Assembly: GCF_001654455.1 (NCBI RefSeq)
Contig: NZ_CP015772.1
Location: forward strand, 1,612,001-1,676,000
Direction: 5' to 3'
DNA length: 64,000 bases
DNA from: Niabella ginsenosidivorans
Lineage (GTDB): Bacteria; Bacteroidota; Bacteroidia; Chitinophagales; Chitinophagaceae
This document shows, piece by piece, positions 1 through 64,000 of this stretch. Under the pieces are notes generated by a model. That model ran no database searches and was not told where the DNA came from. It was given only the letters and a program-made list of their open reading frames with translations. Each line of letters starts with the position of its first letter. Positions within the stretch are counted from its first letter, which is position 1. The translations under genes were made by a program, and so were the position numbers.

Positions 1-12
1 AATGATAAATTT

Positions 13-330
13 ATGTGCAATTTCCAGGTACTGGCTCAGAACGCAGATGGTTATGTGGTCTTTTGCCATGATTGTAAATCGGTACAGCTTGCTTTTGGAA
101 CGACCCTGATCAAAATGCGGCCGGAATATTTCCGGGAGATCAGCCAGGCGGTGCGCCTGGAAGGTCTTTGCAAAAAGACCCGAGCTGCTGCTAATGTAAA
201 AAATATTTTTATTCCTTTGGAAGAGGGCATTACGCTTTGCCTGACGTTTCAGGAACAGAAAAAACTCGAACAACTGCTCAGCGAAGCTACCGCCCTTTTT
301 GAAACCTATGCAATACTGGAGCAGCTTTAA
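13..330 (+). CDS. Small conserved cysteine-containing protein of unknown function
   Basis: A 105-residue protein with no signal peptide or membrane segment. The N-terminus holds Cys2 and a CxxC pair (FCHDCKSVQLAFGT) followed by a mostly polar, helical C-terminal half. This arrangement resembles small Bacteroidota-only proteins grouped as a domain of unknown function (I recall DUF6686, not verified). The CxxC could bind metal, but no second pair is obvious. The reading frame stays open to the window edge, so an upstream start cannot be excluded, although ATG at 13 gives the usual length. It is followed by a 130-bp gap and then the convergent LacI gene. Function unknown. Confidence 0.7.
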   Translation: MCNFQVLAQNADGYVVFCHDCKSVQLAFGTTLIKMRPEYFREISQAVRLEGLCKKTRAAANVKNIFIPLEEGITLCLTFQEQKKLEQLLSEATALFETYAILEQL

Positions 331-463
331 TGAATACCTTGGCTGAGCCTGGGAGTGTTGGCCACTACCTGAATGTATAACGGGTTGCAAAGACCGTTGG
401 GCACTGTACTATATTAAAAGCAGATTATGGATCATCAGCCGGTTGCTGTTAACGGAATGGGAA

Positions 464-1501
464 CTAAGCGCCGGCAGAATCAATAGTAGTTGAATCCCTG
501 ACCACAAGGTTGGTTTTAATAACAATGGTTTCGGTTGCAATGGTATGATCCGGATCCTCTATCTGGCGGATGATTAATTTGCCAGCTGCCTGGCCCATTT
601 CAAATGCCCGGTCGTCAATAGTGGTAAGGGTAGGATCCAGTATCTTTGAGATGGGATAATTACTGAAACCTACTACGGCTATATCATTGGGAATCTGATA
701 CCCTGCTTTTTTAAATACCTGAATGGCGTCAATGGCTGTATAGTCATTTGAGCAGAATATTCCATCCGGGATCATTCCTGAAGCGAGGATCTTCTTTGCA
801 CAGCCGGCCCCTTCCTCATAGCTGAGCTCAGCGGTATGGCGGATCATTTTGTGGTTGACCGCTATATTGTATTTGATTAAAGCGGCCTTATATCCTTCCT
901 GTCGTGCTTTAAATATATCAGCAGACTGCGGTCCTGCAATATGAAAGATGTTCCTGCGTCCCAGCTGAATTAAATGTTTCGTTGCTTTAAATGCAGCTTC
1001 GAAATCGTCAATAACAACTTTGCTCACATCAAAGTGCTTGCTTACCCGGTCATAGAAAACCAGCGGTACATTCAGCTCGTCAAACTTGGCAAAATGAGAG
1101 CAGTCGGTTGTTTCAAGACCTATGCAGGCAATGACCCCGTCCACCATTTTCGACTGAAGGATCTGTGTGATCTTAATTTCGCGTTCCAGTGAGTCGTGCG
1201 ATTGAAATATAGTTACATTATATCCCGTTTTATACGCCACTTCTTCAATGCCGCTGATCACATGTGAGTGGAAATAGATATCAATGCGCGGGGCAATTAC
1301 GCCGATCGTTTGGGTTTTGTTACGTCTTAGATTGGACGCAATGGAATTGGGAAAATAGCCCAGTTTTTTAGCCAGTTTTTTTACCTCGTTCGTTGTCTTT
1401 TTTCCAATACTGGGATGGTCATGCAGCGCCCTGGAAATGGTGGAAATGGACAACTGCATTTTCTCTGCCAGTTCTTTGATCGTAATTTTTGAATGCGCCA
1501 T
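464..1501 (-). CDS. LacI-family transcriptional regulator
   Basis: 345 residues of typical LacI/GalR build. An N-terminal helix-turn-helix (about residues 6-26, TIKELAEKMQLSISTISRAL) and hinge (about 45-60) precede a periplasmic-binding-protein-like effector domain from about residue 63 (TIGVIAPRIDIYFHS) to about 335. The ligand is probably a sugar, but its identity cannot be read from the sequence. A CG-centred partly palindromic element just upstream of the start (1513-1528) could be an autoregulatory operator. The neighbouring divergent sequence is a fragment of a sugar permease, so the regulator may have lost its original transport target. ATG at 1501 gives the canonical N-terminus. Confidence 0.93.
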   Translation of the reverse strand: MAHSKITIKELAEKMQLSISTISRALHDHPSIGKKTTNEVKKLAKKLGYFPNSIASNLRRNKTQTIGVIAPRIDIYFHSHVISGIEEVAYKTGYNVTIFQSHDSLEREIKITQILQSKMVDGVIACIGLETTDCSHFAKFDELNVPLVFYDRVSKHFDVSKVVIDDFEAAFKATKHLIQLGRRNIFHIAGPQSADIFKARQEGYKAALIKYNIAVNHKMIRHTAELSYEEGAGCAKKILASGMIPDGIFCSNDYTAIDAIQVFKKAGYQIPNDIAVVGFSNYPISKILDPTLTTIDDRAFEMGQAAGKLIIRQIEDPDHTIATETIVIKTNLVVRDSTTIDSAGA

Positions 1502-1512
1502 TTTTTAATTTA

Positions 1513-1528
1513 TTGCAATCGTTTGTTC
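1513..1528. promoter_or_regulatory. Candidate LacI-type operator
   Basis: The bases ttgcaatcgtttgttc form an imperfect inverted repeat around a central CG, the usual shape of LacI/GalR operators. It lies 12 bp upstream of the LacI-family start codon and faces the permease remnant on the other side. Assignment rests on shape and position only. Confidence 0.4.
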
Positions 1529-1532
1529 AAAA

Positions 1533-1637
1533 ATGCCTTGTATGCGGGCTTACCCCGTATTTTTATGCGGCTTGTTTTTAATTGGTATCGGTCTTGCCTT
1601 ATTACAAACAGCGTCAAATCCGTATGTGACCATTCAT
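1533..1637 (+). pseudogene. Fragment of a FucP/GluP-like sugar MFS permease
   Basis: An open stretch encodes YPVFLCGLFLIGIGLALLQT followed by ASNPYVTI. This is the well-conserved transmembrane motif of the FucP/glucose-galactose permease group (compare LxxLQTAANPYVT). The similarity stops abruptly at about 1636, after which the frame reads unrelated residues. No other part of a permease is present on either side: the LacI gene begins 32 bp upstream and a decayed DUF4440 gene overlaps downstream. I read it as the residue of a deleted sugar transporter once paired with the regulator. It encodes about 30 residues and cannot be functional. Confidence 0.6.
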
Positions 1638-1638
1638 C

Positions 1639-2297
1639 TTACTGCCATACCTGTACAAAATAGCCCTTTTGCAAAGAGTTGCCGGTATCGGTATCAACAA
1701 TGTCCGGTTGCCCATAATAATAAAACAGGTTTCCGTGTAAGAACGGTTGCTGCCTGTTTGCTGATAATGATAAGCTGTTTTAGGAAGCGCATTAAAGTAC
1801 CGGAGGATCGTTTTTGAGGTAAGTAACATGGGCTGATTGGATCTTAACAGCAATGGCATGCAGGATAAATTGAAACGGTATGCATCTGCAGGACTGGCTG
1901 CGGCTTTTTGCTGAAACGCACTGAACGCTGTGTCTGCCAGCCACACAACTCTCTCCTGAAGAGAAGAGCATCCGTTAAAACTGTTCGGGGAAAGGGCGGC
2001 TCTTACAGAAGGCTGCTGCCGGCCGTTCCGGTATGCGTGATGTCTCCATCGAGCATTAATGTAAAGTGTCCGCCTGCCGCCTTTTTCCAGATGCTGAAAT
2101 AATAACCGGTTCCTGATGGTGCTCCGCCTCTAACCCCTGCTTAATGGATCTTTCTTTTGCCATATTGGCAAACGCATATTCCGTCTGCAGCAGGTCATCC
2201 GGGTTTTTTAACTCTTGGTCTGCGCCGTAGCAGCAAAGGACAAAAAGACAAGTAAGAAGTTTCCGGCAGAGCGCCGGTAATTTTTGAATACGTTCAT
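1639..2297 (-). pseudogene. Frameshifted, internally deleted two-domain DUF4440 (SnoaL-like) secreted protein
   Basis: Reading the minus strand from ATG at 2297 gives a signal peptide (MNVFKNYRRSAGNFLLVFLS, then FAATAQ) that runs into a stop. A one-base shift at an A-run restores LLQTEYAFANMAKERSIKQG, the first helix of a DUF4440 domain. That helix jumps, with the domain middle missing, to SIWKKAAGGHFTLMLDGD, the usual DUF4440 C-terminal strand. After another shift a second domain begins (VWLADTAFSAFQQKAA, then MPLLLRSNQP and SKTILRYFNALP). A third shift gives LFYYYGQPDIVDTDTG and KGYFVQVWQ before a stop. At least three frame changes and one internal deletion make this a dead gene. The family is NTF2-like, often secreted in Bacteroidota, with varied or unknown function. 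Confidence 0.6.
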
Positions 2298-2431
2298 GAC
2301 TGTGAAAACAGGGCAGGGCCACTTAAAAAACAGCCGGGGCAAAATAGAGGGGAATGTGCAGGAAGCCCTCGGTTAGCCGCATAAGAACCGGCTACTACAC
2401 AATCTTGTAAGAATAACTACTGTACAAGAGG

Positions 2432-2692
2432 TCAGGAAAGTGAGAATTTGTGAAAGGCCCTGAAAGCAACATTTTTAACTTCAGGGTTAAAGCCATAGAC
2501 CTCTCCAATGTTCTTAAACCAGGATACATAGGTCGTAACATCGTTCTCTGTGCCTGAAATGATGGTAAGGTTGCCGTCTGGCCGGGTAATCAGGGCACCG
2601 GTTACATTCAGTTCACGGGCCTTTTGCTCCATCTGGTGCAGAACAAAAGAATGAACAGTGACTCCTTTAATGCTGATTTCTTTAGTGACCAT
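2432..2692 (-). CDS. Acylphosphatase-like protein lacking the catalytic residues
   Basis: 86 residues that align without gaps over the first 42 positions with the acylphosphatase encoded at 3001-3273: beta strand, loop, helix, then RPDGNL matching MPDGSV. The two residues acylphosphatases need are changed. Position 18, Arg in the phosphate-binding loop, is Leu here, and position 36, the catalytic Asn, is Thr. The GxVQGVxFR loop itself is replaced by KGVTVHSFVL. The frame is intact and the fold-determining hydrophobic pattern is kept, so it may be a non-catalytic binding or regulatory paralogue rather than debris. Orientation matches the true acylphosphatase, 308 bp away. Confidence 0.6.
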   Translation of the reverse strand: MVTKEISIKGVTVHSFVLHQMEQKARELNVTGALITRPDGNLTIISGTENDVTTYVSWFKNIGEVYGFNPEVKNVAFRAFHKFSLS

Positions 2693-3000
2693 AATTTTTG
2701 TTTATGCTATTTTCAAAATTGCTACCGCCGGCTGTGAGTGTTTGAATAAACGGTACATTGCTGATTATATAAGTAGCCTTGCAGGTGATAAAGCCGTTAC
2801 CGGTATTAAGCCCGGCTTTATTCCGAAGGTAAATGAAATCATTTAAAAGAGGCCAATAAAAATGTTAAATCCCTTATCTGATCAATGTTGCTATTTTAAT
2901 ACAGCTTTATTTACAATTGGTTCCGGGTATTCGCTGATAAAAGAAAAAATAAGGCACTATTGCTTCAATATGTATAAGTTATTGATCAGAAAGCCAATGC
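2693..3000. other. Intergenic region without recognised feature
   Basis: 308 bp between the acylphosphatase paralogues. Short open frames on the plus strand have no protein-like composition or recognisable motif, and no repeat element or hairpin stood out. It presumably carries the promoter for the minus-strand paralogue ending at 2432. Confidence 0.4.
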
Positions 3001-3273
3001 CTACCCCAATATCTCGAACCACCGGTACTCTCTGGTTTCTGGTACATCCGTTATGGTAACATTCTCAACCTTAGCACCGGCAGGCCCCCGTTTGCACCAG
3101 TCAATAAAGCGTTGTAAAGGCACTTCATCTCCAACGGCGTAGATTAGAACAGAGCCGTCGGGCATATTTTCCGCTGATCCCAGGATGCCCATAATATCTG
3201 CCTGCTCTTTTGCTGATCTCCTGAAGAAAACACCCTGCACTTTTCCGGTAATGATTATTTTTTTTATTTTCAT
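3001..3273 (-). CDS. acyP: Acylphosphatase
   Basis: 90 residues starting at MKIKKIIITGKVQGVFFRRS. The GxVQGVxFR signature forms the phosphate-binding loop with catalytic Arg18, and AENMPDGSV supplies the catalytic Asn36. WCKRGPAGAKVENV is the usual C-terminal helix and strand. The enzyme hydrolyses carboxyl-phosphate bonds of acylphosphates in the cytoplasm. A longer frame opens at 3339, but its extra 22 residues have no family counterpart, so ATG at 3273 is chosen. The gene follows the fRMsr gene in the same orientation with a 76-bp gap. Confidence 0.92.
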   Translation of the reverse strand: MKIKKIIITGKVQGVFFRRSAKEQADIMGILGSAENMPDGSVLIYAVGDEVPLQRFIDWCKRGPAGAKVENVTITDVPETREYRWFEILG

Positions 3274-3349
3274 ACAAATGGGTTTAAAGTGAGCGATTGA
3301 TGTATTTAAAATATACAAAGATATTGACTGAACATACAAACGCGCGCAT

Positions 3350-3838
3350 CTAAACGGAGGGTGCGTTAAAAACGATAGTACCGGTCAGTTGTTCCAGGTA
3401 TTTTTGATCTGTTGCATCAAAATGATCCGGGTGCTCGCTGTCCGCATCCAGAACCGCTACAACAACATTGTTATGAATAACAGGAACAACGATTTCTGAT
3501 TTTGAAACACTGCTGCAGGCAATATGCCCGGGAAACTTCTGAACGTCGGGCACAATAAGTGTTGTGGCTTTTAGCCATGCCGTACCACAGACGCCGCGTC
3601 CTTTTTTGATCCGGGTACAGGCAACAGGTCCCTGAAAAGGGCCTAATACAAGCTCATCATTTTTTACCAGGTAAAAACCTACCCACCACCAGTTGAACTG
3701 CTCTTTCAATGCCGCAGTAATATTGGACAGGTTGGCAATCAGATCCGGTTCACCTTCAATGATTGCGCTGATCTGAGGCAGCAGGGACTGATATTGCTCT
3801 TCCCTGGTTCCCTTGTTTATAGAAAGATCTTCGGCCAT
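3350..3838 (-). CDS. msrC: Free methionine-(R)-sulfoxide reductase, GAF-domain type
   Basis: 162 residues forming one GAF domain. The fRMsr pattern is complete: Cys74 (VACTRI), Cys84 (GVCGTAW) and Cys108 (HIACSS), with the conserved VPDVQKFPGHIACSS and VLDADSEHPDHF segments. Members reduce free methionine-R-sulfoxide using a cysteine relay recharged by thioredoxin, a repair role in oxidative stress. Length matches the family. The start codon overlaps the stop of the upstream DinB-like gene by one base (TAATG), so the two are probably translated from one message. Confidence 0.9.
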   Translation of the reverse strand: MAEDLSINKGTREEQYQSLLPQISAIIEGEPDLIANLSNITAALKEQFNWWWVGFYLVKNDELVLGPFQGPVACTRIKKGRGVCGTAWLKATTLIVPDVQKFPGHIACSSVSKSEIVVPVIHNNVVVAVLDADSEHPDHFDATDQKYLEQLTGTIVFNAPSV

Positions 3839-4368
3839 TATTGCTGATCTGATTTTAATTGCTGGTTATAAGCTGCAGAGCCGCCTCTGGAAATAGACAG
3901 GCTCTGCCATTGTGCTCCTTTTATCTGTTTGCCAATAAATACTATCTGGCCTACATGATAGGCATAATGGGTCAACTGGCGGTGTATTGCTTCAATAACG
4001 GTATGTGGCTGTGTGCGGATGTAAATGGTTTGATCAAGATCATCCGGCTTCAGGGCAGCCAATGCGTTTAATAAACAGGCCCAGCCTTCTTCCCAAAGCT
4101 GCATAAGCTTTTTACGATCCAGCTCCTGTTCCTCAAACTCCTCATCGCGCCTGCGCCATTCCTTTTCCCCGTCTTCTGTTAAAAAACGGGTCCAGCGGCT
4201 GAGCATGTTCCCGTGTAAATGGGTGATGTTAACAGCCAGGGTATTATTTGCGCTATCCGGATGATGGTAAAAATCCTCATCCTTTAATTGGGCAAATGTT
4301 TTTTCGGCCAGCAATTTATAATCTTTGAATTGCCGGATCGCGCTTTTTAAAAATATTGTTCCGTTCAT
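3838..4368 (-). CDS. DinB-like four-helix protein (DUF1572 type)
   Basis: 176 residues, all helical. The pattern is that of the DinB/YfiT superfamily: His in NITHLHGNMLSRW, then the paired histidines of RQLTHYAYHVGQIVFIGK near the C-terminus, positions that bind a divalent metal in family members. DUF1572 proteins match this length and ending (WQSLSISRGGS). Superfamily members act as metal-dependent thiol transferases or have unknown roles, and no substrate can be named here. It is the first gene of a short operon with the fRMsr gene. Confidence 0.8.
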   Translation of the reverse strand: MNGTIFLKSAIRQFKDYKLLAEKTFAQLKDEDFYHHPDSANNTLAVNITHLHGNMLSRWTRFLTEDGEKEWRRRDEEFEEQELDRKKLMQLWEEGWACLLNALAALKPDDLDQTIYIRTQPHTVIEAIHRQLTHYAYHVGQIVFIGKQIKGAQWQSLSISRGGSAAYNQQLKSDQQ

Positions 4369-4487
4369 AGTGCGTAAAGTTTCAGAATTAAGATTTCAGA
4401 ATGCAATGCTGCATTACAAACGATTGTTTATTTCCTTCTCCATTTTAATTTTTCATTCCTTATTTTATATTTCTTATTCCCCTTCCT

Positions 4488-6203
4488 CTACCATCCCGCA
4501 GCACCATCGTCGCCCCTGTGGTCGGCTACTGCCTCCAGTTTCCCGTCGGGCAGCACTTTGATCACTTCCGTTCTGCCGATCTGCCCTCTTTGATATAAAG
4601 TGTATCCCATTTTTTTTAATCCTTCTGCCGTTTCTTCCGGGAATCCTTTTTCAATATCAATCCTGTCCGGCAGCCATTGATGATGGAACTTGGGTTGATT
4701 CACCGCGTCACTGGTGGTCATTTTAAAGTCCAGTATATCCACCAGGGTCTGGAAAACGGAGGTGGGGATGGTAGTACCGCCTGGCGTGCCCAATACTAAA
4801 AAAGGTTTATTGTTCTTTAGTACAACAGTAGGAGACATAGCGCTCAGCATCCGCTTCCCGGGGGCAATAGCGTTGGCCTTACCGCCCAGGGCCCCATAAA
4901 GGTTGGGAGAACCGGGCTTGGCGCTGAAATCGTCCATTTCATCATTTAGAATAAATCCTGCGCCGCCGATAACGGTTCTGCTTCCATACGTATTATTTAA
5001 TGTGGTGGTAACGGCTACTGCGTTTCCTTCTTTATCCAAAACGCTCAGGTGCGTGGTTTCTTCACTTTCATACCCCGGCAGTATACCCGGCCGGGTGATC
5101 TTACTGCTGCCGGCCCTGTCCGGAACATAATCTTTCATCCGGTACTTTAAGTACCGGTCGCTCCTCAGGGCATCTACCGGAACCTTTATAAAATCGTCAT
5201 CCCCCATGTATTTGGCACGGTCGGCATAAGCACGCCGCTCTGCTTCCACCATCAGCTGAACGGATGAGGAAGTCTCAAAGCCCATGGCACCAATATCAAA
5301 AGGCTCAATCATTTTCAGTAGCTGGTTAGTGAGCAGGCCCCCGCTGCTGGGCATGGGCATGCCAATGATATGATACCCTTTATAATCAAATTCCAGTGGT
5401 TTGCGGAATTTTGCCTTATAGTTTTTCAGGTCTTCCAGCGATATGAGCCCGTTTCCCCTTTTCATTTCGTCAACAATCAGCGCAGCGGTTTTTCCTTCAT
5501 AAAACCCTTTTTGCCCTTTATCACGGATGCGCATTAAGGTTTGAGCCAGATCCCTTTGAATAAGTGTGTCTCCTGCTTTCCATCCGGCCTCTTTTACAAA
5601 GGCCGACGGCAGGGTACTGTATTTTTTGAAATCGTCCTGATTATTGTTCAGACCGCGCGCTTCGTTTGCAGTGATCACAAACCCGTGCTCTGCAAGATCA
5701 ATTGCCGGCTGGATCAGCACCTTCATTGGAAGCCGTGCATACTGATGTGCGGCAAATAAGCCGGCAACGGTTCCGGGCACACCACCGGATAAATGCCCAT
5801 TGAGGCTTTTTTCTGCAATGGCATTACCGGCGCTATCCAGGTACATATCCCTGTGTGCCTTGCCGGGCGCCATTTCCCGGTAATCCAGTGCAATTGTTTT
5901 ATTACCGGCCAGCCGGGCAACCATAAATCCGCCACCCCCGATATTGCCCGCACCGGGGTATACCACTGCCAAAGCCCATTGCGTGGCAATGGCTGCATCT
6001 ACGGCGTTTCCGCCCTTTTTCAGCATTTCAAGTCCTGCATGGCTGGCAAGCGGATGTGCAGAAACAACAGCGCCTTTGCCGGCTGTAATATTTTTGTCAC
6101 TGGAATAATTGTAGGCATTTACGGTTCCCTGGGCCACAGATCGTACTGCAGGTGGCAACAGCACCAGCGCAGCAAAAAAATAACAGAAAGCTGATTTAAG
6201 CAT
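4488..6203 (-). CDS. ggt: Gamma-glutamyltransferase (glutathione hydrolase)
   Basis: 571 residues with an N-terminal signal peptide (about residues 1-25, ending VRSVAQG), so exported. The large subunit starts with AVVSAHPLASHAGLEMLKKG and GNAVDAAIATQ. Self-cleavage is expected before Thr383 in EETTHLSVLDKEGNAVAVTT, which then becomes the N-terminal nucleophile of the small subunit. GTPGGTTIPTSVFQ is the usual oxyanion and substrate-binding segment. The enzyme hydrolyses or transfers the gamma-glutamyl group of glutathione and related peptides in the periplasm. It is transcribed alone, divergent from the PIG-L gene. The distal spacer (4380-4487) is A/T-rich simple sequence of a type seen elsewhere in the window. 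Confidence 0.96.
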   Translation of the reverse strand: MLKSAFCYFFAALVLLPPAVRSVAQGTVNAYNYSSDKNITAGKGAVVSAHPLASHAGLEMLKKGGNAVDAAIATQWALAVVYPGAGNIGGGGFMVARLAGNKTIALDYREMAPGKAHRDMYLDSAGNAIAEKSLNGHLSGGVPGTVAGLFAAHQYARLPMKVLIQPAIDLAEHGFVITANEARGLNNNQDDFKKYSTLPSAFVKEAGWKAGDTLIQRDLAQTLMRIRDKGQKGFYEGKTAALIVDEMKRGNGLISLEDLKNYKAKFRKPLEFDYKGYHIIGMPMPSSGGLLTNQLLKMIEPFDIGAMGFETSSSVQLMVEAERRAYADRAKYMGDDDFIKVPVDALRSDRYLKYRMKDYVPDRAGSSKITRPGILPGYESEETTHLSVLDKEGNAVAVTTTLNNTYGSRTVIGGAGFILNDEMDDFSAKPGSPNLYGALGGKANAIAPGKRMLSAMSPTVVLKNNKPFLVLGTPGGTTIPTSVFQTLVDILDFKMTTSDAVNQPKFHHQWLPDRIDIEKGFPEETAEGLKKMGYTLYQRGQIGRTEVIKVLPDGKLEAVADHRGDDGAAGW

Positions 6204-6332
6204 TGGATCAAAAAATTTGAGACGGAAAGGTAAGAAAAAAAGAGACGTTGCTCATTGTGTTGGAATTGTATTACAGCAGATGAGTGGGCACTTGTGTATA
6301 TTCAATAATGAAGCTGGCCCTTTGGCTTATAC

Positions 6333-6356
6333 ATGCCTGCCTGCCGGACAGGCTGG
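6333..6356. repeat. GCCTGCCGG...CAGGC palindromic repeat unit
   Basis: A short G/C-rich inverted repeat (gcctgcctgccggacaggc) between the divergent ggt and PIG-L genes. Related sequence occurs at about 9263-9283 and 52266-52280. All three lie outside genes. Confidence 0.5.
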
Positions 6357-6438
6357 TATTTGTGGCATAATAAACAGGACAAAAATGTTATGTTCCCTCT
6401 TATTGCAACGCAACCTGCAAATTTTATATATTCGTTAT

Positions 6439-8925
6439 ATGAAGAGATGGATTTTTAGTTGCCTGGTCCTTTGCATCAGCAGTATTGGGAAAGCACAGGC
6501 TCCGCGTCAGATGACCGGTGCAGCAATACTACAGGGCATTCACCGGTTAAATGTTCTGGGTTCTGTGCTGTACCTGGCTGCACATCCTGATGATGAGAAC
6601 ACAAGGTTGATCGCCTGCCTGGCAAACGAAAAGCAATACCGTACCGGCTATTTATCATTGACAAGGGGCGATGGCGGTCAAAACCTCATCGGCAATGAGC
6701 AGGGCGTGGCGCTTGGCCTGATCCGCACACAGGAATTATTGGCGGCACGCAGGATTGATGGCGGAGAGCAGTTCTTTACACGCGCTTTCGATTTCGGTTT
6801 TTCAAAGAACCCTGAAGAAACCTTTCATATATGGAACCGCAACCTGGTGCTGAGCGATGTGGTTTGGGTGATCCGGAAATTTCAGCCGGATATTATCATT
6901 ACGCGTTTTCCCACAACGGGTGAGGGCGGCCATGGTCATCATACCGCTTCCGCGATCCTTGCCCGTGAAGCCTTTAAAATGGCCGCTGATCCCAACCGCT
7001 TTCCGGAGCAACTGAAATATGTGCAGCCCTGGCAGGCAAAGCGCCTTTTATGGAACACTTTCAATTTTGGCGGTTTGAACACTACCGGCCCCGGGCAGTT
7101 TAAAATGGATGCGGGGGGCTTTAATGCGGCACTGGGAAAAAGCTATGGAGAAATTGCGGCACTGAGCAGAAGCCAGCACAAAAGCCAGGGATTTGGCTCC
7201 ATGGCAACAAGAGGCCGGAACTGGGAATATTTTAAAACGATCAGCGGAAGTGCGCCTGTTAATGAGCTGATGGATGGGATCGACCTTACCTGGAACAGGA
7301 TAGGCCCTGAAGGCAAAAATATAGAAGCCGCAGTAACTAAAATTGAAAATGATTTTTCAGTAGATCATCCTGCTGCTTCTATTTCTGCATTGGTGCATCT
7401 ATACCAGCAGATCAGCGGATTGCCGGATTCCTATTGGAAACAGGAGAAAAAAGAGGAAGTGCAGGAGCTGATCCGGCAATGCGGCGGGCTTTTTATAAAA
7501 GCAGCCAGCCGAACGCAAAAGGTTTTACAGGGGAGCACTGTAACGGTGGATGCTTCGATCATTAACCGTTCCCCGGGCACTGTACTGTTGAAAAGCATTG
7601 AGCTCAATGGTAAAACCATACCGGTTAACAAAAAACTGGAGCCGGATGTTGATTTTACACAGTCCATTGTTCTTAACATACCAGAAAACGCCCCGCTTAC
7701 CCAGCCTTACTGGCTGAAGGAACCAATGGCACCTGCTAATTATACGGTAACGGATCAGCAGGAAATAGGCAACCCCGATGTAACGCCGGCTTATACTGCG
7801 GTTTTCAATGTATCGCTCAACGGAACGGATCTTTCTTTTAGGCAGCCGGTGCAGTATAATTTTGCAGATCCGGTAAAAGGAGAATTGTATGAACCGATGA
7901 TTATTGTGCCCAAAGCTACTGTACAGCTTTCGCCAAAAATTGTATTGTTCAACCGGAATAAAGAAACAACAAAGAGCCTGCGGTTAGACCTTCTTTCAAC
8001 TGATTTGAAACCGGATCAGCTTTCCTATGGGTTAACCGGCCTGCCGGAAAATGCTGCTAAGGCAGTTGCAGATACCGGCCAGGGTGTTTTGATCCCTGTT
8101 TCCAACAGGCTGCTGACAAAAGAAGTAACAACGGTCAGCGGCTTTGCACAGGATAAAGAGGGCCACCGGTATGATAAAACCTTGCAGTCGATCCGCTATG
8201 ATCATATTCCCTATGTCAATTATTTTTTCAGTGATTCTGTAAAATTGCTGAATATTGACCTGAAGACCGCAGGAAAGAAAATAGGCTATATCCCGGGCGC
8301 GGGCGATAAAGTGCCGGAAGTATTATCAGCAATGGGGTATGAAGTAGTGTTGCTGGACCGGAACAGGATAGCAACGGCCGATCTTTCGGCGCTGGATGCA
8401 ATCATAAGCGGTGTGCGTGCCTATAATGTGAACGACTGGCTGAACGATGCCTATGGTAAGCTGATGACCTATGTAAAGAATGGAGGCAATCTCATCGTGC
8501 AATACAATACCAATAATAACATCGGACCGGTAAAGGCAAAGATCGGCCCCTATAATTTTTCTATTTCGAGGAACCGGATCACGGATGAAAAAGCAGCGGT
8601 AACCTTTATTGACCCGAAAGCAGCTGTATTAAACTATCCGAATAAAATTACACAAAAGGATTTTGAAGGCTGGGTGCAGGAGCGGAGTACCTACCATGGC
8701 GCTGATTGGGATAAAGAACTGAAACCGGTTCTTTCCATGCATGACCCGGGTGAACCGGATAATTCAGGTGCCTTACTGACCGGCAAATACGGGAAGGGCT
8801 ATTTTACCTATTCCGGTATTGCGTTTTTCAGGCAATTGCCCGCAGGCGTGCCTGGCGCCATTCGGTTATTTGCAAATATTATTGCCCTAAATTCGCAGTC
8901 AACAATAACAACAAATGACAGATAA
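6439..8925 (+). CDS. Secreted PIG-L (LmbE-like) family deacetylase, long form
   Basis: 828 residues from ATG at 6439. An upstream extension to 6217 is open but reads through a palindromic repeat, and only the 6439 start exposes a signal peptide (MKRWIFSCLVLCISSIGKAQ). The PIG-L domain follows: AAHPDDE at residues 48-54, RGDGGQN, and GHGHHTAS, which together supply the zinc ligands and catalytic Asp. Family members remove N-acetyl groups from amino-sugar conjugates. The remaining 500 residues hold beta-rich segments and a C-terminal glutamine-amidotransferase-like fold (IGYIPGAGDKVPEVLSAMGY, then VRAYNVNDWLNDAYGKLMTY), as in other long Bacteroidota members. Substrate unknown. Its stop overlaps the next small gene by 11 bp. 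Confidence 0.88.
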   Translation: MKRWIFSCLVLCISSIGKAQAPRQMTGAAILQGIHRLNVLGSVLYLAAHPDDENTRLIACLANEKQYRTGYLSLTRGDGGQNLIGNEQGVALGLIRTQELLAARRIDGGEQFFTRAFDFGFSKNPEETFHIWNRNLVLSDVVWVIRKFQPDIIITRFPTTGEGGHGHHTASAILAREAFKMAADPNRFPEQLKYVQPWQAKRLLWNTFNFGGLNTTGPGQFKMDAGGFNAALGKSYGEIAALSRSQHKSQGFGSMATRGRNWEYFKTISGSAPVNELMDGIDLTWNRIGPEGKNIEAAVTKIENDFSVDHPAASISALVHLYQQISGLPDSYWKQEKKEEVQELIRQCGGLFIKAASRTQKVLQGSTVTVDASIINRSPGTVLLKSIELNGKTIPVNKKLEPDVDFTQSIVLNIPENAPLTQPYWLKEPMAPANYTVTDQQEIGNPDVTPAYTAVFNVSLNGTDLSFRQPVQYNFADPVKGELYEPMIIVPKATVQLSPKIVLFNRNKETTKSLRLDLLSTDLKPDQLSYGLTGLPENAAKAVADTGQGVLIPVSNRLLTKEVTTVSGFAQDKEGHRYDKTLQSIRYDHIPYVNYFFSDSVKLLNIDLKTAGKKIGYIPGAGDKVPEVLSAMGYEVVLLDRNRIATADLSALDAIISGVRAYNVNDWLNDAYGKLMTYVKNGGNLIVQYNTNNNIGPVKAKIGPYNFSISRNRITDEKAAVTFIDPKAAVLNYPNKITQKDFEGWVQERSTYHGADWDKELKPVLSMHDPGEPDNSGALLTGKYGKGYFTYSGIAFFRQLPAGVPGAIRLFANIIALNSQSTITTNDR

Positions 8926-9091
8926 GAACAGGGAATTTATGGGCATCCGGAGAGGGGAGATGGCTTTTTTGATCGCGATCGTTATCGGATTGCTGGTAGG
9001 CGTGTTTATAAAACGGGTACGGATCGGCCTGATGCTGGGGCTGCTCATAGGAATTGCGATCGTATTTACAAACGGTCTGCGTAAACGCTGA
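8915..9091 (+). CDS. 58-residue membrane protein overlapping the PIG-L gene
   Basis: An ATG inside the end of the PIG-L gene opens a 58-codon frame. It has a polar N-terminus (MTDKNREFMGIRRGE), a first membrane segment (MAFLIAIVIGLLVGVFI), a basic turn KRVRIG, a second segment (LMLGLLIGIAIVF) and a basic tail GLRKR. Two closely spaced membrane helices with a positive loop make a believable hairpin membrane protein. The 11-bp overlap suggests translational coupling. No family recognised. It might be a subunit or anchor for the SSS symporter or PIG-L system, but that is inference. Confidence 0.65.
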   Translation: MTDKNREFMGIRRGEMAFLIAIVIGLLVGVFIKRVRIGLMLGLLIGIAIVFTNGLRKR

Positions 9092-9370
9092 TTGTCTGAG
9101 TGCTGTTATATGACCAGCATAACCTGGATAAGCCGTTGGCGTTTTGTTATGATTGCAATGATTTTTTCTGATGGAATGCAGGCTGTTGATACGGTGCATC
9201 ATCTTTTTTTATTTGAATGGCGCATGCGAACATGGGCCACGGCGAAATGCCCCGGTTCGTGCCTGTCTTGCCGGTAGGCAGATCTGTACGGATCAAAAGA
9301 TCTGTCTGTAATGTTAATTAGGCTTATATTTATTTACAGCCGCATCATTTCAGATGCCCGGAATTATATT

Positions 9371-9499
9371 ATGAAGCAAAGCCATGATAGGAAAAAAATC
9401 CCGCTTTTCAGCTCTTGGACAGGCTGGTACATTCTGGTGCTGGTGGTTCTGGCCGGATTGATTGCCGTGTTTTACTGGCTTACTAAAAAATATTCATGA
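9371..9499 (+). CDS. 42-residue single-pass membrane protein upstream of SSS symporter
   Basis: From ATG at 9371 the protein has a short basic N-terminus (MKQSHDRKKIPLFSSWTG), one membrane helix (WYILVLVVLAGLIAVFYWLT) and a KKYS tail. Its stop overlaps the symporter start by four bases (ATGA), a strong sign of coupling. Some sodium:solute symporters are known to have small membrane partners, so a role as accessory subunit is reasonable but not shown. The frame is open upstream to 9311, but the added residues do not look like a signal or membrane anchor. Confidence 0.7.
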   Translation: MKQSHDRKKIPLFSSWTGWYILVLVVLAGLIAVFYWLTKKYS

Positions 9500-11199
9500 A
9501 ACCGTTAGACTGGATCGTACTGATAGTAACCCTGGCCTGCATTATCCTTTACGGGGTATATAAAAGCCGTACTTCCCGTAACCTCGACGGATATTTTCTT
9601 TCTGACAGGAATTTACCCTGGTACCTGATCCTTTTAAGCATTATGGGCACCCAGGCCAGCGCTATTACTTTTTTAGCAGCGCCCGGGCAGGCCTATACAG
9701 ACGGTATGCGGTTTGTACAATATTACTTTGGATTGCCGGTTGCCGCAATCATCATCTGTATTTCCTTTGTGCCTGTTTTCAGCAAGCTGAGGGTATTTAC
9801 TGCGTATGAATACCTGGAGAACCGGTTTGATCTTAAAACAAGGACTTTTACTTCCTTCCTTTTTTTAATGCAGCGCGGGCTTTCAACAGGCATCAGTATT
9901 TATGCGCCATCTATTATCCTGTCTGTATTATTGGGATGGAACATTTATCTGACAAACCTGTTCATGGGAGGCTTGCTGATCATCTATACCGTAACCGGCG
10001 GGGCAAAGGCGGTAGCCTATACACAAACCTTCCAGTTCCTGATTATCATGGGAGCTATGTTTACAGCAGCATATTTTATTGTAAAAGACCTTCCGGAAGG
10101 CATCGGCTTTTCAGACGCCTTGCAGGTTGGTGGCAAGCTGGGTAAAATGAATATTATTACCAGCGGATTTACAAAAAATGGCCGTTTTGACTGGGGCGAC
10201 CGGTATAATATTTTCAGCGGCATTATAGGCGGCTTTTTCCTGGCGCTTTCCTATTTTGGAACCGATCAGTCGCAGGTAGGCCGTTACCTTACGGCAAAAA
10301 GTTTAAAAGAAAGCCGCTTAGGATTGCTGATGAACGGGCTGGTAAAGGTTCCGATGCAGTTCCTGATTTTACTGATCGGTGTGCTGGTTTTTGCATTTTA
10401 CCAGTTTAATAAAGCTCCGGCTTTTTTCAACGATTTTGAAATAAAGCGCCTGGAGCAATCTGTTTATAAAGACTCGTTGCAGCAGTTGCAGCACCGGATG
10501 GATGTACTGCAGCAGCAAAAAGAACAGGCGCTGGCATTGTACCCGCATGAGCAGCAGCATGCTTTTGAGCAATTGAACCGGCTGCAGCGGGAAACAGCGT
10601 CTGTTCGCACCGCTATCAAAGGCCTGGTAAAACAGAATGGCGGTACTGATAATGATACCAATTATATTTTTCTGCGTTTTGTAGTGGATTATTTGCCGGC
10701 CGGCCTGGTGGGGCTGATCATTGCCATTATTTTCCTTGCGAGCTGGGGCAGTATTGCCGCTGCTTTGAATTCACTGGCATCCTGTACCATGATCGATTTT
10801 CATAAGCAGTTTATCTCAAAGGAAAATAATGAGGCAAAGGATTACAAAACCTCCCAGCGCTATACCCTCTGGTGGGGACTGTTTTGCATAGCGGTAGCCA
10901 TGTTTGTAACCAGCTGGGGCAGCAGCCTGATTGAAGTGGTGAACATACTGGGCTCTCTTTTCTATGGTACCATACTGGGCATTTTCCTGGTGGCCTTTTA
11001 TTCAAAAATAATAAAGGGAAATGCCGTGTTCTGGTCGGCCCTGGTTGCCGAGCTGATCGTGATCTTACTATTCTTCCTGAGCGAATATGGAGTGATCCAG
11101 CTGGGTTTTCTCTGGCTGAACGCTATAGGGGCCTTGCTGGTATGGAGCATTGCTTATTTGTTACAATGGATACAGCCGGCGAGAGCTCAAAATGTTTAG
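9496..11199 (+). CDS. Sodium:solute symporter (SSS/SLC5 family)
   Basis: 567 residues of the SSS family. The N-terminus starts directly with a membrane helix (WIVLIVTLACIILYGVYKS) followed by the family stretch DGYFLSDRNLPWYLILLSIM and QASAITFLAAPGQAYTDG. About 13 membrane helices are visible. Between two late helices lies a roughly 70-residue soluble insert rich in Gln and Leu (residues about 315-385), predicted coiled coil and found in a subset of Bacteroidota members. The protein imports a sugar, acid or similar solute with sodium. The substrate is not predictable; the neighbouring PIG-L protein hints at an amino-sugar derivative. Coupled by a 4-bp overlap to the 42-residue membrane protein. 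Confidence 0.92.
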   Translation: MKPLDWIVLIVTLACIILYGVYKSRTSRNLDGYFLSDRNLPWYLILLSIMGTQASAITFLAAPGQAYTDGMRFVQYYFGLPVAAIIICISFVPVFSKLRVFTAYEYLENRFDLKTRTFTSFLFLMQRGLSTGISIYAPSIILSVLLGWNIYLTNLFMGGLLIIYTVTGGAKAVAYTQTFQFLIIMGAMFTAAYFIVKDLPEGIGFSDALQVGGKLGKMNIITSGFTKNGRFDWGDRYNIFSGIIGGFFLALSYFGTDQSQVGRYLTAKSLKESRLGLLMNGLVKVPMQFLILLIGVLVFAFYQFNKAPAFFNDFEIKRLEQSVYKDSLQQLQHRMDVLQQQKEQALALYPHEQQHAFEQLNRLQRETASVRTAIKGLVKQNGGTDNDTNYIFLRFVVDYLPAGLVGLIIAIIFLASWGSIAAALNSLASCTMIDFHKQFISKENNEAKDYKTSQRYTLWWGLFCIAVAMFVTSWGSSLIEVVNILGSLFYGTILGIFLVAFYSKIIKGNAVFWSALVAELIVILLFFLSEYGVIQLGFLWLNAIGALLVWSIAYLLQWIQPARAQNV

Positions 11200-11278
11200 A
11201 ATAGGGCAACAACCTGGTTGATAGAAATATTGAATATAAAGGTTGCCACTGCGGCGCAATAATTTTTAGGCACTTTGC

Positions 11279-11286
11279 TATCTTTG
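11279..11286 (+). promoter_or_regulatory. Candidate Bacteroidota -7 promoter box
   Basis: The sequence tatctttg matches the TAnnTTTG box recognised by the Bacteroidota primary sigma factor. It lies 20 bp before the ATG of the ATP-binding regulator. No convincing -33 TTTG element is seen at the expected spacing. Confidence 0.4.
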
Positions 11287-11306
11287 AAAAATAGCTTACA
11301 ATAATA

Positions 11307-12619
11307 ATGCCTGCTGCACTGAAAGAAAACGAACATACTGAGTTTAAAAGTGGCTTTGGCGATGCCGCCATTGAAACGCTCTCAGCCTTTGCTAATGCAA
11401 AGGGGGTAAAGGTATATATTGGAGTAAATGACAGGGGCAGGCCGGTGAAAGGTTTTACCATTGGCGAGGAAACATTTCAAAAATGGATCAACGAGGTTAA
11501 GGTAAAAACACAGCCCAGTATTATACCGGATGTAGACCTGGTGGTGATGGATGGTATTAAAGTAGGCGTTTTATCTGTTAAAGAATTTCCCGTAAAACCG
11601 GTAGCCTTTAAAGGCCGCTATTTGAAGCGGGTAAATAATGCCAATCATCGGTTATCTCTTTCTGAAATAGCTGAAATGCACCTGCGGTCTTTTAATACAA
11701 GCTGGGATAGCTATATTAACCCGGAAAGAAGTATCGGCACACTATCGCTCAATAAGGTAAACCGGTTTATTGCTGATTGCAACAAAGGAAGGCAATATCT
11801 TATTACAGATGACCCGTTAACTGTTTTAAATAAGTATGAGCTGATTAAAGGCACGCAGGTAACCAATGCCGGTTTTCTTATGTTTGCTCAAGGGGATGTA
11901 TTTCAGGCTGCAATAGAATTGGGGCGTTTTTCCACACCTACCAGTATTAAGGACGGACTTACTATAAGGGCTGATTTATTTAGTGAAGTAGATAATGTAT
12001 TGGATTTTATACGTAAGCACATAAACAAAAGTTATATTATCGCCGGCGATCCGCGCCGGGAAGAGCGCTGGCAATATCCCATGGATGCGCTGAGGGAAAT
12101 TGTAATCAATATGATTGTTCACAGGGATTATATGGATCCGGGAGATTCTTCCGTAAAAATATATGATGATTTCATAGAGTTTTTTAACCCCGGCAGGTTG
12201 CCTGATAATATTACCGTGGAGCAGTTGTTAAGCGGAGATTATTCTTCATGGGCCCGCAACAAAAAAATTGCTGCTACTTTTAAAGAGGCGCAGCTTATGG
12301 AAAAGTACGGTTCAGGTATCAAAAAGATTAAAGATGGTTTTGTCAGCTACGGGTTAAAAACGCCTGTGTTTGAAAACTTTCAGCATGGCTTCAGGGTTAT
12401 TGCCTATGCTACTCCGGGTGGTGGCGGGGTAAGTGGCGGAGTAAATGACCTATTGGATTTGATAGGGAAAACCCCGGGAAAAAAGTGCCATTTTTTGTAG
12501 AACAAATAAAAGTGCCTAAAAGAACAATAGAACGCTGGCTCACCATCCTGAGAAACGAAAACAAAATAGAGTTTCGTGGCGCGCCCAAAACCGGTGGCTA
12601 CTGGAAAAAAGAGGGTTAA
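11307..12619 (+). CDS. AlbA_2/ATP-binding putative transcriptional regulator, frameshifted near its C-terminus
   Basis: The first frame (11307-12500) encodes 397 residues. It has an N-terminal AlbA_2 (formerly Divergent AAA-4, COG2865) domain (ENEHTEFKSGFGDAAIETLS to about 120) and an ATP-binding domain of the GHKL-like C-terminal type (REIVINMIVHRDY, NPGRLPDNITVE, ARNKKIAATFKEAQLMEKYG). It then ends in a short unrelated tail. A -1 shift at 12479-12485 would continue with 44 more residues (VPFFVEQIKVPKRTIERWLT and on to 12619). That stretch is the winged-helix domain normally closing this family, giving 437 residues. Either the gene is broken by an indel in an A-run or it uses programmed frameshifting. 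The family is thought to regulate transcription or stress responses. Confidence 0.82.
12479..12485 (+). other. Slippery heptamer A AAA AAG at a frameshift point
   Basis: In the reading frame of the ATP-binding regulator the codons are GGA AAA AAG TGC. The heptamer A_AAA_AAG is therefore in the exact phase used for -1 slippage in dnaX. A -1 slip here enters the frame encoding the missing winged helix, while the unshifted frame stops 15 bases later. No clear downstream stem-loop was identified by eye. Confidence 0.5.
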
Positions 12620-12659
12620 CAATATCCCATTTTTAAGCAAGTTCAAAGTTTAACAGCAA

Positions 12660-14720
12660 ATGATAATACAGCTAAAATTATTATTGTTGTGTCTGGCTGT
12701 TACTATAGGTACACAGGCGCAGATCGACCTATCGGGATTTAAACAAAGTACAGGTGTGAAAGCAACGGTTGCCGGCCGGCTGCTGCTTATTTCCTGGCCG
12801 GCTGGAAAGGGCCTGCAGGGAACTGTTGTTTTTGATCTGCAAAAGAATGCTCCCCTGTTTAGGAGTATCGGAATCGGTCTGCAACAAATTGCAGCCGGGC
12901 TGGATCCTGCTTTTATTCTTACAGTTGGTAAACGGGATTTGATCTCCCAGAACGGCTGGAATATATTTTTTGATAAAGTCCCCAACAAACCGCATCAGTC
13001 CTTTAATGTAGCGTTTAACAAACAACAATGCAGGGTAACCACGGAGGGCGCGCATACTGTTGTTGCCATCTCCGGCCTGGAAGCCGGGGGCTTCACCGGC
13101 GAACTGGAGATCACATTTTATAACGGATCTCCTTTGTTAAATATTGCTGCAGTACTAAGCACGCAAAAAGATTCGGTTGCCATCATCTATGATGGTGGGC
13201 TGGTGAGCCGGCAGCCCGCCTTCAGACGCCTGGCCTGGTCCGATACAGAAGACGAGTTGCAGACCAGCGCCACCGGAGCACAGGATACCAGCTGCAACAG
13301 AATGGTGAAATACCGCTGCATCATTGGCGAGAACTCCGGGGGCAGCCTGGCCCTGTTTCCTGCACCACACCAATATTTTTATCCTTTAGACGAGGCTTTC
13401 AACCTGAAATTTGTCTGGACCGGAAACAATTACCGCGGAATGGTTTCCGGCTATGGTATGGGCATCCGGCAGGATCTGGAGGGCGATCACCGGTTCGTTC
13501 CCTGGTTTAATGCTCCGCCGGGAACCAAACAGCGCCTGAATTTTTTCTGCCTGCTGGGTACCGGGCAAAGCGCTGCGTTATTAGCGGCTGTTAAGCAATA
13601 TACACATGACGACAGGTATCCGGCAATTGCGGGGTACAAAACAATGGTCAGTCATTTCCATAATGAATTTTCCAGGGGAATTATTGAGGGGAAACCGGTG
13701 CCTGATCATCCTGGTTTTGTAAAAGTGTTCAACCGTACCGGTGTGAACATTGTGCACCTGGCCGAGTTTCACTATAACGCCCATCAAAAAGGGCCGGACG
13801 AAAAAAGGCTTGCCGAGCTCCGGGTCTTATTTGATCAGTGCAGGCGGTTGTCGGATAAGAACTTTTTGCTGCTGCCCGGCGAAGAACCCAACGAATTTTT
13901 TGGTGGTCATTGGCTGGATCTTTTTCCCAGGCCGGTTTACTGGATCATGGCCCGGAAGCCTGATCAGCCCTTTGTTACTAATGATCCGAAATACGGTAAG
14001 GTGTACCGCATCGCCGATAAGGATGATATGCTTCAATTGCTGGAACAGGAAAAGGGACTGGCCTGGACGGCTCATGCCCGTACAAAGGGATCAACCGGTT
14101 TCCCGGATCAATATCTTAACGAAGCATTTTTCAAATCGGATCATTTCATGGGCGCCGCCTGGAAAAGCCTGCCGGCTGACTTGTCACAACCACGCCTGGG
14201 TAAACGCGTATTGGATCTCCTGGACGACCTCAACAACATGGGTTTTCACAAACATGTTATCGGTGAGGCCGATCTGTTTTCGATAGAACCGGAAAATGAA
14301 ATGTATGCCCATCTGAATGTGAATTACCTTCAAATAGATAAGCTCCCGGAATTTAATGCGGGCTGGCAGGAAATATTAGATGTGATCAGCAAGGGGAAGT
14401 TTTTTACGACCACCGGCGAGATCTTATTACCTGCATTTACAATCAATGGTAAAGGAACGCATGAACTGGTAACGAATACGGCTGGCAAGGTGTCGGTTGA
14501 ATTGACTGTTGACTGGACCTTCCCGTTAAACTTTATAGAAATTATATCAGGCGATGGTCAAAAGGTTTACCGCGACCGGATCAACTTAAATGATACAAAG
14601 GCATTTGGAAAACAGACCTTCAAACTGAACACTGACCTCAGGAACAGGAAATGGGCCCGGGCCGAGGTTTGGGATGTGGCCGCCAACGGGGCCTTTACAC
14701 AGACCATCTGGTTCAAGTAA
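12660..14720 (+). CDS. Secreted PHP-like putative metal-dependent hydrolase
   Basis: 686 residues with a signal peptide (MIIQLKLLLLCLAVTIGTQA, then Q). The N-terminal 320 residues are beta-rich and not recognised. From about residue 325 the order of motifs resembles a PHP (polymerase and histidinol phosphatase) domain: VSHFHNEFSRG, VHLAEFHYNAH, LLLPGEEPNEFFGGHW, LAWTAHARTKGS and HKHVIGEADLFS, supplying several His, Glu and Asp that could bind metals. A small beta-sandwich tail ends in AEVWDVAANGAFTQTIWF. Exported PHP-like proteins of this length occur in Bacteroidota, with substrates unknown. Transcribed after the ATP-binding regulator, 40 bp downstream. Confidence 0.65.
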   Translation: MIIQLKLLLLCLAVTIGTQAQIDLSGFKQSTGVKATVAGRLLLISWPAGKGLQGTVVFDLQKNAPLFRSIGIGLQQIAAGLDPAFILTVGKRDLISQNGWNIFFDKVPNKPHQSFNVAFNKQQCRVTTEGAHTVVAISGLEAGGFTGELEITFYNGSPLLNIAAVLSTQKDSVAIIYDGGLVSRQPAFRRLAWSDTEDELQTSATGAQDTSCNRMVKYRCIIGENSGGSLALFPAPHQYFYPLDEAFNLKFVWTGNNYRGMVSGYGMGIRQDLEGDHRFVPWFNAPPGTKQRLNFFCLLGTGQSAALLAAVKQYTHDDRYPAIAGYKTMVSHFHNEFSRGIIEGKPVPDHPGFVKVFNRTGVNIVHLAEFHYNAHQKGPDEKRLAELRVLFDQCRRLSDKNFLLLPGEEPNEFFGGHWLDLFPRPVYWIMARKPDQPFVTNDPKYGKVYRIADKDDMLQLLEQEKGLAWTAHARTKGSTGFPDQYLNEAFFKSDHFMGAAWKSLPADLSQPRLGKRVLDLLDDLNNMGFHKHVIGEADLFSIEPENEMYAHLNVNYLQIDKLPEFNAGWQEILDVISKGKFFTTTGEILLPAFTINGKGTHELVTNTAGKVSVELTVDWTFPLNFIEIISGDGQKVYRDRINLNDTKAFGKQTFKLNTDLRNRKWARAEVWDVAANGAFTQTIWFK

Positions 14721-15205
14721 TTAAGACAGGAAGTAATAATACGCGGGAATCAATTTTATAAAAATCAGCTCAGACTATCACGATTATGCCCCGGTAAGTG
14801 CATACACTATAGCCGTGAATTTAAGAGCGGAGCATCATTCATGTGCATTGCTGTCAGGAAGAAATGCCTGGTGTCATGTCAATTATAATGTGTAGGGCAA
14901 TATTTCCCACAGAAAAGCGAATGATTTGATTATCTGCGTAATTCAGCGTAGCCTGCGGGAGAAAATTTAGGCTGTCAATGACAGATGGAATTATGCATTG
15001 GGGATTAATGACACTTTCGTCATCCGAATGTTCGGATCCGAGCGAAGCCGGGGAGTCTCTGAAATATTGAAGTGTTCGATGATTGAGAGATCCTTCGACT
15101 TCTTCCGCTATTACGGAATGCGCTCAGGATGATGATAGGAAGATTTGTCATTGCCATTTTGTAGCACAAATAAGAAACTTGACACGACACGAGTGCCGAT
15201 GGCAC
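14721..15205. other. Intergenic region with interspersed repeat sequence
   Basis: 485 bp between convergent genes. The left half shows nothing recognisable. The right half (about 15018-15137) is a degenerate member of the repeat family that begins CGTCATCC, carries an AGTCTCTGAA/GAGAGATCC inverted pair and ends near AGGATGATGA. Related copies lie at 18370-18468 and 45619-45720. Apparent short reading frames here are translations of the repeat. Confidence 0.6.
15018..15137. repeat. Interspersed repeat, CGTCATCC...GATGATG family, copy 1
   Basis: Starts cgtcatccgaatg, contains gagcgaagccggggagtctctga and the inverse-oriented gagagatccttcga, and ends ctcaggatgatga. The two ends are inverted with respect to each other, so the transcript could fold into a long hairpin. 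Copies at 18370-18468 and 45619-45720 share the layout. Confidence 0.5.
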
Positions 15206-15766
15206 TCAACGCTTCACAGCCGTTTTAAGCAGGAAATCAACCCGGCTGTCAATTGTTCCCACAGGAACGTCAATGGTTGTATAACCGAATTGTTCATAGG
15301 TTGTTTTCATTTGATGATAAGTGGCTACTGCTTCGTCCCAATCCTGCTTCCGTTCTGCATCCTTTTGGTAGATCTCCTTCCAGGGAGGCAGTATAAAAAC
15401 GGTTTTATTATAGCAGTGGTTCCTGGCTGCTTCATACATGGTCAGCTCCGGCTGTATACCGACCAGCTCTGCATAGCCGATCGTATCAGGTATGCCGCGG
15501 TCAAAAAATATGATTGGCCTGTGTACCCGGTCATATGTTTCCATGATGCTTTTATAGCTGGCAACAGATGCGGCTAACATTAATTGTGCATATGCATATT
15601 TGTTTTTCCAGGGCAATGCATCTCCGTTTTCCAGTACCTGCTGCTGAATAATTGTTCTTGACACTTCCGGCACTGTGTGAAAACCTTTGTCCTGCATTGC
15701 TTTTAACAGAGTTGTTTTACCGGCTCCCGGCCCGCCTGTGATCACAAAAAAACGCTTCCGGATCAT
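15206..15766 (-). CDS. P-loop NTPase (AAA_28-type putative kinase)
   Basis: 186 residues. A Walker A motif sits at the N-terminus (FFVITGGPGAGKTTLLKAM), followed by VPEVSRTIIQQQ and a Walker B-like strand IIFFDRGIPDTIGYAEL. The layout is that of AAA_28 proteins, small ATPases resembling nucleotide or thymidylate kinases, including the N-terminal domain of some NadR proteins. The phosphorylated substrate is unknown. Its start overlaps the stop of the VanX-like gene by four bases (ATGA), so the two are co-translated. Confidence 0.85.
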   Translation of the reverse strand: MIRKRFFVITGGPGAGKTTLLKAMQDKGFHTVPEVSRTIIQQQVLENGDALPWKNKYAYAQLMLAASVASYKSIMETYDRVHRPIIFFDRGIPDTIGYAELVGIQPELTMYEAARNHCYNKTVFILPPWKEIYQKDAERKQDWDEAVATYHQMKTTYEQFGYTTIDVPVGTIDSRVDFLLKTAVKR

Positions 15767-16467
15767 CGGGTTATATTTTTGGTAAGTTGTTTAAAAGAAA
15801 GGTCTGATACATCATAGTTGCGCATACCCTGGTAAGTATAATGCCACCATTCCGTATTAAGCGCTTTGAACCCGTTCTGCTCCATCAGGTTCTTCAGGTA
15901 AATGCGGTTCTTTAATACCGTTTCAGGAAGGTGGGTAAAGGTATGGTGCGCTGTATCCGTAAAATTATCAAACCCGGTGCCCATCGGCAGTTCCCGGCCT
16001 GTTTTTAAGTTGATGATAGTCAGATCAACGGCCGTTCCCCGGTTATGATTGCTGCCGGACGCGGGGTTGGCAACATAGCGTTCATCTTTGATCAACTCCC
16101 AGAATTTTTTAGTTACGGAGAAAGGCCGGTAGGCATCAAATATCTTTAATCCCAGTCCCTGACGGTTCAATACAGACTGCACTTTTTGCAATGCGGCCAC
16201 TGCCGGCTGCCGGAGAAAAGTGGTTTTTGTTCCTGCCGGGTACATCAGCCGATGCATAAAATTATCAGTGGTAGCATAATGCAATTCATATACCAGGTTG
16301 GGGATCTGTGTTTTTAGCTCCACCATCCGGTTGTCTGCCTGCTTTTTAACCGATTGCCGGTATTCTTTTTGTGTGCTGATGATTTTAAAAGGATACTGCT
16401 GGGCAATAGTAGCTTTTGCAATAACCAAATGCAAAATGATTATATAGCTTATTTTATAAAACTGCAT
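15763..16467 (-). CDS. ddpX: Exported D-alanyl-D-alanine dipeptidase (VanX/DdpX, peptidase M15D)
   Basis: 234 residues with an N-terminal signal sequence (IIILHLVIAKATIAQQ). The M15D signature is complete: VYELHYATTDNFMHRLMYP, DAYRPFSV, zinc ligands His141 and Asp148 in SNHNRGTAVDLT, and Glu206 with His209 in NTEWWHYTY. Family enzymes cleave D-Ala-D-Ala dipeptide, either recycling cell-wall material or, as VanX, contributing to vancomycin resistance. No vanA/vanH-like genes are nearby, so recycling is the more likely role. First gene of a two-gene operon with the P-loop protein. Confidence 0.9.
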   Translation of the reverse strand: MQFYKISYIIILHLVIAKATIAQQYPFKIISTQKEYRQSVKKQADNRMVELKTQIPNLVYELHYATTDNFMHRLMYPAGTKTTFLRQPAVAALQKVQSVLNRQGLGLKIFDAYRPFSVTKKFWELIKDERYVANPASGSNHNRGTAVDLTIINLKTGRELPMGTGFDNFTDTAHHTFTHLPETVLKNRIYLKNLMEQNGFKALNTEWWHYTYQGMRNYDVSDLSFKQLTKNITR

Positions 16468-16746
16468 GGATTTTTTGTTCTCTGTATTGTATACTAAAGA
16501 TAGTGGTTTTTATAGTTTATAATCGATAGTGAATAGTCCATAACTAATGGTCCGATAATGATCAGGAAGGGCATGAAAATAATTAATAAGAAATAAGGAA
16601 TAATAAATGTGAAAGGGGAGAGTAAATGCAAAATGTAAAATATTGAATCTGGAATGTAGAATGGGATGAAGAGGGAAGTAGGCGATGGAGTATGTCTCTT
16701 CTCACATCTCACTCCATACCGCTATATTTGATAAAAAATTATAGCA

Positions 16747-17973
16747 TTGATAAAAACAGTATGCATAGTCGGTGGCGGTGCTTCCGGGCTTTTCTGCGCG
16801 GTAAACCTGGCACGTATGGATCGTAATATAAAGGTGCTCCTTCTTGAAAAAAGCAATAAGCTGCTCTCAAAAGTAAAGATCAGCGGCGGCGGGCGCTGTA
16901 ACGTAACACATGCCTGTTTTGATATTGAAGCAATGGCAAAACGTTACCCGCGTGGCCGGCATTTTGTAAAAAAGGTTTTTCACCAGTTCTTCACAACAGA
17001 TACCATACAATGGTTCCGGGAAAGAGGAGTGCCATTAAAAACCGAGGCGGATGGCCGCATGTTCCCGGTAACAGATTCCTCGGAAACCATCATTGACTGC
17101 CTGCTGGAAGAAGCCGGTAGGTATGGTGTTGAAATAAAAATGCATTGTGATGTAAAGCGGATTGAGAAAAACGCGGAGCGGTTTACTCTTTATACTAGAG
17201 AAACCTTTTTTAATTGCGATAGCGTGGTAATAGCCTGTGGCGGGTTCCCTAAAACGGCACTGTTTCAATGGCTGAAAGACCTGGGGCATACAATTGCGGA
17301 GCCCGTTCCCTCGCTATTTACCTTTAATAGTCCGCAGCATGCCATTACACAGTTGATGGGTTTGAGCGTTCCGGATGCAAGGGTAACCATTATGGGAACA
17401 AAGCTGCACCAGCAGGGACCGGTGCTCATTACGCACTGGGGCGTCAGCGGCCCGGCTGTACTGCGTCTGAGTGCCTGGGCCGCCAGGGAGCTGGCTGCAA
17501 GGCAATGGACGTTTACAACGCTTATCAACTGGGTTCCGGATCTTACAGAAGCGGTTTTGCGCGATCTTTTTCAGGCATACCGTTCTGAAAAGGCGGCACA
17601 GAAGATCAGCGGCAGAAATGCTTTTGAATTACCCGGGCGTTTCTGGCATTTTTTATTGCAGCAATCAGGCATTCAGGAGGAAATGCGCTGGGCGGATCTC
17701 CCTGCAAAATTGCAGCATCAACTGATCCGGAACCTGACTGCCTTTGAATTGCCGGTTAAGGGTAAAACAACCTATAAAGAAGAGTTTGTGACCGCAGGAG
17801 GCATTACACTTTCGGAAATTGAGCCGCATACTATGATGAGCAAAAAAATAAACAACCTGTTTTTTACTGGTGAGATCATTGATGTGGATGGCATTACCGG
17901 CGGGTACAATTTCCAGAACGCCTGGAGCACTGGTTTTGTGGCCGCCAGCTGTATTGCGGGAAATAACGGTTAA
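16747..17973 (+). CDS. HI0933-type FAD-dependent oxidoreductase (aminoacetone oxidase family)
   Basis: 408 residues. The FAD-binding Rossmann motif is at the extreme N-terminus (VCIVGGGASGLFCAVNLAR), followed by LLSKVKISGGGRCNVTHAC, the hallmark of the HI0933/YhiN family, and ends with FFTGEIIDVDGITGGYNFQN before the C-terminal helix, the FAD-contacting segment. The start is TTG: the frame is closed by TAA at 16732-16734 and no ATG occurs before the Rossmann motif, so an unusual start codon is required. Members are cytoplasmic flavoproteins of unsettled substrate. Upstream DNA (16500-16740) is A/T-rich simple sequence. Confidence 0.9.
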   Translation: MIKTVCIVGGGASGLFCAVNLARMDRNIKVLLLEKSNKLLSKVKISGGGRCNVTHACFDIEAMAKRYPRGRHFVKKVFHQFFTTDTIQWFRERGVPLKTEADGRMFPVTDSSETIIDCLLEEAGRYGVEIKMHCDVKRIEKNAERFTLYTRETFFNCDSVVIACGGFPKTALFQWLKDLGHTIAEPVPSLFTFNSPQHAITQLMGLSVPDARVTIMGTKLHQQGPVLITHWGVSGPAVLRLSAWAARELAARQWTFTTLINWVPDLTEAVLRDLFQAYRSEKAAQKISGRNAFELPGRFWHFLLQQSGIQEEMRWADLPAKLQHQLIRNLTAFELPVKGKTTYKEEFVTAGGITLSEIEPHTMMSKKINNLFFTGEIIDVDGITGGYNFQNAWSTGFVAASCIAGNNG

Positions 17974-18030
17974 ACCGTTAATAAGAAGTACTGAAAATGC
18001 TAATAAACAATAATAGCAGGCTGTCACCCT

Positions 18031-18274
18031 GAGTTTTCCATTTGTAAAAACAAAATCATCCGAAAGTTCGGATGAGGCAATGACAATTATTCTTACGGGT
18101 CACCCTGAAGATGTCATCCCGGACCTGTTCCGGGATCTGTTTTTGTTTCAGGGTCTGTTGAGTGATAATATACATAGATGCTGAAATACCTGCTCGACCG
18201 GGTCATCCGGGCGGGAATTCAGCATGACTAAAGTAGGATTGGTTTTCAGCATATAATGTAATCTGCCATTGGCA
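18031..18274 (+). repeat. Interspersed element, copy A
   Basis: This 244-bp sequence recurs in inverted orientation at 28876-29100. About nine in ten bases match by eye, and a 19-bp insertion (at about 18184-18202) accounts for the whole length difference. It contains a TCATCCGAAAGTTCGGATGA palindrome near one end. A fragmentary frame in it reads GYPEDVIPNLFRDLF in the better copy, a phrase typical of repeat-derived spurious proteins in related genomes. Confidence 0.8.
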
Positions 18275-18369
18275 GTCTAACGAAGGGTGATTTTTACAAT
18301 CAAATCATGGTTCGTCAGGCTGTTAATGACAAGTATTTTATTGTATTGAAATCCAACAACATACAAGAT

Positions 18370-18468
18370 CGTCGTCTCGACCGAGTTCGGAGAACGAGCG
18401 GAGAGATCTCTGTAACAGATGAGATCCCTCTGCGCACCCGCTGAAAGCAGGTTTGGTCGGGGTGACGA
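18370..18468. repeat. Interspersed repeat, CGTCATCC family, copy 2
   Basis: Begins cgtcgtctcgacc, carries gagagatctctgtaacagat followed by gagatccctctgcgc, and ends ggtcggggtgacg. The ends are inverted complements and the centre carries the AGATCTCTG/GATCCCTC pair shared with the copies near 15.1 kb and 45.7 kb. Confidence 0.5.
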
Positions 18469-18667
18469 TTAAAAAACTTGTCATCCGAATGAACTTAAAT
18501 GAAACGCTTTTATGGTTGCCTCACCATGACGTTCGTTTTTGATAACGTTCGGCTTACTTGTCATTTCATAAAGCATAAATGCAGCGCTTTTATGGTTGCT
18601 TCAGCAAGACAAAAGTATAATAGATCCTCAATGCATAATACAATCTGTTGTTAGCAGCCTGTTGCAT

Positions 18668-19465
18668 CTATTTCTCCGACCGTTTTTTTATATAATCAGT
18701 AGGCGACATACCGAACTGCTTCTGAAAATTCCTGCCAAATTGGGTTAAGGAGCTATAGCCAACGCTGCCGGCAATTTCATTCATATAAGTGTTGCCCTGG
18801 CTGATCATTTCCGCGGCTTTTTTCAGCCGGGTAAGGTTGATCATTTCATTGGGGGAAAGATCCGAAATCGATTTTATTTTGCGGTAGAGTGTAGGCCGGC
18901 TCATGTTCAGCGCATGTGCCAGGAACTCTACATCCATAAGCGGATCGGAAAGGTTGGCCTCAATGCATTGTTGCAGCTGTTCCAAGAACTGCTCATCCAT
19001 TTTTGTATGCGCCATAGTGTTGATATGGGCTAAAGGAGATTTAGCAAAATATTCCTTAAGCTTCATCCGGTTATTGAGCAGGCTGGCAACCTGGGCATTC
19101 AGGTGCTCGGGAGAAAAGGGTTTTTCAATATAGGCATCGGCTCCTGCATCCAGGCCCTCAATCTTAGCCTGCAATGTGTTTTTGGCAGTAAGCAGAATAA
19201 CGGGTATATGGCTCAGATTAAAGTCGGACTTGATCCTGTCGCAGAATTCCAGGCCATCCATACCAGGCATCATAATATCACTGATAATAAGCTGAACGCT
19301 GTGATCTTCCAGGATATGGAATGCTTCGCCGGCATTTTTTGCAGACAGGACCGTATGTTTTTCCCCAAGATCATCTGCCAGAAAATCAAGAATATCTTCA
19401 TTGTCGTCCACCAAAAGGATGGTTGCTTTTGCTGTATCTGTATGAACTAAGACGGTATTATCCAA
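18668..19465 (-). CDS. Response regulator with AraC-type DNA-binding domain
   Basis: 265 residues. A receiver domain (about residues 14-130) carries the acidic pair of LLVDDNED, the phospho-acceptor Asp63 (IISDIMMPGMDG), Thr in LLTAKN and Lys in YIEKPF. An AraC helix-turn-helix pair follows (about 160-262: LAHALNMSRPTLYRKIKS and GYSSLTQFGRNFQKQFGMSP). In most Bacteroidota glycan systems this module is fused to the kinase; here it is separate, 19 bp downstream of the kinase stop and in another frame. The start is TTG: an in-frame TAG lies two codons upstream and no ATG precedes the receiver motif. It probably activates the susC operons through the TGAGACA direct repeats. Confidence 0.92.
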   Translation of the reverse strand: MDNTVLVHTDTAKATILLVDDNEDILDFLADDLGEKHTVLSAKNAGEAFHILEDHSVQLIISDIMMPGMDGLEFCDRIKSDFNLSHIPVILLTAKNTLQAKIEGLDAGADAYIEKPFSPEHLNAQVASLLNNRMKLKEYFAKSPLAHINTMAHTKMDEQFLEQLQQCIEANLSDPLMDVEFLAHALNMSRPTLYRKIKSISDLSPNEMINLTRLKKAAEMISQGNTYMNEIAGSVGYSSLTQFGRNFQKQFGMSPTDYIKKRSEK

Positions 19466-19484
19466 AATCTAAAATGATTTTTAA

Positions 19485-22400
19485 TTATGCAAGCCTGGCA
19501 GGGATCTCCACCTCAAATATAATTAAATTCTTTGTCGTATCCAAGCGGATAGTGCCTTCATGAAGATCCAGCAGGGATTTGGTCAGTGCAAGGCCAATGC
19601 CTGCACCGGGGATGCTTTCTGTAAACCGGGAGCGATAAAAAAGCTCAAATATCCTTGAACGCTCTTCTTCCGGAATAGGCTCGCCATCATTGATGACATG
19701 GATCGTAAAATTTTTATGCTCCTCTGAAGGCGGAATTAAGACAGTAGTTACCCTGGTTTTACAATATTTGATGGCATTATCCAAAAGATTACTGATGATC
19801 TTTGTAAACGCGTCTTCATCAATTAATGACTGAAAAGAAGTGCCCGGCACAGACAGTTCAAATACTATATTCTTCATTTCTGCCGTTGGCTGAAAGGTAT
19901 TCCATATTGCCGTCAGCAACCCCGGAATATCCATTTCTTTTAAGTGGAGCGAGAACTGCTCTGATTCTGTTTTTCTAAAGTCGAGCAACTGGTTGGTCAG
20001 CTCCAGCAGCCGTTCTGTATTCCGGTTCATGATCCCCAGGTATTTTTCAGTTTGCGGGGTCGGGGCAATTTGTTTGGTGATTTTTTCAAGCGGTGCTTTT
20101 ATTAAGGTTAAAGGCGTTTTTATTTCATGGGCTACTTTTGTGAAGAAATCGATCTTTGCTTCTATTAATTCTTTTTCTTTTTCAATAGCAAATACCTGCA
20201 TCCTTCTTTTTTGTTTGTTCGTCAGGTATTGCCGGTAGCTCCGTATCGTCAAAAACAGGATCCCTGCAAGAAGCGCACTATAGAGTACATACGCCAGTGA
20301 AGTTTTCCAGAAGGGAGGAGTGATGATGATCTTTAATGTTCTTTCATTGTTTTGCCAGATGCCGCTGCTGTTGGTAGACCGTACCCTGAACGTATAGGTT
20401 CCGTGCGGGAGCCTGGTGAAATAAACGCTTCTGTTTGTTTTGATATAATTCCAGCTTTTATCCAGCCCTTCCAGCATGTAGGCATACTCCACATTATCCG
20501 GGGATGTGAAGTTGAGAGCGGCAAAATCAATATTAAAAGTAGACTGGTTATAGGGAAGCGTTATCTGATCTGTGAGCAGCAACGATTTTTTTAGTGGCCC
20601 GTCTTTTCCGGAAATGGCCAGGGGTTTATTGTAAACGGAAAAATTGGTAATATAAACAGGTGGACGATAGGTATCCGGCTGCAACTGGTAAGGGTTAAAA
20701 CTGATCAGCCCTTTTACGCTTCCGAAATAAAGCCGCCCCTGCTCATCCTGGAAAGCCGACGAATAATTCAGCTGGTCGCTGAGCAGACCGGACGATTTTG
20801 TAAAAGTCCGTATACTTTTTGTGCGGGGATTCAGTAAGGCCAACCCTTTGGAGGTACTGATCCACCAACGGTTCAGGCTGTCTTCAGTGATCGTGTAGAT
20901 CAGGTTGCTGGGCAGGCCGTTGTCTGTTGTATAGGTTATCAGGTGTTTGTTACCCAGGTTTATATTGAACAGTCCTTCCTCTGTTGCAACCCATAGTGTT
21001 TTGTCTTTTGCTTCACGCAGAAAGGTAACCCTGTTCCGGCTGAGGCGGTCTTTTCCTTTATGGAGCAATTGCAACCGGCCATATATGTTTTTTGATGCGT
21101 TGTAATAATGCAGGCCGTCCTGGAAGGTCCCGGCCCACAGGGTGCCTTCGCTGCACTCCAGGATGCTGGAATAAAAACTGTTTTGAGGAAAAAAAGCAGG
21201 AGCTGTAAAATTGTTCCCCTTTGGGTTGTAGAAGTAAATGCCATTGGAAGTGCCCAGCCATATGCGGCCGCTCCGGCTTTTATAAATGCTGTGAATAAAG
21301 TTGCTTTTCAGATCGTGCGGGCCGGGACCTGCATTAAAATGCCGGATCACTTTTTCAGTAGTAAGATCCATGATGTCGAGCCCATGCTCAAAAGTTCCGA
21401 TCCACAGATGGTCTCCATTACTAAGAAGCCCGTGAATGTTGGTATTGGCAATGCTGCTGATGGTTCCGTCGGGTCTGAAATTTTTAAACAGTCCGGTACG
21501 CGGGTCAAATTTATTTAAACCCGCATCTTCTGTACCGACCCAGAGATGATGATAGCGGTCTGCAGTAATCTCTCTTACTGCGTTCCCCTGCAGCGAAGAG
21601 CTGCCTTTTCCCGGGAAATATTTTTCAAATGAAGGATTCTCATTGGAGTAATAGTTTACCCCGCCAAAATAGGTGCCCACCCATATGCCGCCCTCTTTAT
21701 CCCTGCAAAAGGAATAGATCGCATTGTCGCTGATGGCATAGGGGTTATGAGCATCCTTTTTCAGATTGATGAATTGCCGTTTCTGGTCGTTATAAATATA
21801 GATGCCGCTTTCTGTAGCAACCCAGAATTCATTATTGCGCGCCTTTACAAAATCCCTTGCAAATATTTCCGTTCTGTCTTTATTATAGGTCAGCAGGTCT
21901 TCATAGGTGCGGTCATTAATATAGAATTTCTTGATCCCCTGGTTGGATGTACCGATCAGGAAATAGCCTTCTCCTGTATCATAGATCTTTTCGATCCAAT
22001 TGGAAACGGCCGGTTTTGAATGAGCAAAAACAGAGTGGAAGGTAAACTGCTGCTTTTTTTTATCATAGTTTCCGATCTCCCCGTTCATGTTTCCCACCCA
22101 TAGCTGGCCATTCACAGACAGTGTGAGGGTAGAGCAGTATTGCAGCCCTTCCTGATCCATATAGGTCACTTCATGCGTGTTCCCGTCCAGCCGGTATAAC
22201 TGAAAGCCTACGATCAGCCATACATTGCCATCGGCATCCTCTGTAATGCTCCTGACCTGCGTCTTTGGTGTGTTTTTTAAAAAAGAGAATTTTTCGGTTG
22301 CCGGGTCAAACTGATAAAAGCCCCGTTCGGTTCCCACCCATATAATGCCGTTTTTGGCCTCATATAATTTCCATACGGAATTGTTTCCCAGACTGGTGCT

Positions 22401-22628
22401 GTCATCCTGTTTGTTCCTGAAGATCTTAAAATTGTACCCATCGAACCGGTCAAGACCATCTTTGGTGCCGATCCAGATAAAACCTTTGCTGTCCTGCAAC
22501 ACACAGGAGGTAGTATTATTGGATAAGCCGCTTTCTGCCTGGAAATGCCGGAAGTAATATTCCTGGCAATAACCCGGCGAAAGGAATGCAAACAGGTATG
22601 CTACTATAAGTGTTAAATACAGCTTCAA
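19485..22628 (-). CDS. Two-component propeller sensor histidine kinase for the glycan locus
   Basis: 1047 residues. A signal peptide (about 1-22) is followed by a periplasmic double beta-propeller of reg_prop repeats (for example GFIWIGTKDGLDRFDGYNFK, GIIWVGTERGFYQFD) to about 690. A Y_Y_Y domain (VEYAYMLEGLDKSWNY) and a membrane helix (about 790-812) precede HisKA with His834 in FFTKVAHEIKTPLTLI, and a HATPase with N-box NLLDNAIKYC (about 947) and GAGIGLAL (about 1008). It ends straight after the ATPase, so it is the kinase part of a hybrid two-component system without its usual receiver and AraC domains. It likely senses an oligosaccharide released from the glycan in the periplasm. Confidence 0.95.
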   Translation of the reverse strand: MKLYLTLIVAYLFAFLSPGYCQEYYFRHFQAESGLSNNTTSCVLQDSKGFIWIGTKDGLDRFDGYNFKIFRNKQDDSTSLGNNSVWKLYEAKNGIIWVGTERGFYQFDPATEKFSFLKNTPKTQVRSITEDADGNVWLIVGFQLYRLDGNTHEVTYMDQEGLQYCSTLTLSVNGQLWVGNMNGEIGNYDKKKQQFTFHSVFAHSKPAVSNWIEKIYDTGEGYFLIGTSNQGIKKFYINDRTYEDLLTYNKDRTEIFARDFVKARNNEFWVATESGIYIYNDQKRQFINLKKDAHNPYAISDNAIYSFCRDKEGGIWVGTYFGGVNYYSNENPSFEKYFPGKGSSSLQGNAVREITADRYHHLWVGTEDAGLNKFDPRTGLFKNFRPDGTISSIANTNIHGLLSNGDHLWIGTFEHGLDIMDLTTEKVIRHFNAGPGPHDLKSNFIHSIYKSRSGRIWLGTSNGIYFYNPKGNNFTAPAFFPQNSFYSSILECSEGTLWAGTFQDGLHYYNASKNIYGRLQLLHKGKDRLSRNRVTFLREAKDKTLWVATEEGLFNINLGNKHLITYTTDNGLPSNLIYTITEDSLNRWWISTSKGLALLNPRTKSIRTFTKSSGLLSDQLNYSSAFQDEQGRLYFGSVKGLISFNPYQLQPDTYRPPVYITNFSVYNKPLAISGKDGPLKKSLLLTDQITLPYNQSTFNIDFAALNFTSPDNVEYAYMLEGLDKSWNYIKTNRSVYFTRLPHGTYTFRVRSTNSSGIWQNNERTLKIIITPPFWKTSLAYVLYSALLAGILFLTIRSYRQYLTNKQKRRMQVFAIEKEKELIEAKIDFFTKVAHEIKTPLTLIKAPLEKITKQIAPTPQTEKYLGIMNRNTERLLELTNQLLDFRKTESEQFSLHLKEMDIPGLLTAIWNTFQPTAEMKNIVFELSVPGTSFQSLIDEDAFTKIISNLLDNAIKYCKTRVTTVLIPPSEEHKNFTIHVINDGEPIPEEERSRIFELFYRSRFTESIPGAGIGLALTKSLLDLHEGTIRLDTTKNLIIFEVEIPARLA

Positions 22629-22989
22629 TTAAAAGTTTTTTCAAACATACATGAATTTTTTTGTCGGAAAATCTTCCTTACTATAATTCACAGATACAGG
22701 GGCCTCATTGTTCTGCAGGGCATTAAAACTGCACCTGAGCTGTTAGAACGGTACGCAGGGCCGGTATTAAACCTTCCAGGTTTGGGGTGCGGTGTTTATT
22801 GAGACAGATTGATGAAAAACTGAGACAAAATAGTGGCTGTTGCGTTTTTATGAATTCTATTTTTACATGGATTTCCTGCTGTAACAACCCGATATGCTTG
22901 TAAATAATCGATTGCTGTAATTTATTCAAGGTTAAGAAAGCATTATTGCCAGACAAATGTTATCAAAAAACATTAAATAATATATTCGT
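22629..22989. other. Divergent regulatory region between sensor kinase and first susC
   Basis: 361 bp separating the kinase gene from the first susC. It contains the paired TGAGACA half-sites at 22800-22827. A TATATTCG sequence at 22981-22988, one base before the susC ATG, resembles TAnnTTTG, but its position would leave no leader, so it may be chance. Nothing coding was seen. Confidence 0.6.
22800..22827 (+). promoter_or_regulatory. TGAGACA direct-repeat operator, site 1
   Basis: Two TGAGACA half-sites start exactly 21 bp apart (22800 and 22821), with ATTGATGA conserved between them. The same arrangement occurs upstream of the second susC (29275) and the GH2 gene (47927, minus strand). Two-turn spacing of direct repeats suits an AraC-type regulator bound as a dimer. 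It lies 162 bp before the first susC. Confidence 0.7.
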
Positions 22990-25900
22990 ATGAAAAAGAA
23001 ACTGCGTATAGGAAAGGAAGAGATATTGCTCCTCCTTGTTTTTCTATTGGGAGGAGGCCGGGTCTTTGCACAAACAACAATTGTTTCAGGTAAAATTACT
23101 GATGAAAAGGGTTCCTCCTTAATTGGTGTAACGGTTGCGATCAAGAATACCACTACGGCTACGGTATCTAATACTGAAGGCGGATATAGTATAAAAGCCG
23201 GTGCTGCAGATGTGCTGGTATTTTCCTATGTTGGTTATCATGAGCAGGAAGTGCCGGTTAACGGGCAATCAAAGATCAGCATTACCATGAAACGCCAGGA
23301 GTCGGATCTGGGAGAAGTCGTAGCTATCGGTTATCAGACCGTTCTGAAAAAAGACCTTACAGGAGCTACAGGGGTAGTAAAAATGGAAGACGCCCGGAAA
23401 ATATCCGGAGGTTCCGTTGCAGAAGCCCTGCAGGGCCTTGTTCCCGGTGTAACCGTGAGGAACGGAGGAGCGCCTGGTCAGAATGCAACAATAGAAATAA
23501 GGGGTGCGGCCAATTTTCAATATCTCAGTCCTTTATATGTAATAGACGGAATGATCGCTGATGCCAATGTAACCATTAACCCGGATGATGTGGCCAGTGT
23601 TCAGGTATTAAAGGATGCATCCGCCGCTGCTATATATGGTGCCAGGGCCGGAAGCGGTGTAATCATCATTACAACAAAAAAGGGCAGGGCTGGTGATCCT
23701 GTCATCAGTGTCAGCGCAAAAGTGGGCATGCAGCAGTTGCCCAAGGTCTGGGATGTTATGGACGCTCCCTCTTTTCTGAAAACGGCGCAGCAGCAGTATA
23801 CCAACTCCGGTGTGGCACTGCCGGCTGATATCTCTGCCCAGTTAGCGAATAACACCATTAATGTTGACTGGCAAAAAGCCGTTTACCGGACAAGTCCTTA
23901 TCAGGACTATAATGTAGGCGTATCAGGAGGCTCTGCTACAGGTAGTTACTATTTGTCAGGGGGCTATTACAGTAACCAGGGAACGGTTGTTGCGAATTCA
24001 TTCGACCGTGCCAGTATGCGTATAAATACGGAGATGAGAAAAGGGAGATTAACAGTTGGAGAAAATATGATGTTAAGTTCCTCCCGCTCTCAAAACCCCG
24101 GCGGTGGTGTGAACGTTTTCTATAACTCCGCTCAGATGCTGCCAATCATAATGGTGCAGAGCGATGATTATAAAGACCCGAATTTATATCCTTCTAATCC
24201 CGGAGGCTGGGGTTGGGGTCATCCAATAATCCTACATATGCCAATAACTACCTTGCAAATGCTGCTTTGGATAAGGTCAATAATACTTATGCCAAAATTG
24301 TGGGTAATATGTTTGCCTCATTAAAATTAACGGATTGGTTAAGTTATAAATTCAATTTTGGCCTGGAAGCCAGTTTCGATTATTCAAAAGAAGTGAGAGA
24401 TACAGGCGTCTGGCGCTATACCAACCAGCCTCCGCAGACTTTTGTATCTGAAGGTCGCTCCAGATTCACCAATATGTTGATGGAGCATACACTGAATTTC
24501 AACAAATCTTTTGGCAGGCACAGCATCAACGGGGTACTGGGTTTTTCAAGAGTAGAACAGCAAAGGGACTATACCAATGCCAGCAAAAACGTGTTACAGA
24601 ATCTGAATGGCATCCTCTTTACCACAATTGGTTCCGCCCTGGGAAGTCCCGGTGCAGACGGCGGACTGAGCTCAAAATGGAGGAACCATGGCTGGATAGG
24701 ACGGGTGAATTATAGCTATGCAGATAAATATCTGCTGACGCTGACAGGGCGTGCGGATCAGGATTCCCGGTTTAGCCGCTATCTCAGAACCGGATATTTT
24801 CCTTCTGTAGCGGGCGCATGGCGCTTAAGCAAAGAAGATTTTTTCAAAAGTGAGCTGATCAACGACCTGAAAATAAGAGCGTCCTACGGAGAGCTTGGTT
24901 TTAGCGATGAATTAGGATCATGGCCGTTTACGGCTTTCATTAACAGTGCTTCCAGGGCCATTTATGGCACTTCGCAAATCCCTCATATCGGTCAGTACCA
25001 GGCATCCATCATCAATCCTTACCTGAGATGGGAAGTGAGGACGCAAACAGATGTCGGGGCGGATGCCAGCCTCTTGAACAATGCATTCTCCGTTTCTTTA
25101 GACTGGTACCGTTCTTTGTCGAAAAAAGTTTTGCTGGTAGTACCGTTGCCGCAATACCTGGGCAGCAGCACAAGCCCGTATGTGAACACCGGTTCTATAA
25201 AGAATACAGGCATTGAATTTACCGCTACATACAGAAATCACCAGCATGCGTTTAAATGGGACCTGTCCGGCAATTTTACGACCATCAGGAATGAAGTAAT
25301 GTCGGTTGGTGAACGGGGCGAGGATGCCAGTGGCAATAAGGTAGATTATCTGGAGCCGGCTAATTATACGCGTACGCAGGTGGGGCATCCTATGGGCTCA
25401 TGGTTTGTGATCCAGACTGCGGGCCTTTTCCAGAGCCAGGAAGAAATTAATAATTATAAGAACAGTGCGGGAAGGATCATTCAGCCGAATGCCAAACCTG
25501 GTGACGTAAAATATGTGGATCTGAATGATGATGGCCAGATCAATGACCAGGACAGAACATACAGGGGTTCTCCCTGGCCTACATTACAATCAGGTCTGCA
25601 ATTCAATGGCAGTTACAAAGGGTTTAATATAAACCTTCAGTTTATCGGGATTTTTGGTAATAAAATATATGATGATGTGCGCAGGGCGTTAGACGGTTAT
25701 CAGCTTACCAATTACAGAAATGGGATTGATCCCTGGTCCCCAACCAATACGGGCGGAACAGACCCAAGGCTTGCTGTTGATAATGGCAGCGATCCGTCTG
25801 TATCAGCTAACAATATGGCCCAGACAGACAGATGGCTGGAAAACGGCTCTTATGTAAGATTAAGGAACCTCGAAATCGGTTATACATTTGATGCTTCAGC

Positions 25901-26084
25901 CCTGAAAAGGGCAGGTTTTAAAAGCACCAGGATATTCATCAGCGGCCAGAACCTCTTTACCATTACCAAATATAAAGGTCTGGATCCTGATGTAGCCAAT
26001 AATAATGCATTAATGAGAGGTATGGATTCAGGTTTCTGGCCATCAAGCAGGATTTATTCTGCAGGTATCAACTTTGAATTTTAA
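22990..26084 (+). pseudogene. SusC/RagA-type TonB-dependent outer-membrane transporter, split by a frameshift
   Basis: Two overlapping frames (22990-24324 and 24213-26084) together encode one SusC protein of about 1030 residues. The first gives the signal peptide, carboxypeptidase-like domain (VSGKITDEKGSSLIGVTVAI), TonB box region (LGEVVAIGYQTVLKK), plug domain (MEDARKISGGSVAEALQGLV, ASAAAIYGARAGSGVIIITT) and early barrel up to NPGGWGWG. The second resumes at SSNNPTYANNYLANAALDKV and completes the barrel through SSRIYSAGINFEF. The frames meet in the G/T-rich run at about 24206-24219, where one extra G would restore continuity. It is a true mutation, a phase-variable state or a sequencing error. 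Functionally it would form the outer-membrane importer with the adjacent SusD. Confidence 0.88.
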
Positions 26085-26109
26085 TATCATTCTTTAAAAA
26101 TATCGGATA

Positions 26110-27657
26110 ATGAAAAAATCATTCTTTCTATTCGTCATAGCTGTTCTGATCTTATCCTCCTGTAAAAACGATCTGGATATACCCAATCCAAATAATCCAA
26201 CAATTGATAATTTCTGGAAAACCGCAACAGATGCACAAAATGGTGTCAATGCCATTTACAGCACCTATCACAGGGTAGGTTTAGCCAGGAACCAGTTCTT
26301 TCTTACTATTGTACGGTCAGATGAAGGGTTCAGCACCAGTCCCAATTCCATTCTTATTAATAACTTTGATGTTTTCAACGTAACCGACTATAACCTGTGG
26401 GAAACCACCACCGTGTGGCAGGACTTGTATATTGGAATAGCCCGGGCCAACCAGGTGCTGGACAATGTACCTGATATTGACATGGATGCAACCCTTAAAG
26501 GCCAGTTGCTGGGTGAGGCAAAATTTATGAGGGGCTTCTTTTATTATTACCTGGCTACGTTGTGGGGAAATGTGCCGGTATTGGTAAAAACCCCGCTTCC
26601 CACGGATTATCCTTCAACCACACATCAGGCAGATGTGTATGCACAGGCTGAGCAGGACTTTACCGATGCAGCAGCCGCACTGCCTGAAAAATACGATGAT
26701 GCAAATGTTGGCAGGGCTACAAAGGGAGCTGCTTATGGTATGCTGGGCAAGTGTTATTTGCAGCAGCATATGTATAGCGAGGCACAACAGGCTTTACAAT
26801 GGCTGGTTGAAGGTGACGGAAAAAATATATACGATCTTGTAACCAGCTACAGGGATAACTTTTTAGAGGGCACTGAAAATAATAAAGAATCGGTTTTTGA
26901 ATTTCAGAATGCTGTAAATCCCAAAGATAATCATGATGATGATGCAAGCGGTAATCCAGACAATTTAAACTATGGTTCTTCTATTCCCCCGTTTTTTGCG
27001 CCCCGCCCGATCGGCTTTACAGATGGCCAGGCCAGAAGGCAATGTGTTTGGGAATTTTTAACTGAAAAAACAACCAGCGGAGGAAGAGATCCACGTGTAG
27101 ATGCCAGCTTTATTTATGATTCAACAGATGTAAGGGGCCCTGAATATTCAATGGTATACGGACAATCCTTTGCTTCAAGAAACTATGCAAATGTACCGGG
27201 AGACCCTGTGGCTGTTGCAACAACACATACTGTTTATTTCAGGAAATTCCTGAATGATGCCACAAGCGTTGGCGAAGTGTTTCATTCCGGCAACAACTAC
27301 CGTTATTTACGTTATGCGGATATACTTTTGTTATACGCGGAAGCACTGAATGGAATGGATCAGACAGCAAAGGCATACTCGTATGTAAACCGCGTAAGGG
27401 CAAGGGCCGGTTTGGCGCCGCTTCCTCCGGGAATGAGCAAGGCGCAATTTTTAGAACGGTTAAAACATGAGCGGCTGACAGAACTTTGCGGAGAAGGGCA
27501 CCGTTGGGAAGACCTGGTAAGATGGGGCGACCTGGGCACGAAGCTGGTTTCAAGAGATCCGAGCTTTGCCTATTACCAGGATAAATATGCCTTATTGCCT
27601 GTACCCCAATATGAGCGTGACGTAAACCCTAAATTAGAGCAGAATCCGGGCTGGTAA
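26110..27657 (+). CDS. SusD/RagB-type surface glycan-binding lipoprotein
   Basis: 515 residues. A lipoprotein signal ends at the lipobox LILSSC, so Cys18 or nearby is lipidated and the protein sits on the cell surface as the lid of the SusC pore. Tetratricopeptide-like helices typical of the family include EAKFMRGFFYYYLATLWGNV and GAAYGMLGKCYLQQHMYSEA. The C-terminal SusD segment reads LRYADILLLYAEALNGM, YVNRVRARAGL and LTELCGEGHRWEDLVRWGDL. It starts 25 bp after the frameshifted susC and is intact, so the pair's function depends on whether that frameshift is real. Confidence 0.95.
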   Translation: MKKSFFLFVIAVLILSSCKNDLDIPNPNNPTIDNFWKTATDAQNGVNAIYSTYHRVGLARNQFFLTIVRSDEGFSTSPNSILINNFDVFNVTDYNLWETTTVWQDLYIGIARANQVLDNVPDIDMDATLKGQLLGEAKFMRGFFYYYLATLWGNVPVLVKTPLPTDYPSTTHQADVYAQAEQDFTDAAAALPEKYDDANVGRATKGAAYGMLGKCYLQQHMYSEAQQALQWLVEGDGKNIYDLVTSYRDNFLEGTENNKESVFEFQNAVNPKDNHDDDASGNPDNLNYGSSIPPFFAPRPIGFTDGQARRQCVWEFLTEKTTSGGRDPRVDASFIYDSTDVRGPEYSMVYGQSFASRNYANVPGDPVAVATTHTVYFRKFLNDATSVGEVFHSGNNYRYLRYADILLLYAEALNGMDQTAKAYSYVNRVRARAGLAPLPPGMSKAQFLERLKHERLTELCGEGHRWEDLVRWGDLGTKLVSRDPSFAYYQDKYALLPVPQYERDVNPKLEQNPGW

Positions 27658-27672
27658 CGAATCATTAATACT

Positions 27673-28746
27673 ATGAGAAGAAAATGTATAGCTGCAATTA
27701 TTACACTGGCATTCACTATCGGATGTGGCAAATCCGGTGGAGATGCCGGTAACGGAGGTGATGGTGGCGGCACCCAGCCGGTTGTTAAGAAATTTACCAA
27801 CCCCATATTATCTTCAGGGCCCGATCCCTGGGTTACCCGGAAAGGGGACTACTATTACTATACGCAAACAACCGGCAATGGTATAAAATTATGGAAAACG
27901 CAATATGTAGATGATTTGCGGAACGCGGTTGCTGCAACAGTCTGGACACCTGCTGCGGGAACGGCATACGCTGCGGATGTGTGGGCCCCGGAACTGCATT
28001 ATCTTGATAATAAATGGTACCTGTATGTTACAGCCGCCACTGCGGGCAATAATGCTTCCCACCGCATATATGTATTAGAAAACAGCTCGGCAGACCCGTT
28101 AAATACCGGCTGGGTTTTTAAAGGTAAGGTAGCCGACCCTTCTGACAAATTTGCTATAGATGCTACAGTGTTTACCTATAAGAACAACAATTATATGGTG
28201 TGGAGCGGATGGCAGGGAGATGTGGATGGAGAGCAGGATTTGTTTATAGCAAAACTGTCCAACCCCTACACCATTGAGGGGAGCCGGGTGCTGATCTCAA
28301 AACCGACCTATGATTGGGAAAAGATATCTACAGGTGTTAATGTGCTGGTTAATGAAGGACCAGAGGTGGTACAAAACGCCAACGGGAATGTTTTTCTCAC
28401 CTATTCGGCTAATGGTTGCTGGAGCGATGATTATTGCCTGGGGATGCTTTCTTTAAAAGCAGATGGAGATCCGTTAAACCCTGCAGACTGGACAAAATCT
28501 CCCGTTCCTGTATTTACAAAAAATACAAGCGGTGGTGCTTTTGGCCCGGGCCATAACGGGTTTTTTAAATCGCCGGATGGAAAGGAGGACTGGATCATTT
28601 ATCATGCAAATTCCCTGGCCGGCCAGGGTTGTGGCGATACGCGCAACCCGCGCATCCAAAAATTTACCTGGAAGCAGGATGGAACTCCTGATTTTGGGAT
28701 GCCAGTGAAGATTAACGAGCCGGTTCAGAAACCATCCGGGGAATAA
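27673..28746 (+). CDS. GH43 family lipoprotein, probable alpha-L-arabinofuranosidase
   Basis: 357 residues with a lipobox at FTIGC (Cys18) followed by a Gly-rich linker, so anchored in a membrane, probably facing outward. The five-bladed GH43 propeller has the three expected acids: base Asp51 (SGPDPWV), pKa modulator Asp163 (KFAIDATVF) and acid Glu228 (VNEGPEV). DVWAPELHYLDNKWYLYVTA is the family's second-blade signature. GH43 members cleave arabinofuranose or xylose linkages; arabinose is favoured by the GH127 neighbour. It is a close paralogue of the protein at 42744-43802 (shared KVADPSDK, GHNGFFKSPDGKEDW and GQGCG stretches). Third gene of the first susC operon, 15 bp after susD. Confidence 0.9.
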   Translation: MRRKCIAAIITLAFTIGCGKSGGDAGNGGDGGGTQPVVKKFTNPILSSGPDPWVTRKGDYYYYTQTTGNGIKLWKTQYVDDLRNAVAATVWTPAAGTAYAADVWAPELHYLDNKWYLYVTAATAGNNASHRIYVLENSSADPLNTGWVFKGKVADPSDKFAIDATVFTYKNNNYMVWSGWQGDVDGEQDLFIAKLSNPYTIEGSRVLISKPTYDWEKISTGVNVLVNEGPEVVQNANGNVFLTYSANGCWSDDYCLGMLSLKADGDPLNPADWTKSPVPVFTKNTSGGAFGPGHNGFFKSPDGKEDWIIYHANSLAGQGCGDTRNPRIQKFTWKQDGTPDFGMPVKINEPVQKPSGE

Positions 28747-28875
28747 TTTTTTTTATATTGTTTTACACGGATTATCATATCTGCACCAACCTATAAAGTG
28801 CCGGGTTATCTGCTCATAACGCATAGCATGAGTTTTCATCTGGAACTACGGGAAGTATTCCCCTGCATTTTATAG

Positions 28876-29100
28876 TGCCGATGACAGATTACATGATATG
28901 TTGAAAACCAATCCTGTTTTAGTCATGCTGAATTCCCGCCCGGATGACAGCATCTTTGTATAGTATCGCTCAACAGGCCCTGAAACAAAAACAGATCCCG
29001 GAACAGGTTCGGGATAACATCTTCAGGGTAACCCGTAAGAAGGATTATCATTGCCTCATCCGAACTTTCGGATGATTTTATTTTTACAAATGGAAAACTT
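28876..29100 (-). repeat. Interspersed element, copy B
   Basis: 225 bp, inverted relative to copy A at 18031-18274 and without that copy's 19-bp insertion. The palindrome TCATCCGAACTTTCGGATGA lies near its right end. The minus strand contains a 60-codon frame with the phrase TGYPEDVIPNLFRDLFLFQG, which is repeat-derived rather than a gene. Confidence 0.8.
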
Positions 29101-29274
29101 GACATTACACCAGGGCGCAGTTGTTGTTCTTCTTTATGATCCCGTTTTATTTTTTAGAACTTTCATATAAAATTGTCTCCTGAAGTGTTTAAGCAGGTCT
29201 TGATATCAATTGGTATGAAACAGCTGTTCAGGCCAATGAGCTTACGGCAATTTTTTAGAAGCTCCGTTGCATAT

Positions 29275-29302
29275 TGAGACAAATTGATGAAAAATTGAGA
29301 CG
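29275..29302 (+). promoter_or_regulatory. TGAGACA direct-repeat operator, site 2
   Basis: TGAGACA at 29275 and TGAGACG at 29296 start 21 bp apart, with AATTGATGAAAAAT between them, nearly identical to site 1. It sits upstream of the second susC operon. Confidence 0.7.
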
Positions 29303-29498
29303 AATTGCACTGCTAAATCGTTTTTCCAGGTATATTTTAGCGAATGAACGAGCTGCCATCATTACGATTGTTTGACAGGTAATGCCCTGAACAGTTCTCG
29401 AACCGGTTTGGTACTTAATGTAAAAGCCCCGGGTGTATGCTGGTCTTAATAGATAACAGACGGCCCGTAGATATAAATGTTTAAACCAATTTGCCATT

Positions 29499-32400
29499 AT
29501 GATTATACGAACAATTCTTTTAGTCGTTTTTAGCTTCATGATACGGGGAGCCGTATTTGCCGCAGGTTATCCTGTATCTGCCGGCAAGGCCGTTAGCAAC
29601 GGAAGAGCTGTGCCCATTACGGGTAAGGTGGTGGATCTGAGCGGGAACCCTATGGCCGGTGCTTCTGTAAGTATTAAAGGTACGCCCATTGGTACGCTAA
29701 CAGGAACTGATGGAAGCTTTACGCTGAATACACCAAAGGACAGCGGTACGCTTGTTGTCTCTTATGCCGGCTATAAGACCCAGGAGGTGAAGTTTTCCGG
29801 GCAATCGACCCTGACCATTTCTATGGAACCGGAAGAGCACTCGGAAAATGAAGTAGTGGTGATCGGATACGGTACCAAAAAAAGACAGGATATTACATCA
29901 GCTATATCCACAGTCACTTCTAAAGACATTGACAAGGTACACGGTGGTTCTACCGTAAGCACAGCGCTGGCCGGGAAGATTCCCGGTGTCAGTTTCCGGC
30001 AGGCAGACGGAAGGCCCGGCTCCTCCGCAAATGTACAGATCCGGAATTTCGGTACTGCATTATATGTTATTGACGGCGTGCAGCAGGATGTAGGCTCTTT
30101 CAATAACCTGGCACCGGGAGATATTGAAAGCATCTCCGTTTTAAAGGATGCATCGGCTTCTATCTACGGGTTAAGAGCTGCAAACGGGGTAGTGGTGGTT
30201 ACCACAAAAAAAGGAAAGCTGGGTGAAAAGCCCACCATCAGCTTTAATGGGTTCTACGGCATCCAGAGCTGGACGCGCTTCCCTGAAGTGCTGACCAGCT
30301 CTTATGATTACATGCGTTACAAGGCGGAGGCTGAAGTGAATGCAACGGGAAGCACGTCCATTACGCAGGAGGAGCTGGATAAATATAAAGCAGGTACTGA
30401 GTATGGATATAAAAGCTTTGACTGGCGCGACTTTATCATAAAAAACAACTCCCCGCTCACTTCGGCCAGCCTGAGTGCCGAAGGCGGCAGCGAACGTATC
30501 ACTTACTATATTGCGGCAACACACCTGTACCAGAACTCTCCATTAGGAAGGGAATATAAATTCTCCAGGTCCAATATACAATCCAATATCAGCGCCAAGA
30601 TCGCAAACGGGCTTAAAGCCGGTATGACCATCAACGGACGTGATGAAATGACCCAGAACCCCGGTGTTCCCTATGTTGATGATTACTTTGTAGCAAGGAA
30701 GGCGCTGATGCGCAATACACCCCTGGAACGGCCTTATGCAAATGATAACCCCCAGTATATAAATGATATCAAGCATAATGAAACCAACTGGGCGTTCCTG
30801 AACTACAAAAATTCGGGCCTCTTCAAAAGGGACTGGCGCGTATTGCAGGCAAACCTGACGCTGGACTATCAGCCTGCGTTTGTCAAAGGGCTAACGCTGA
30901 GCGGTCTTTATTCGTATTATATAGCGGACGAGGTGCTCAATAACCAGGAGTATACCTATGATACCTATACGTACGATCCGCAGCAGGACACCTATACCCG
31001 TACAGGCGGCAGTACCAACCCCTGGCGCGAGCGGGAACAGGTAAAACAGATCAATATTACCACCAACATTAAATTGAATTATTCAAGGAGTTTTGGATTG
31101 CATACCATAGATGCCACATTGGTGAATGAAAGGATACAGAATAATTATACCCGGAACTGGCTACACGCGCTGCCCCCGTTCAATTCATTGTCACTAATCT
31201 ATATTGCCCAGACAGACGATTACCAGGATGCAGTGAAAAACCAGCCCCGTATTGGTTATATCGGAAGGCTGGCTTATGGATATGCAGATAAATACAATAT
31301 TGAACTTTCAGGGAGACGCGATGCCTCTTACTTATTTCCCCCGGATCACCGGGTGGGGTATTTCCCGTCTGTATCCGGTGCCTGGCGGATCACCAACGAA
31401 AAATTCATTCAAAACCTGTTGGGCGAAAAAACGGTTTTGAGCGAGCTGAAACTAAGGGCCTCTTACGGGGTGATGGGAGATGATGGCGGTAATGATAATC
31501 CGATTGTGGAGCCCTTTGCTTATTTAACGGGATACCGGTATAATGCCATTGGCTCTGTGCAGGGCGGGGTCTATATCCCCGGCCTGGTAGATAAAGGGAT
31601 CCCGGTTACGAATATCAGCTGGACAAAGAGTAAAATCCTGGATATCGGGATCGACTATAACTTTCTGAAGGGGAAATTCACAGGAGCAGTAGATTATTTT
31701 GACCGGAGAAGGACCGGTATCCTGGATTCAAGAAGGGATGTGGTGGTGCCGGCAGAGCTGGGCTATAACCTGCCGCAGGAAAACCTGAACAGTGACCAGC
31801 AACGCGGGGTGGACGGATCCATTTTTTATAACGGAAAAATTGGAAGGGATTTTACACTTACCGTAGGCGCCAATGGTATGTACTCCAGGGCTAAGATGCT
31901 GGATATTTATAAACCCAATGTTCAAAACGCGTTGGACGCATACAGAAATCTTGGAATTGACAGGTATAAAAGCATTACCTGGGGTTATGAAGCTATAGGG
32001 CAATTCCAGTCACAGGATGAGATCAATAATTATCCCGTGGATATTGATGGCAGGGGAAACAAAACCATGTTGCCAGGCGATATCATTTATAAAGACTTTA
32101 ACGGCGATGGTAAGATTGATGGTAATGACCTGCGGCCGATCGGTTATGGCAACGGAGGCGGCGTACAGCCTATTGTAAATTATGGTCTTTCCATTAACCT
32201 GTCTTATAAACAACTCGACTTTACGGCCGATTTTTCAGGTGCAGCCGGCTATACGTGGATACAAAGTAATGAGTCATTGATCCCGTTCTTTGAAGAGGGA
32301 AACCTGAATACCATCTTTTTAGACCGATGGCACCATCAGGATCCACTGGATCCCAATTCTCCCTGGGTACCAGGCAAATATCCGGCATTGCGGTTTAATC

Positions 32401-32681
32401 CTAACGGCGGCGACAACCCCAATTACCGGTACATCTCTACTTTCTATACACATAATATCAAATATTTACGTGCCAGAACCATTGAACTGGGCTATTCATT
32501 ACCAGCGCCCTGGGTGAAAAAGATAAAAGCGACCCGGGCCAGGGTTTATGTAAATGCATATAACCTGTTCTCCATTGATAATATGAAACAGTTTGGACTT
32601 GACCCTGAAATAGATGATAATACCGGTTTGCAGATTCCCCAGAGCCGGGTATTCAATATTGGCGTAAACCTGACTTTTTAA
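29499..32681 (+). CDS. SusC/RagA-type TonB-dependent outer-membrane transporter
   Basis: 1060 residues and intact. The signal peptide (about 1-22) precedes a carboxypeptidase-like domain (ITGKVVDLSGNPMAGASVSI), the junction VVVIGYGTKKRQDITSAIS, and a plug domain with LSISVLKDAS-like segment (ESISVLKDASASIYGLRAAN). The 22-strand barrel ends in SRVFNIGVNLTF, the C-terminal aromatic signal. DFNGDGKIDGNDLRPIGYGN-like text (KDFNGDGKIDGNDLRPIGYG) is the usual loop of this group. With the following SusD it imports oligosaccharides across the outer membrane using TonB energy. It differs considerably from the first SusC, so the two probably prefer different glycan fragments. Confidence 0.96.
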   Translation: MIIRTILLVVFSFMIRGAVFAAGYPVSAGKAVSNGRAVPITGKVVDLSGNPMAGASVSIKGTPIGTLTGTDGSFTLNTPKDSGTLVVSYAGYKTQEVKFSGQSTLTISMEPEEHSENEVVVIGYGTKKRQDITSAISTVTSKDIDKVHGGSTVSTALAGKIPGVSFRQADGRPGSSANVQIRNFGTALYVIDGVQQDVGSFNNLAPGDIESISVLKDASASIYGLRAANGVVVVTTKKGKLGEKPTISFNGFYGIQSWTRFPEVLTSSYDYMRYKAEAEVNATGSTSITQEELDKYKAGTEYGYKSFDWRDFIIKNNSPLTSASLSAEGGSERITYYIAATHLYQNSPLGREYKFSRSNIQSNISAKIANGLKAGMTINGRDEMTQNPGVPYVDDYFVARKALMRNTPLERPYANDNPQYINDIKHNETNWAFLNYKNSGLFKRDWRVLQANLTLDYQPAFVKGLTLSGLYSYYIADEVLNNQEYTYDTYTYDPQQDTYTRTGGSTNPWREREQVKQINITTNIKLNYSRSFGLHTIDATLVNERIQNNYTRNWLHALPPFNSLSLIYIAQTDDYQDAVKNQPRIGYIGRLAYGYADKYNIELSGRRDASYLFPPDHRVGYFPSVSGAWRITNEKFIQNLLGEKTVLSELKLRASYGVMGDDGGNDNPIVEPFAYLTGYRYNAIGSVQGGVYIPGLVDKGIPVTNISWTKSKILDIGIDYNFLKGKFTGAVDYFDRRRTGILDSRRDVVVPAELGYNLPQENLNSDQQRGVDGSIFYNGKIGRDFTLTVGANGMYSRAKMLDIYKPNVQNALDAYRNLGIDRYKSITWGYEAIGQFQSQDEINNYPVDIDGRGNKTMLPGDIIYKDFNGDGKIDGNDLRPIGYGNGGGVQPIVNYGLSINLSYKQLDFTADFSGAAGYTWIQSNESLIPFFEEGNLNTIFLDRWHHQDPLDPNSPWVPGKYPALRFNPNGGDNPNYRYISTFYTHNIKYLRARTIELGYSLPAPWVKKIKATRARVYVNAYNLFSIDNMKQFGLDPEIDDNTGLQIPQSRVFNIGVNLTF

Positions 32682-32702
32682 TCGCAGTAATCTATTTATC
32701 CA

Positions 32703-34622
32703 ATGAACAAAATAATAATATCTTTTGTCTTTCTGATCCTTTGTATGAGTTCCTGTAAAAAGGATAGTGCTTTTCTGGATGTGAAACCCCCGGACATTAT
32801 TGATAACGATGAAATATACCAGGATCCCGTGGCCATCAACAGCGTGCTTTCCAATTTATACCGGAGAATATATGACCAGATCGATCTGAACGGAGGGGGT
32901 GATCTGGATGACTGGCGGAACTTTGTAGGTTTTGGAGAAAGCTTTCCTTCTGATGGCGATTACGGGACTGTGCAGAACAGGGAGTGGGATTACGGCTCCT
33001 GGTCTATCTGGGATTATTCCTACATCCGTGAGCTGAATTTGTTCCTGAAGCGGTTAGGCGAAAGTACTTCCATCAAGGTATCAGAAGATCAAAAAAAAGA
33101 GTTCCTGGCAGAAGGCCGGTTTTTAAGAGCCAGCTATTACTTTGAAATGGTAAAAAGAATGGGTGGTGTTCCTTTAATCCTGGAACCACTGGACTTTGAG
33201 CAGGGAGATGATGTAACACAGGTGCAGTTTCCCCGGGCAAAAGAATACGAGATCTATGATTTTGTTATAAATGAGGCGGAGGAAATTAAAAAGGATCTGC
33301 CCATAGATAGAGATGGAACTTTAAAAGACAGGGCCACACAGGGTGCTGTGCTGGCCATGGAATGCCGCGCAGCCCTGTATGCAGCTTCCATTGCCAAATA
33401 TGGGGCCAAAACGCCCCAGGTATCCTTATCAGGAGGAGAAGTGGGGATTCCCGCCAGCAAGGCGGAAGCCTACTATCAAAAAGCGTTGAATGCAGCCGAT
33501 TCTATTATTGCAGGCAATGCAGGGCCCTACTCGCTTTATATGAAACAACCTTCAGATCTGTCCAATAATTTTGCCAGTCTTTTTACCGATAAATCGGGAA
33601 ACCCTGAAATGATCTTTATAAAAGATTACCAGCTCAAAGCCTATACGCACGGGTTCACGGTACAAAACCAACCCCGGTTCGGATCAGATGAAGAAGGGGA
33701 TGCAGGCCGCATTAACCCGTCTCTGAACCTGGTGCAGTCTTTTGAAAAACTCGATAATACATTCGCCCCGATACCCATAACAGATGGGGCCGGGAACCGC
33801 ATCCGGTATGATGACCCTCTGGATGCTTTCGCCGGAAGGGATGCAAGGCTGGCAGGTACCATACTATTGCCGGGTGCTACCTTTAAACAAAAAGATGATA
33901 TCTGGAATGGGGTACTTCTTCCGGATGGCAGTACGCTTAGCGGGGATGTAAGAGGCGCCACCAGGGATTATGGGAGTTTTAAGAATTTACAGGTGGTGGG
34001 GCAGGATGGTCCTGTAAATGGCCAGGTATTTACAGCACAGACCGGTTTTTACATCCGTAAGTTTCTTGACCCCAAAAAATTGTCAGGCGGCAGGGGTACA
34101 CGCAGTGATATTCCCCTGCCACGTTACCGTTATGCGGAAGTATTATTAAACGCTGCAGAAGCTGCGTTTGAATTACAGAAAACAGATGTGGCAGCACAAT
34201 ATCTGAATGAGGTACGCCGCAGAGCCGGTTTTAAAACAGACCTGACACCTGCACAGATCACCTTTGACAGGATCGTGCATGAACGCAGGGTAGAACTGGC
34301 TTTTGAAGGCCACTATCTTTTTGATATGAAACGCTGGCGGCTGGCAACCAGTGTCTGGAACGGGCAGGCCATGAGCCCGGGCGATCTTTTGAATAATATT
34401 GGTTCGGCCACCAAACCCAATACACAGCCTTATGGTTTGTGGGCTTCTAAGGTCTATGACCCCGCTCAGCCGGATCCCGCAAAATGGAAATGGGTATACA
34501 AAATTGTTTTACCGTCAAAGGTTACAGCAGCATTAAGTTTCCGTTTGGGCAATTATTATTCCCGGATCGGCAACGACATCATAGGCAAGAACCCCAAACT
34601 GGTACAGCAACCCAATCAGTAA
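32703..34622 (+). CDS. SusD/RagB-type surface glycan-binding lipoprotein
   Basis: 639 residues, at the long end for SusD proteins. The lipobox MSSCKKD gives a lipidated Cys near residue 18. SusD features include FLAEGRFLRASYYFEMVKRM, GAVLAMECRAALYAASIAKY, then RYRYAEVLLNAAEAAFELQK, YLNEVRRRAGF and IVHERRVELAFEGHYLFDMK. It starts 21 bp after the intact susC and pairs with it at the cell surface. Confidence 0.95.
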   Translation: MNKIIISFVFLILCMSSCKKDSAFLDVKPPDIIDNDEIYQDPVAINSVLSNLYRRIYDQIDLNGGGDLDDWRNFVGFGESFPSDGDYGTVQNREWDYGSWSIWDYSYIRELNLFLKRLGESTSIKVSEDQKKEFLAEGRFLRASYYFEMVKRMGGVPLILEPLDFEQGDDVTQVQFPRAKEYEIYDFVINEAEEIKKDLPIDRDGTLKDRATQGAVLAMECRAALYAASIAKYGAKTPQVSLSGGEVGIPASKAEAYYQKALNAADSIIAGNAGPYSLYMKQPSDLSNNFASLFTDKSGNPEMIFIKDYQLKAYTHGFTVQNQPRFGSDEEGDAGRINPSLNLVQSFEKLDNTFAPIPITDGAGNRIRYDDPLDAFAGRDARLAGTILLPGATFKQKDDIWNGVLLPDGSTLSGDVRGATRDYGSFKNLQVVGQDGPVNGQVFTAQTGFYIRKFLDPKKLSGGRGTRSDIPLPRYRYAEVLLNAAEAAFELQKTDVAAQYLNEVRRRAGFKTDLTPAQITFDRIVHERRVELAFEGHYLFDMKRWRLATSVWNGQAMSPGDLLNNIGSATKPNTQPYGLWASKVYDPAQPDPAKWKWVYKIVLPSKVTAALSFRLGNYYSRIGNDIIGKNPKLVQQPNQ

Positions 34623-34663
34623 GTGGTTGCTGCAAAAATTATAAAAAAGAAAAACAGGTATTC

Positions 34664-35368
34664 ATGAAGAAATTAATAGTTTACTTAGCAGCCTGCAGCT
34701 TGTTTATATGCGTGCTTATTTCCTGTAAAAAGGATAATTATGATCCTCCAAAGATTCAGCTGACCGGGCAGTTACTTTATAATGGTGATTCTGTATATGT
34801 GGAATACGGTCAGGTATCTTTTCAGCTGCACCAGCATGGATATAGCACACCCGCTCCCATTGAAGAGACCTTTAATCAGAACGGTACTTTATCGATGTTA
34901 CTGTTCCCCGGCGATTACAAGCTGGTGATCCCGGACGGGCAGGGGCCTTTCTTATGGAAACACACAGCAGCCGGTACCCCCGATACGCTGGATGTGGATC
35001 TTACACAAAATACCAGCATAGAAATACCCGTAACTCCTTATTATATGATAAGAAATCTCCAGATAACCAATAACGGCAGCTCTGTGACGGCTCATTTTGC
35101 GCTGGAAAAGATCATTACAGGTGAAAATGCAAGAGATGTGGATGCGGTGGCCTTGTATATTAATAAAACACAGTTTGTATCACAGACCGATGATGGTAAA
35201 ATAGCCGGAGCATCTGAAACCGCCATTGCTGATCCTGGTAATATTGCGCTGTCAGTAGCTATTCCTTCCATCACTCCTGCGCAGAATTATGTTTTTGCAA
35301 GAGTGGGCGTAAAGATCAGCGGTGTTGAGGATATGCTGTATTCAAAGGTTGTGAAAATTAATTTTTAA
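34664..35368 (+). CDS. DUF3823-type surface lipoprotein, probable SusE/F-like glycan binder
   Basis: 234 residues from ATG at 34664. An open extension to 34484 lies inside the susD gene and is not used, because only the chosen start gives a lipoprotein signal (MKKLIVYLAACSLFICVLIS then C). An N-terminal beta domain (IQLTGQLLYNGDSVYVEYGQ, FPGDYKLVIPDGQGPF) matches the DUF3823 pattern, followed by a second beta domain. Proteins of this kind sit third in susC-susD operons and are thought to hold glycan at the surface. Function is inferred from position and fold only. Confidence 0.8.
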   Translation: MKKLIVYLAACSLFICVLISCKKDNYDPPKIQLTGQLLYNGDSVYVEYGQVSFQLHQHGYSTPAPIEETFNQNGTLSMLLFPGDYKLVIPDGQGPFLWKHTAAGTPDTLDVDLTQNTSIEIPVTPYYMIRNLQITNNGSSVTAHFALEKIITGENARDVDAVALYINKTQFVSQTDDGKIAGASETAIADPGNIALSVAIPSITPAQNYVFARVGVKISGVEDMLYSKVVKINF

Positions 35369-35572
35369 ATTCAGGTGTTTTGGTAAAAATTGTTTTGGAA
35401 AAAGTTTACTTTACACATTCCCGTGTAAAACGTATACACAGCACATCTGCCCTTTTGAAAAAACTGGTCTTCGATGGCCGGGCTGGTTTTATAAAAAATG
35501 GAACGCCGGAAGCAAAAAGAGAAGGGCTGTTTGACCGCTGGCTTTCGTAATTTTATCCTACTTAATGAGTAT

Positions 35573-37645
35573 ATGACCGGTATTAAAAATAGTATAGTAG
35601 TAATAATGCTGTTGCTGGCGCCGGCAACCGGCTTTGGGCAAAATAAGCTGGTAGCCGGCAGCAACGAAGTTGTGACCAATGTGGACCGGCCGGATAATAC
35701 GATGACCAACAGGTATTATGCAGGCAATAGAAAACCATTGCAGCCGTTATATCTTGTAAAACTGCCGGTAGGAGCCATCCAGCCAAAGGGCTGGCTGCTC
35801 AAGTACCTTGAACTGCAACGGGATGGTCTTACGGGCCATTTGGGAGAAATAAGCGCATGGCTGACCAAAAAGGATAATGCATGGCTAAGCCCGGATGGCA
35901 AGGGGGATCATGGCTGGGAAGAAGTGCCCTATTGGTTAAAAGGATATGCAAATCTTGGTTATATACTGAACGATAAAAAAATAATCACCGAAGCCTCAAC
36001 CTGGATCAATGCTGTTTTATCCGGCCAGCGGAAGGATGGTTATTTTGGCCCGTTGATCCTTAAGAACGGCAAGCCGGATCTTTGGGGAAACATGATCATG
36101 CTTTGGTGCCTGCAATCTTATTATGAGTATAGTAATGATCAAAAGGTATTGCCTTTTATGGAAAACTATTTCCGCTGGGAATATAACCTTCCTGACAGCC
36201 TGTTTTTGAAAGATTACTGGGAGAACAGCCGGGGAGGCGATAATCTTTTAAGTGTTTACTGGTTGTACAACCATACAAGGGATAACGAATGGCTGCTGGA
36301 TCTTGCAAAGAAAATTGATCGTAATACGGCCAACTGGCGCCAGGAAAACAATCTTCCCAACTGGCATAATGTAAATATTGCGCAATCGTTCCGGGAACCT
36401 GCTACCTATTTTTTACAGAGCGGCAGCAGGGCCGACCTGATGGCTACCTACCGGGATTTTCATATCATCAGGGACCGGTTCGGGAATGTTCCGGGTGGTA
36501 TGTTTGGAGCCGATGAAAATGCAAGGGCCGGTTATACAGACCCCCGGCAGGGTGTGGAAACCTGCGGAATGGTAGAGCAAATGGCCTCTGATGAGATCCT
36601 GATGGGCATTACAGGCGATCCCTTCTGGGCCGATAACGCTGAGGATGTCGCCTTCAATACTTACCCCGCGGCCGTAATGCCCGATTTTAAAGCCTTGAGG
36701 TATATCACCAGTCCCAATATGTCCGTTAGTGACAGCAGGAATCATCATCCCGGTATTGACAATAGCGGCCCGTTCCTGATGATGAACCCCTTCAGCTCAA
36801 GGTGCTGCCAGCACAACCATGCCCAGGGCTGGCCTTATTATACCGAACATGTATTTATGGCGACACCCGATAACGGGTTGGCGGCATTGCTGTATAGTGA
36901 AGCGGTTGTAAAAGCAAAAGTGGGCTCAGGACAGGAAGTGCGTATTGAAAGCAAAGGGCATTATCCATTTGACGAAACAACAACGTTCCTGTTTGATACA
37001 AAAGATAAAGTGACATTCCCTTTTTATCTCCGTATTCCCCAATGGTGCAGCCATGCGCAACTGAAAATAAACGGAACGGCTGTGCAGCAGAACTTTAACC
37101 CCGGCTCTTATATAAAAATTCAAAGAAGCTGGAGTAAGGACGATAAAATAACGTTGACCCTGCCGATGGAAATAAAAGTTCGTGAGTGGGCAAAAAATAA
37201 GAACAGCATCAGCATAGACCGCGGGCCCTTGACCTATTCCTTAAAAATAAAGGAGCAATATATAAAAGCTGATAGTAAGGCATCCGCTATTGGCGATTCC
37301 AAATGGCAGGAATCGGCAGATCCTGAAAAATGGCCGTCTTATGAAATAAGGCCTGCATCTGCCTGGAATTATGGGTTGGTATATGATAAGAAGGAAGGAA
37401 CTGCACTCTTTAAGGTAATAAAAAAGGAATGGCCCGGAGATGACTTTCCCTTTACCCCGGAAAATGCACCGGTGGTCCTGAGTGCCCGGGCCCGGGAGAT
37501 TCCCGGATGGAAAATAGACAAATATGGCCTTACCGGTGTGCTGCCTCAAAGCCCGGTAAAAGTAGCCACTAAAGAAGAATCCGTTCAATTAATACCCATG
37601 GGGGCAGCCCGCCTGCGTATTGCAGCCTTCCCCGTGGTCAACTGA
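35573..37645 (+). CDS. GH127-type beta-L-arabinofuranosidase, exported
   Basis: 690 residues from ATG at 35573, which exposes the signal peptide (IVVIMLLLAPATGFGQ). The (alpha/alpha)6 barrel of the former DUF1680 family follows. The zinc-cysteine site is complete: Glu329 and Cys331 in VETCGMVEQ and Cys411-Cys412 in SSRCCQHNHAQG, the same spacing as the characterised Bifidobacterium enzyme HypBA1 (Glu338, Cys340, Cys417, Cys418). In that family a cysteine is the nucleophile and the bond cut is a beta-L-arabinofuranoside. C-terminal beta domains follow (FYLRIPQWCSHAQLKINGTA). GH146 or a related split-off family cannot be excluded. It points to a glycan containing beta-linked arabinofuranose. 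Confidence 0.9.
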   Translation: MTGIKNSIVVIMLLLAPATGFGQNKLVAGSNEVVTNVDRPDNTMTNRYYAGNRKPLQPLYLVKLPVGAIQPKGWLLKYLELQRDGLTGHLGEISAWLTKKDNAWLSPDGKGDHGWEEVPYWLKGYANLGYILNDKKIITEASTWINAVLSGQRKDGYFGPLILKNGKPDLWGNMIMLWCLQSYYEYSNDQKVLPFMENYFRWEYNLPDSLFLKDYWENSRGGDNLLSVYWLYNHTRDNEWLLDLAKKIDRNTANWRQENNLPNWHNVNIAQSFREPATYFLQSGSRADLMATYRDFHIIRDRFGNVPGGMFGADENARAGYTDPRQGVETCGMVEQMASDEILMGITGDPFWADNAEDVAFNTYPAAVMPDFKALRYITSPNMSVSDSRNHHPGIDNSGPFLMMNPFSSRCCQHNHAQGWPYYTEHVFMATPDNGLAALLYSEAVVKAKVGSGQEVRIESKGHYPFDETTTFLFDTKDKVTFPFYLRIPQWCSHAQLKINGTAVQQNFNPGSYIKIQRSWSKDDKITLTLPMEIKVREWAKNKNSISIDRGPLTYSLKIKEQYIKADSKASAIGDSKWQESADPEKWPSYEIRPASAWNYGLVYDKKEGTALFKVIKKEWPGDDFPFTPENAPVVLSARAREIPGWKIDKYGLTGVLPQSPVKVATKEESVQLIPMGAARLRIAAFPVVN

Positions 37646-37793
37646 TAAATGATAATGCTGAAAATAAAAGACCTGTTTATAACTCCTTCGAATCCAGCCT
37701 ATGCGGAATGTTAAAGGCTACGATGATCTGCGTTCCGGAATCGCGGGAAAATAAATACTGGTTTATTCACAGAATACTGAATTGATTATTATA

Positions 37794-40259
37794 ATGAAAT
37801 TGAATCGCTCTTACTTATTCCTGATGTTAGGCTTCCTGATGAGCTTTAAAATTCAGGCACAAACACAAAAAGCCCCGGCCTATCCGTTAATTACACATGA
37901 TCCTTATTTTAGTATCTGGTCGTTCAGTGACCAGCTCAATGAGTCGGCAACCAAACACTGGACAGGCGCCGATCAGCCATTGCTGGGATATATAAAAGTG
38001 GATGGTAAGATTTACCGTTTCCTGGGTAAAGAAGTGCCTGTTTACAAAACCCTGCTAGCTACATCAGAAGAGCAGCCATACAAAGTAAGATATACGGAAA
38101 AAGACCCTGGCCAGGGCTGGAACAGTGAGCAATTCCGGGAAACGAACTGGAAAACCGGCGAAGCCCCCTTTGGGGATCAGGCATCCGCAATAAAAACGCC
38201 CTGGCAATCAGAAGACCTTTGGGTAAGAAGAACTTTTGAACTGGAAGAGCTGCCGGGTGCGCCTGTTTATCTGAAGATAAAACATGATGATAATATTGAA
38301 GTATACCTGAATGGCGCTGTTGTGTACAGCTGTAACTGCTGGGTGGATAAATATAGTTACATTCCCATCAAAGATGCAGCCTCCTTATTAAGGAAAGGAA
38401 AGAATACAATAGCTGTGCATATAAAAAACACAAAAGGAGGGCAGTTCCTGGATTTTGGATTAGCAGCTGAGTCCCGTTTTGATCGTTCAGACACTATTGA
38501 TAAAGCTGTCCAGAAAAATGTGCAGGTAAAAGCAACGCAAACCCTTTATGATTTTGAGTGTGGCCCCGTAGCGCTAAAAGTTGCTTTTATTTCCCCGTTG
38601 ATCATGAATGACCTGGAATTATTATCCAGGCCCGTTTCCTATATTACGTTTGCAACCAGCAGTAAAGACAACCTGGCGCATACCGTTGAAGTATTATTGA
38701 GCGTTTCTTCAGATCTTGCAGTAAATACACCGACACAGGAAATAACGGCTGAGAAATCAACCTCCGGCAATTTAAGCCTGTTAAAGGCAGGAACCGTGAG
38801 CCAGCCTGTATTGCAAAAAAAAGGGGACGACCTGCGTATAGACTGGGGGTATTTATATATTGCGGCTCCCACCGGCAAAAATACCTGGCAATATATTGCT
38901 GAGCCGGGCAGCGCTTCGCTGAAGGTATTCAAGAGCGCTGACAAATTTTCACCCATGCTGAAACAGCAGGGCAAACAACTGCTGTTGAATACTATTCTTG
39001 ATCTTGGAAGAGCGCAAAGCGCTTCAGGAAAGTTAATGATTGCATATGACGATCTTTATTCGATTCAATACTTTGGAGAAAATTTACGCCCCTGGTGGAA
39101 CCGGAAAGGAAAAAGTTCTATTGAGGAGCAGCTGGAGAAGGCGGAAAAAGAATACAATACCGTAGTAAAACAATGCGCTTCCGTTGACAACAGGGTTTAT
39201 CAGGATGCATGGAAAGCAGGTGGCACGGAATATGCCCGGCTGTGCGAAATGGCATACCGTCAAAGTATTGCGGCGCACAAACTGGTGCAAAGCCCCTCAG
39301 GTGACCTGTTGTTCCTTTCAAAGGAAAATTTCAGCAACGGGTCGATCAATACAGTGGATGTAACTTATCCTTCGGCTCCGTTATTTCTTGTATATAATCC
39401 GGACCTGCTAAAAGGAATGCTGAATGGGATCTTTTACTATAGCGAATCAGGGAAATGGGCAAAACCATTTCCGTCGCACGACCTGGGCACTTACCCGCAG
39501 GCCAACGGGCAAACCTATGGAGAAGACATGCCGGTGGAGGAAGCAGGGAACATGCTTTGCTTAACCGCAGCTATAGCAAAAGCAGAAGGCAATGCACAAT
39601 ATGCGCAAAAACACTGGGAAACCCTTACCACCTGGGCCGATTATCTGGTTAAAGAAGGCTTTGATCCGGCTAATCAGCTGTGTACAGATGATTTTGCAGG
39701 TCACCTGGCACGCAATACCAATCTTTCAATGAAAGCCATTATGGGCATTGAAGGCTACGCAGCGATTGCAAGGATGTTGGGTAAAAATGATGTGTATAAT
39801 AAATATCACGGAACAGCTACAGCTATGGTGCCAAAATGGTTGCAGCTGGCAGATGACGGAGATCATTATACACTGGTATTTGAAAAGAAAGGCACCTGGA
39901 GCCAGAAATACAACCTGGTTTGGGATAAAGTGCTCCGGTTTAATATATTCCCCCGATCGGTCTACCAGAAAGAAATTAGCTTTTATTTTAAAAAGCAGAA
40001 TAAATACGGTCTTCCGCTGGACAGCCGGAAAAGCTATACAAAATCCGACTGGATCCTGTGGACCGCAACCCTGGCGAATAATAGCAATGATTTTAAAGCG
40101 CTGGTAACGCCTGTTTATAAGTATGCCACAGAAACGCCGGCCCGCGTGCCGCTAAGCGACTGGCATGAAACAACCGATGGGCGCCAGGTGGGATTTCAGG
40201 CACGCAGCGTTGTTGGCGGATATTTTATGAAAGTGCTGGATAAAAAACTGAATCAATAA
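37794..40259 (+). CDS. Exported DUF4965/DUF5127 glutaminase-like protein
   Basis: 821 residues from ATG at 37794, with a signal peptide ending KIQAQTQ. The order follows the fungal GtaA-like family: a DUF4964 start (PAYPLITHDPYFSIWSFSDQ, HWTGADQPLLGYIKVDGK), an inserted jelly-roll (WVRRTFELEELPGAPVYLKI to KGGQFLDFGLA), DUF5127, then DUF4965 and an all-helical DUF1793-like barrel (MLCLTAAIAKAEGN, HLARNTNLSMKAIMGIEGYA). These proteins were named for glutaminase activity in fungi, but in Bacteroidota they are regular members of polysaccharide loci and may be glycosidases of unknown specificity. It follows the GH127 gene by about 150 bp. Confidence 0.85.
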   Translation: MKLNRSYLFLMLGFLMSFKIQAQTQKAPAYPLITHDPYFSIWSFSDQLNESATKHWTGADQPLLGYIKVDGKIYRFLGKEVPVYKTLLATSEEQPYKVRYTEKDPGQGWNSEQFRETNWKTGEAPFGDQASAIKTPWQSEDLWVRRTFELEELPGAPVYLKIKHDDNIEVYLNGAVVYSCNCWVDKYSYIPIKDAASLLRKGKNTIAVHIKNTKGGQFLDFGLAAESRFDRSDTIDKAVQKNVQVKATQTLYDFECGPVALKVAFISPLIMNDLELLSRPVSYITFATSSKDNLAHTVEVLLSVSSDLAVNTPTQEITAEKSTSGNLSLLKAGTVSQPVLQKKGDDLRIDWGYLYIAAPTGKNTWQYIAEPGSASLKVFKSADKFSPMLKQQGKQLLLNTILDLGRAQSASGKLMIAYDDLYSIQYFGENLRPWWNRKGKSSIEEQLEKAEKEYNTVVKQCASVDNRVYQDAWKAGGTEYARLCEMAYRQSIAAHKLVQSPSGDLLFLSKENFSNGSINTVDVTYPSAPLFLVYNPDLLKGMLNGIFYYSESGKWAKPFPSHDLGTYPQANGQTYGEDMPVEEAGNMLCLTAAIAKAEGNAQYAQKHWETLTTWADYLVKEGFDPANQLCTDDFAGHLARNTNLSMKAIMGIEGYAAIARMLGKNDVYNKYHGTATAMVPKWLQLADDGDHYTLVFEKKGTWSQKYNLVWDKVLRFNIFPRSVYQKEISFYFKKQNKYGLPLDSRKSYTKSDWILWTATLANNSNDFKALVTPVYKYATETPARVPLSDWHETTDGRQVGFQARSVVGGYFMKVLDKKLNQ

Positions 40260-40329
40260 AAGCGTTCAGAAAGCTGCCGTTGCCGGTACAACCGGTATAA
40301 CTGCAGAATATTTTGACTCACCAAAAAGT

Positions 40330-41514
40330 ATGAATATGAAGAAAGTGATTTTTTTTGAGCGACTGATGACCGGGTTGCTGGCTTTAGTTACCGCAGGGGT
40401 AATGATCATCTCCTGTGCAACCCCTGAAAGTAAAAAACCGGACGGGAAGGATTCCCTGGCAGGCCGCAGGGAAATCTGGACGCAGGAGCAGGCAAATAAC
40501 TGGTATGCCGGTCAGCCCTGGTATGTGGGCGCCGACTTTCTGCCCAGCACTGCCATCAACCAGTTAGAGATGTGGCAGGCGGAGACATTTGATACCGCTA
40601 CTATTGATAAAGAACTGGCCCTCGCCGAATCGATCGGCATGAATGTGATGCGTGTTTACCTGCATGACCTTGTGTTTGAAAATGATGAGCAGGGTTTTTA
40701 TGACCGCATCAATCAATTCCTGCAAATAGCAGACAAGCACCATATAAAAATATTGTTTACGATCTTTGATTCCTGCTGGGATCCTTTTCCAAAGGCAGGA
40801 AAGCAGCGGGCTCCCAGGCCGTTTGTGCATAATTCCGGCTGGGTGCAAAGCCCGGGACAGGCCGCCTTGAAGGACTCTGCCCAATACCCGCGCCTTGAAC
40901 AATATGTAAAGTCCATTGTTGGAAAATTTGCAAATGACCAGCGCATTATAGCCTGGGATGTATGGAATGAACCGGACAACATGACCGGCCCATCCTATGA
41001 AAAGGTAGAAATACCGGATAAGGTAGCGCTGGTGCTTCCTTTGCTGAAAAAGACATTTGAATGGGCCAGGTCTGCAAACCCGTCCCAGCCGCTTACATCT
41101 GGGGTTTGGGCGGGTAACTGGCAATCAGACAGCACTTTAAAGCCTGTTGAAAAACTGCAGCTTCAGGAATCCGATATTGTTTCCTTCCATTGTTATGATG
41201 ATTCCGCAACATTGCATAAAAAAATTGATGAATTAAAGCGGTATAACCGGCCGCTGTGGTGCACTGAATATATGGCACGTCCCAATAAAAGCACGTTCCA
41301 GAGCTCCCTGCCTGTTGCAAAGGCAAACAAGGTAGCCATGATCAACTGGGGCTTTGTGGACGGGAAATCGCAAACCAAGTACCCCTGGGACAGCTGGACA
41401 AAGACCTATACTTCAGAGCCCCCGCTCTGGTTTCATGATATTTTCCATAAGGATGGAACACCTTATAAACAGGATGAGGTGGATTTTATTAAGTCAATGA
41501 CGGGGAAAAAATAA
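40330..41514 (+). CDS. GH-A clan glycoside hydrolase lipoprotein (GH5-like)
   Basis: 394 residues with a lipobox MIISC (Cys29). The (beta/alpha)8 fold is indicated by GMNVMRVYLHDLVFEN, ILFTIFDSCWDPFP, and the acid/base Glu214 in IIAWDVWNEPDN on strand 4, with a probable nucleophile Glu313 in LWCTEYMARP. This arrangement is that of GH-A clan enzymes. Similar proteins are often labelled 1,4-beta-xylanase or cellulase family, but no precise activity can be assigned. A second ATG two codons later (40336) is an equally possible start. It could attack a backbone or an arabinose side chain in this locus. Confidence 0.8.
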   Translation: MNMKKVIFFERLMTGLLALVTAGVMIISCATPESKKPDGKDSLAGRREIWTQEQANNWYAGQPWYVGADFLPSTAINQLEMWQAETFDTATIDKELALAESIGMNVMRVYLHDLVFENDEQGFYDRINQFLQIADKHHIKILFTIFDSCWDPFPKAGKQRAPRPFVHNSGWVQSPGQAALKDSAQYPRLEQYVKSIVGKFANDQRIIAWDVWNEPDNMTGPSYEKVEIPDKVALVLPLLKKTFEWARSANPSQPLTSGVWAGNWQSDSTLKPVEKLQLQESDIVSFHCYDDSATLHKKIDELKRYNRPLWCTEYMARPNKSTFQSSLPVAKANKVAMINWGFVDGKSQTKYPWDSWTKTYTSEPPLWFHDIFHKDGTPYKQDEVDFIKSMTGKK

Positions 41515-41787
41515 AAAAGGTTAGGGTCTGTTTTTAATGTTCATTAGCCGGCACATTAGAACAGGGTGCAGCCTTCGTTATGAAGCTGTCGGAAAAGAAT
41601 GCCTGCCTGGAACTTCCGTTTGTTGTTAACATGACAGTAATGAAAACCAAGAACCGTGGGTCCGGAGGCATAAGAACACTGTTCGCCATGATGCGTGTCC
41701 GCACGCATCCTCCGGAGCCTACAGATCAGGACATTCAGGACAGTTACTGTTGTATGCCCTGTTTAGGGAACAAAAATAAATGAGGTT

Positions 41788-42747
41788 ATGAATAGCCGGA
41801 TCTTAAAAAGTATAGTTTATTTATTATTGATAATGCCTTTTACTGTAAAAGGTCAGGGCCCTGCTGGGCAGAACCCGTTACTGGCGGACCCAACGATCTT
41901 TTATTATAAAGGAATTTATTATTTGTACGGCACAAACGGACACAATGCCAATGAAGGGTTTACCGCTTATACTTCTGCTGATCAGCGTAACTGGTTTTAC
42001 AGGGGAATTGTGCTTAAAAAAGGAACCAGTTTTGGAACCCGGGGTTTCTGGGCACCGCAGGTAGTACATTATAAGGGCCGGTTTTATATGGCCTATACAG
42101 CGGACGAACATATTGCCATTGCTGTAGCGGATAGCCCGTTGGGGCCATTTCAGCAGCAGGAAATAAAGGCCCTGGATACTTCTGTAAAAATGATTGACCC
42201 CTTTTTGCTCTTTGAAAAAGATAAAGTGTATTTATATCATGTACGCCTTCAGAATGGGAACCGGATTTTCGTTGGGGAAATGAATAAAGACCTGAGCGCT
42301 ATAAAAACGGCTACAGTAAAGGAATGCATTCATGCTGATGCCGGCTGGGAAAATACCGCAAATGCTAAGTGGGGAGTAACAGAAGGCCCCACAGTAGTAA
42401 AACGCGGACGTTATTATTACCTGATCTATTCTGCCAACGATTTCCGCAACCCCGATTATGCCGTAGGCTTTGCAACAGGCACATCGCCTTACGGTCCCTG
42501 GGAAAAATATTCCGGTAATCCTGTTTTATCTCAACAGACCACCGGAAACAATGGAACAGGGCATGGTGATCTGTTTAAAGACGCGCAGGGCAACTGGCAC
42601 TATGTTTTTCATACGCATTATGCTGCTGCAACGGTTGCACCGCGCAGAACGGCCCTGATCAGGGTGACTTTTGAAAAAACTGCTAACGGAGAGGAGGTGA
42701 TCACTGCGGATCCCCGTACTTTCCATTTCTTAAATGTTGTTCAATGA
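41788..42747 (+). CDS. GH43 family exported glycosidase
   Basis: 319 residues with a signal peptide (about 1-22, ending VKGQG). The GH43 acids are present: Asp34 (LADPTIFYYKG), Asp137 (MIDPFLLFEKD) and Glu199 (VTEGPTVVKRG). It is shorter than, and clearly distinct from, the other two GH43 proteins here and consists of the propeller only. Family activities are alpha-L-arabinofuranosidase, endo-arabinanase or beta-xylosidase; the context favours arabinose. Its stop overlaps the start of the next GH43 gene by four bases (ATGA). The preceding 270 bp carry no convincing gene. Confidence 0.9.
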   Translation: MNSRILKSIVYLLLIMPFTVKGQGPAGQNPLLADPTIFYYKGIYYLYGTNGHNANEGFTAYTSADQRNWFYRGIVLKKGTSFGTRGFWAPQVVHYKGRFYMAYTADEHIAIAVADSPLGPFQQQEIKALDTSVKMIDPFLLFEKDKVYLYHVRLQNGNRIFVGEMNKDLSAIKTATVKECIHADAGWENTANAKWGVTEGPTVVKRGRYYYLIYSANDFRNPDYAVGFATGTSPYGPWEKYSGNPVLSQQTTGNNGTGHGDLFKDAQGNWHYVFHTHYAAATVAPRRTALIRVTFEKTANGEEVITADPRTFHFLNVVQ

Positions 42748-43802
42748 ACCGTTTTATCTTATGGGCTGCTATAGTCCTCTCAATTAGTTTTCAGCTGAAT
42801 GCGCAACAGGTACAAAAAACCTTTACCAATCCGTTACTGGCTTCAGGAGCAGATCCGTATAGCTTTTACAAGGACGGGTATTACTACTATACCAACACTA
42901 TGGGAACCAAACTGGTGCTCTGGAAAACCCGGTCCCTGGCAGACCTGAAGCATGCAGAACAGAAAACTGTTTGGACCCCGCCGGCCAGCACAAATTATTC
43001 AAAAGAATTGTGGGCGCCGGAGATCTTATTTTTAAGAGGTAAATGGTATATGTATTTTGCAGCGGATGATGGTAATAATCAGAACCATCGTATGTATGTT
43101 ATTGAGAACAGTTCCCCGGACCCAATGAAAGGCGAATGGGTATTTAAAGGCAAAGTAGCTGATCCGTCTGACAAATGGGCCATTGACGGGGATGTGATCG
43201 AATATAAGGGACAGCTATACATGATCTGGTCGGGCTGGCACGGTGATGTAAACGGGCAACAGAATATTTACATTGCTAAAATGAGCAATCCCTGGACAAT
43301 AGAAGGAGAGCGGGTGCTGTTGTCTGAACCGGAATATGACTGGGAGCGGCATGGCTATTTAAAAGGAGAAACCCCGGAACAGGTTAATGTAAATGAAGGC
43401 CCGCAGTTCCTGGTACATAAAAACCATCTCTACATTGTTTACTCTGCCAGTGGTTGCTGGACGGATTTTTATACATTGGGCATGCTCTCCGCAAAAAATG
43501 ACAGGGATCTTTTAAACCGGTCTAACTGGGTAAAAAGTAAAGAACCGGTTTTTAAAGCGGCTCCGGAGAATGGTGTTTATGCGCCGGGCCATAACTCCTT
43601 TTTTAAGTCGCCGGATGGGAAAGAGGACTGGATCTTATATCATGCCAATTCAGCGCCTGGTCAGGGTTGCGGAGGGCACCGGTCGCCGCGGGCGCAACAG
43701 TTTACCTGGGACAAGGCCGGGCGTCCTTATTTTGGAAAACCATTGCCGGCTGGCCTCCCGTTAGCTGAACCAGCAATGAAAAAACAGGAGTACAGGCCAT
43801 AG
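42744..43802 (+). CDS. GH43 family exported glycosidase, paralogue of the operon-1 enzyme
   Basis: 352 residues with a signal peptide ending QLNAQQ. Catalytic acids are Asp37 (SGADPYSF), Asp148 (KWAIDGDVI) and Glu218 (VNEGPQF). It matches the lipoprotein at 27673-28746 almost throughout (shared ELWAPE-type blade, GKVADPSDK, SGCWTDFYTLGML versus NGCWSDDYCLGML, GHNSFFKSPDGKEDW, GQGCGGHRSP). It lacks the lipobox, so it is probably periplasmic while the paralogue is surface-anchored. The duplicate pair may act on the same linkage on two sides of the outer membrane. Translationally coupled to the preceding GH43 gene. Confidence 0.9.
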   Translation: MNRFILWAAIVLSISFQLNAQQVQKTFTNPLLASGADPYSFYKDGYYYYTNTMGTKLVLWKTRSLADLKHAEQKTVWTPPASTNYSKELWAPEILFLRGKWYMYFAADDGNNQNHRMYVIENSSPDPMKGEWVFKGKVADPSDKWAIDGDVIEYKGQLYMIWSGWHGDVNGQQNIYIAKMSNPWTIEGERVLLSEPEYDWERHGYLKGETPEQVNVNEGPQFLVHKNHLYIVYSASGCWTDFYTLGMLSAKNDRDLLNRSNWVKSKEPVFKAAPENGVYAPGHNSFFKSPDGKEDWILYHANSAPGQGCGGHRSPRAQQFTWDKAGRPYFGKPLPAGLPLAEPAMKKQEYRP

Positions 43803-43957
43803 AAATTCCTGGCAGCAGTTGCAGGCGGCTTATAGAAAATGGTTTTGTAAAGAGCTGATTTTATTGTATTATTGACATTTATAACGCTTGCCCGGGAACT
43901 ATGGCAACAGCAAAAACGAGCGGCCATCTTTAATAAAAAACATAAAAAAATAGAACA

Positions 43958-45148
43958 ATGAGTCATTCATTAAAATTTTTTGCGGTAGCTGCGCTGGCGC
44001 TTGGCATAGCGGCCTGCAATGATAATAGTGCAGAAAAAAAAGAAAGCGCTGCAACAGACAGCACGGCTGTAAAGACCGATGACACGCCGGAGTCTCTGGA
44101 CAGTGCGAAATTTGTGGCTATGATTGATGGTAAAAAAACGGCATTGTATCAACTAACCAACCATAAAGGCATGACAGTTGCCATTACCAATTATGGAGGG
44201 CGTATTGCAGGCATCTGGGTGCCGGATAAAGAGGGAAAACAAACGGACGTGGCCTGGGGAATGAGCAGTGTTGATGCATTTGAAAAATCAGATATGGCGT
44301 ATTTGGGTGCATTAATCGGCCGTTATGGAAACCGTATTGGCCATGCTCAATTTCAGCTGGACGGCAAAACATATCCGCTGGCGGCAAACGATGGCCCTAA
44401 TACACTGCATGGCGGCAAAAAAGGATTCCAGGCCGTGGTATGGGATGCTGCACAGCCCAACGACAGTACCCTGGAACTGATGTATACGAGCCCCGACATG
44501 GAAGAAGGTTTTCCCGGAACATTGAACGTAAAAGTCGTATACAGTGTAACGGCTGATAATGCTTTAAAGATTGATTACAGTGCTACTACTGATAAGAATA
44601 CGATCGTGAACCTCACCAATCATGCTTATTTCAACCTGAATGGCGAGGGCAGTGGTGAAATACTGGGTCATACGGTACAGATCTATGCCGATAAATATAC
44701 CCCTGTTGATTCTACACTGATCCCTACCGGTAAGCTGGAACCCGTAGCAGGTACTCCTTTGGATTTTACAAAACCGGCTGCAATAGGTGCCCGTATCAAT
44801 GATGATAATGAACAATTGAAATTTGGTAAGGGATATGATCACAACTATGTATTGAACGGCACTAAAGGCCTGTATGGTCTTACACATGCAGCAACCTTTA
44901 CCGGCGATAAGTCTGGCATTTCAATGGACATTTATACACAGGAACCGGGATTGCAATTTTACAGCGGTAATTTTAATAAGAGCACCAACACTTTAAAATC
45001 CGGCGCAAAGGATATACACAGGGGTGCTTTTGCAGCGGAAACCCAGCATTTCCCCGATTCTCCCAACAAACCGGCCTTCCCCAGCACAGAGCTGAAGGCC
45101 GGCCAGCAGTATCATACGGTTACCTACTATAAGTTTTCATCTAAGTAA
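43958..45148 (+). CDS. galM: Aldose 1-epimerase (galactose mutarotase) lipoprotein
   Basis: 396 residues. The lipobox GIAAC (Cys20) is followed by a Ser/Thr/Lys-rich linker to about residue 45, so the enzyme is membrane-anchored, as often seen in polysaccharide loci. The mutarotase fold shows ITNYGGRIAGIWVPDKEGK, LGALIGRYGNRI, NTLHGGKKGFQ, the catalytic His in NLTNHAYFNLNGEG and catalytic Glu in AFAAETQHFPDSPN. It interconverts alpha and beta anomers of aldoses, so released arabinose or galactose enters metabolism faster. It is the last gene of the forward-strand run of this locus. Confidence 0.93.
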   Translation: MSHSLKFFAVAALALGIAACNDNSAEKKESAATDSTAVKTDDTPESLDSAKFVAMIDGKKTALYQLTNHKGMTVAITNYGGRIAGIWVPDKEGKQTDVAWGMSSVDAFEKSDMAYLGALIGRYGNRIGHAQFQLDGKTYPLAANDGPNTLHGGKKGFQAVVWDAAQPNDSTLELMYTSPDMEEGFPGTLNVKVVYSVTADNALKIDYSATTDKNTIVNLTNHAYFNLNGEGSGEILGHTVQIYADKYTPVDSTLIPTGKLEPVAGTPLDFTKPAAIGARINDDNEQLKFGKGYDHNYVLNGTKGLYGLTHAATFTGDKSGISMDIYTQEPGLQFYSGNFNKSTNTLKSGAKDIHRGAFAAETQHFPDSPNKPAFPSTELKAGQQYHTVTYYKFSSK

Positions 45149-45211
45149 CAAATGATATATGCGACAGATCCTGTAGTTTATAACAGCATTTGAGCTGATT
45201 ACAGCAAAAAC

Positions 45212-45466
45212 CTAGGGCGTTCCCTGTAAAAAAGAACAGCCTTCAGGCTTGTTCTTTCTGTCATAGACAAAGAATAACAGTGAACCGGTATCAAAATAAT
45301 AATTTGCCCCGGGCTGATCAAAAGACTTCGGATTGCTGTACCGGTTTTTTATTGCTACAAAATCAGTGGCGCCATGACAAACTCTTCTGCCGCTACCTTT
45401 AGGCTCAATAAACAGGATCTGATTTTTTTTAATAGCAAAAACGACTGTCTTGTCGTGCTGAGGCAG
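45212..45466 (-). pseudogene. Coding-like remnant of unknown protein
   Basis: The minus strand has 84 sense codons between a TAG at 45467-45469 and a TAG at 45212-45214. They include protein-like stretches such as KTVVFAIKKNQILFIEPKGS, RYSNPKSFDQPGANYYFDTG and SLLFFVYDRK. There is no ATG, GTG or TTG in a sensible place and the upstream stop adjoins the frame, so it looks like the C-terminal end of a truncated gene. Its last codons run through a hairpin that resembles a terminator, which weakens the coding interpretation. Family not recognised. Confidence 0.35.
45231..45257. terminator. Hairpin resembling an intrinsic terminator
   Basis: aaagaacagcc and ggcttgttcttt pair with one bulged T around a ttca loop. 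On the minus strand the stem is followed by six T. It lies 83 bp after galM and could end transcription from either direction, most convincingly leftward. Confidence 0.45.
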
Positions 45467-45618
45467 CTATAAAAGTGTTTGCATTTAAGCCTGCTGTACA
45501 ACAGGAGGTTCATTGAATCGGATCATCCGGATGACCAGTAAGTTGCTAAAGGACTATCATGATGAGGCACTCGCAAAAGCGTTGTCTTTAAGCTGATTGG
45601 GATGACAATTTTTTCAAT

Positions 45619-45720
45619 CGTCATCCCGGGCGCAGCCCGCGATAGCGGGAGAAGCCGGGGATCTCTGTATCATCAGAGAGATGCCTCTGCTCATTCCGCT
45701 GCGCTCCATCCGGAATGATG
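45619..45720. repeat. Interspersed repeat, CGTCATCC family, copy 3
   Basis: Best-preserved copy. It starts cgtcatcccgggcgcagccc, carries ggggatctctg and the inverted agagagatgcctctg in the middle, and ends ccatccggaatgatg. Outer ends are inverted complements, so a long imperfect hairpin is possible. Related copies lie at 15018-15137 and 18370-18468. Confidence 0.6.
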
Positions 45721-46018
45721 TTCCTTATGTAGATGCATTTCCAACAACTTACAACATTTGTCATGAACAGCTTACAGAAGCCCGTCCGCCCGAAGCTTCA
45801 GGTACAGCTAAGCAGAGCGGGCATGCCGCATTTCGTTATCCTTGCAGCGACGCACAAAATGATGCTTCCGCTCTTAAATTGAGAGCTATGATGTCGCCCG
45901 AACCCTAAAGTGATAGTAGCTTGGGATAATTGTAATAAAATTGATCGCAGCGTATTATCAGCATAAGAAGCTCTTTAGTCAGCATCTGGCGCTGCTTTTA
46001 AAAATGATACCCCCGTTA

Positions 46019-47842
46019 TTATTGTTTATACAACTGCTGGTGGATCTCATGCAGAACTTTTGGATCAATCTTATATACCTTCCGGTCATAGGTCATTAAC
46101 CCGTTTGTTTCTACCTCCACATCCGTTGTTTGGGTATAAACGGCAGCGGATAAGCCAAGGGGGATGAGCCGGGCAAGGTGGCTCACCAGTTCTGAATAGC
46201 GGTTCTTTAGCTCATCCTGGTTTTTAAAGGTTTGATAGCCCCAGTTATTTTTAGCCTGCCAGGTATGACCTTCCAGGGGCAATCCCAGCCCGCCAAATTC
46301 TCCCAGTACCAGTATGCGTTCGCTGCCAAAGATGCGCGGATCAGGCATTGCAGGATCAGGATAATGATGCAGATCCATAATGTGCCCAACCGGAAAGAAG
46401 TTGCCGCCGCTTGCGCTGTTCACTAATCTGGAAGGATCGTATTGCATTGTCCACTCTGTAATTTCCTTTGTTTTAAACTGCCCCCAGGCTTCATTAAAAG
46501 GTACCCAAACCACAATGCAGGGAAAGTTGTACAGGTTGTCCATTATTTCTTTCCATTCCGTTCTGTAAACGGCTTCAGATTCAGCACTTCTGTCTTTATC
46601 CGTGTTGCCCCCGGAAATCTGTCCGGGACGGGAATCCCATACGTTACCTCCAAGATCGCCGCTGGGCATATCCTGCCATACCAGCATGCCCAGCTGGTCA
46701 CAATGATAATACCACCTTGCAGGTTCTGCTTTCACATGTTTGCGGATCATATTAAAGCCCATATCCTTTGTAGTCTGTATGTCAAAACGCAGCGCTTCAT
46801 CAGTAGGGGCTGTATACAACCCATCGGGCCACCAGCCCTGGTCCAGCGGGCCGTATTGAAAAACAAACCGGTTATTCAGCAACATTTTCTGAATGCCGTT
46901 TTCCTTTTGCATGGAAATCTTCCGCATGGCAAAATAAGAGGTCGCAGCATCGATTGGTTTCCCTTTCCGCAATAATTCTACTTTCAGGTTATACAGGAAC
47001 GGGCTGCCGGGCGTCCACAGCTTCATATTCTCAACAGGTAAAACGGCTTCGGTACCGGGCGCTACCTGTTGTTCGCTCATTTTAACAGATCCGTCCAAAG
47101 CGGTAACTCTTACCAGATCGCCAGGGCGCGCACTGTTTACGGTAGTGGTAACTTTTATTACTTTCTGATCAATATCGGGTGTGTTCTTTGTGGAGGCGAT
47201 GTAAGTATCCGGAACAGCTTCGATCCATACTGTTTGCCAGATACCGGTTACAGGAGTATACCAGATGCCATTGGGTTTTTTCACCTGCTTGCCTCTTGGC
47301 TGCGGGCCATCGTCTGACGGGTCCCATACGCGTACAGCAATTTCCTGTGTTTTCCCTTTCTTCAGGAAAGGGGTAATGTCAAAGGTGAATGCACTGTAAC
47401 CTCCTTTATGCTCGCCGGCTTTCCGGCCGTTTATAAAAACGCTGCATTGCCAGTCCACGGCTCCAAAATGTAACAGTACGGTTCCCTTTGACAGGCTGGC
47501 AGGTAACTGAATCGTTCTGTGATACCATAATGACCGGTCTTTGCCAACGGTTTTTTGTACGCCTGAAAGAGCCGATTCAACAGGGAAAGGCACCAGGATC
47601 TTTCCTTCAAACCCAACGGGTGCGGTTTCTGCTGAAGCCGGCTGAATACTGTAATCCCATTGCCCGTTTAAGCTCATCCAGTTACCGCGTACTAACTGGG
47701 GTCTTGGATATTCCGGCAGCACATTACCGGGTTGAACATCACTGGCCCATTTTGTCTGAATAATCGGCTTTACCGGATCGCCCTGGCCGGATACGCTTAA
47801 AAATAGGGATAGTAGAACTGGCAAACACACAAATCGTAGCAT
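46019..47842 (-). CDS. GH2 family exported glycosidase
   Basis: 607 residues with a signal peptide (MLRFVCLPVLLSLFLSVSGQ). The GH2 order is complete: sugar-binding jelly-roll (WMSLNGQWDYSIQPAS, WYHRTIQLPASLSKGTVLLH, VFINGRKAGEHKGGYSAFTF), immunoglobulin-like domain, and TIM barrel with acid/base Glu451 (VPFNEAWGQ) and nucleophile Glu515 (VLGEFGGLG). It is a short GH2 form lacking the extra C-terminal domains of LacZ. Activity could be beta-galactosidase, beta-glucuronidase or alpha-L-arabinopyranosidase type. It faces the rest of the locus, but a TGAGACA direct repeat lies 58 bp upstream of its start, so it is probably a co-regulated locus member. Confidence 0.92.
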   Translation of the reverse strand: MLRFVCLPVLLSLFLSVSGQGDPVKPIIQTKWASDVQPGNVLPEYPRPQLVRGNWMSLNGQWDYSIQPASAETAPVGFEGKILVPFPVESALSGVQKTVGKDRSLWYHRTIQLPASLSKGTVLLHFGAVDWQCSVFINGRKAGEHKGGYSAFTFDITPFLKKGKTQEIAVRVWDPSDDGPQPRGKQVKKPNGIWYTPVTGIWQTVWIEAVPDTYIASTKNTPDIDQKVIKVTTTVNSARPGDLVRVTALDGSVKMSEQQVAPGTEAVLPVENMKLWTPGSPFLYNLKVELLRKGKPIDAATSYFAMRKISMQKENGIQKMLLNNRFVFQYGPLDQGWWPDGLYTAPTDEALRFDIQTTKDMGFNMIRKHVKAEPARWYYHCDQLGMLVWQDMPSGDLGGNVWDSRPGQISGGNTDKDRSAESEAVYRTEWKEIMDNLYNFPCIVVWVPFNEAWGQFKTKEITEWTMQYDPSRLVNSASGGNFFPVGHIMDLHHYPDPAMPDPRIFGSERILVLGEFGGLGLPLEGHTWQAKNNWGYQTFKNQDELKNRYSELVSHLARLIPLGLSAAVYTQTTDVEVETNGLMTYDRKVYKIDPKVLHEIHQQLYKQ

Positions 47843-47899
47843 AAGAAACTATTTTTAGCCGTAAAAATAGCTAATCCACATCAGCTTTTGTTTTTCTGC

Positions 47900-47927
47900 T
47901 GTCTCAATTACTCTTCAATTTGTCTCA
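47900..47927 (-). promoter_or_regulatory. TGAGACA direct-repeat operator, site 3
   Basis: On the minus strand TGAGACA begins at 47927 and again at 47906, a 21-bp step, with AATTGAAGAGTAAT between. This is the third occurrence of the arrangement, here oriented toward the GH2 gene. Confidence 0.7.
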
Positions 47928-48053
47928 TAGAGCCGGCTTATTCAAAGAGTTATAAAAAGAGGAGGTAAAAAAAATTATTTATCTGAATTGGATACAGCAT
48001 CAACGGCTCATTCCTGCTTAAGAATGCTGTCAGCAATCAGGGTAGAAACTGAT

Positions 48054-48626
48054 CTAAAATGCAATGCCCCGGGGAAACAACTGCTGCTCGCGGGTAAGCA
48101 TATGCTCGGGTTTCAGTGTTTCAAAAAGATAGAGCTCCTCTGTGGCATCGGGCAGGCGGATCGTGCCTGTCATTTTTAATCCCAGCCTGTAAAGCAGCTT
48201 TTGGGATGCAAGATTGCCGGGGCTGGTGATGCCCCAGATCTTTTCCAGTCCAAACAGGTCAAACCCCGCTTCAATTAATCTATGAGCGGCTTCAAAGGCA
48301 TAGCCCATTTTTTCAAACCTGGGCAACAATGCAAAGCCAATATCCGGTGCAGGATGGCCCTCGCGATGATACAACCCCACGGTTCCTATTTTTTTATGAT
48401 CGGCTTTCCGGATAATAGTAAAGTTCCCAAAGCCCAGGCGTTCCTGTTGTGGCTTGATGCGCTGCAAAATATATTTTCTGGCTTTTTCAAAAGAAGTGAT
48501 GTCTCTGTTGCCGATATATTTTAACCATTTGGGGGCATTCATCAGGTAAAAGATGAATGCTGCGTCATTTTCATCAGTGGGTTTAAGGAACACTCTTTCT
48601 GTTTCAAGCGATATGATGGCACCCAT
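48054..48626 (-). CDS. GNAT family N-acetyltransferase
   Basis: 190 residues of RimJ/RimL-type GNAT. An N-terminal strand LETERVFLKPTDENDAAFIF is followed by IGTVGLYHREGHPAPDIGFA, then the acetyl-CoA-binding loop region LPRFEKMGYAFEAAHRLIEA, where R-x-x-G-x-A has a Glu/Lys variant. The family ending reads ITSPGNLASQKLLYRLGLKM and TGTIRL. Such enzymes acetylate a protein N-terminus or small amine using acetyl-CoA; the target is not predictable. Transcribed singly. Confidence 0.88.
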   Translation of the reverse strand: MGAIISLETERVFLKPTDENDAAFIFYLMNAPKWLKYIGNRDITSFEKARKYILQRIKPQQERLGFGNFTIIRKADHKKIGTVGLYHREGHPAPDIGFALLPRFEKMGYAFEAAHRLIEAGFDLFGLEKIWGITSPGNLASQKLLYRLGLKMTGTIRLPDATEELYLFETLKPEHMLTREQQLFPRGIAF

Positions 48627-48771
48627 GCAGTTATCCTTTAATTGCTGATCAAAGGTACCAAAAGCAGTTCAGAAAATAAAATCGGTGCCGCTCTTAGGCA
48701 CTTGTAGTGCCAAAGCTATATCCTGCAGTCTAAGTCTACAATATAAAAGGGGCAACCAAAAAGCCCTTTTT

Positions 48772-48850
48772 GTCATGCTGAATTTATTTCAGCATCTAAA
48801 ATAGTGATTGCTTGTGATAGATTCTGAAACAAGTTCAGAACGGCAGTCTG
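48772..48850. repeat. Interspersed GTCATGC repeat, copy 1
   Basis: Shares gtcatgctg...tcagcatctaaaa and atagattctgaaacaagttc with a direct copy at 52473-52552. Each contains two small inverted repeats. It is intergenic, between the GNAT and exopolyphosphatase genes. Confidence 0.6.
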
Positions 48851-48883
48851 CTTATAAACAGAGTTTTTGGTCAGCCCCAGCGC

Positions 48884-49765
48884 TTATTCTTTTATGGAAT
48901 CATACAAACTGTGAATGAGCCCGTCTGCCAGCCCTATTTTGGGCACCAGTATCTCCTGTACGCCTGCCCATTTTAAAACGTTAATATAGATCAGCAGGGC
49001 CGGAACAATAACATCTGCGCGGTCTTCACGCAGCTTAAAGTTACTGATGCGCTCATTGAGGCTCATGCTGCTGAATGCTTTATAATAATCGCGCAGGAGT
49101 TCCAATGAAAGCGGACGGCCTTCTTTGCGTTTGGATAATGAAAAGATCTTGTTGATATTGCCGCCGGATCCGATGCCGGTTATCTTTTTTATTTCTTTTA
49201 CCTGGCTGCGGATATAGCTTTTCATTGCTTCCCATTGCTGCTCTGTTACCTGTTGTTTTAACAGCCGGATGGTGCCGATATCAAAAGAGCGCTTAAAGCT
49301 CATGACCCCGTTGGTAAAGCAGGTAAGTTCTGTACTGCCACCGCCCACATCTATGTATAAATAAGATTCATTTTTTGTTAATGTATCTGCAACATGACTC
49401 TCATAGATCAGCGCGGCCTCATGGTCGCCCGAAATGATCTCGATCTCCAGGCCGGTTTCCTGTTTTATCTGCCGAATGATCTGCTGCCCGTTTTTTGCAT
49501 CGCGCATGGCAGAAGTGGCGCAGGCTTTCACATGCTGCACCTCATAAGCATCCAGCAGGTTGCGGTAGGCTTTCATGGTGCTGAGGATGTGGCCTGTTTT
49601 TTTCTTTGAAATCTCACCGTTTTCAAAAACATCAAAGCCCAGGCGCAGGGGCACCCGTACCAGGTTGGACTTAATAAATTCCGGTTTGTTCTTTTTTAAA
49701 AGCCGCACGTCTGCAATGAGTAAACGGGCGGCATTGCTGCCGATATCAATTGCCGCTAATTTCAA
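48884..49765 (-). CDS. ppx: Exopolyphosphatase / Ppx-GppA family phosphatase
   Basis: 293 residues from TTG at 49765. The sugar-kinase-like fold is marked by LAAIDIGSNAARLLIADV (phosphate-1 loop), SYLYIDVGGGSTELTCF (phosphate-2) and ITGIGSGGNINKIFSLSK. Members hydrolyse terminal phosphate of polyphosphate or the pentaphosphate of pppGpp; this short form without the C-terminal HD domain is typical of Bacteroidota. The frame is open upstream to 49843, but that part overlaps the ppk gene and no ATG lies near the motif. A TTG one base after the ppk stop (TAAATTG) is the best start and implies coupled translation with ppk. Confidence 0.9.
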   Translation of the reverse strand: MKLAAIDIGSNAARLLIADVRLLKKNKPEFIKSNLVRVPLRLGFDVFENGEISKKKTGHILSTMKAYRNLLDAYEVQHVKACATSAMRDAKNGQQIIRQIKQETGLEIEIISGDHEAALIYESHVADTLTKNESYLYIDVGGGSTELTCFTNGVMSFKRSFDIGTIRLLKQQVTEQQWEAMKSYIRSQVKEIKKITGIGSGGNINKIFSLSKRKEGRPLSLELLRDYYKAFSSMSLNERISNFKLREDRADVIVPALLIYINVLKWAGVQEILVPKIGLADGLIHSLYDSIKE

Positions 49766-49766
49766 T

Positions 49767-51821
49767 TTATGAATATTTTTTGTTGAACAAATAATTATAA
49801 ATGGCTTCCTGTGATCGTAGTTTTCTGGAAGCCGATTGCACATATTTATTCTTTAGCTCATTATCCAGCACCCGTGCTTTTACATTATCACTTAGCTGAA
49901 TGTTCAGGATGTCGATGAGCTCATTCTTTAATACCGGATCGGTAACCGGGCAGGTAGCTTCTACCCGGTGCTCCAGGTTCCGGATCATCCAGTCTGCTGA
50001 TGAGATAAATACCTTGGGCTTGCCGTTATTATGAAATACAAAGACCCTTGCATGCTCCAGGTATTCATCCACAATGCTGATGGCAGTTACTTTATGTTTG
50101 AATTTTTTATTCTGGGAAAGCATGCAGAAGATGCCACGTACAATCAGTTTGACCACCACACCGGCTCTTGCGGCTTCATACAGCTTCTGGATCATTTCAA
50201 GGTCTGAAAGCGAGTTCATTTTAATGATCATCTCTGCTTTTTTCTTCTTCCGGGCAGCAGCAATTTCCTGGTCGATCAGCTTCACCAGAAAGGTCCTTAT
50301 ATAGGAAGGGCTTGGAATAACGGTAGTACATTTCGCAAGGACCGGCTCGTTGAGCTTTGGCTTTTCCAGGTAAGAGAAAAAGCGGTTAATGTCCGCCATG
50401 ATCTTTTTATTGGATGTCAGCAAGCAATGATCTGCATATACCTTAGCCGTTTTTTCGTTAAGATTGCCGGTGCTTACAAAACCATAATGGGTTGTCCGGT
50501 TGCCTTTTTTCTTTTTGATGATGCACAATTTACCATGCACTTTCATATTGGGGAAGCCCGTAAGCACGGTGGCCCCTACGTCTTCCAGACGCTGTTTCCA
50601 CTCCATATTGGCTTCTTCATCAAAACGAGCCCTCAGTTCCAGCATAACAATAACCTCTTTTCCATTGCGAACAGCATTGATCAGCGCATTGATGATCTTT
50701 GATTGCGCTGCCAGCCGGTAGCAGGTGATCTTTATTGAATGTACTTCGGGATCGAAAGCTGCTTCACGGATCAGGTCAATGATCGGCGTAAAATTATGAT
50801 AGGGAAAGCTCAGTAAAACATCCCGGTGCGTGATAACATCTGAAATGCGCTGCTCCAGCAGTAAAGGATGGTCAAAAGGCTCTTTGCGCCGGCTTACATT
50901 TTTAAAGACCTTTGCAGGAAAATCAATAAAATGCCGGAAGTTATGAATAGCGCCGGCCGGACTAATGGCATCCTGTTTTCCAAACCCCATGCGGGTAATT
51001 AAATAATGCAGCAGTTCCGGATCCATTTTTTCATCGTAGGTAAAACGAACAGGTGTTCCCTTTTTCCGGTTCTTCAGCCCCGTTTCCAGCTTCTGGATCA
51101 GCGTGGTATTATCAGCGGTATCAATATCCAGTTCCGCATCCCTGGTGAACTTGAAGATATTGGCATGGAATTCGTCGTACCCCAGGAATTTAAAAATATC
51201 CGGCAGGTTAAAGATGATGGCATCTTCCAGCAGCATAATGTCATGCTGCCCGCTTTTGGAAGGTAATTCAATAAACCGGCCAACAGCGGTTACCGGTACT
51301 TCGATGATCGCAAATTTTTTATCCTGGCGATTGTAACTTTTACGCATTACGACCCCCAGAAAGATGGATTTATCCCTCAGGTTGGGGAATTTCTTTATGT
51401 TCTCGATCATCAGGGGAATGATGTTGGGGCTTATTTCAGTTTCATAAAATTCCCTGATGAATTTTTTCTGAACAAGGGTCAGCTGCGTAGCATTTTTCAG
51501 GTAGATCTTATTGCGGTTCAGACTGCGCTGCACATTTTTCCATACGTGCTCAAATTCTTCCTGCTGGGTGTCCATAAGGCGGTGGATCTGCTCCAGGATC
51601 TTCTTTGGATTTTTTTCCGGGTGCATATTGAGCTTGGACTCAATGCGCAGCATTCTCTTCAGCGAAGCGATGCGCACCCGGAAAAATTCATCCCGGTTAT
51701 TGGAGAATATGCCCAGGAATTTTATACGTTCGTTTAACGGCACAGTAGGATCAGCAGCTTCCTGCAGCACCCGGCCATTAAATGCCAGCCAGCTGATGTC
51801 TCTGGGTATGACCTTTTGCAT
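49767..51821 (-). CDS. ppk1: Polyphosphate kinase 1
   Basis: 684 residues from ATG at 51821 (MQKVIPRDISWLAFNGRVLQ); a start seven codons upstream is open but unsupported. The N-domain (LNERIKFLGIFSNNRDEFFR), head domain and two phospholipase-D-like catalytic domains are all present: VMLELRARFDEEANMEWKQR, the catalytic His in MKVHGKLCIIKKKKG, STGNLNEKTAKVYADHCLLT, and a second site in HARVFVFHNNGKPKVFISSA. The enzyme polymerises the gamma-phosphate of ATP into polyphosphate. It is operonic with the exopolyphosphatase, giving synthesis and degradation in one transcript. Confidence 0.96.
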   Translation of the reverse strand: MQKVIPRDISWLAFNGRVLQEAADPTVPLNERIKFLGIFSNNRDEFFRVRIASLKRMLRIESKLNMHPEKNPKKILEQIHRLMDTQQEEFEHVWKNVQRSLNRNKIYLKNATQLTLVQKKFIREFYETEISPNIIPLMIENIKKFPNLRDKSIFLGVVMRKSYNRQDKKFAIIEVPVTAVGRFIELPSKSGQHDIMLLEDAIIFNLPDIFKFLGYDEFHANIFKFTRDAELDIDTADNTTLIQKLETGLKNRKKGTPVRFTYDEKMDPELLHYLITRMGFGKQDAISPAGAIHNFRHFIDFPAKVFKNVSRRKEPFDHPLLLEQRISDVITHRDVLLSFPYHNFTPIIDLIREAAFDPEVHSIKITCYRLAAQSKIINALINAVRNGKEVIVMLELRARFDEEANMEWKQRLEDVGATVLTGFPNMKVHGKLCIIKKKKGNRTTHYGFVSTGNLNEKTAKVYADHCLLTSNKKIMADINRFFSYLEKPKLNEPVLAKCTTVIPSPSYIRTFLVKLIDQEIAAARKKKKAEMIIKMNSLSDLEMIQKLYEAARAGVVVKLIVRGIFCMLSQNKKFKHKVTAISIVDEYLEHARVFVFHNNGKPKVFISSADWMIRNLEHRVEATCPVTDPVLKNELIDILNIQLSDNVKARVLDNELKNKYVQSASRKLRSQEAIYNYLFNKKYS

Positions 51822-52472
51822 AGTTGTTCTTCGTATATACACAATAATAACACTTTATCGGCAGAATTAATGGTTATTGTTGAGGTTTGAGCATTTGGAG
51901 ATTTATCTTTATATTAAATTTTTATCGGTACTGTTTATGATAGATTACCAGGTGCCTGCTATTGATCACAGGCTGTCTACGGTGTATTTGCGCAGCGCAG
52001 GCGCATCAATTTATTTTTTACTGAAATGGGCTATGAATAAAGTTAATTCACAATGCCACGAATACTCACCTTGTTAGCAGGGTTCGTGCAGTAATTGTGA
52101 TTCTTGTCTTTATTGAGTTGCGGAGTATTGATACAATACCAGACCAGCAACTCATCTATTTTCTTTTCAACCTTTTGTCAATCGCCACAAAAAGTTGCAA
52201 CCAGCCGGAGAGAGCTCATAAGCGCCAAAAACAATAATAATTATGCGCATAAAGGGCTTGTCATCCGCCTGCCGGCGGGCCTCCTTTTGGCCATCCGCGC
52301 ACATGAAGATTCCAAATGAAAAGCAACGCCGGTTGGCTGCAGTAGTCGCGATTGTATCCCGGAATTGAAAGACAAGAGAAAAGCAGCACATAATAATTAG
52401 CAAAAGATATGTATAAAGAGTAGCTGAACGGACGGGCAGGCACGAATACTGGCTGTATCAAAAGTCAATATC

Positions 52473-52552
52473 GTCATGCCGGACCTTGTCCGGTATCTAA
52501 AAATCACATATGATTATTAATAGATTCTGAAACAAGTTCAGAACGACATTCC
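52473..52552. repeat. Interspersed GTCATGC repeat, copy 2
   Basis: Direct-orientation partner of 48772-48850. It shares tagattctgaaacaagttc exactly and the flanking gtcatgc and tatctaaaa sequences. It is centred in a gene-free stretch. Confidence 0.6.
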
Positions 52553-52708
52553 GTTGTAAAAACGACTCTTGATACCGCTTCATTTGTATTCATTTTAAAA
52601 GAAAAAAACGTATTTATTGATTCGTGCATCTGTGGCATAATCGTTTACTGATTTATGCGTTCACCCTGTGCACTTGCGCTGATTCCGCGGACCATTATAA
52701 ATTGTAAT

Positions 52709-52717
52709 TAACTTTGC
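52709..52717 (+). promoter_or_regulatory. Bacteroidota -7 promoter box before TrmH-type gene
   Basis: taactttgc fits TAnnTTTGc, the usual -7 element of Bacteroidota housekeeping promoters, and lies 15 bp before the ATG at 52733. The -33 element is not obvious. Confidence 0.5.
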
Positions 52718-52732
52718 ATCTAAAAATCTTTC

Positions 52733-53314
52733 ATGACGAATGAACGGCGGCAGAAGTTGGAAACGGTGATCCGTCACCGTCAGCCAGGACTGGGAATTGT
52801 ACTGGAAAACGTGTTTGACCCGCATAACATTTCTGCGGTAATGCGCAGCTGTGATGCTGTTGGGATACAGGATGTTTATATTTTAAATACAAGAATCCCG
52901 AGGCATAAGAAATGGGGCGCTAAAAGCAGCTCCAGCGCAGCAAAGTGGTTATCTGTGCATCAGTTTGAAGATGCGGCTGCCTGTTTTGCTGTTTTGAAGA
53001 GCAGATACGATAAAATAATGACCACGCATTTGAGCAGCGATGCCGTTGGGTTATATGACCTGGATCTTACACAAAACATTGCCCTGGTCTTCGGGAACGA
53101 GCACGATGGTGTAAGTGAAGAGATACGGGCTCTGGCGGATGGAAATTTTATTATTCCGCAGGTAGGCATCATTCAGTCGCTGAACATCAGCGTGGCCTGC
53201 GCGGTAAGCATTTACGAAGCCTACAGGCAGCGCAGTATTGCCGGCCTGTATAAGGAGGAAGGAAACAGTGCTTACCATGAGCAGTTGCGGCAACAATGGG
53301 GGATAGAAATGTAA
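52733..53314 (+). CDS. trmH: TrmH/SpoU-family RNA 2'-O-methyltransferase
   Basis: 193 residues. The SpoU signatures are intact: motif 1 LENVFDPHNISAVMRSCDAV (the Asn and Arg expected), motif 2 VFGNEHDGVSEEI and motif 3 IPQVGIIQSLNISVACAVSI. The protein forms a knotted SAM-binding fold. Length and the N-terminal RQKLETVIRHRQPGLGIVLE are close to tRNA guanosine-18 methyltransferase TrmH, so that is the likely target, but rRNA cannot be excluded. Cytoplasmic. The gap to the next gene is A/T-rich simple sequence. Confidence 0.9.
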   Translation: MTNERRQKLETVIRHRQPGLGIVLENVFDPHNISAVMRSCDAVGIQDVYILNTRIPRHKKWGAKSSSSAAKWLSVHQFEDAAACFAVLKSRYDKIMTTHLSSDAVGLYDLDLTQNIALVFGNEHDGVSEEIRALADGNFIIPQVGIIQSLNISVACAVSIYEAYRQRSIAGLYKEEGNSAYHEQLRQQWGIEM

Positions 53315-53526
53315 AATAATAAATAAGAAATGTAAAATGTAAAAGTAAAGAGAATTCCGGTAGATTCGTGAAGAGATCAGATAAAGGCAGATCCGGGGAA
53401 ATCATGAGCCATTGACCATGGACTATCGACCATAATAAATAGGGAATGTAAAATGTAAAAGAGGTGGAAAGGGATTTGTTATTTTACATTTAAAATTTTA
53501 AATTCATCATTCAAAATTTATAAAAT

Positions 53527-54018
53527 ATGCCATCATTTGATTTTGCGAGTAAGGTAGATGCGCAGGCATTGGATAATGCTGTGAATGTGGTAAGAAAAGA
53601 AATTACAAACCGCTTTGATTTTAAGGGATCGCATGTGGTTATTGACCTGGATAAAAAAGCCTATAAGATCAATGTGGAAACGGAGGACGATATGAAAATG
53701 AAGCAACTGCTGGATGTGCTGGTAAACCGTGCGCATAAGCAGGGAATTGCCCCGGAGGCATTTGACCTGGGAAAGGAGGGGAGCCAGGTGGGTAAAGCCT
53801 GGAAAAAAGAGATAGAGGTACGGAACGGGCTAAGGCAGGAAGATGCCAAAAAGATCGTAAAACTGATCAAGGATGCAGGGCTGAAGGTGCAGGCATCCAT
53901 TCATGACGATGTGGTACGCGTAACGGGGAAGAAGATCGACGACCTGCAAACAGTGATCCAGGCATCCAGAACCTGGGAACTGGGCCTGCCGCTGCAAGTG
54001 GAAAATATGCGGAGTTAA
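53527..54018 (+). CDS. yajQ: YajQ family (DUF520) nucleotide-binding protein
   Basis: 163 residues beginning MPSFDFASKVDAQALDNAVN, with ITNRFDFKGS and HKQGIAPEAFDLGKEGSQVG, the conserved DUF520 segments. It forms two ferredoxin-like domains. Homologues bind cyclic di-GMP and act with transcription regulators in some species, or bind nucleotides and RNA in others, so the role here is unclear. Length matches the family, and the start is 7 bp after a simple A/T stretch. Confidence 0.94.
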   Translation: MPSFDFASKVDAQALDNAVNVVRKEITNRFDFKGSHVVIDLDKKAYKINVETEDDMKMKQLLDVLVNRAHKQGIAPEAFDLGKEGSQVGKAWKKEIEVRNGLRQEDAKKIVKLIKDAGLKVQASIHDDVVRVTGKKIDDLQTVIQASRTWELGLPLQVENMRS

Positions 54019-54137
54019 GATAGAAAATGTCAGTGTTCAGACTATTACATCCTGCACCCGGAAAAAAAATCATCAACCATGGATTATCCGTTTCTGTCTT
54101 CAGAAATTTAATATTTCACATTCTATATTTAATATCC

Positions 54138-54146
54138 TACCTTTGC
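54138..54146 (+). promoter_or_regulatory. Bacteroidota -7 promoter box before L31 gene
   Basis: tacctttgc matches TAnnTTTGc and lies 61 bp before the L31 start codon, leaving a leader of usual size for a ribosomal protein gene. A -33 TTTG is not clear. Confidence 0.6.
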
Positions 54147-54207
54147 ACTTCAAAATTTATTAATAACAGTACGGCAAAATCCGTACAACCTTAAAAATCA
54201 TACAATT

Positions 54208-54456
54208 ATGAAACAAGGTCTCCATCCGGAAAGCTACCGTTTAGTAGTTTTCAAAGACATGAGCAACGGTGAAGCTTTTTTAAGCCGTTCTACCGCCAAT
54301 TCAAAAGAAACCATTAAATGGGAAGATGGTAATGAATATCCTGTTGTAAAACTGGAAATTTCCAGCACTTCTCACCCTTTCTTTACCGGTAAAAATATGC
54401 TGGTGGATACTGCCGGCCGTATTGATAAATTCAAAAAGAAATACGCAAAAAAATAA
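54208..54456 (+). CDS. rpmE2: 50S ribosomal protein L31 type B
   Basis: 82 residues, [20 protein letters not shown] through [20 protein letters not shown] and [11 protein letters not shown], the standard type B L31. The zinc-binding CxxC pairs of type A L31 are absent, so it is the zinc-independent form. It bridges the ribosomal subunits. It has its own promoter box at 54138 and terminator at 54481, so it is transcribed alone. Confidence 0.97.
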
Positions 54457-54480
54457 TTACCCGCAGTGGGACTTTTTTAA

Positions 54481-54515
54481 CCCCGCCCTTAACAGGACGG
54501 GGTTTTGTTTTTAAA
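54481..54515 (+). terminator. Intrinsic terminator after L31
   Basis: ccccgccct and aggacgggg pair around a short loop (one mismatch) and are followed by ttttgttttt. It is 24 bp after the L31 stop codon. Confidence 0.85.
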
Positions 54516-54547
54516 GTGGTTTCTGATTATCTTAGGACCCTCAATTT

Positions 54548-55675
54548 ATGAGCCCGGTCACATTTACCCATAATCATTATAAAGAGGAGCAATTGTTCCC
54601 GTTTTGTCTTACAACGCGGGTTGAAGATATTCCTTCCGGAATGCTGAGCAACCGGAAACGCTGGGAACTGATCGTGGAGCAGGAATTGCCCTCCGGTAGC
54701 GGGGGTGAATGGGTTGTTCCTGCTAATTTGCTGCCTTCGGAAGAACTGATTGCCTTACTGAAAAACTTTAAGGAAGGCGATTTTCTTGAGCTGGATAGAG
54801 AAGGTGGTGCTGCCATCATTGGTTTGGGAAAAAGCCATAAAGCCTTTTCCGGGAAGCCGGTTGAGGTTTTAACAGGTAATGCATTGCGGTGGCTGGAATT
54901 TGGCTGGAACATTTTTGAGCACAACGCTTACCTGCTGCATTTTGATTTCCGGTTACTGACGCAGGGCCGTAACTCAGTGCCCGTCCCTGATGGCAACCGG
55001 TTCACCGGTAATGCTGTTTTTATTGAGGAAGGAGCCTCTGTCCGTTTCGCTGTTATTAATGCGGAAGAAGGGCCGGTCTATATCGCAAAAAATGCTTTGA
55101 TAATGGAAGGCACCTGCATACGCGGCCCGGTATTTATTGGAGAAAATGCGGTGGTCAAAATGGGCACGCGGATCTACGGTGGCACCACTGTAGGCTACTG
55201 TTGCACGGTTGGCGGCGAAATTAAAAACACCGTCTTTTTTCCTTTTTCCAATAAAGCGCACGACGGGTATATAGGCGATGCGGTAATAGGCCGCTGGTGC
55301 AACCTGGGCGGCGGTACCAGCAACAGCAATTTAAAAAATACAGCTGGAAATATTAGTGTAATTTTGCCATCAGGCGTTTATAAAGCCGGCATGAAATGCG
55401 GCGTACTAATGGGGGATTATACAAGAACAGCCATTAACACTTCCATCAACTCCGGAACTGTGATAGGAGTTTGTGCAAATGTTTTTGGAAAGGGGCTGAC
55501 CCCAAAATGGATTCCCTCTTTTTCCTGGGGATATAATGATGCTGTTTTATATGAAGCAGAAAAGATCCTGGAGCACCTGGAGCGCTGGATGCAAACCAAA
55601 AAGCAAACAATGACGACAAGAGAAAAAGAACAAATTACCCATATTTATTATCAAACAAAAACAAAGAAATCATGA
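54548..55675 (+). CDS. GlmU-like sugar nucleotidyltransferase/acetyltransferase of the Bacteroidota type
   Basis: 375 residues. The N-terminal part (PFCLTTRVEDIPSGMLSNRK and RWELI) matches the variant nucleotidyltransferase region of the alternative GlmU family. From about residue 155 a left-handed beta-helix of hexapeptide turns follows (VYIAKNALIMEGTCIRGPVF, IGENAVVKMGTRIYGG, GVLMGDYTRTAINTSINSG). The family is predicted to make UDP-N-acetylglucosamine, a cell-wall precursor, from glucosamine-1-phosphate. Its stop overlaps tpiA by four bases (ATGA), so both are on one transcript. Exact activity is inferred from the family. Confidence 0.87.
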   Translation: MSPVTFTHNHYKEEQLFPFCLTTRVEDIPSGMLSNRKRWELIVEQELPSGSGGEWVVPANLLPSEELIALLKNFKEGDFLELDREGGAAIIGLGKSHKAFSGKPVEVLTGNALRWLEFGWNIFEHNAYLLHFDFRLLTQGRNSVPVPDGNRFTGNAVFIEEGASVRFAVINAEEGPVYIAKNALIMEGTCIRGPVFIGENAVVKMGTRIYGGTTVGYCCTVGGEIKNTVFFPFSNKAHDGYIGDAVIGRWCNLGGGTSNSNLKNTAGNISVILPSGVYKAGMKCGVLMGDYTRTAINTSINSGTVIGVCANVFGKGLTPKWIPSFSWGYNDAVLYEAEKILEHLERWMQTKKQTMTTREKEQITHIYYQTKTKKS

Positions 55676-56433
55676 GACAGCAAATTGCAGCAGCTAACTG
55701 GAAAATGAATTTAACGTATGTGGAGGGCCAGCAGTTATTAAAAGATATTTTTGATGAAAACATTGAAACCAAAGATAACCAGGAAGTGATCTTTGGTATT
55801 CCGTTCCCTTACCTGATGATGGCAAATGAAAAGGTGAACACCCTTAAAAACTTTTATGTGGCGGCGCAGAACTGCTCCAACAAAAAGTCCGGGGCCTATA
55901 CAGGAGAGGTTTCAGTAGACATGCTTAAATCCATTGATATTAAATATTGCATCATCGGTCATAGTGAGCGCAGGGAATATTTTAACGAATCCAACCTGGA
56001 TATTTCTGAAAAGGTGGATCTGCTGTTAGGAGCCGGAATGAAACCGATTTTCTGCTGTGGCGAGCCTTTGAGCATTCGCGACGCGGGCACCCAGAATGAA
56101 TATGTGGAGAAACAATTACAGGAATCTTTGTTCCATGTTTCTGCAGAAGAGCTGAAGAATGTAGTGATCGCTTATGAGCCTATCTGGGCCATCGGCACCG
56201 GTAAAACGGCTACTACCAGCCAGGCACAGGAAATGCATGCCTTTATCCGTTCTGCAATTGCCAAACAATACGGCCAGGAAGTTGCAGATGCCGTTTCTAT
56301 CCTTTACGGCGGAAGCGTAAAAGCCGGCAACGCGAAAGAATTATTTGCCTGCCCGGATGTTGATGGCGGACTGGTAGGCGGCGCATCGCTGGTTGCAGTT
56401 GATTTTGTGGAGATCATTAAAGCACTGAAATAA
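55672..56433 (+). CDS. tpiA: Triosephosphate isomerase
   Basis: 253 residues with all catalytic residues: Asn9 and Lys11 (AANWKMN), His97 (IIGHSERREYF) and Glu169 (VIAYEPIWAIGTGKTAT), plus the phosphate-binding ILYGGSVKAGNA and VGGASL. It interconverts dihydroxyacetone phosphate and glyceraldehyde 3-phosphate in glycolysis. Coupled by a 4-bp overlap to the GlmU-like gene and followed by a clean terminator. Confidence 0.98.
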   Translation: MRQQIAAANWKMNLTYVEGQQLLKDIFDENIETKDNQEVIFGIPFPYLMMANEKVNTLKNFYVAAQNCSNKKSGAYTGEVSVDMLKSIDIKYCIIGHSERREYFNESNLDISEKVDLLLGAGMKPIFCCGEPLSIRDAGTQNEYVEKQLQESLFHVSAEELKNVVIAYEPIWAIGTGKTATTSQAQEMHAFIRSAIAKQYGQEVADAVSILYGGSVKAGNAKELFACPDVDGGLVGGASLVAVDFVEIIKALK

Positions 56434-56454
56434 GAAAGTAGATAACAGGATTTT

Positions 56455-56483
56455 AAAGGGACTGATCAAAAGTCCCTTTTGTT
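56455..56483 (+). terminator. Intrinsic terminator after tpiA
   Basis: aaagggact and agtcccttt form a perfect 9-bp stem with a 7-base loop, followed by tgtt. It is 21 bp after the tpiA stop codon. Confidence 0.85.
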
Positions 56484-56615
56484 ATGCTGTCCGCTCACTG
56501 GCAGATCAGCAGTGTAAATAACGTCTGATTAACAACAAATGCTAATCGGTTGCGGACAGAACGGTAATCCTTTTGTAAACATTGTTTTTGGTACCTCTTT
56601 TGGTAATACCTTGTT

Positions 56616-58031
56616 GTGGAGCGTAACATTTTATATAATAAGTTATTTTCTAAATCTGTAAATATTTTGTTTGCCAGGTTTTTCACCACCGCATCATTAG
56701 TGCTAGTGATGTGTTTTCTGGCGCACAATTTAAAAATAGATGATTATGGTGCCTATCAAAGATTTTGGGTACAGCTTAGCGTGTTTAACATCATAACAAC
56801 ATGGGGGCTTCATTTGTCATTGCCCGTTTTTAGCCCGGAACAGATTATTGATTTTATGGTTTGCATCAATAAAAGGCAATGGACGATTATCAGCATATTA
56901 ACACTTATTTCCGGGGCTGTTTTTGGAATATTGCAATGGAATCAGCACATTCATTTTTTTGTGGCAATGATTGTGCTTATGGCATCTGCTGTGGCCATGG
57001 TTTTTGAGGCCATATTACTATCATTAAAAAAGTTCAGGTTTGTAATTGTTGTAAACTTTTTGTACGCGCTTTCTTTTCTGGCTATTCATTTAATTGTATT
57101 AAAAGGAGGCTGGCATTTAGACAAGCTTGTTATCCTGTTGGCATCGCTGCTGGTTCTTAAGAATAGCATAACGGCTGTTTTTTTAAGAAAATGGATGGCT
57201 AAGAGCGGCAAAAAAGATACTTCTGAAGCAGAATATAAGAAGCACATTCCCTTTTTTTTTCAGATGTACACTTATGCCGTACTTACCGCCACGGCCGTAT
57301 GGCTGGATAAATTTTTAATATCGCTGCTGTTAAAGAATGAGGAAACGGCCATTTATGTAAATGGCACATATGATATACCTTTTTTACCATTGGTTTTCAC
57401 GGCTGTTGGCAGCGCTGCCCTGATGTCTTTGACAAATACAACGGATTATAAGCTGGTTGCTCAAACCATATATAACAACGGCAGGCTGTTGTCCTGCATT
57501 GCTTTTCCTCTTTTTTTTTATTTATTTTTTTTTAGCAGGGAAATTATTGTTTTCCTGTTTTCTGAAAAATACCTGGCATCGGTAGGCATTTTTCTTTTCT
57601 CAATTTTGGTCATTCCCGTACGCGCCAATATCCATACAACAGGATTGCAATATTTAAAAAGAGGCGATATCATAAATTACGGGGCCCTGATGGATATTGT
57701 GCTGGCAGTGATCTTAATGCCGCTGCTTTATTTTTGGATAGGGCTGAAAGGAATTGCTTTAGCCTTTGTTATAAGTACGTATGTTCAGTCAGCCTATTAT
57801 ACGTACAAATCATCAAAATACCTTCATACGCCTGTATATAAGTTTATTCCGTTTATAAATTGGTCAGGAAAATTGTTATTAGCATTGCTGGTTATGTATT
57901 TTGTGAAACAGGCCATAACACCTGATCTGGGTTTATTGACTCAATTGTTACTGGGCGCCTTTTTTCTTGTAGCTTTAAGTCTGGCTTTAATCTGTTTTGA
58001 TGCCATTCATTTAAAAAGAAAATTGTCGTAA
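56616..58031 (+). CDS. Polysaccharide flippase-like membrane protein (MVF/Wzx type)
   Basis: 471 residues with about 12-14 membrane helices, very hydrophobic. The N-terminal NILFARFFTTASLVLVMCFL, NLKIDDYGAYQRFWVQLSVF and WGLHLSLPVF resemble Wzx-type repeat-unit flippases of the MATE/MVF superfamily. ALMSLTNTTDYKLVAQTIYN and the paired-helix repeat at about 290-400 are consistent. The start is GTG at 56616; no ATG lies near. It might export a lipid-linked sugar for surface glycan. It is markedly richer in A/T and T-runs than the neighbouring core genes and is followed by two hydrophobic genes, so the trio may have been acquired together. No glycosyltransferase is nearby. Confidence 0.75.
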   Translation: MERNILYNKLFSKSVNILFARFFTTASLVLVMCFLAHNLKIDDYGAYQRFWVQLSVFNIITTWGLHLSLPVFSPEQIIDFMVCINKRQWTIISILTLISGAVFGILQWNQHIHFFVAMIVLMASAVAMVFEAILLSLKKFRFVIVVNFLYALSFLAIHLIVLKGGWHLDKLVILLASLLVLKNSITAVFLRKWMAKSGKKDTSEAEYKKHIPFFFQMYTYAVLTATAVWLDKFLISLLLKNEETAIYVNGTYDIPFLPLVFTAVGSAALMSLTNTTDYKLVAQTIYNNGRLLSCIAFPLFFYLFFFSREIIVFLFSEKYLASVGIFLFSILVIPVRANIHTTGLQYLKRGDIINYGALMDIVLAVILMPLLYFWIGLKGIALAFVISTYVQSAYYTYKSSKYLHTPVYKFIPFINWSGKLLLALLVMYFVKQAITPDLGLLTQLLLGAFFLVALSLALICFDAIHLKRKLS

Positions 58032-58042
58032 ATAGAAATTTG

Positions 58043-58591
58043 ATGATAACGAATTTATCTAGGTCATTTTTTGGGGTCGTATATAAAAAGAATAAGCAGT
58101 TGTTTGTTTTCTTTATTGGTATTCTATTATACATTGGAGTAGCAGGGTATAAGCGGATAAATATTTCTCCTTTTCTATTGTGGGATGTATATTCTTTTCC
58201 GATAAAGGCAGATACGCAAACTGTTTACAGCACTATATACAATGGTCAGCTTTACTATAAGCCCTGGATCTGGGACCATCATAAAAGAATAATGAGCGTT
58301 TATACTGTTCCATGGTATGCAGCATGTGTTGCAAATGGCTATAAAGACATATTAGAACAAGGAGGCGCCCATTTTATAAAAAAGTATAAAGTGGTACCGG
58401 ATAGGGCTGTTAAAAAGCTTTATAATTCATCTGATGAGATTAAACAATACCCAGAGTGGTATAAAAGATATATAAGCGCCAATACCGGGGATACTATCCG
58501 GACATTACAGATTTATGCAGTTACGCTGGCTTATGATAAAGTAAGCAATAATGTGCATGTTGTTAGTAAGCAATTATTAGTAAATGAATAG
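58043..58591 (+). CDS. Hypothetical single-pass membrane protein, partner of the following membrane gene
   Basis: 182 residues from ATG at 58043 (the frame opens with a TTG just before). One membrane helix near the N-terminus (QLFVFFIGILLYIGVAGY) is followed by a soluble, probably exported domain beginning NISPFLLWDVYSFPIKADTQ. No family is recognised with certainty. Proteins with an opening of this sort often sit beside HTTM-type membrane proteins. Its stop overlaps the start of the following gene by eight bases, indicating a joint role. A/T-rich like the flippase gene upstream (11 bp away). Confidence 0.7.
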   Translation: MITNLSRSFFGVVYKKNKQLFVFFIGILLYIGVAGYKRINISPFLLWDVYSFPIKADTQTVYSTIYNGQLYYKPWIWDHHKRIMSVYTVPWYAACVANGYKDILEQGGAHFIKKYKVVPDRAVKKLYNSSDEIKQYPEWYKRYISANTGDTIRTLQIYAVTLAYDKVSNNVHVVSKQLLVNE

Positions 58592-59450
58592 TGCAAAAGC
58601 CATACGGAATTTAGCGCTGTACAGAGGCCTCATCACCCGTTCGGTTTTATTATTTTTTATAATGATACTGCTATGGAGATTGTACTCACATTTACTTCCC
58701 TGCCAGTTGCAGAAACCGGTACTCAGCAGGATTGATATGGATTATGCCCTTTGGGCATATAAACTTTTAAATATTGATGGTTATATTATTCACAATACCA
58801 TAGGGAGTGTGCTTTTTACTGTTGTGTTATTTATAATTGTTGTTTTGTTTTTCCTGAAGCCGCAAAAAAATATTTATGCGATAGTATTTACTGCTTTGTT
58901 TTGGTTGCTAGCCTTGTCTTTCAACCTGTATCTTACACATAATACGCATCTGTTACCCGGTATGATGCTTATTCTGATCCCCTTTTGTGTAAGAAAGGAT
59001 ACTGACTTTGAAATCCTGTGGGAGGGAATGCGGTACTTTGCATGCTGGGTTTATTTTTCATCATTGTTATGGAAAATGATTAACGGCTCCTTCTGGCAAC
59101 CTGATTTTGGAATAGAATCTCTGAAAGAGAATGTGGCGTATATTTTGTATGAAGACCCTGCTGGAAAACTGGCGTTTCTGTACCGTTTTTTTCTGGAGCA
59201 TCCTTTGCTGACGAATACCGGTGCAAAGCTCATTTTTTTGCTGGAAGGTTTTTTTATCGTTGGTTTTTTTACAAAAAAATGGGACAAAGTTTTGTTTGTC
59301 CTCATCTTTTTAATACATGGTCTTTTATGCTTTTTTGCCGATGTGGTATTTATTGAGCTTTGTGTACTGGCCTTCCTGTTCATACCTGCAGCCGGTTGGG
59401 CAAGGCTGCAAACCTGGGTCAGTTCTTTGAAGCGTGGATCATCTGCATAA
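58584..59450 (+). CDS. Multi-pass membrane protein, possibly HTTM-like
   Basis: 288 residues with about seven membrane helices (for example SVLLFFIMILLWRLYSHLL, IGSVLFTVVLFIIVVLFFL, LIFLLEGFFIVGFFTKKWDK). The spacing of charged residues between helices (MRYFACWVYFSSLLWKMING, FWQPDF) resembles the HTTM domain distantly related to vitamin K-dependent carboxylases, but the match is weak. Function unknown. It overlaps the upstream gene by eight bases and runs 32 bp into the convergent carA gene, so its end lies inside the carA coding region. Confidence 0.65.
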   Translation: MNSAKAIRNLALYRGLITRSVLLFFIMILLWRLYSHLLPCQLQKPVLSRIDMDYALWAYKLLNIDGYIIHNTIGSVLFTVVLFIIVVLFFLKPQKNIYAIVFTALFWLLALSFNLYLTHNTHLLPGMMLILIPFCVRKDTDFEILWEGMRYFACWVYFSSLLWKMINGSFWQPDFGIESLKENVAYILYEDPAGKLAFLYRFFLEHPLLTNTGAKLIFLLEGFFIVGFFTKKWDKVLFVLIFLIHGLLCFFADVVFIELCVLAFLFIPAAGWARLQTWVSSLKRGSSA

Positions 59451-60525
59451 AATCATCAAACAGGTATCTTGAATCGTGCGGGCCGGGTGTGCTTTCCGGG
59501 TGATATTGGACGGAGAAAGCCGGCTTGTTTTTTACCCGGATGCCTTCAACAGACTGATCATTAAGATTTACATGGGTCACTTCTACTAAATCAGATGCCT
59601 TTACAGAATCGGGGTCAACTCCAAACCCATGATTCTGAGTGGTGATTTCAGACCTGCCTGTAATTAAATTTTTAACAGGATGGTTCAGCCCCCGGTGCCC
59701 GTGATGCATTTTGAAAGTAGCAATCCCATTGGCCAGAGCCAGCAGCTGATGCCCCAGGCAAATGCCAAATACCGGTTTTTCCTCATCCAGGATCTGTTGT
59801 AGCTGTGCCACCGCGTAATCCATTGCAGCCGGATCACCGGGGCCATTGGAGATAAAGTATCCATCCGGATTGAAAGCTTTTACTTCCTCCAGCGGTGTTT
59901 TAGCCGGGAACACTTTTACATAGGCACCTCTGTCTGTCATACATTTCAGAATATTTCTTTTGATCCCGTAGTCCATTACCGCAATCCGTATTGGGGATTG
60001 AGGATCTCCGGACTCATAGGCTTCTTTAGTGCTTACCTTGGAGGCCAGCTCCAGGCCGTTCATTGATGGTACCGTTGCCAGGCGTTTTTTCAACGCTTCA
60101 ATATCGAAAATCTCCGAAGAAATGATGCAGTTCATAGCGCCTTTTGTGCGTACATGGGTTACCAGCGCCCGGGTATCCACATCATGGATGGAAACAATAT
60201 TATTCTTTTTTAAATAGGCATCCAGCGAGCCCACGGCTTTTCTCCGTGAATAGTTCTCATTAAGGTTTTTGGCAATGACCCCCAGGATCTTCACACTGTC
60301 TGACTCTACATCCTCATCGAGCACTCCGTAATTGCCAACGTGCACAGCGTTCATGATCACGATCTGGCCGTAATAGCTGGGGTCTGTGAACACTTCCTGG
60401 TAGCCGGTCATGCCGGTGTTAAAACATATCTCACCGGTAGTAGTGCCGATGGCTCCGAAAGCCTTACCGGTGCAAACAGTTCCATCTTCCAAAAGTAAAA
60501 TTGCGGGCGCTTGAGTATCAGACAT
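59419..60525 (-). CDS. carA: Carbamoyl-phosphate synthase small subunit
   Basis: 368 residues. The N-terminal CPSase domain (AILLLEDGTVCTGKAFG, GEICFNTGMTGYQEVFTDPS) is followed by a class I glutamine amidotransferase with nucleophile Cys in VFGICLGHQLLALA, HGHRGLNHPV, and the His-Glu pair of FSVQYHPESTPGPHDS. It hydrolyses glutamine and passes ammonia to CarB for arginine and pyrimidine synthesis. No carB gene lies next to it in this window. Its 3' end overlaps the convergent membrane gene by 32 bp. Confidence 0.96.
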   Translation of the reverse strand: MSDTQAPAILLLEDGTVCTGKAFGAIGTTTGEICFNTGMTGYQEVFTDPSYYGQIVIMNAVHVGNYGVLDEDVESDSVKILGVIAKNLNENYSRRKAVGSLDAYLKKNNIVSIHDVDTRALVTHVRTKGAMNCIISSEIFDIEALKKRLATVPSMNGLELASKVSTKEAYESGDPQSPIRIAVMDYGIKRNILKCMTDRGAYVKVFPAKTPLEEVKAFNPDGYFISNGPGDPAAMDYAVAQLQQILDEEKPVFGICLGHQLLALANGIATFKMHHGHRGLNHPVKNLITGRSEITTQNHGFGVDPDSVKASDLVEVTHVNLNDQSVEGIRVKNKPAFSVQYHPESTPGPHDSRYLFDDFMQMIHASKN

Positions 60526-60623
60526 TTATTTTGTATTGGAAATTAAAAAATCACGCAAAGGTAAAATAAAAAATCCTTAATTGAGGCTTCTGATGAATAA
60601 TTTTTAGTCAGATATGTGGATAA

Positions 60624-61427
60624 TCAGCCTGCTTCTTTACCCATAGCCTGCTGTTTCATTTTTGCTGCTGTTTCATGCCCCAGGTATTTTTCAATCCAGT
60701 TATGGATCCAGTAGATAACGGGTGTCATTATTATGGCAACAATGAATTTATAAATATAATTGCCCACGCAGATGCTGAGGACCAGCTTCAGGCTCCAGGG
60801 AGCGCCCTGGTTGGAAGAAACACGAGGACCGATGTAAAATGCGATGAATAGTACCAGAAAACTGTCTACCAACTGGGAAATTAATGTAGAGCCGGTAGCA
60901 CGCAGCCAGATCGCCTTTTCACCGGTCACTTTTTTAATCCGGTGAAAGGAGACCACATCCAGGATCTGCCCCAGGAGGAACGCCCCCAGAGAACCGACGA
61001 TGATCCAGGACCCCTGTCCCAGCATTACCCGGTAAGCGTGGTCTGCATTAGGCACATTGTTACGGGTATAATTGGTTACCCAGAAATCGGCTGGCGACAG
61101 GAAAATAGCGCCCTGGAACATAAGAAAGGTGTAACCGATAAGCCCCGCAGCAATATAGGAGAGGAAGCGTACCCCCTTCATACCGTAATATTCATTAATA
61201 AGATCTGTCATGATAAAGACAACCGGCCACAGCAGCACCCCGGCTGTGAGGTTGAAAGAAAAGGGGTTCCCAAAAATATTGAAGTTGAACGGTGCAATTC
61301 CCAGTGTTTTTTCCAGCGAAAATATTTTTACTCCTATAACTTCTGCAACAATAGCGTTGGTCACAAAAAAAGCGCCTAGCAGTATATAAAGCCGCGTAGG
61401 CTTATGCCTGATGATAGTATGGATCAT
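60624..61427 (-). CDS. yhhQ: Queuosine precursor transporter (YhhQ/VUT family)
   Basis: 267 residues with six membrane helices. The VUT signature is clear: LGAFFVTNAIVAEVIGVKIF, VVFIMTDLINEYYGMKGVRF, FLLGQILDVVSFHRIK and LISQLVDSFLVLFIAFYIGP. The family imports 7-cyano-7-deazaguanine or 7-aminomethyl-7-deazaguanine, precursors of the tRNA base queuosine. Some members have extended specificity. The C-terminus ends in a basic amphipathic tail. Its start overlaps the following upstream gene by 26 bp, so both share a transcript. Confidence 0.92.
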   Translation of the reverse strand: MIHTIIRHKPTRLYILLGAFFVTNAIVAEVIGVKIFSLEKTLGIAPFNFNIFGNPFSFNLTAGVLLWPVVFIMTDLINEYYGMKGVRFLSYIAAGLIGYTFLMFQGAIFLSPADFWVTNYTRNNVPNADHAYRVMLGQGSWIIVGSLGAFLLGQILDVVSFHRIKKVTGEKAIWLRATGSTLISQLVDSFLVLFIAFYIGPRVSSNQGAPWSLKLVLSICVGNYIYKFIVAIIMTPVIYWIHNWIEKYLGHETAAKMKQQAMGKEAG

Positions 61428-61713
61428 TTATAAAAAATATATAAACAAAAATAAGAAGGAGGCAAAGGATATTGAAAATAATGATCCATTTAGGAACAAT
61501 AGCCCCCGGTTTTTTGCCGGCGGCCCAGCAGATCAGGTAAATAACATTAATCAGCGGGATCATTACCAGCCCCAGCACATAGCCTGATGTAATGATGGAG
61601 GAACTGACCGTTTCGCCCTTATTCCATTCATAAAACAGTAATGAAAGGGCCAGGATGACCGTTACCCCGCATAAAAAAGCCACTTTTGATAAAAATATTA
61701 ACCAGCGCATCAA
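61402..61713 (-). CDS. Small three-helix membrane protein of unknown function
   Basis: 103 residues with three membrane helices (about 5-27 WLIFLSKVAFLCGVTVILAL, 42-65 YVLGLVMIPLINVIYLICWA, 76-96 IIIFNILCLLLIFVYIFF). No family recognised. The 26-bp overlap with the queuosine precursor transporter start makes a joint transcript likely. A double methionine (MMRW) leaves the exact start open by one codon. Confidence 0.65.
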   Translation of the reverse strand: MMRWLIFLSKVAFLCGVTVILALSLLFYEWNKGETVSSSIITSGYVLGLVMIPLINVIYLICWAAGKKPGAIVPKWIIIFNILCLLLIFVYIFFINDPYYHQA

Positions 61714-61751
61714 CTAATTTCTTGTAAAATAGCATTATTTTGCTCACTTTA

Positions 61752-61856
61752 TAAAGAATTGATACAGGATATCGGGTACTGGACACTGGATATTCAGTAT
61801 CGAGCATCTGGCATCGGACATCGAGTATCCGGCGTCGAAAATTGAACATCACGCAC
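61752..61856. repeat. Degenerate short tandem repeat
   Basis: About 100 bp of imperfect 10-11 bp units around catcgagtatc and ctggcatcgg, between divergent genes. The apparent minus-strand protein here (RRRILDVRCQMLDTEYPVSS and so on) is only a translation of it. Confidence 0.7.
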
Positions 61857-61870
61857 ATTAATAAAGAAGT

Positions 61871-64000
61871 ATGAAAAATAGCTGGTTAAAGAAGAGTATT
61901 CCGCACGTTATTGCTGTTGTTATTTTTGTTATTGTATCACTGATCTTCTGCAAACCCGTTTTAGAAGGCAATGAACTGCAGCAGCATGACATTGTAGGCT
62001 GGAAGGGGGCAGCCCAGAACGCGTATGACGTGAAAGCAAAAACGGGTAAGATGCCGTTATGGAATACCAACCTGTTCAGCGGCATGCCTAATTACCAGAT
62101 TGCAATGGAAGGAAAGTCGGTACTGCCTGATCTTAATAAGGTGTTTGGACTGTGGCTTCCCGAACCTGCAAATTTCTTATTTATTGCCTGCATTTGTTTT
62201 TATATTCTTGGAATAGCGTTGGGACTGAACCCGGTTGTTTCCATATTAGGCGCGTTGGCCTATGGCTTTTCTACTTATAACCCCGTGATCATTTCAGTCG
62301 GCCATAATACAAAAATGCTGGCCATCGGCTATATGCCTTTGTTATTGGCTGGCCTCCTGCTGATTTTTAAAAAGCGATACTGGTCGGGACTGGCTGTGGC
62401 AACGCTTGGTGCTTATATGGAGCTGATGTCCAATCACCCACAGATTAACTATTACTTTTTTATTATTGCAGGGCTGATAACGGTGTTCTATGTTGTTAAA
62501 TGGATCAAGGAAAAAGACTTTAAACAAATAGGAGTTGCTGTTGTGTTGTGCGGTATAGCAGCTGCTGTAGGTTTGGGATCTTATTATTTATCTTTTGCCA
62601 CAACAAAAGAATATACAGATTATACCATGCGTGGAGGAAAATCTGTTGACATACAGGGAGACCAGGTAAAGGAAGCAAAGACTACCGGTTTGGATAAAGA
62701 TTATGCGCTTTCCTATAGTATGAAAATGCCGGAGCCTTTGGTAATGCTGATGCCTAATGCATATGGAGGAAGCTCTGCCAATACTATAGGGGAGGATTCT
62801 AAGGTTATTGACCGTCTTACCAGCATGGGGATGCCTGCTAACCAGGTTGGGCAATTTGCTAACCTGCCTGTTTACTGGGGAGGGATGATTAAGCCGGGGG
62901 AAGTTGGTACCAGCGGCCCGCCTTATGTTGGAGCAATCATTTGCCTGCTGGCACTGGCGGGTTTTGTTATTGTAAAAGGGCCCGTGAAATGGGGATTGCT
63001 GATTGCAACGATACTGGCTGTTGTCATGAGCTGGGGAAGCTATTTTGCAGGATTCAATGAGGTGCTGTTGGAGCATCTTCCATTGTACAATAAATTCAGG
63101 GCACCATCAATGGCCCTTGTGATCCCTGAACTGACTTTAGCGGTAATGGCCGTGATCACAGCACAGCAGCTCTTCTTTGCTCCGGGAGGAAAAGAGCTCC
63201 TGCAACAGAATTTTAAAAAGATCCTGTACGCATTTGGCGGGCTGATTGTTTTTTTAGGATTGGTATACCTGGGACAGAGCTATACGCCCGGTTATGCGGA
63301 ACAGATCCTTGAAATGAGCAATATTGACAAGAACTCCGGTATTTACCCCGCGATCCTGGCAGGGTTAAAAGCCGACCGGCAGGCACTGTTTGGCGGCCAG
63401 ATCTTAAGAACCATTTTATTTGCTGCACTGGTGCTGGGTGTTCTTTACCTGTACCTGAAGAATGCCTTCAAACCGGCGGTGGCTACCATCATACTGGCAT
63501 TGATCGTTTTTATTGATCTATGGTCAGTTGACAAGAAATATTTAACAGATGATTATTATGTTCCTAAGGACAGCGGAACAGCTGTATTTGTAAAAACTCC
63601 TGTCGATGAGCAGATCCTGCAGGACAAAGATCCTCATTTCCGGGTGCTGAATATGGCTGAGGGAATGAACGGCAATCATACGGCTTATTTTCACCGGTCC
63701 GTATTAGGCTACCATCCGGCCAAGCTCAGGATCTACCAGGACGTTATTGAACGCTACTTTAGCCAGGGAATGCCGTCTCAGGAAGTACTGAACGCGTTGG
63801 ATACAAAATACCTGGTTACCCAGAACCAGCAGGGACAGCAAATGGTATTGCCGAACCCCGGTGCTTACGGCGCAGCATGGTTTGTAAAAGCCGTAAAACC
63901 CGAGCCTAATGATGCCGCCGAACTTCAGGCAATCGGAAATACACATTTAAAAGATACTGCTATTGTACCGCAGTCAGCAGCAGCATCCATCAGTGGGCTG
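61871..64000 (+). CDS. YfhO-like large membrane protein, 3' end outside the window
   Basis: 710 codons from ATG at 61871 run uninterrupted to the window end. A first membrane helix (HVIAVVIFVIVSLIFCKPVL) precedes the motif LEGNELQQHDIVGWKGAAQN, then NTNLFSGMPNYQIAMEGKSV and repeated helices. The periplasmic loops contain TMRGGKSVDIQG and PNAYGGSS, followed by LPLYNKFRAPSMALVIPELT and a soluble C-terminal part (DPHFRVLNMAEGMNGNHTAY). This is the layout of YfhO-family proteins, GT-C-like membrane proteins implicated in glycosylation of cell-surface polymers. In Bacteroidota the acceptor is unknown. The start is 157 bp from the divergent small membrane gene, and the tandem repeat lies between. 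Confidence 0.88.
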   Translation, partial: MKNSWLKKSIPHVIAVVIFVIVSLIFCKPVLEGNELQQHDIVGWKGAAQNAYDVKAKTGKMPLWNTNLFSGMPNYQIAMEGKSVLPDLNKVFGLWLPEPANFLFIACICFYILGIALGLNPVVSILGALAYGFSTYNPVIISVGHNTKMLAIGYMPLLLAGLLLIFKKRYWSGLAVATLGAYMELMSNHPQINYYFFIIAGLITVFYVVKWIKEKDFKQIGVAVVLCGIAAAVGLGSYYLSFATTKEYTDYTMRGGKSVDIQGDQVKEAKTTGLDKDYALSYSMKMPEPLVMLMPNAYGGSSANTIGEDSKVIDRLTSMGMPANQVGQFANLPVYWGGMIKPGEVGTSGPPYVGAIICLLALAGFVIVKGPVKWGLLIATILAVVMSWGSYFAGFNEVLLEHLPLYNKFRAPSMALVIPELTLAVMAVITAQQLFFAPGGKELLQQNFKKILYAFGGLIVFLGLVYLGQSYTPGYAEQILEMSNIDKNSGIYPAILAGLKADRQALFGGQILRTILFAALVLGVLYLYLKNAFKPAVATIILALIVFIDLWSVDKKYLTDDYYVPKDSGTAVFVKTPVDEQILQDKDPHFRVLNMAEGMNGNHTAYFHRSVLGYHPAKLRIYQDVIERYFSQGMPSQEVLNALDTKYLVTQNQQGQQMVLPNPGAYGAAWFVKAVKPEPNDAAELQAIGNTHLKDTAIVPQSAAASISGL

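Follow-up and report, generated by a model that had tools for sequence, protein, structure and literature searches.

A 21-bp direct repeat as the predicted operator of an unfused HTCS-type regulator in a Niabella glycan locus

A glycan locus of Niabella ginsenosidivorans carries the same direct repeat ahead of three of its genes, and we asked whether these elements are operators and, if so, which regulator would read them and how. The locus lies in a 64,000-nucleotide stretch of contig NZ_CP015772.1 (positions 1,612,001 to 1,676,000; the window), in which a first-pass annotation had reported TGAGACA-N14-TGAGAC(A/G) at 22800-22827 (+), 29275-29302 (+) and 47927-47900 (-). All three elements are present exactly as described, each lying between genes and directed at a start codon 85-224 bp away, those of susC1, susC2 and a GH2 gene. 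Allowing up to two mismatches still returned only these three elements in the window, compared with a mean of 0.21 and a maximum of 2 in 100 dinucleotide shuffles. Five of the six TGAGACA heptamers in the window (four on the + strand, two on the - strand) fall inside the elements. When the three commonest repeated 6-mers were taken for each lag from 10 to 59, TGAGAC/GTCTCA at lag 21 was the sole 6-mer of mixed composition with three copies; the others with three copies were A/T runs and one palindrome (ACCGGT at lag 28, with both strands counted). The annotation had proposed a genome scan and had named frequent copies away from promoters as the outcome that would speak against it. TGAGAC-N15-TGAGAC occurs three times in the 5,627,734-base (5.63-Mb) genome, every copy being intergenic, upstream of a gene and inside the window, and the same pattern read backwards has no copy in the whole genome. 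The longer pattern with up to three mismatches gave 13 matches (the 3 perfect ones and 10 with two or three mismatches) against 7 for its control, and the weaker matches were therefore treated as background.

The first element (operator 1) is followed on the + strand by susC1 (22990-26084), which consists of two overlapping open reading frames (22990-24324 and 24213-26084) with a frame shift in or near the overlap, and by susD1 (26110-27657) and a GH43 gene (27673-28746). Behind operator 2, also on the + strand, stand susC2 (29499-32681) and susD2 (32703-34622), with co-directional genes at 34484-45148 for a DUF3823 protein, GH127, a GtaA/DUF5127/DUF4964 protein, a GH5-like protein, two GH43 proteins and an aldose 1-epimerase; judged from their spacing, these would form one operon with operator 2. 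Operator 3 precedes the GH2 gene (46019-47842, - strand), which is convergent with the main operon. The elements are thereby placed upstream of susC and glycoside hydrolase genes beside a regulator gene. The putative arabinan assignment made in the first-pass annotation can rest only on the GH43 and GH127 content of the locus.

The regulator gene (18668-19465, - strand) encodes a 265-residue response regulator with a receiver and an AraC-type HTH_18 domain (Pfam Response_reg, 1.3e-26; HTH_18, 2.6e-19), the predicted operator binder. It had been annotated as a REC-AraC regulator, and these domains are indeed present, but the protein is a response regulator detached from the kinase with which it forms a pair, a 1047-residue sensor kinase (Reg_prop propeller, Y_Y_Y, HisKA and HATPase_c) encoded by a separate gene at 19485-22628 on the - strand. 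HTCSs have been described as carrying all domains in one polypeptide (PMC3243724, in its accessible text). Here the HTCS domain set (propeller/Y_Y_Y sensor, HisKA, HATPase, REC and HTH_18) is complete, but spread over two proteins, and the window's regulator falls outside that description. The kinase frame ends in TAA at 19485 and the regulator frame has its own in-frame TAG ahead of the start at 19465, so a single frame shift would not fuse the two. Judged from their sequences, the genes are best called an unfused HTCS-type pair. We found no description of unfused HTCSs in the open-access literature, nor in the accessible text of PMC3243724; XylRA, the regulator treated in the text seen of PMC12125979, is different from the window's.

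Among 113 regulators that we scored, the window's included, 54 were unfused, 58 fused and 1 undecided. A kinase open reading frame of more than 700 residues ends close upstream of 43 of the 54 unfused regulators, with varying junctions, and none was found there in the other 11. A quick tree of the 113 regulators, with SH-aLRT support only and an arbitrary root, implies at least eight changes between the fused and unfused states, three of them forced by starred branches. The SHIP loop, which in the accessible text of PMC11253607 is connected with the inhibition of DNA binding in the unphosphorylated state, reads SHIP in the window's regulator. Its positions hold S or C in 51, H in 54, I in 46 and P in 53 of the 54 unfused regulators, and S or C in 54, H in 57, I in 54 and P in 56 of the 58 fused ones. 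The D of S/CHIP-DK falls in an insecurely aligned column (D in 40 of 54 unfused and 9 of 58 fused regulators, against 95% in the published account), and the SHIP loop alone was used. Unfused pairs that retain this loop of the receiver also bear on the idea, put forward in the part of PMC11253607 consulted, that the inhibition is a response to the problem posed by fusing kinase and regulator.

The first-pass annotation had assigned the elements to this regulator and had suggested looking for them in orthologous loci. A weight matrix built from the window's three sites only was applied, at a cut-off score of 14.5, to 107 homologous loci in which the regulator has 3.7 kb or more of upstream sequence. 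In 33 of the 107 it found a site in the gap between the kinase and the divergent gene, pointing away from the kinase; a single gap site had the opposite orientation, and 25 sites lay elsewhere. Each of 20 column-permuted matrices gave 0-2 gap sites, and in 20 arbitrary 20-kb stretches (400 kb) the matrix matched 5 times. Gap sites follow identity to the window's regulator, being present in 19 of 21 loci at 60% or above, yet in 6 of 21 at 55-60%, and in 5 of 16 at 50-55%, 3 of 14 at 45-50% and 0 of 35 below 45%. This conservation with regulator orthologues strongly supports the assignment as a prediction, and the fall of site presence with regulator identity also fits plain relatedness. Of the loci whose regulator is at least 55% identical, 17 of 42 have no gap site at the cut-off score (2 of 21 at 60% or above, 15 of 21 at 55-60%), which points either to rapid drift of the motif or to too narrow a matrix. 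A spacing of 21 bp was the best in the relatives; among displaced spacings 19 bp came highest, with 14 gap matches. Because 13 of the 25 matches at spacing 19 share their start base with a 21-bp site, the matrix leans on half-site 1. Across 147 Chitinophagaceae genomes the three-box pattern with at most one mismatch had 9 matches: 3 in the window, 5 no more than about 6 kb from a homologous regulator (G004, G016, G022, G058 and G084) and 1 in a tandem array of G020. With up to two mismatches there were 29 matches against 35 for the backward control (summed from the table; 10 from G134), and matches this loose are uninformative.

An alignment of the three promoters on the repeat shows identity at TGAGACA-N-ATTGA-N-GA-NN-AA-N-TGAGAC; beyond this they do not resemble one another, save for a TATTTT block that keeps a constant distance. 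The annotation had singled out ATTGA(T/A)GA as a conserved spacer core. The core is present in all three elements, but it is the second recognition box of half-site 1 and not a spacer. The element consists of two half-sites, in each of which a TTGAGAC box and a TTGA box lie 10 bp apart, start to start. The three A half-sites begin at 22799, 29274 and 47928, TTGA begins 10 bp further on in all three, and half-site B follows 21 bp after A. Operator 1 (22799-22826, +), which is conserved in relatives, reads TTGAGAC (22799-22805), TTGA (22809-22812) and CTGAGAC (22820-22826). The corresponding boxes are TTGAGAC (29274-29280), TTGA (29284-29287) and TTGAGAC (29295-29301) in operator 2 (29274-29301, +) and ATGAGAC (47928-47922), TTGA (47918-47915) and TTGAGAC (47907-47901) in operator 3 (47901-47928, -). 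A fourth box would be expected 10 bp into half-site B; it is TTGC (29305-29308) in operator 2 and degenerate in operators 1 (ATAG) and 3 (AGAA). Boxes one helical turn apart, in half-sites two turns apart, would be what two head-to-tail AraC-type domains need.

Downstream of each operator a -7-like element stands at one and the same distance: TATTTTTA at susC1 (22858-22865, +), TATTTTAG at susC2 (29333-29340, +) and TATTTTTA again at GH2 (47862-47869, -). Its TA (22858, 29333 and 47869) falls 59 bp after the start of half-site A and 38 bp after that of half-site B. Both versions match only partially the TAnnTTTG given as the -7 consensus of Bacteroidota in the accessible parts of PMC7366714 and PMC9723704. 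Of the 36 rows of relatives, 28 have a TT(T/C)(A/G) that begins 63 bp from the element's first base, against a mean of 1.39 per offset (offsets from 35 on); all 36 rows were counted, including L036, which has a coding match instead of a gap site, and L009, L072 and L011, whose sites lie outside the gap. The element thus adjoins the predicted promoter at a fixed distance, as a class II operator does, and this constancy suggests that an activator binds immediately upstream of RNA polymerase. With the -7 consensus placed at -12 to -5, as in the text seen of PMC9723704, the operator would reach from about -71 to -37 and lie immediately ahead of the -33 region. The predicted transcription starts are close to 22869, 29344 and 47858, which would give leaders of about 121, 155 and 16 nt.

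Membership of the oppositely oriented GH2 gene in the regulon, as the annotation had proposed, is supported by the relatives. GH2 homologues 41-69% identical occur in 21 other loci, and a clear upstream site (score of at least 13, with 21 the best of seven spacings) precedes the homologue in five of them, L021, L014, L024, G022a and L023. In G022a, from the same-genus genome G022, and in L014 the site stands apart from the kinase gap, as in the window; in L024 it lies between the regulator gene and GH2, and in L021 and L023 GH2 is the gene divergent from the kinase. No clear site was found upstream of the homologue in the other 16 loci, in several of which the upstream stretch looks coding. 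For 21 of the 33 gap sites the open reading frame that follows resembles the window's SusC; for the others it resembles GH2 (3), GH43 (2), the aldose epimerase (2), GH127 (1) or no locus protein (4).

Together, the genome-wide uniqueness of the elements, the conservation of gap sites with regulator identity, the fixed -7-like element, the HTCS-type REC and HTH_18 architecture and the HTCS literature make it very probable, in our judgement, that the three elements serve as operators for the two-component regulator encoded in the locus itself, which is predicted to bind and activate there. The propeller kinase would sense a glycan fragment and phosphorylate the separate REC-AraC response regulator, two monomers of which would bind head-to-tail, one on each half-site (TTGAGAC-N3-TTGA, boxes one helical turn apart); the half-sites, separated by 21 bp, would share one face of the helix. 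Beside the -33 region of a TAnnTTTG-type promoter, where the downstream half-site would end, the bound dimer could contact RNA polymerase; susC1-susD1-GH43, the genes from susC2 to the aldose epimerase and the convergent GH2 would then be switched on together.

The elements might instead serve another AraC-type regulator, for example that of a paralogous unfused pair at 4.90 Mb, which is 58% identical to the local one, or be common to both. In the divergent gap of this paralogue lies a similar repeat, ATGAGACA-N13-TTGAAACA, spaced at 21 bp (4896681, -), although its matrix score is only 12.0, and the A box that it has in common with the window elements makes cross-binding conceivable. Neither ATGAGACA nor TTGAAACA is joined by a TTGA second box, however, strict TGAGAC-N15-TGAGAC is absent from the paralogue locus, and the sites accompany homologues of the local regulator, within that regulator's own divergent gap, which leaves this reading quite improbable. 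A hint of specificity comes from the first HTH. Six relatives with (S/T)R(V/I)TLYRK there have the A boxes TGTAAC, TGAAAC or TGATAC (one half-site has TGAAAG) and never TGAGAC; among 25 rows with P or A at the V/I place, the window included, TGAGAC is found in at least one half in 17 and is absent in 8. All six V/I rows belong to a single clade (support 100) and so represent about one event.

Activation by the local regulator also has to be weighed against a repressor or dual site, at which the unphosphorylated regulator or another factor would block transcription, since repression has been reported or proposed for some HTCSs in the accessible parts of PMC11253607 and PMC3404733. Such a role is highly improbable: the fixed distance upstream of the -7-like element fits activation instead, and the regulator retains the SHIP loop that is tied to inhibition of DNA binding without phosphorylation (PMC11253607, text seen). 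Promoters 1 and 3 have extra bases in common around the -7-like element (CTATTTTTAC), as might follow from chance or from a recent duplication of a promoter segment that left functionless copies. We give this next to no probability; apart from the element and the -7 region the three promoters do not resemble one another, the element is kept in other genera while its flanks are not, and the conservation seen with the matrix speaks strongly against it.

Does the distance from repeat to promoter hold in other HTCS loci? We lean slightly towards one promoter layout for HTCS-type regulators across Bacteroidota, fused or unfused and with any half-site sequence, in which the half-sites would lie 21 bp apart and the second about 38 bp before the TA of TAnnTTTG. 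Self-similarity at each lag was measured free of any motif and anchored on TAnnTTTG in 77 loci of HTCS homologues without a scored gap site (232 regions upstream of open reading frames of at least 300 residues, from 66 loci). The five best lag/offset cells all had lag 21, at offsets 37-41 (97 anchors), and the lag-21 value of 0.332 exceeded all 500 random-anchor draws (mean 0.290, s.d. 0.012). Split by gene, it was 0.375 for locus-like genes (13 anchors, 10 of 500 draws as high) and 0.338 for unassigned ones (60 anchors, 1 of 500); susC promoters alone, with 9 anchors, are too few to stand alone. Kinase promoters gave no lag-21 signal (24 anchors, 0.292 vs 0.295), nor did 20 arbitrary 20-kb Chitinophagaceae stretches (44 anchors, 0.288 vs 0.288). 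The signal was stronger in L038-L085, mostly Bacteroidales by title (26 HTCS loci with 52 anchors, 0.375 vs 0.292), where the six best of 1540 lag/offset cells had lag 21 and offset 37-42. The loci without a scored gap site included a few that have motif-like sites elsewhere (for example, L024 and L014), and a retest that dropped regions matching the motif at 8 bits or more left the outcome unchanged, both overall (0.322 vs 0.287; 74 anchors, 3 of 300 draws as high) and in L038-L085 (0.367 vs 0.291; 40 anchors, 0 of 300 draws). In the genome's own other HTCS loci the lag-21 test was negative (0.217 vs a null of 0.267, 10 anchors), and a motif-free search for strong 21-bp repeats in other HTCS loci of this genome and its congeners returned A/T-rich or low-complexity repeats, or nothing. 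If the layout holds, operators could be read off an HTCS-linked promoter with no known motif, and the rigid repeat-to-promoter distance may help to find them.

Operators of this kind are already known, at least as predictions. According to Ravcheev et al. 2013 (PMC3878776), 16 B. thetaiotaomicron HTCSs have predicted motifs, all direct repeats averaging 21 bp, dimers are proposed to sit on one helix face two turns apart, and motifs were unpredictable for 20 of the 36 HTCSs of that species at the time. The 21-bp direct-repeat operator of the first-pass annotation was therefore the correct design, but one already predicted for HTCS operators. As there, the window has pairs of directly repeated sites, at a period of about 21 bp, that stand ahead of susC-like and glycoside hydrolase genes close to the regulator; it differs in having an unfused pair, in another family and with another half-site sequence, where PMC3878776 treats fused HTCSs of Bacteroides, and in the fixed distance to a -7 element, of which we found no mention in the accessible text of that paper. 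A chimeric receptor with the regulatory domains of BT0366 binds at the BT0366 PUL in ChIP-seq (PMC3404733, in part), and gel shifts show HTCS response regulators binding susCD promoter DNA (PMC11253607, in part). In the text seen of these two papers, the HTCSs BT0366, BT4124 and BT4663 resemble the window's pair in their domains (Reg_prop/Y_Y_Y sensor, HisKA, HATPase, REC and HTH_18), PUL linkage and SHIP loop, and differ from it in that here kinase and regulator are two neighbouring genes. What would be new is the window's regulon, the unfused regulator and the fixed repeat-to-promoter geometry, the last also appearing statistically in HTCS loci without the motif; the locus would offer a complete, testable operator, promoter and regulon outside Bacteroides, with the oppositely oriented GH2 tied in. 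Class II activators of the AraC family, such as AraC at araI, use head-to-tail half-sites two turns apart, with two boxes each and the downstream half-site adjoining the promoter. The window's half-site and box layout is like that of AraC at araI, and differs in its control through a receiver domain and in its Bacteroidota TAnnTTTG-type promoter.

The GtaA/DUF5127/DUF4964 protein (37782-40259) lies inside the putative glycan operon, and at a homologous locus (L011) its 59%-identical homologue has an operator-like site of its own, which scored 14.7. In the window itself, susC1 (22990-26084) is split by a frame shift into two overlapping ORFs of 444 and 623 aa, which may reflect either a sequencing error or real inactivation.

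A repeat related to the operator was also found in the divergent gap of a paralogous unfused pair in the same genome (G000:C1, 4896719-4900666), where a 21-bp repeat, TGAGACA/TGAAACA, adjoins the pair at 4896681 on the minus strand and lacks the TTGA box. Four overlapping pattern matches spaced 21 bp apart in another genome of the family (G020:C96:4477-4567) form a short tandem array, which is a mimic of the operator pattern; no regulator match for this genome was among the matches listed in the homologue search of family genomes.

Scoring of 113 HTCS-type (hybrid two-component system) regulators revealed two forms, 58 fused versus 54 unfused, with the window's own pair (18668-22628) among those scored. 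On a quick tree of these regulators the fused or unfused state changed at least 8 times, with 3 changes forced. No description of the unfused form was found in the open-access literature searched for unfused HTCSs. The unfused regulators, including that of the window (18668-19465), retain the SHIP receiver loop, which a published account ties to silencing of a kinase-fused regulator (PMC11253607).
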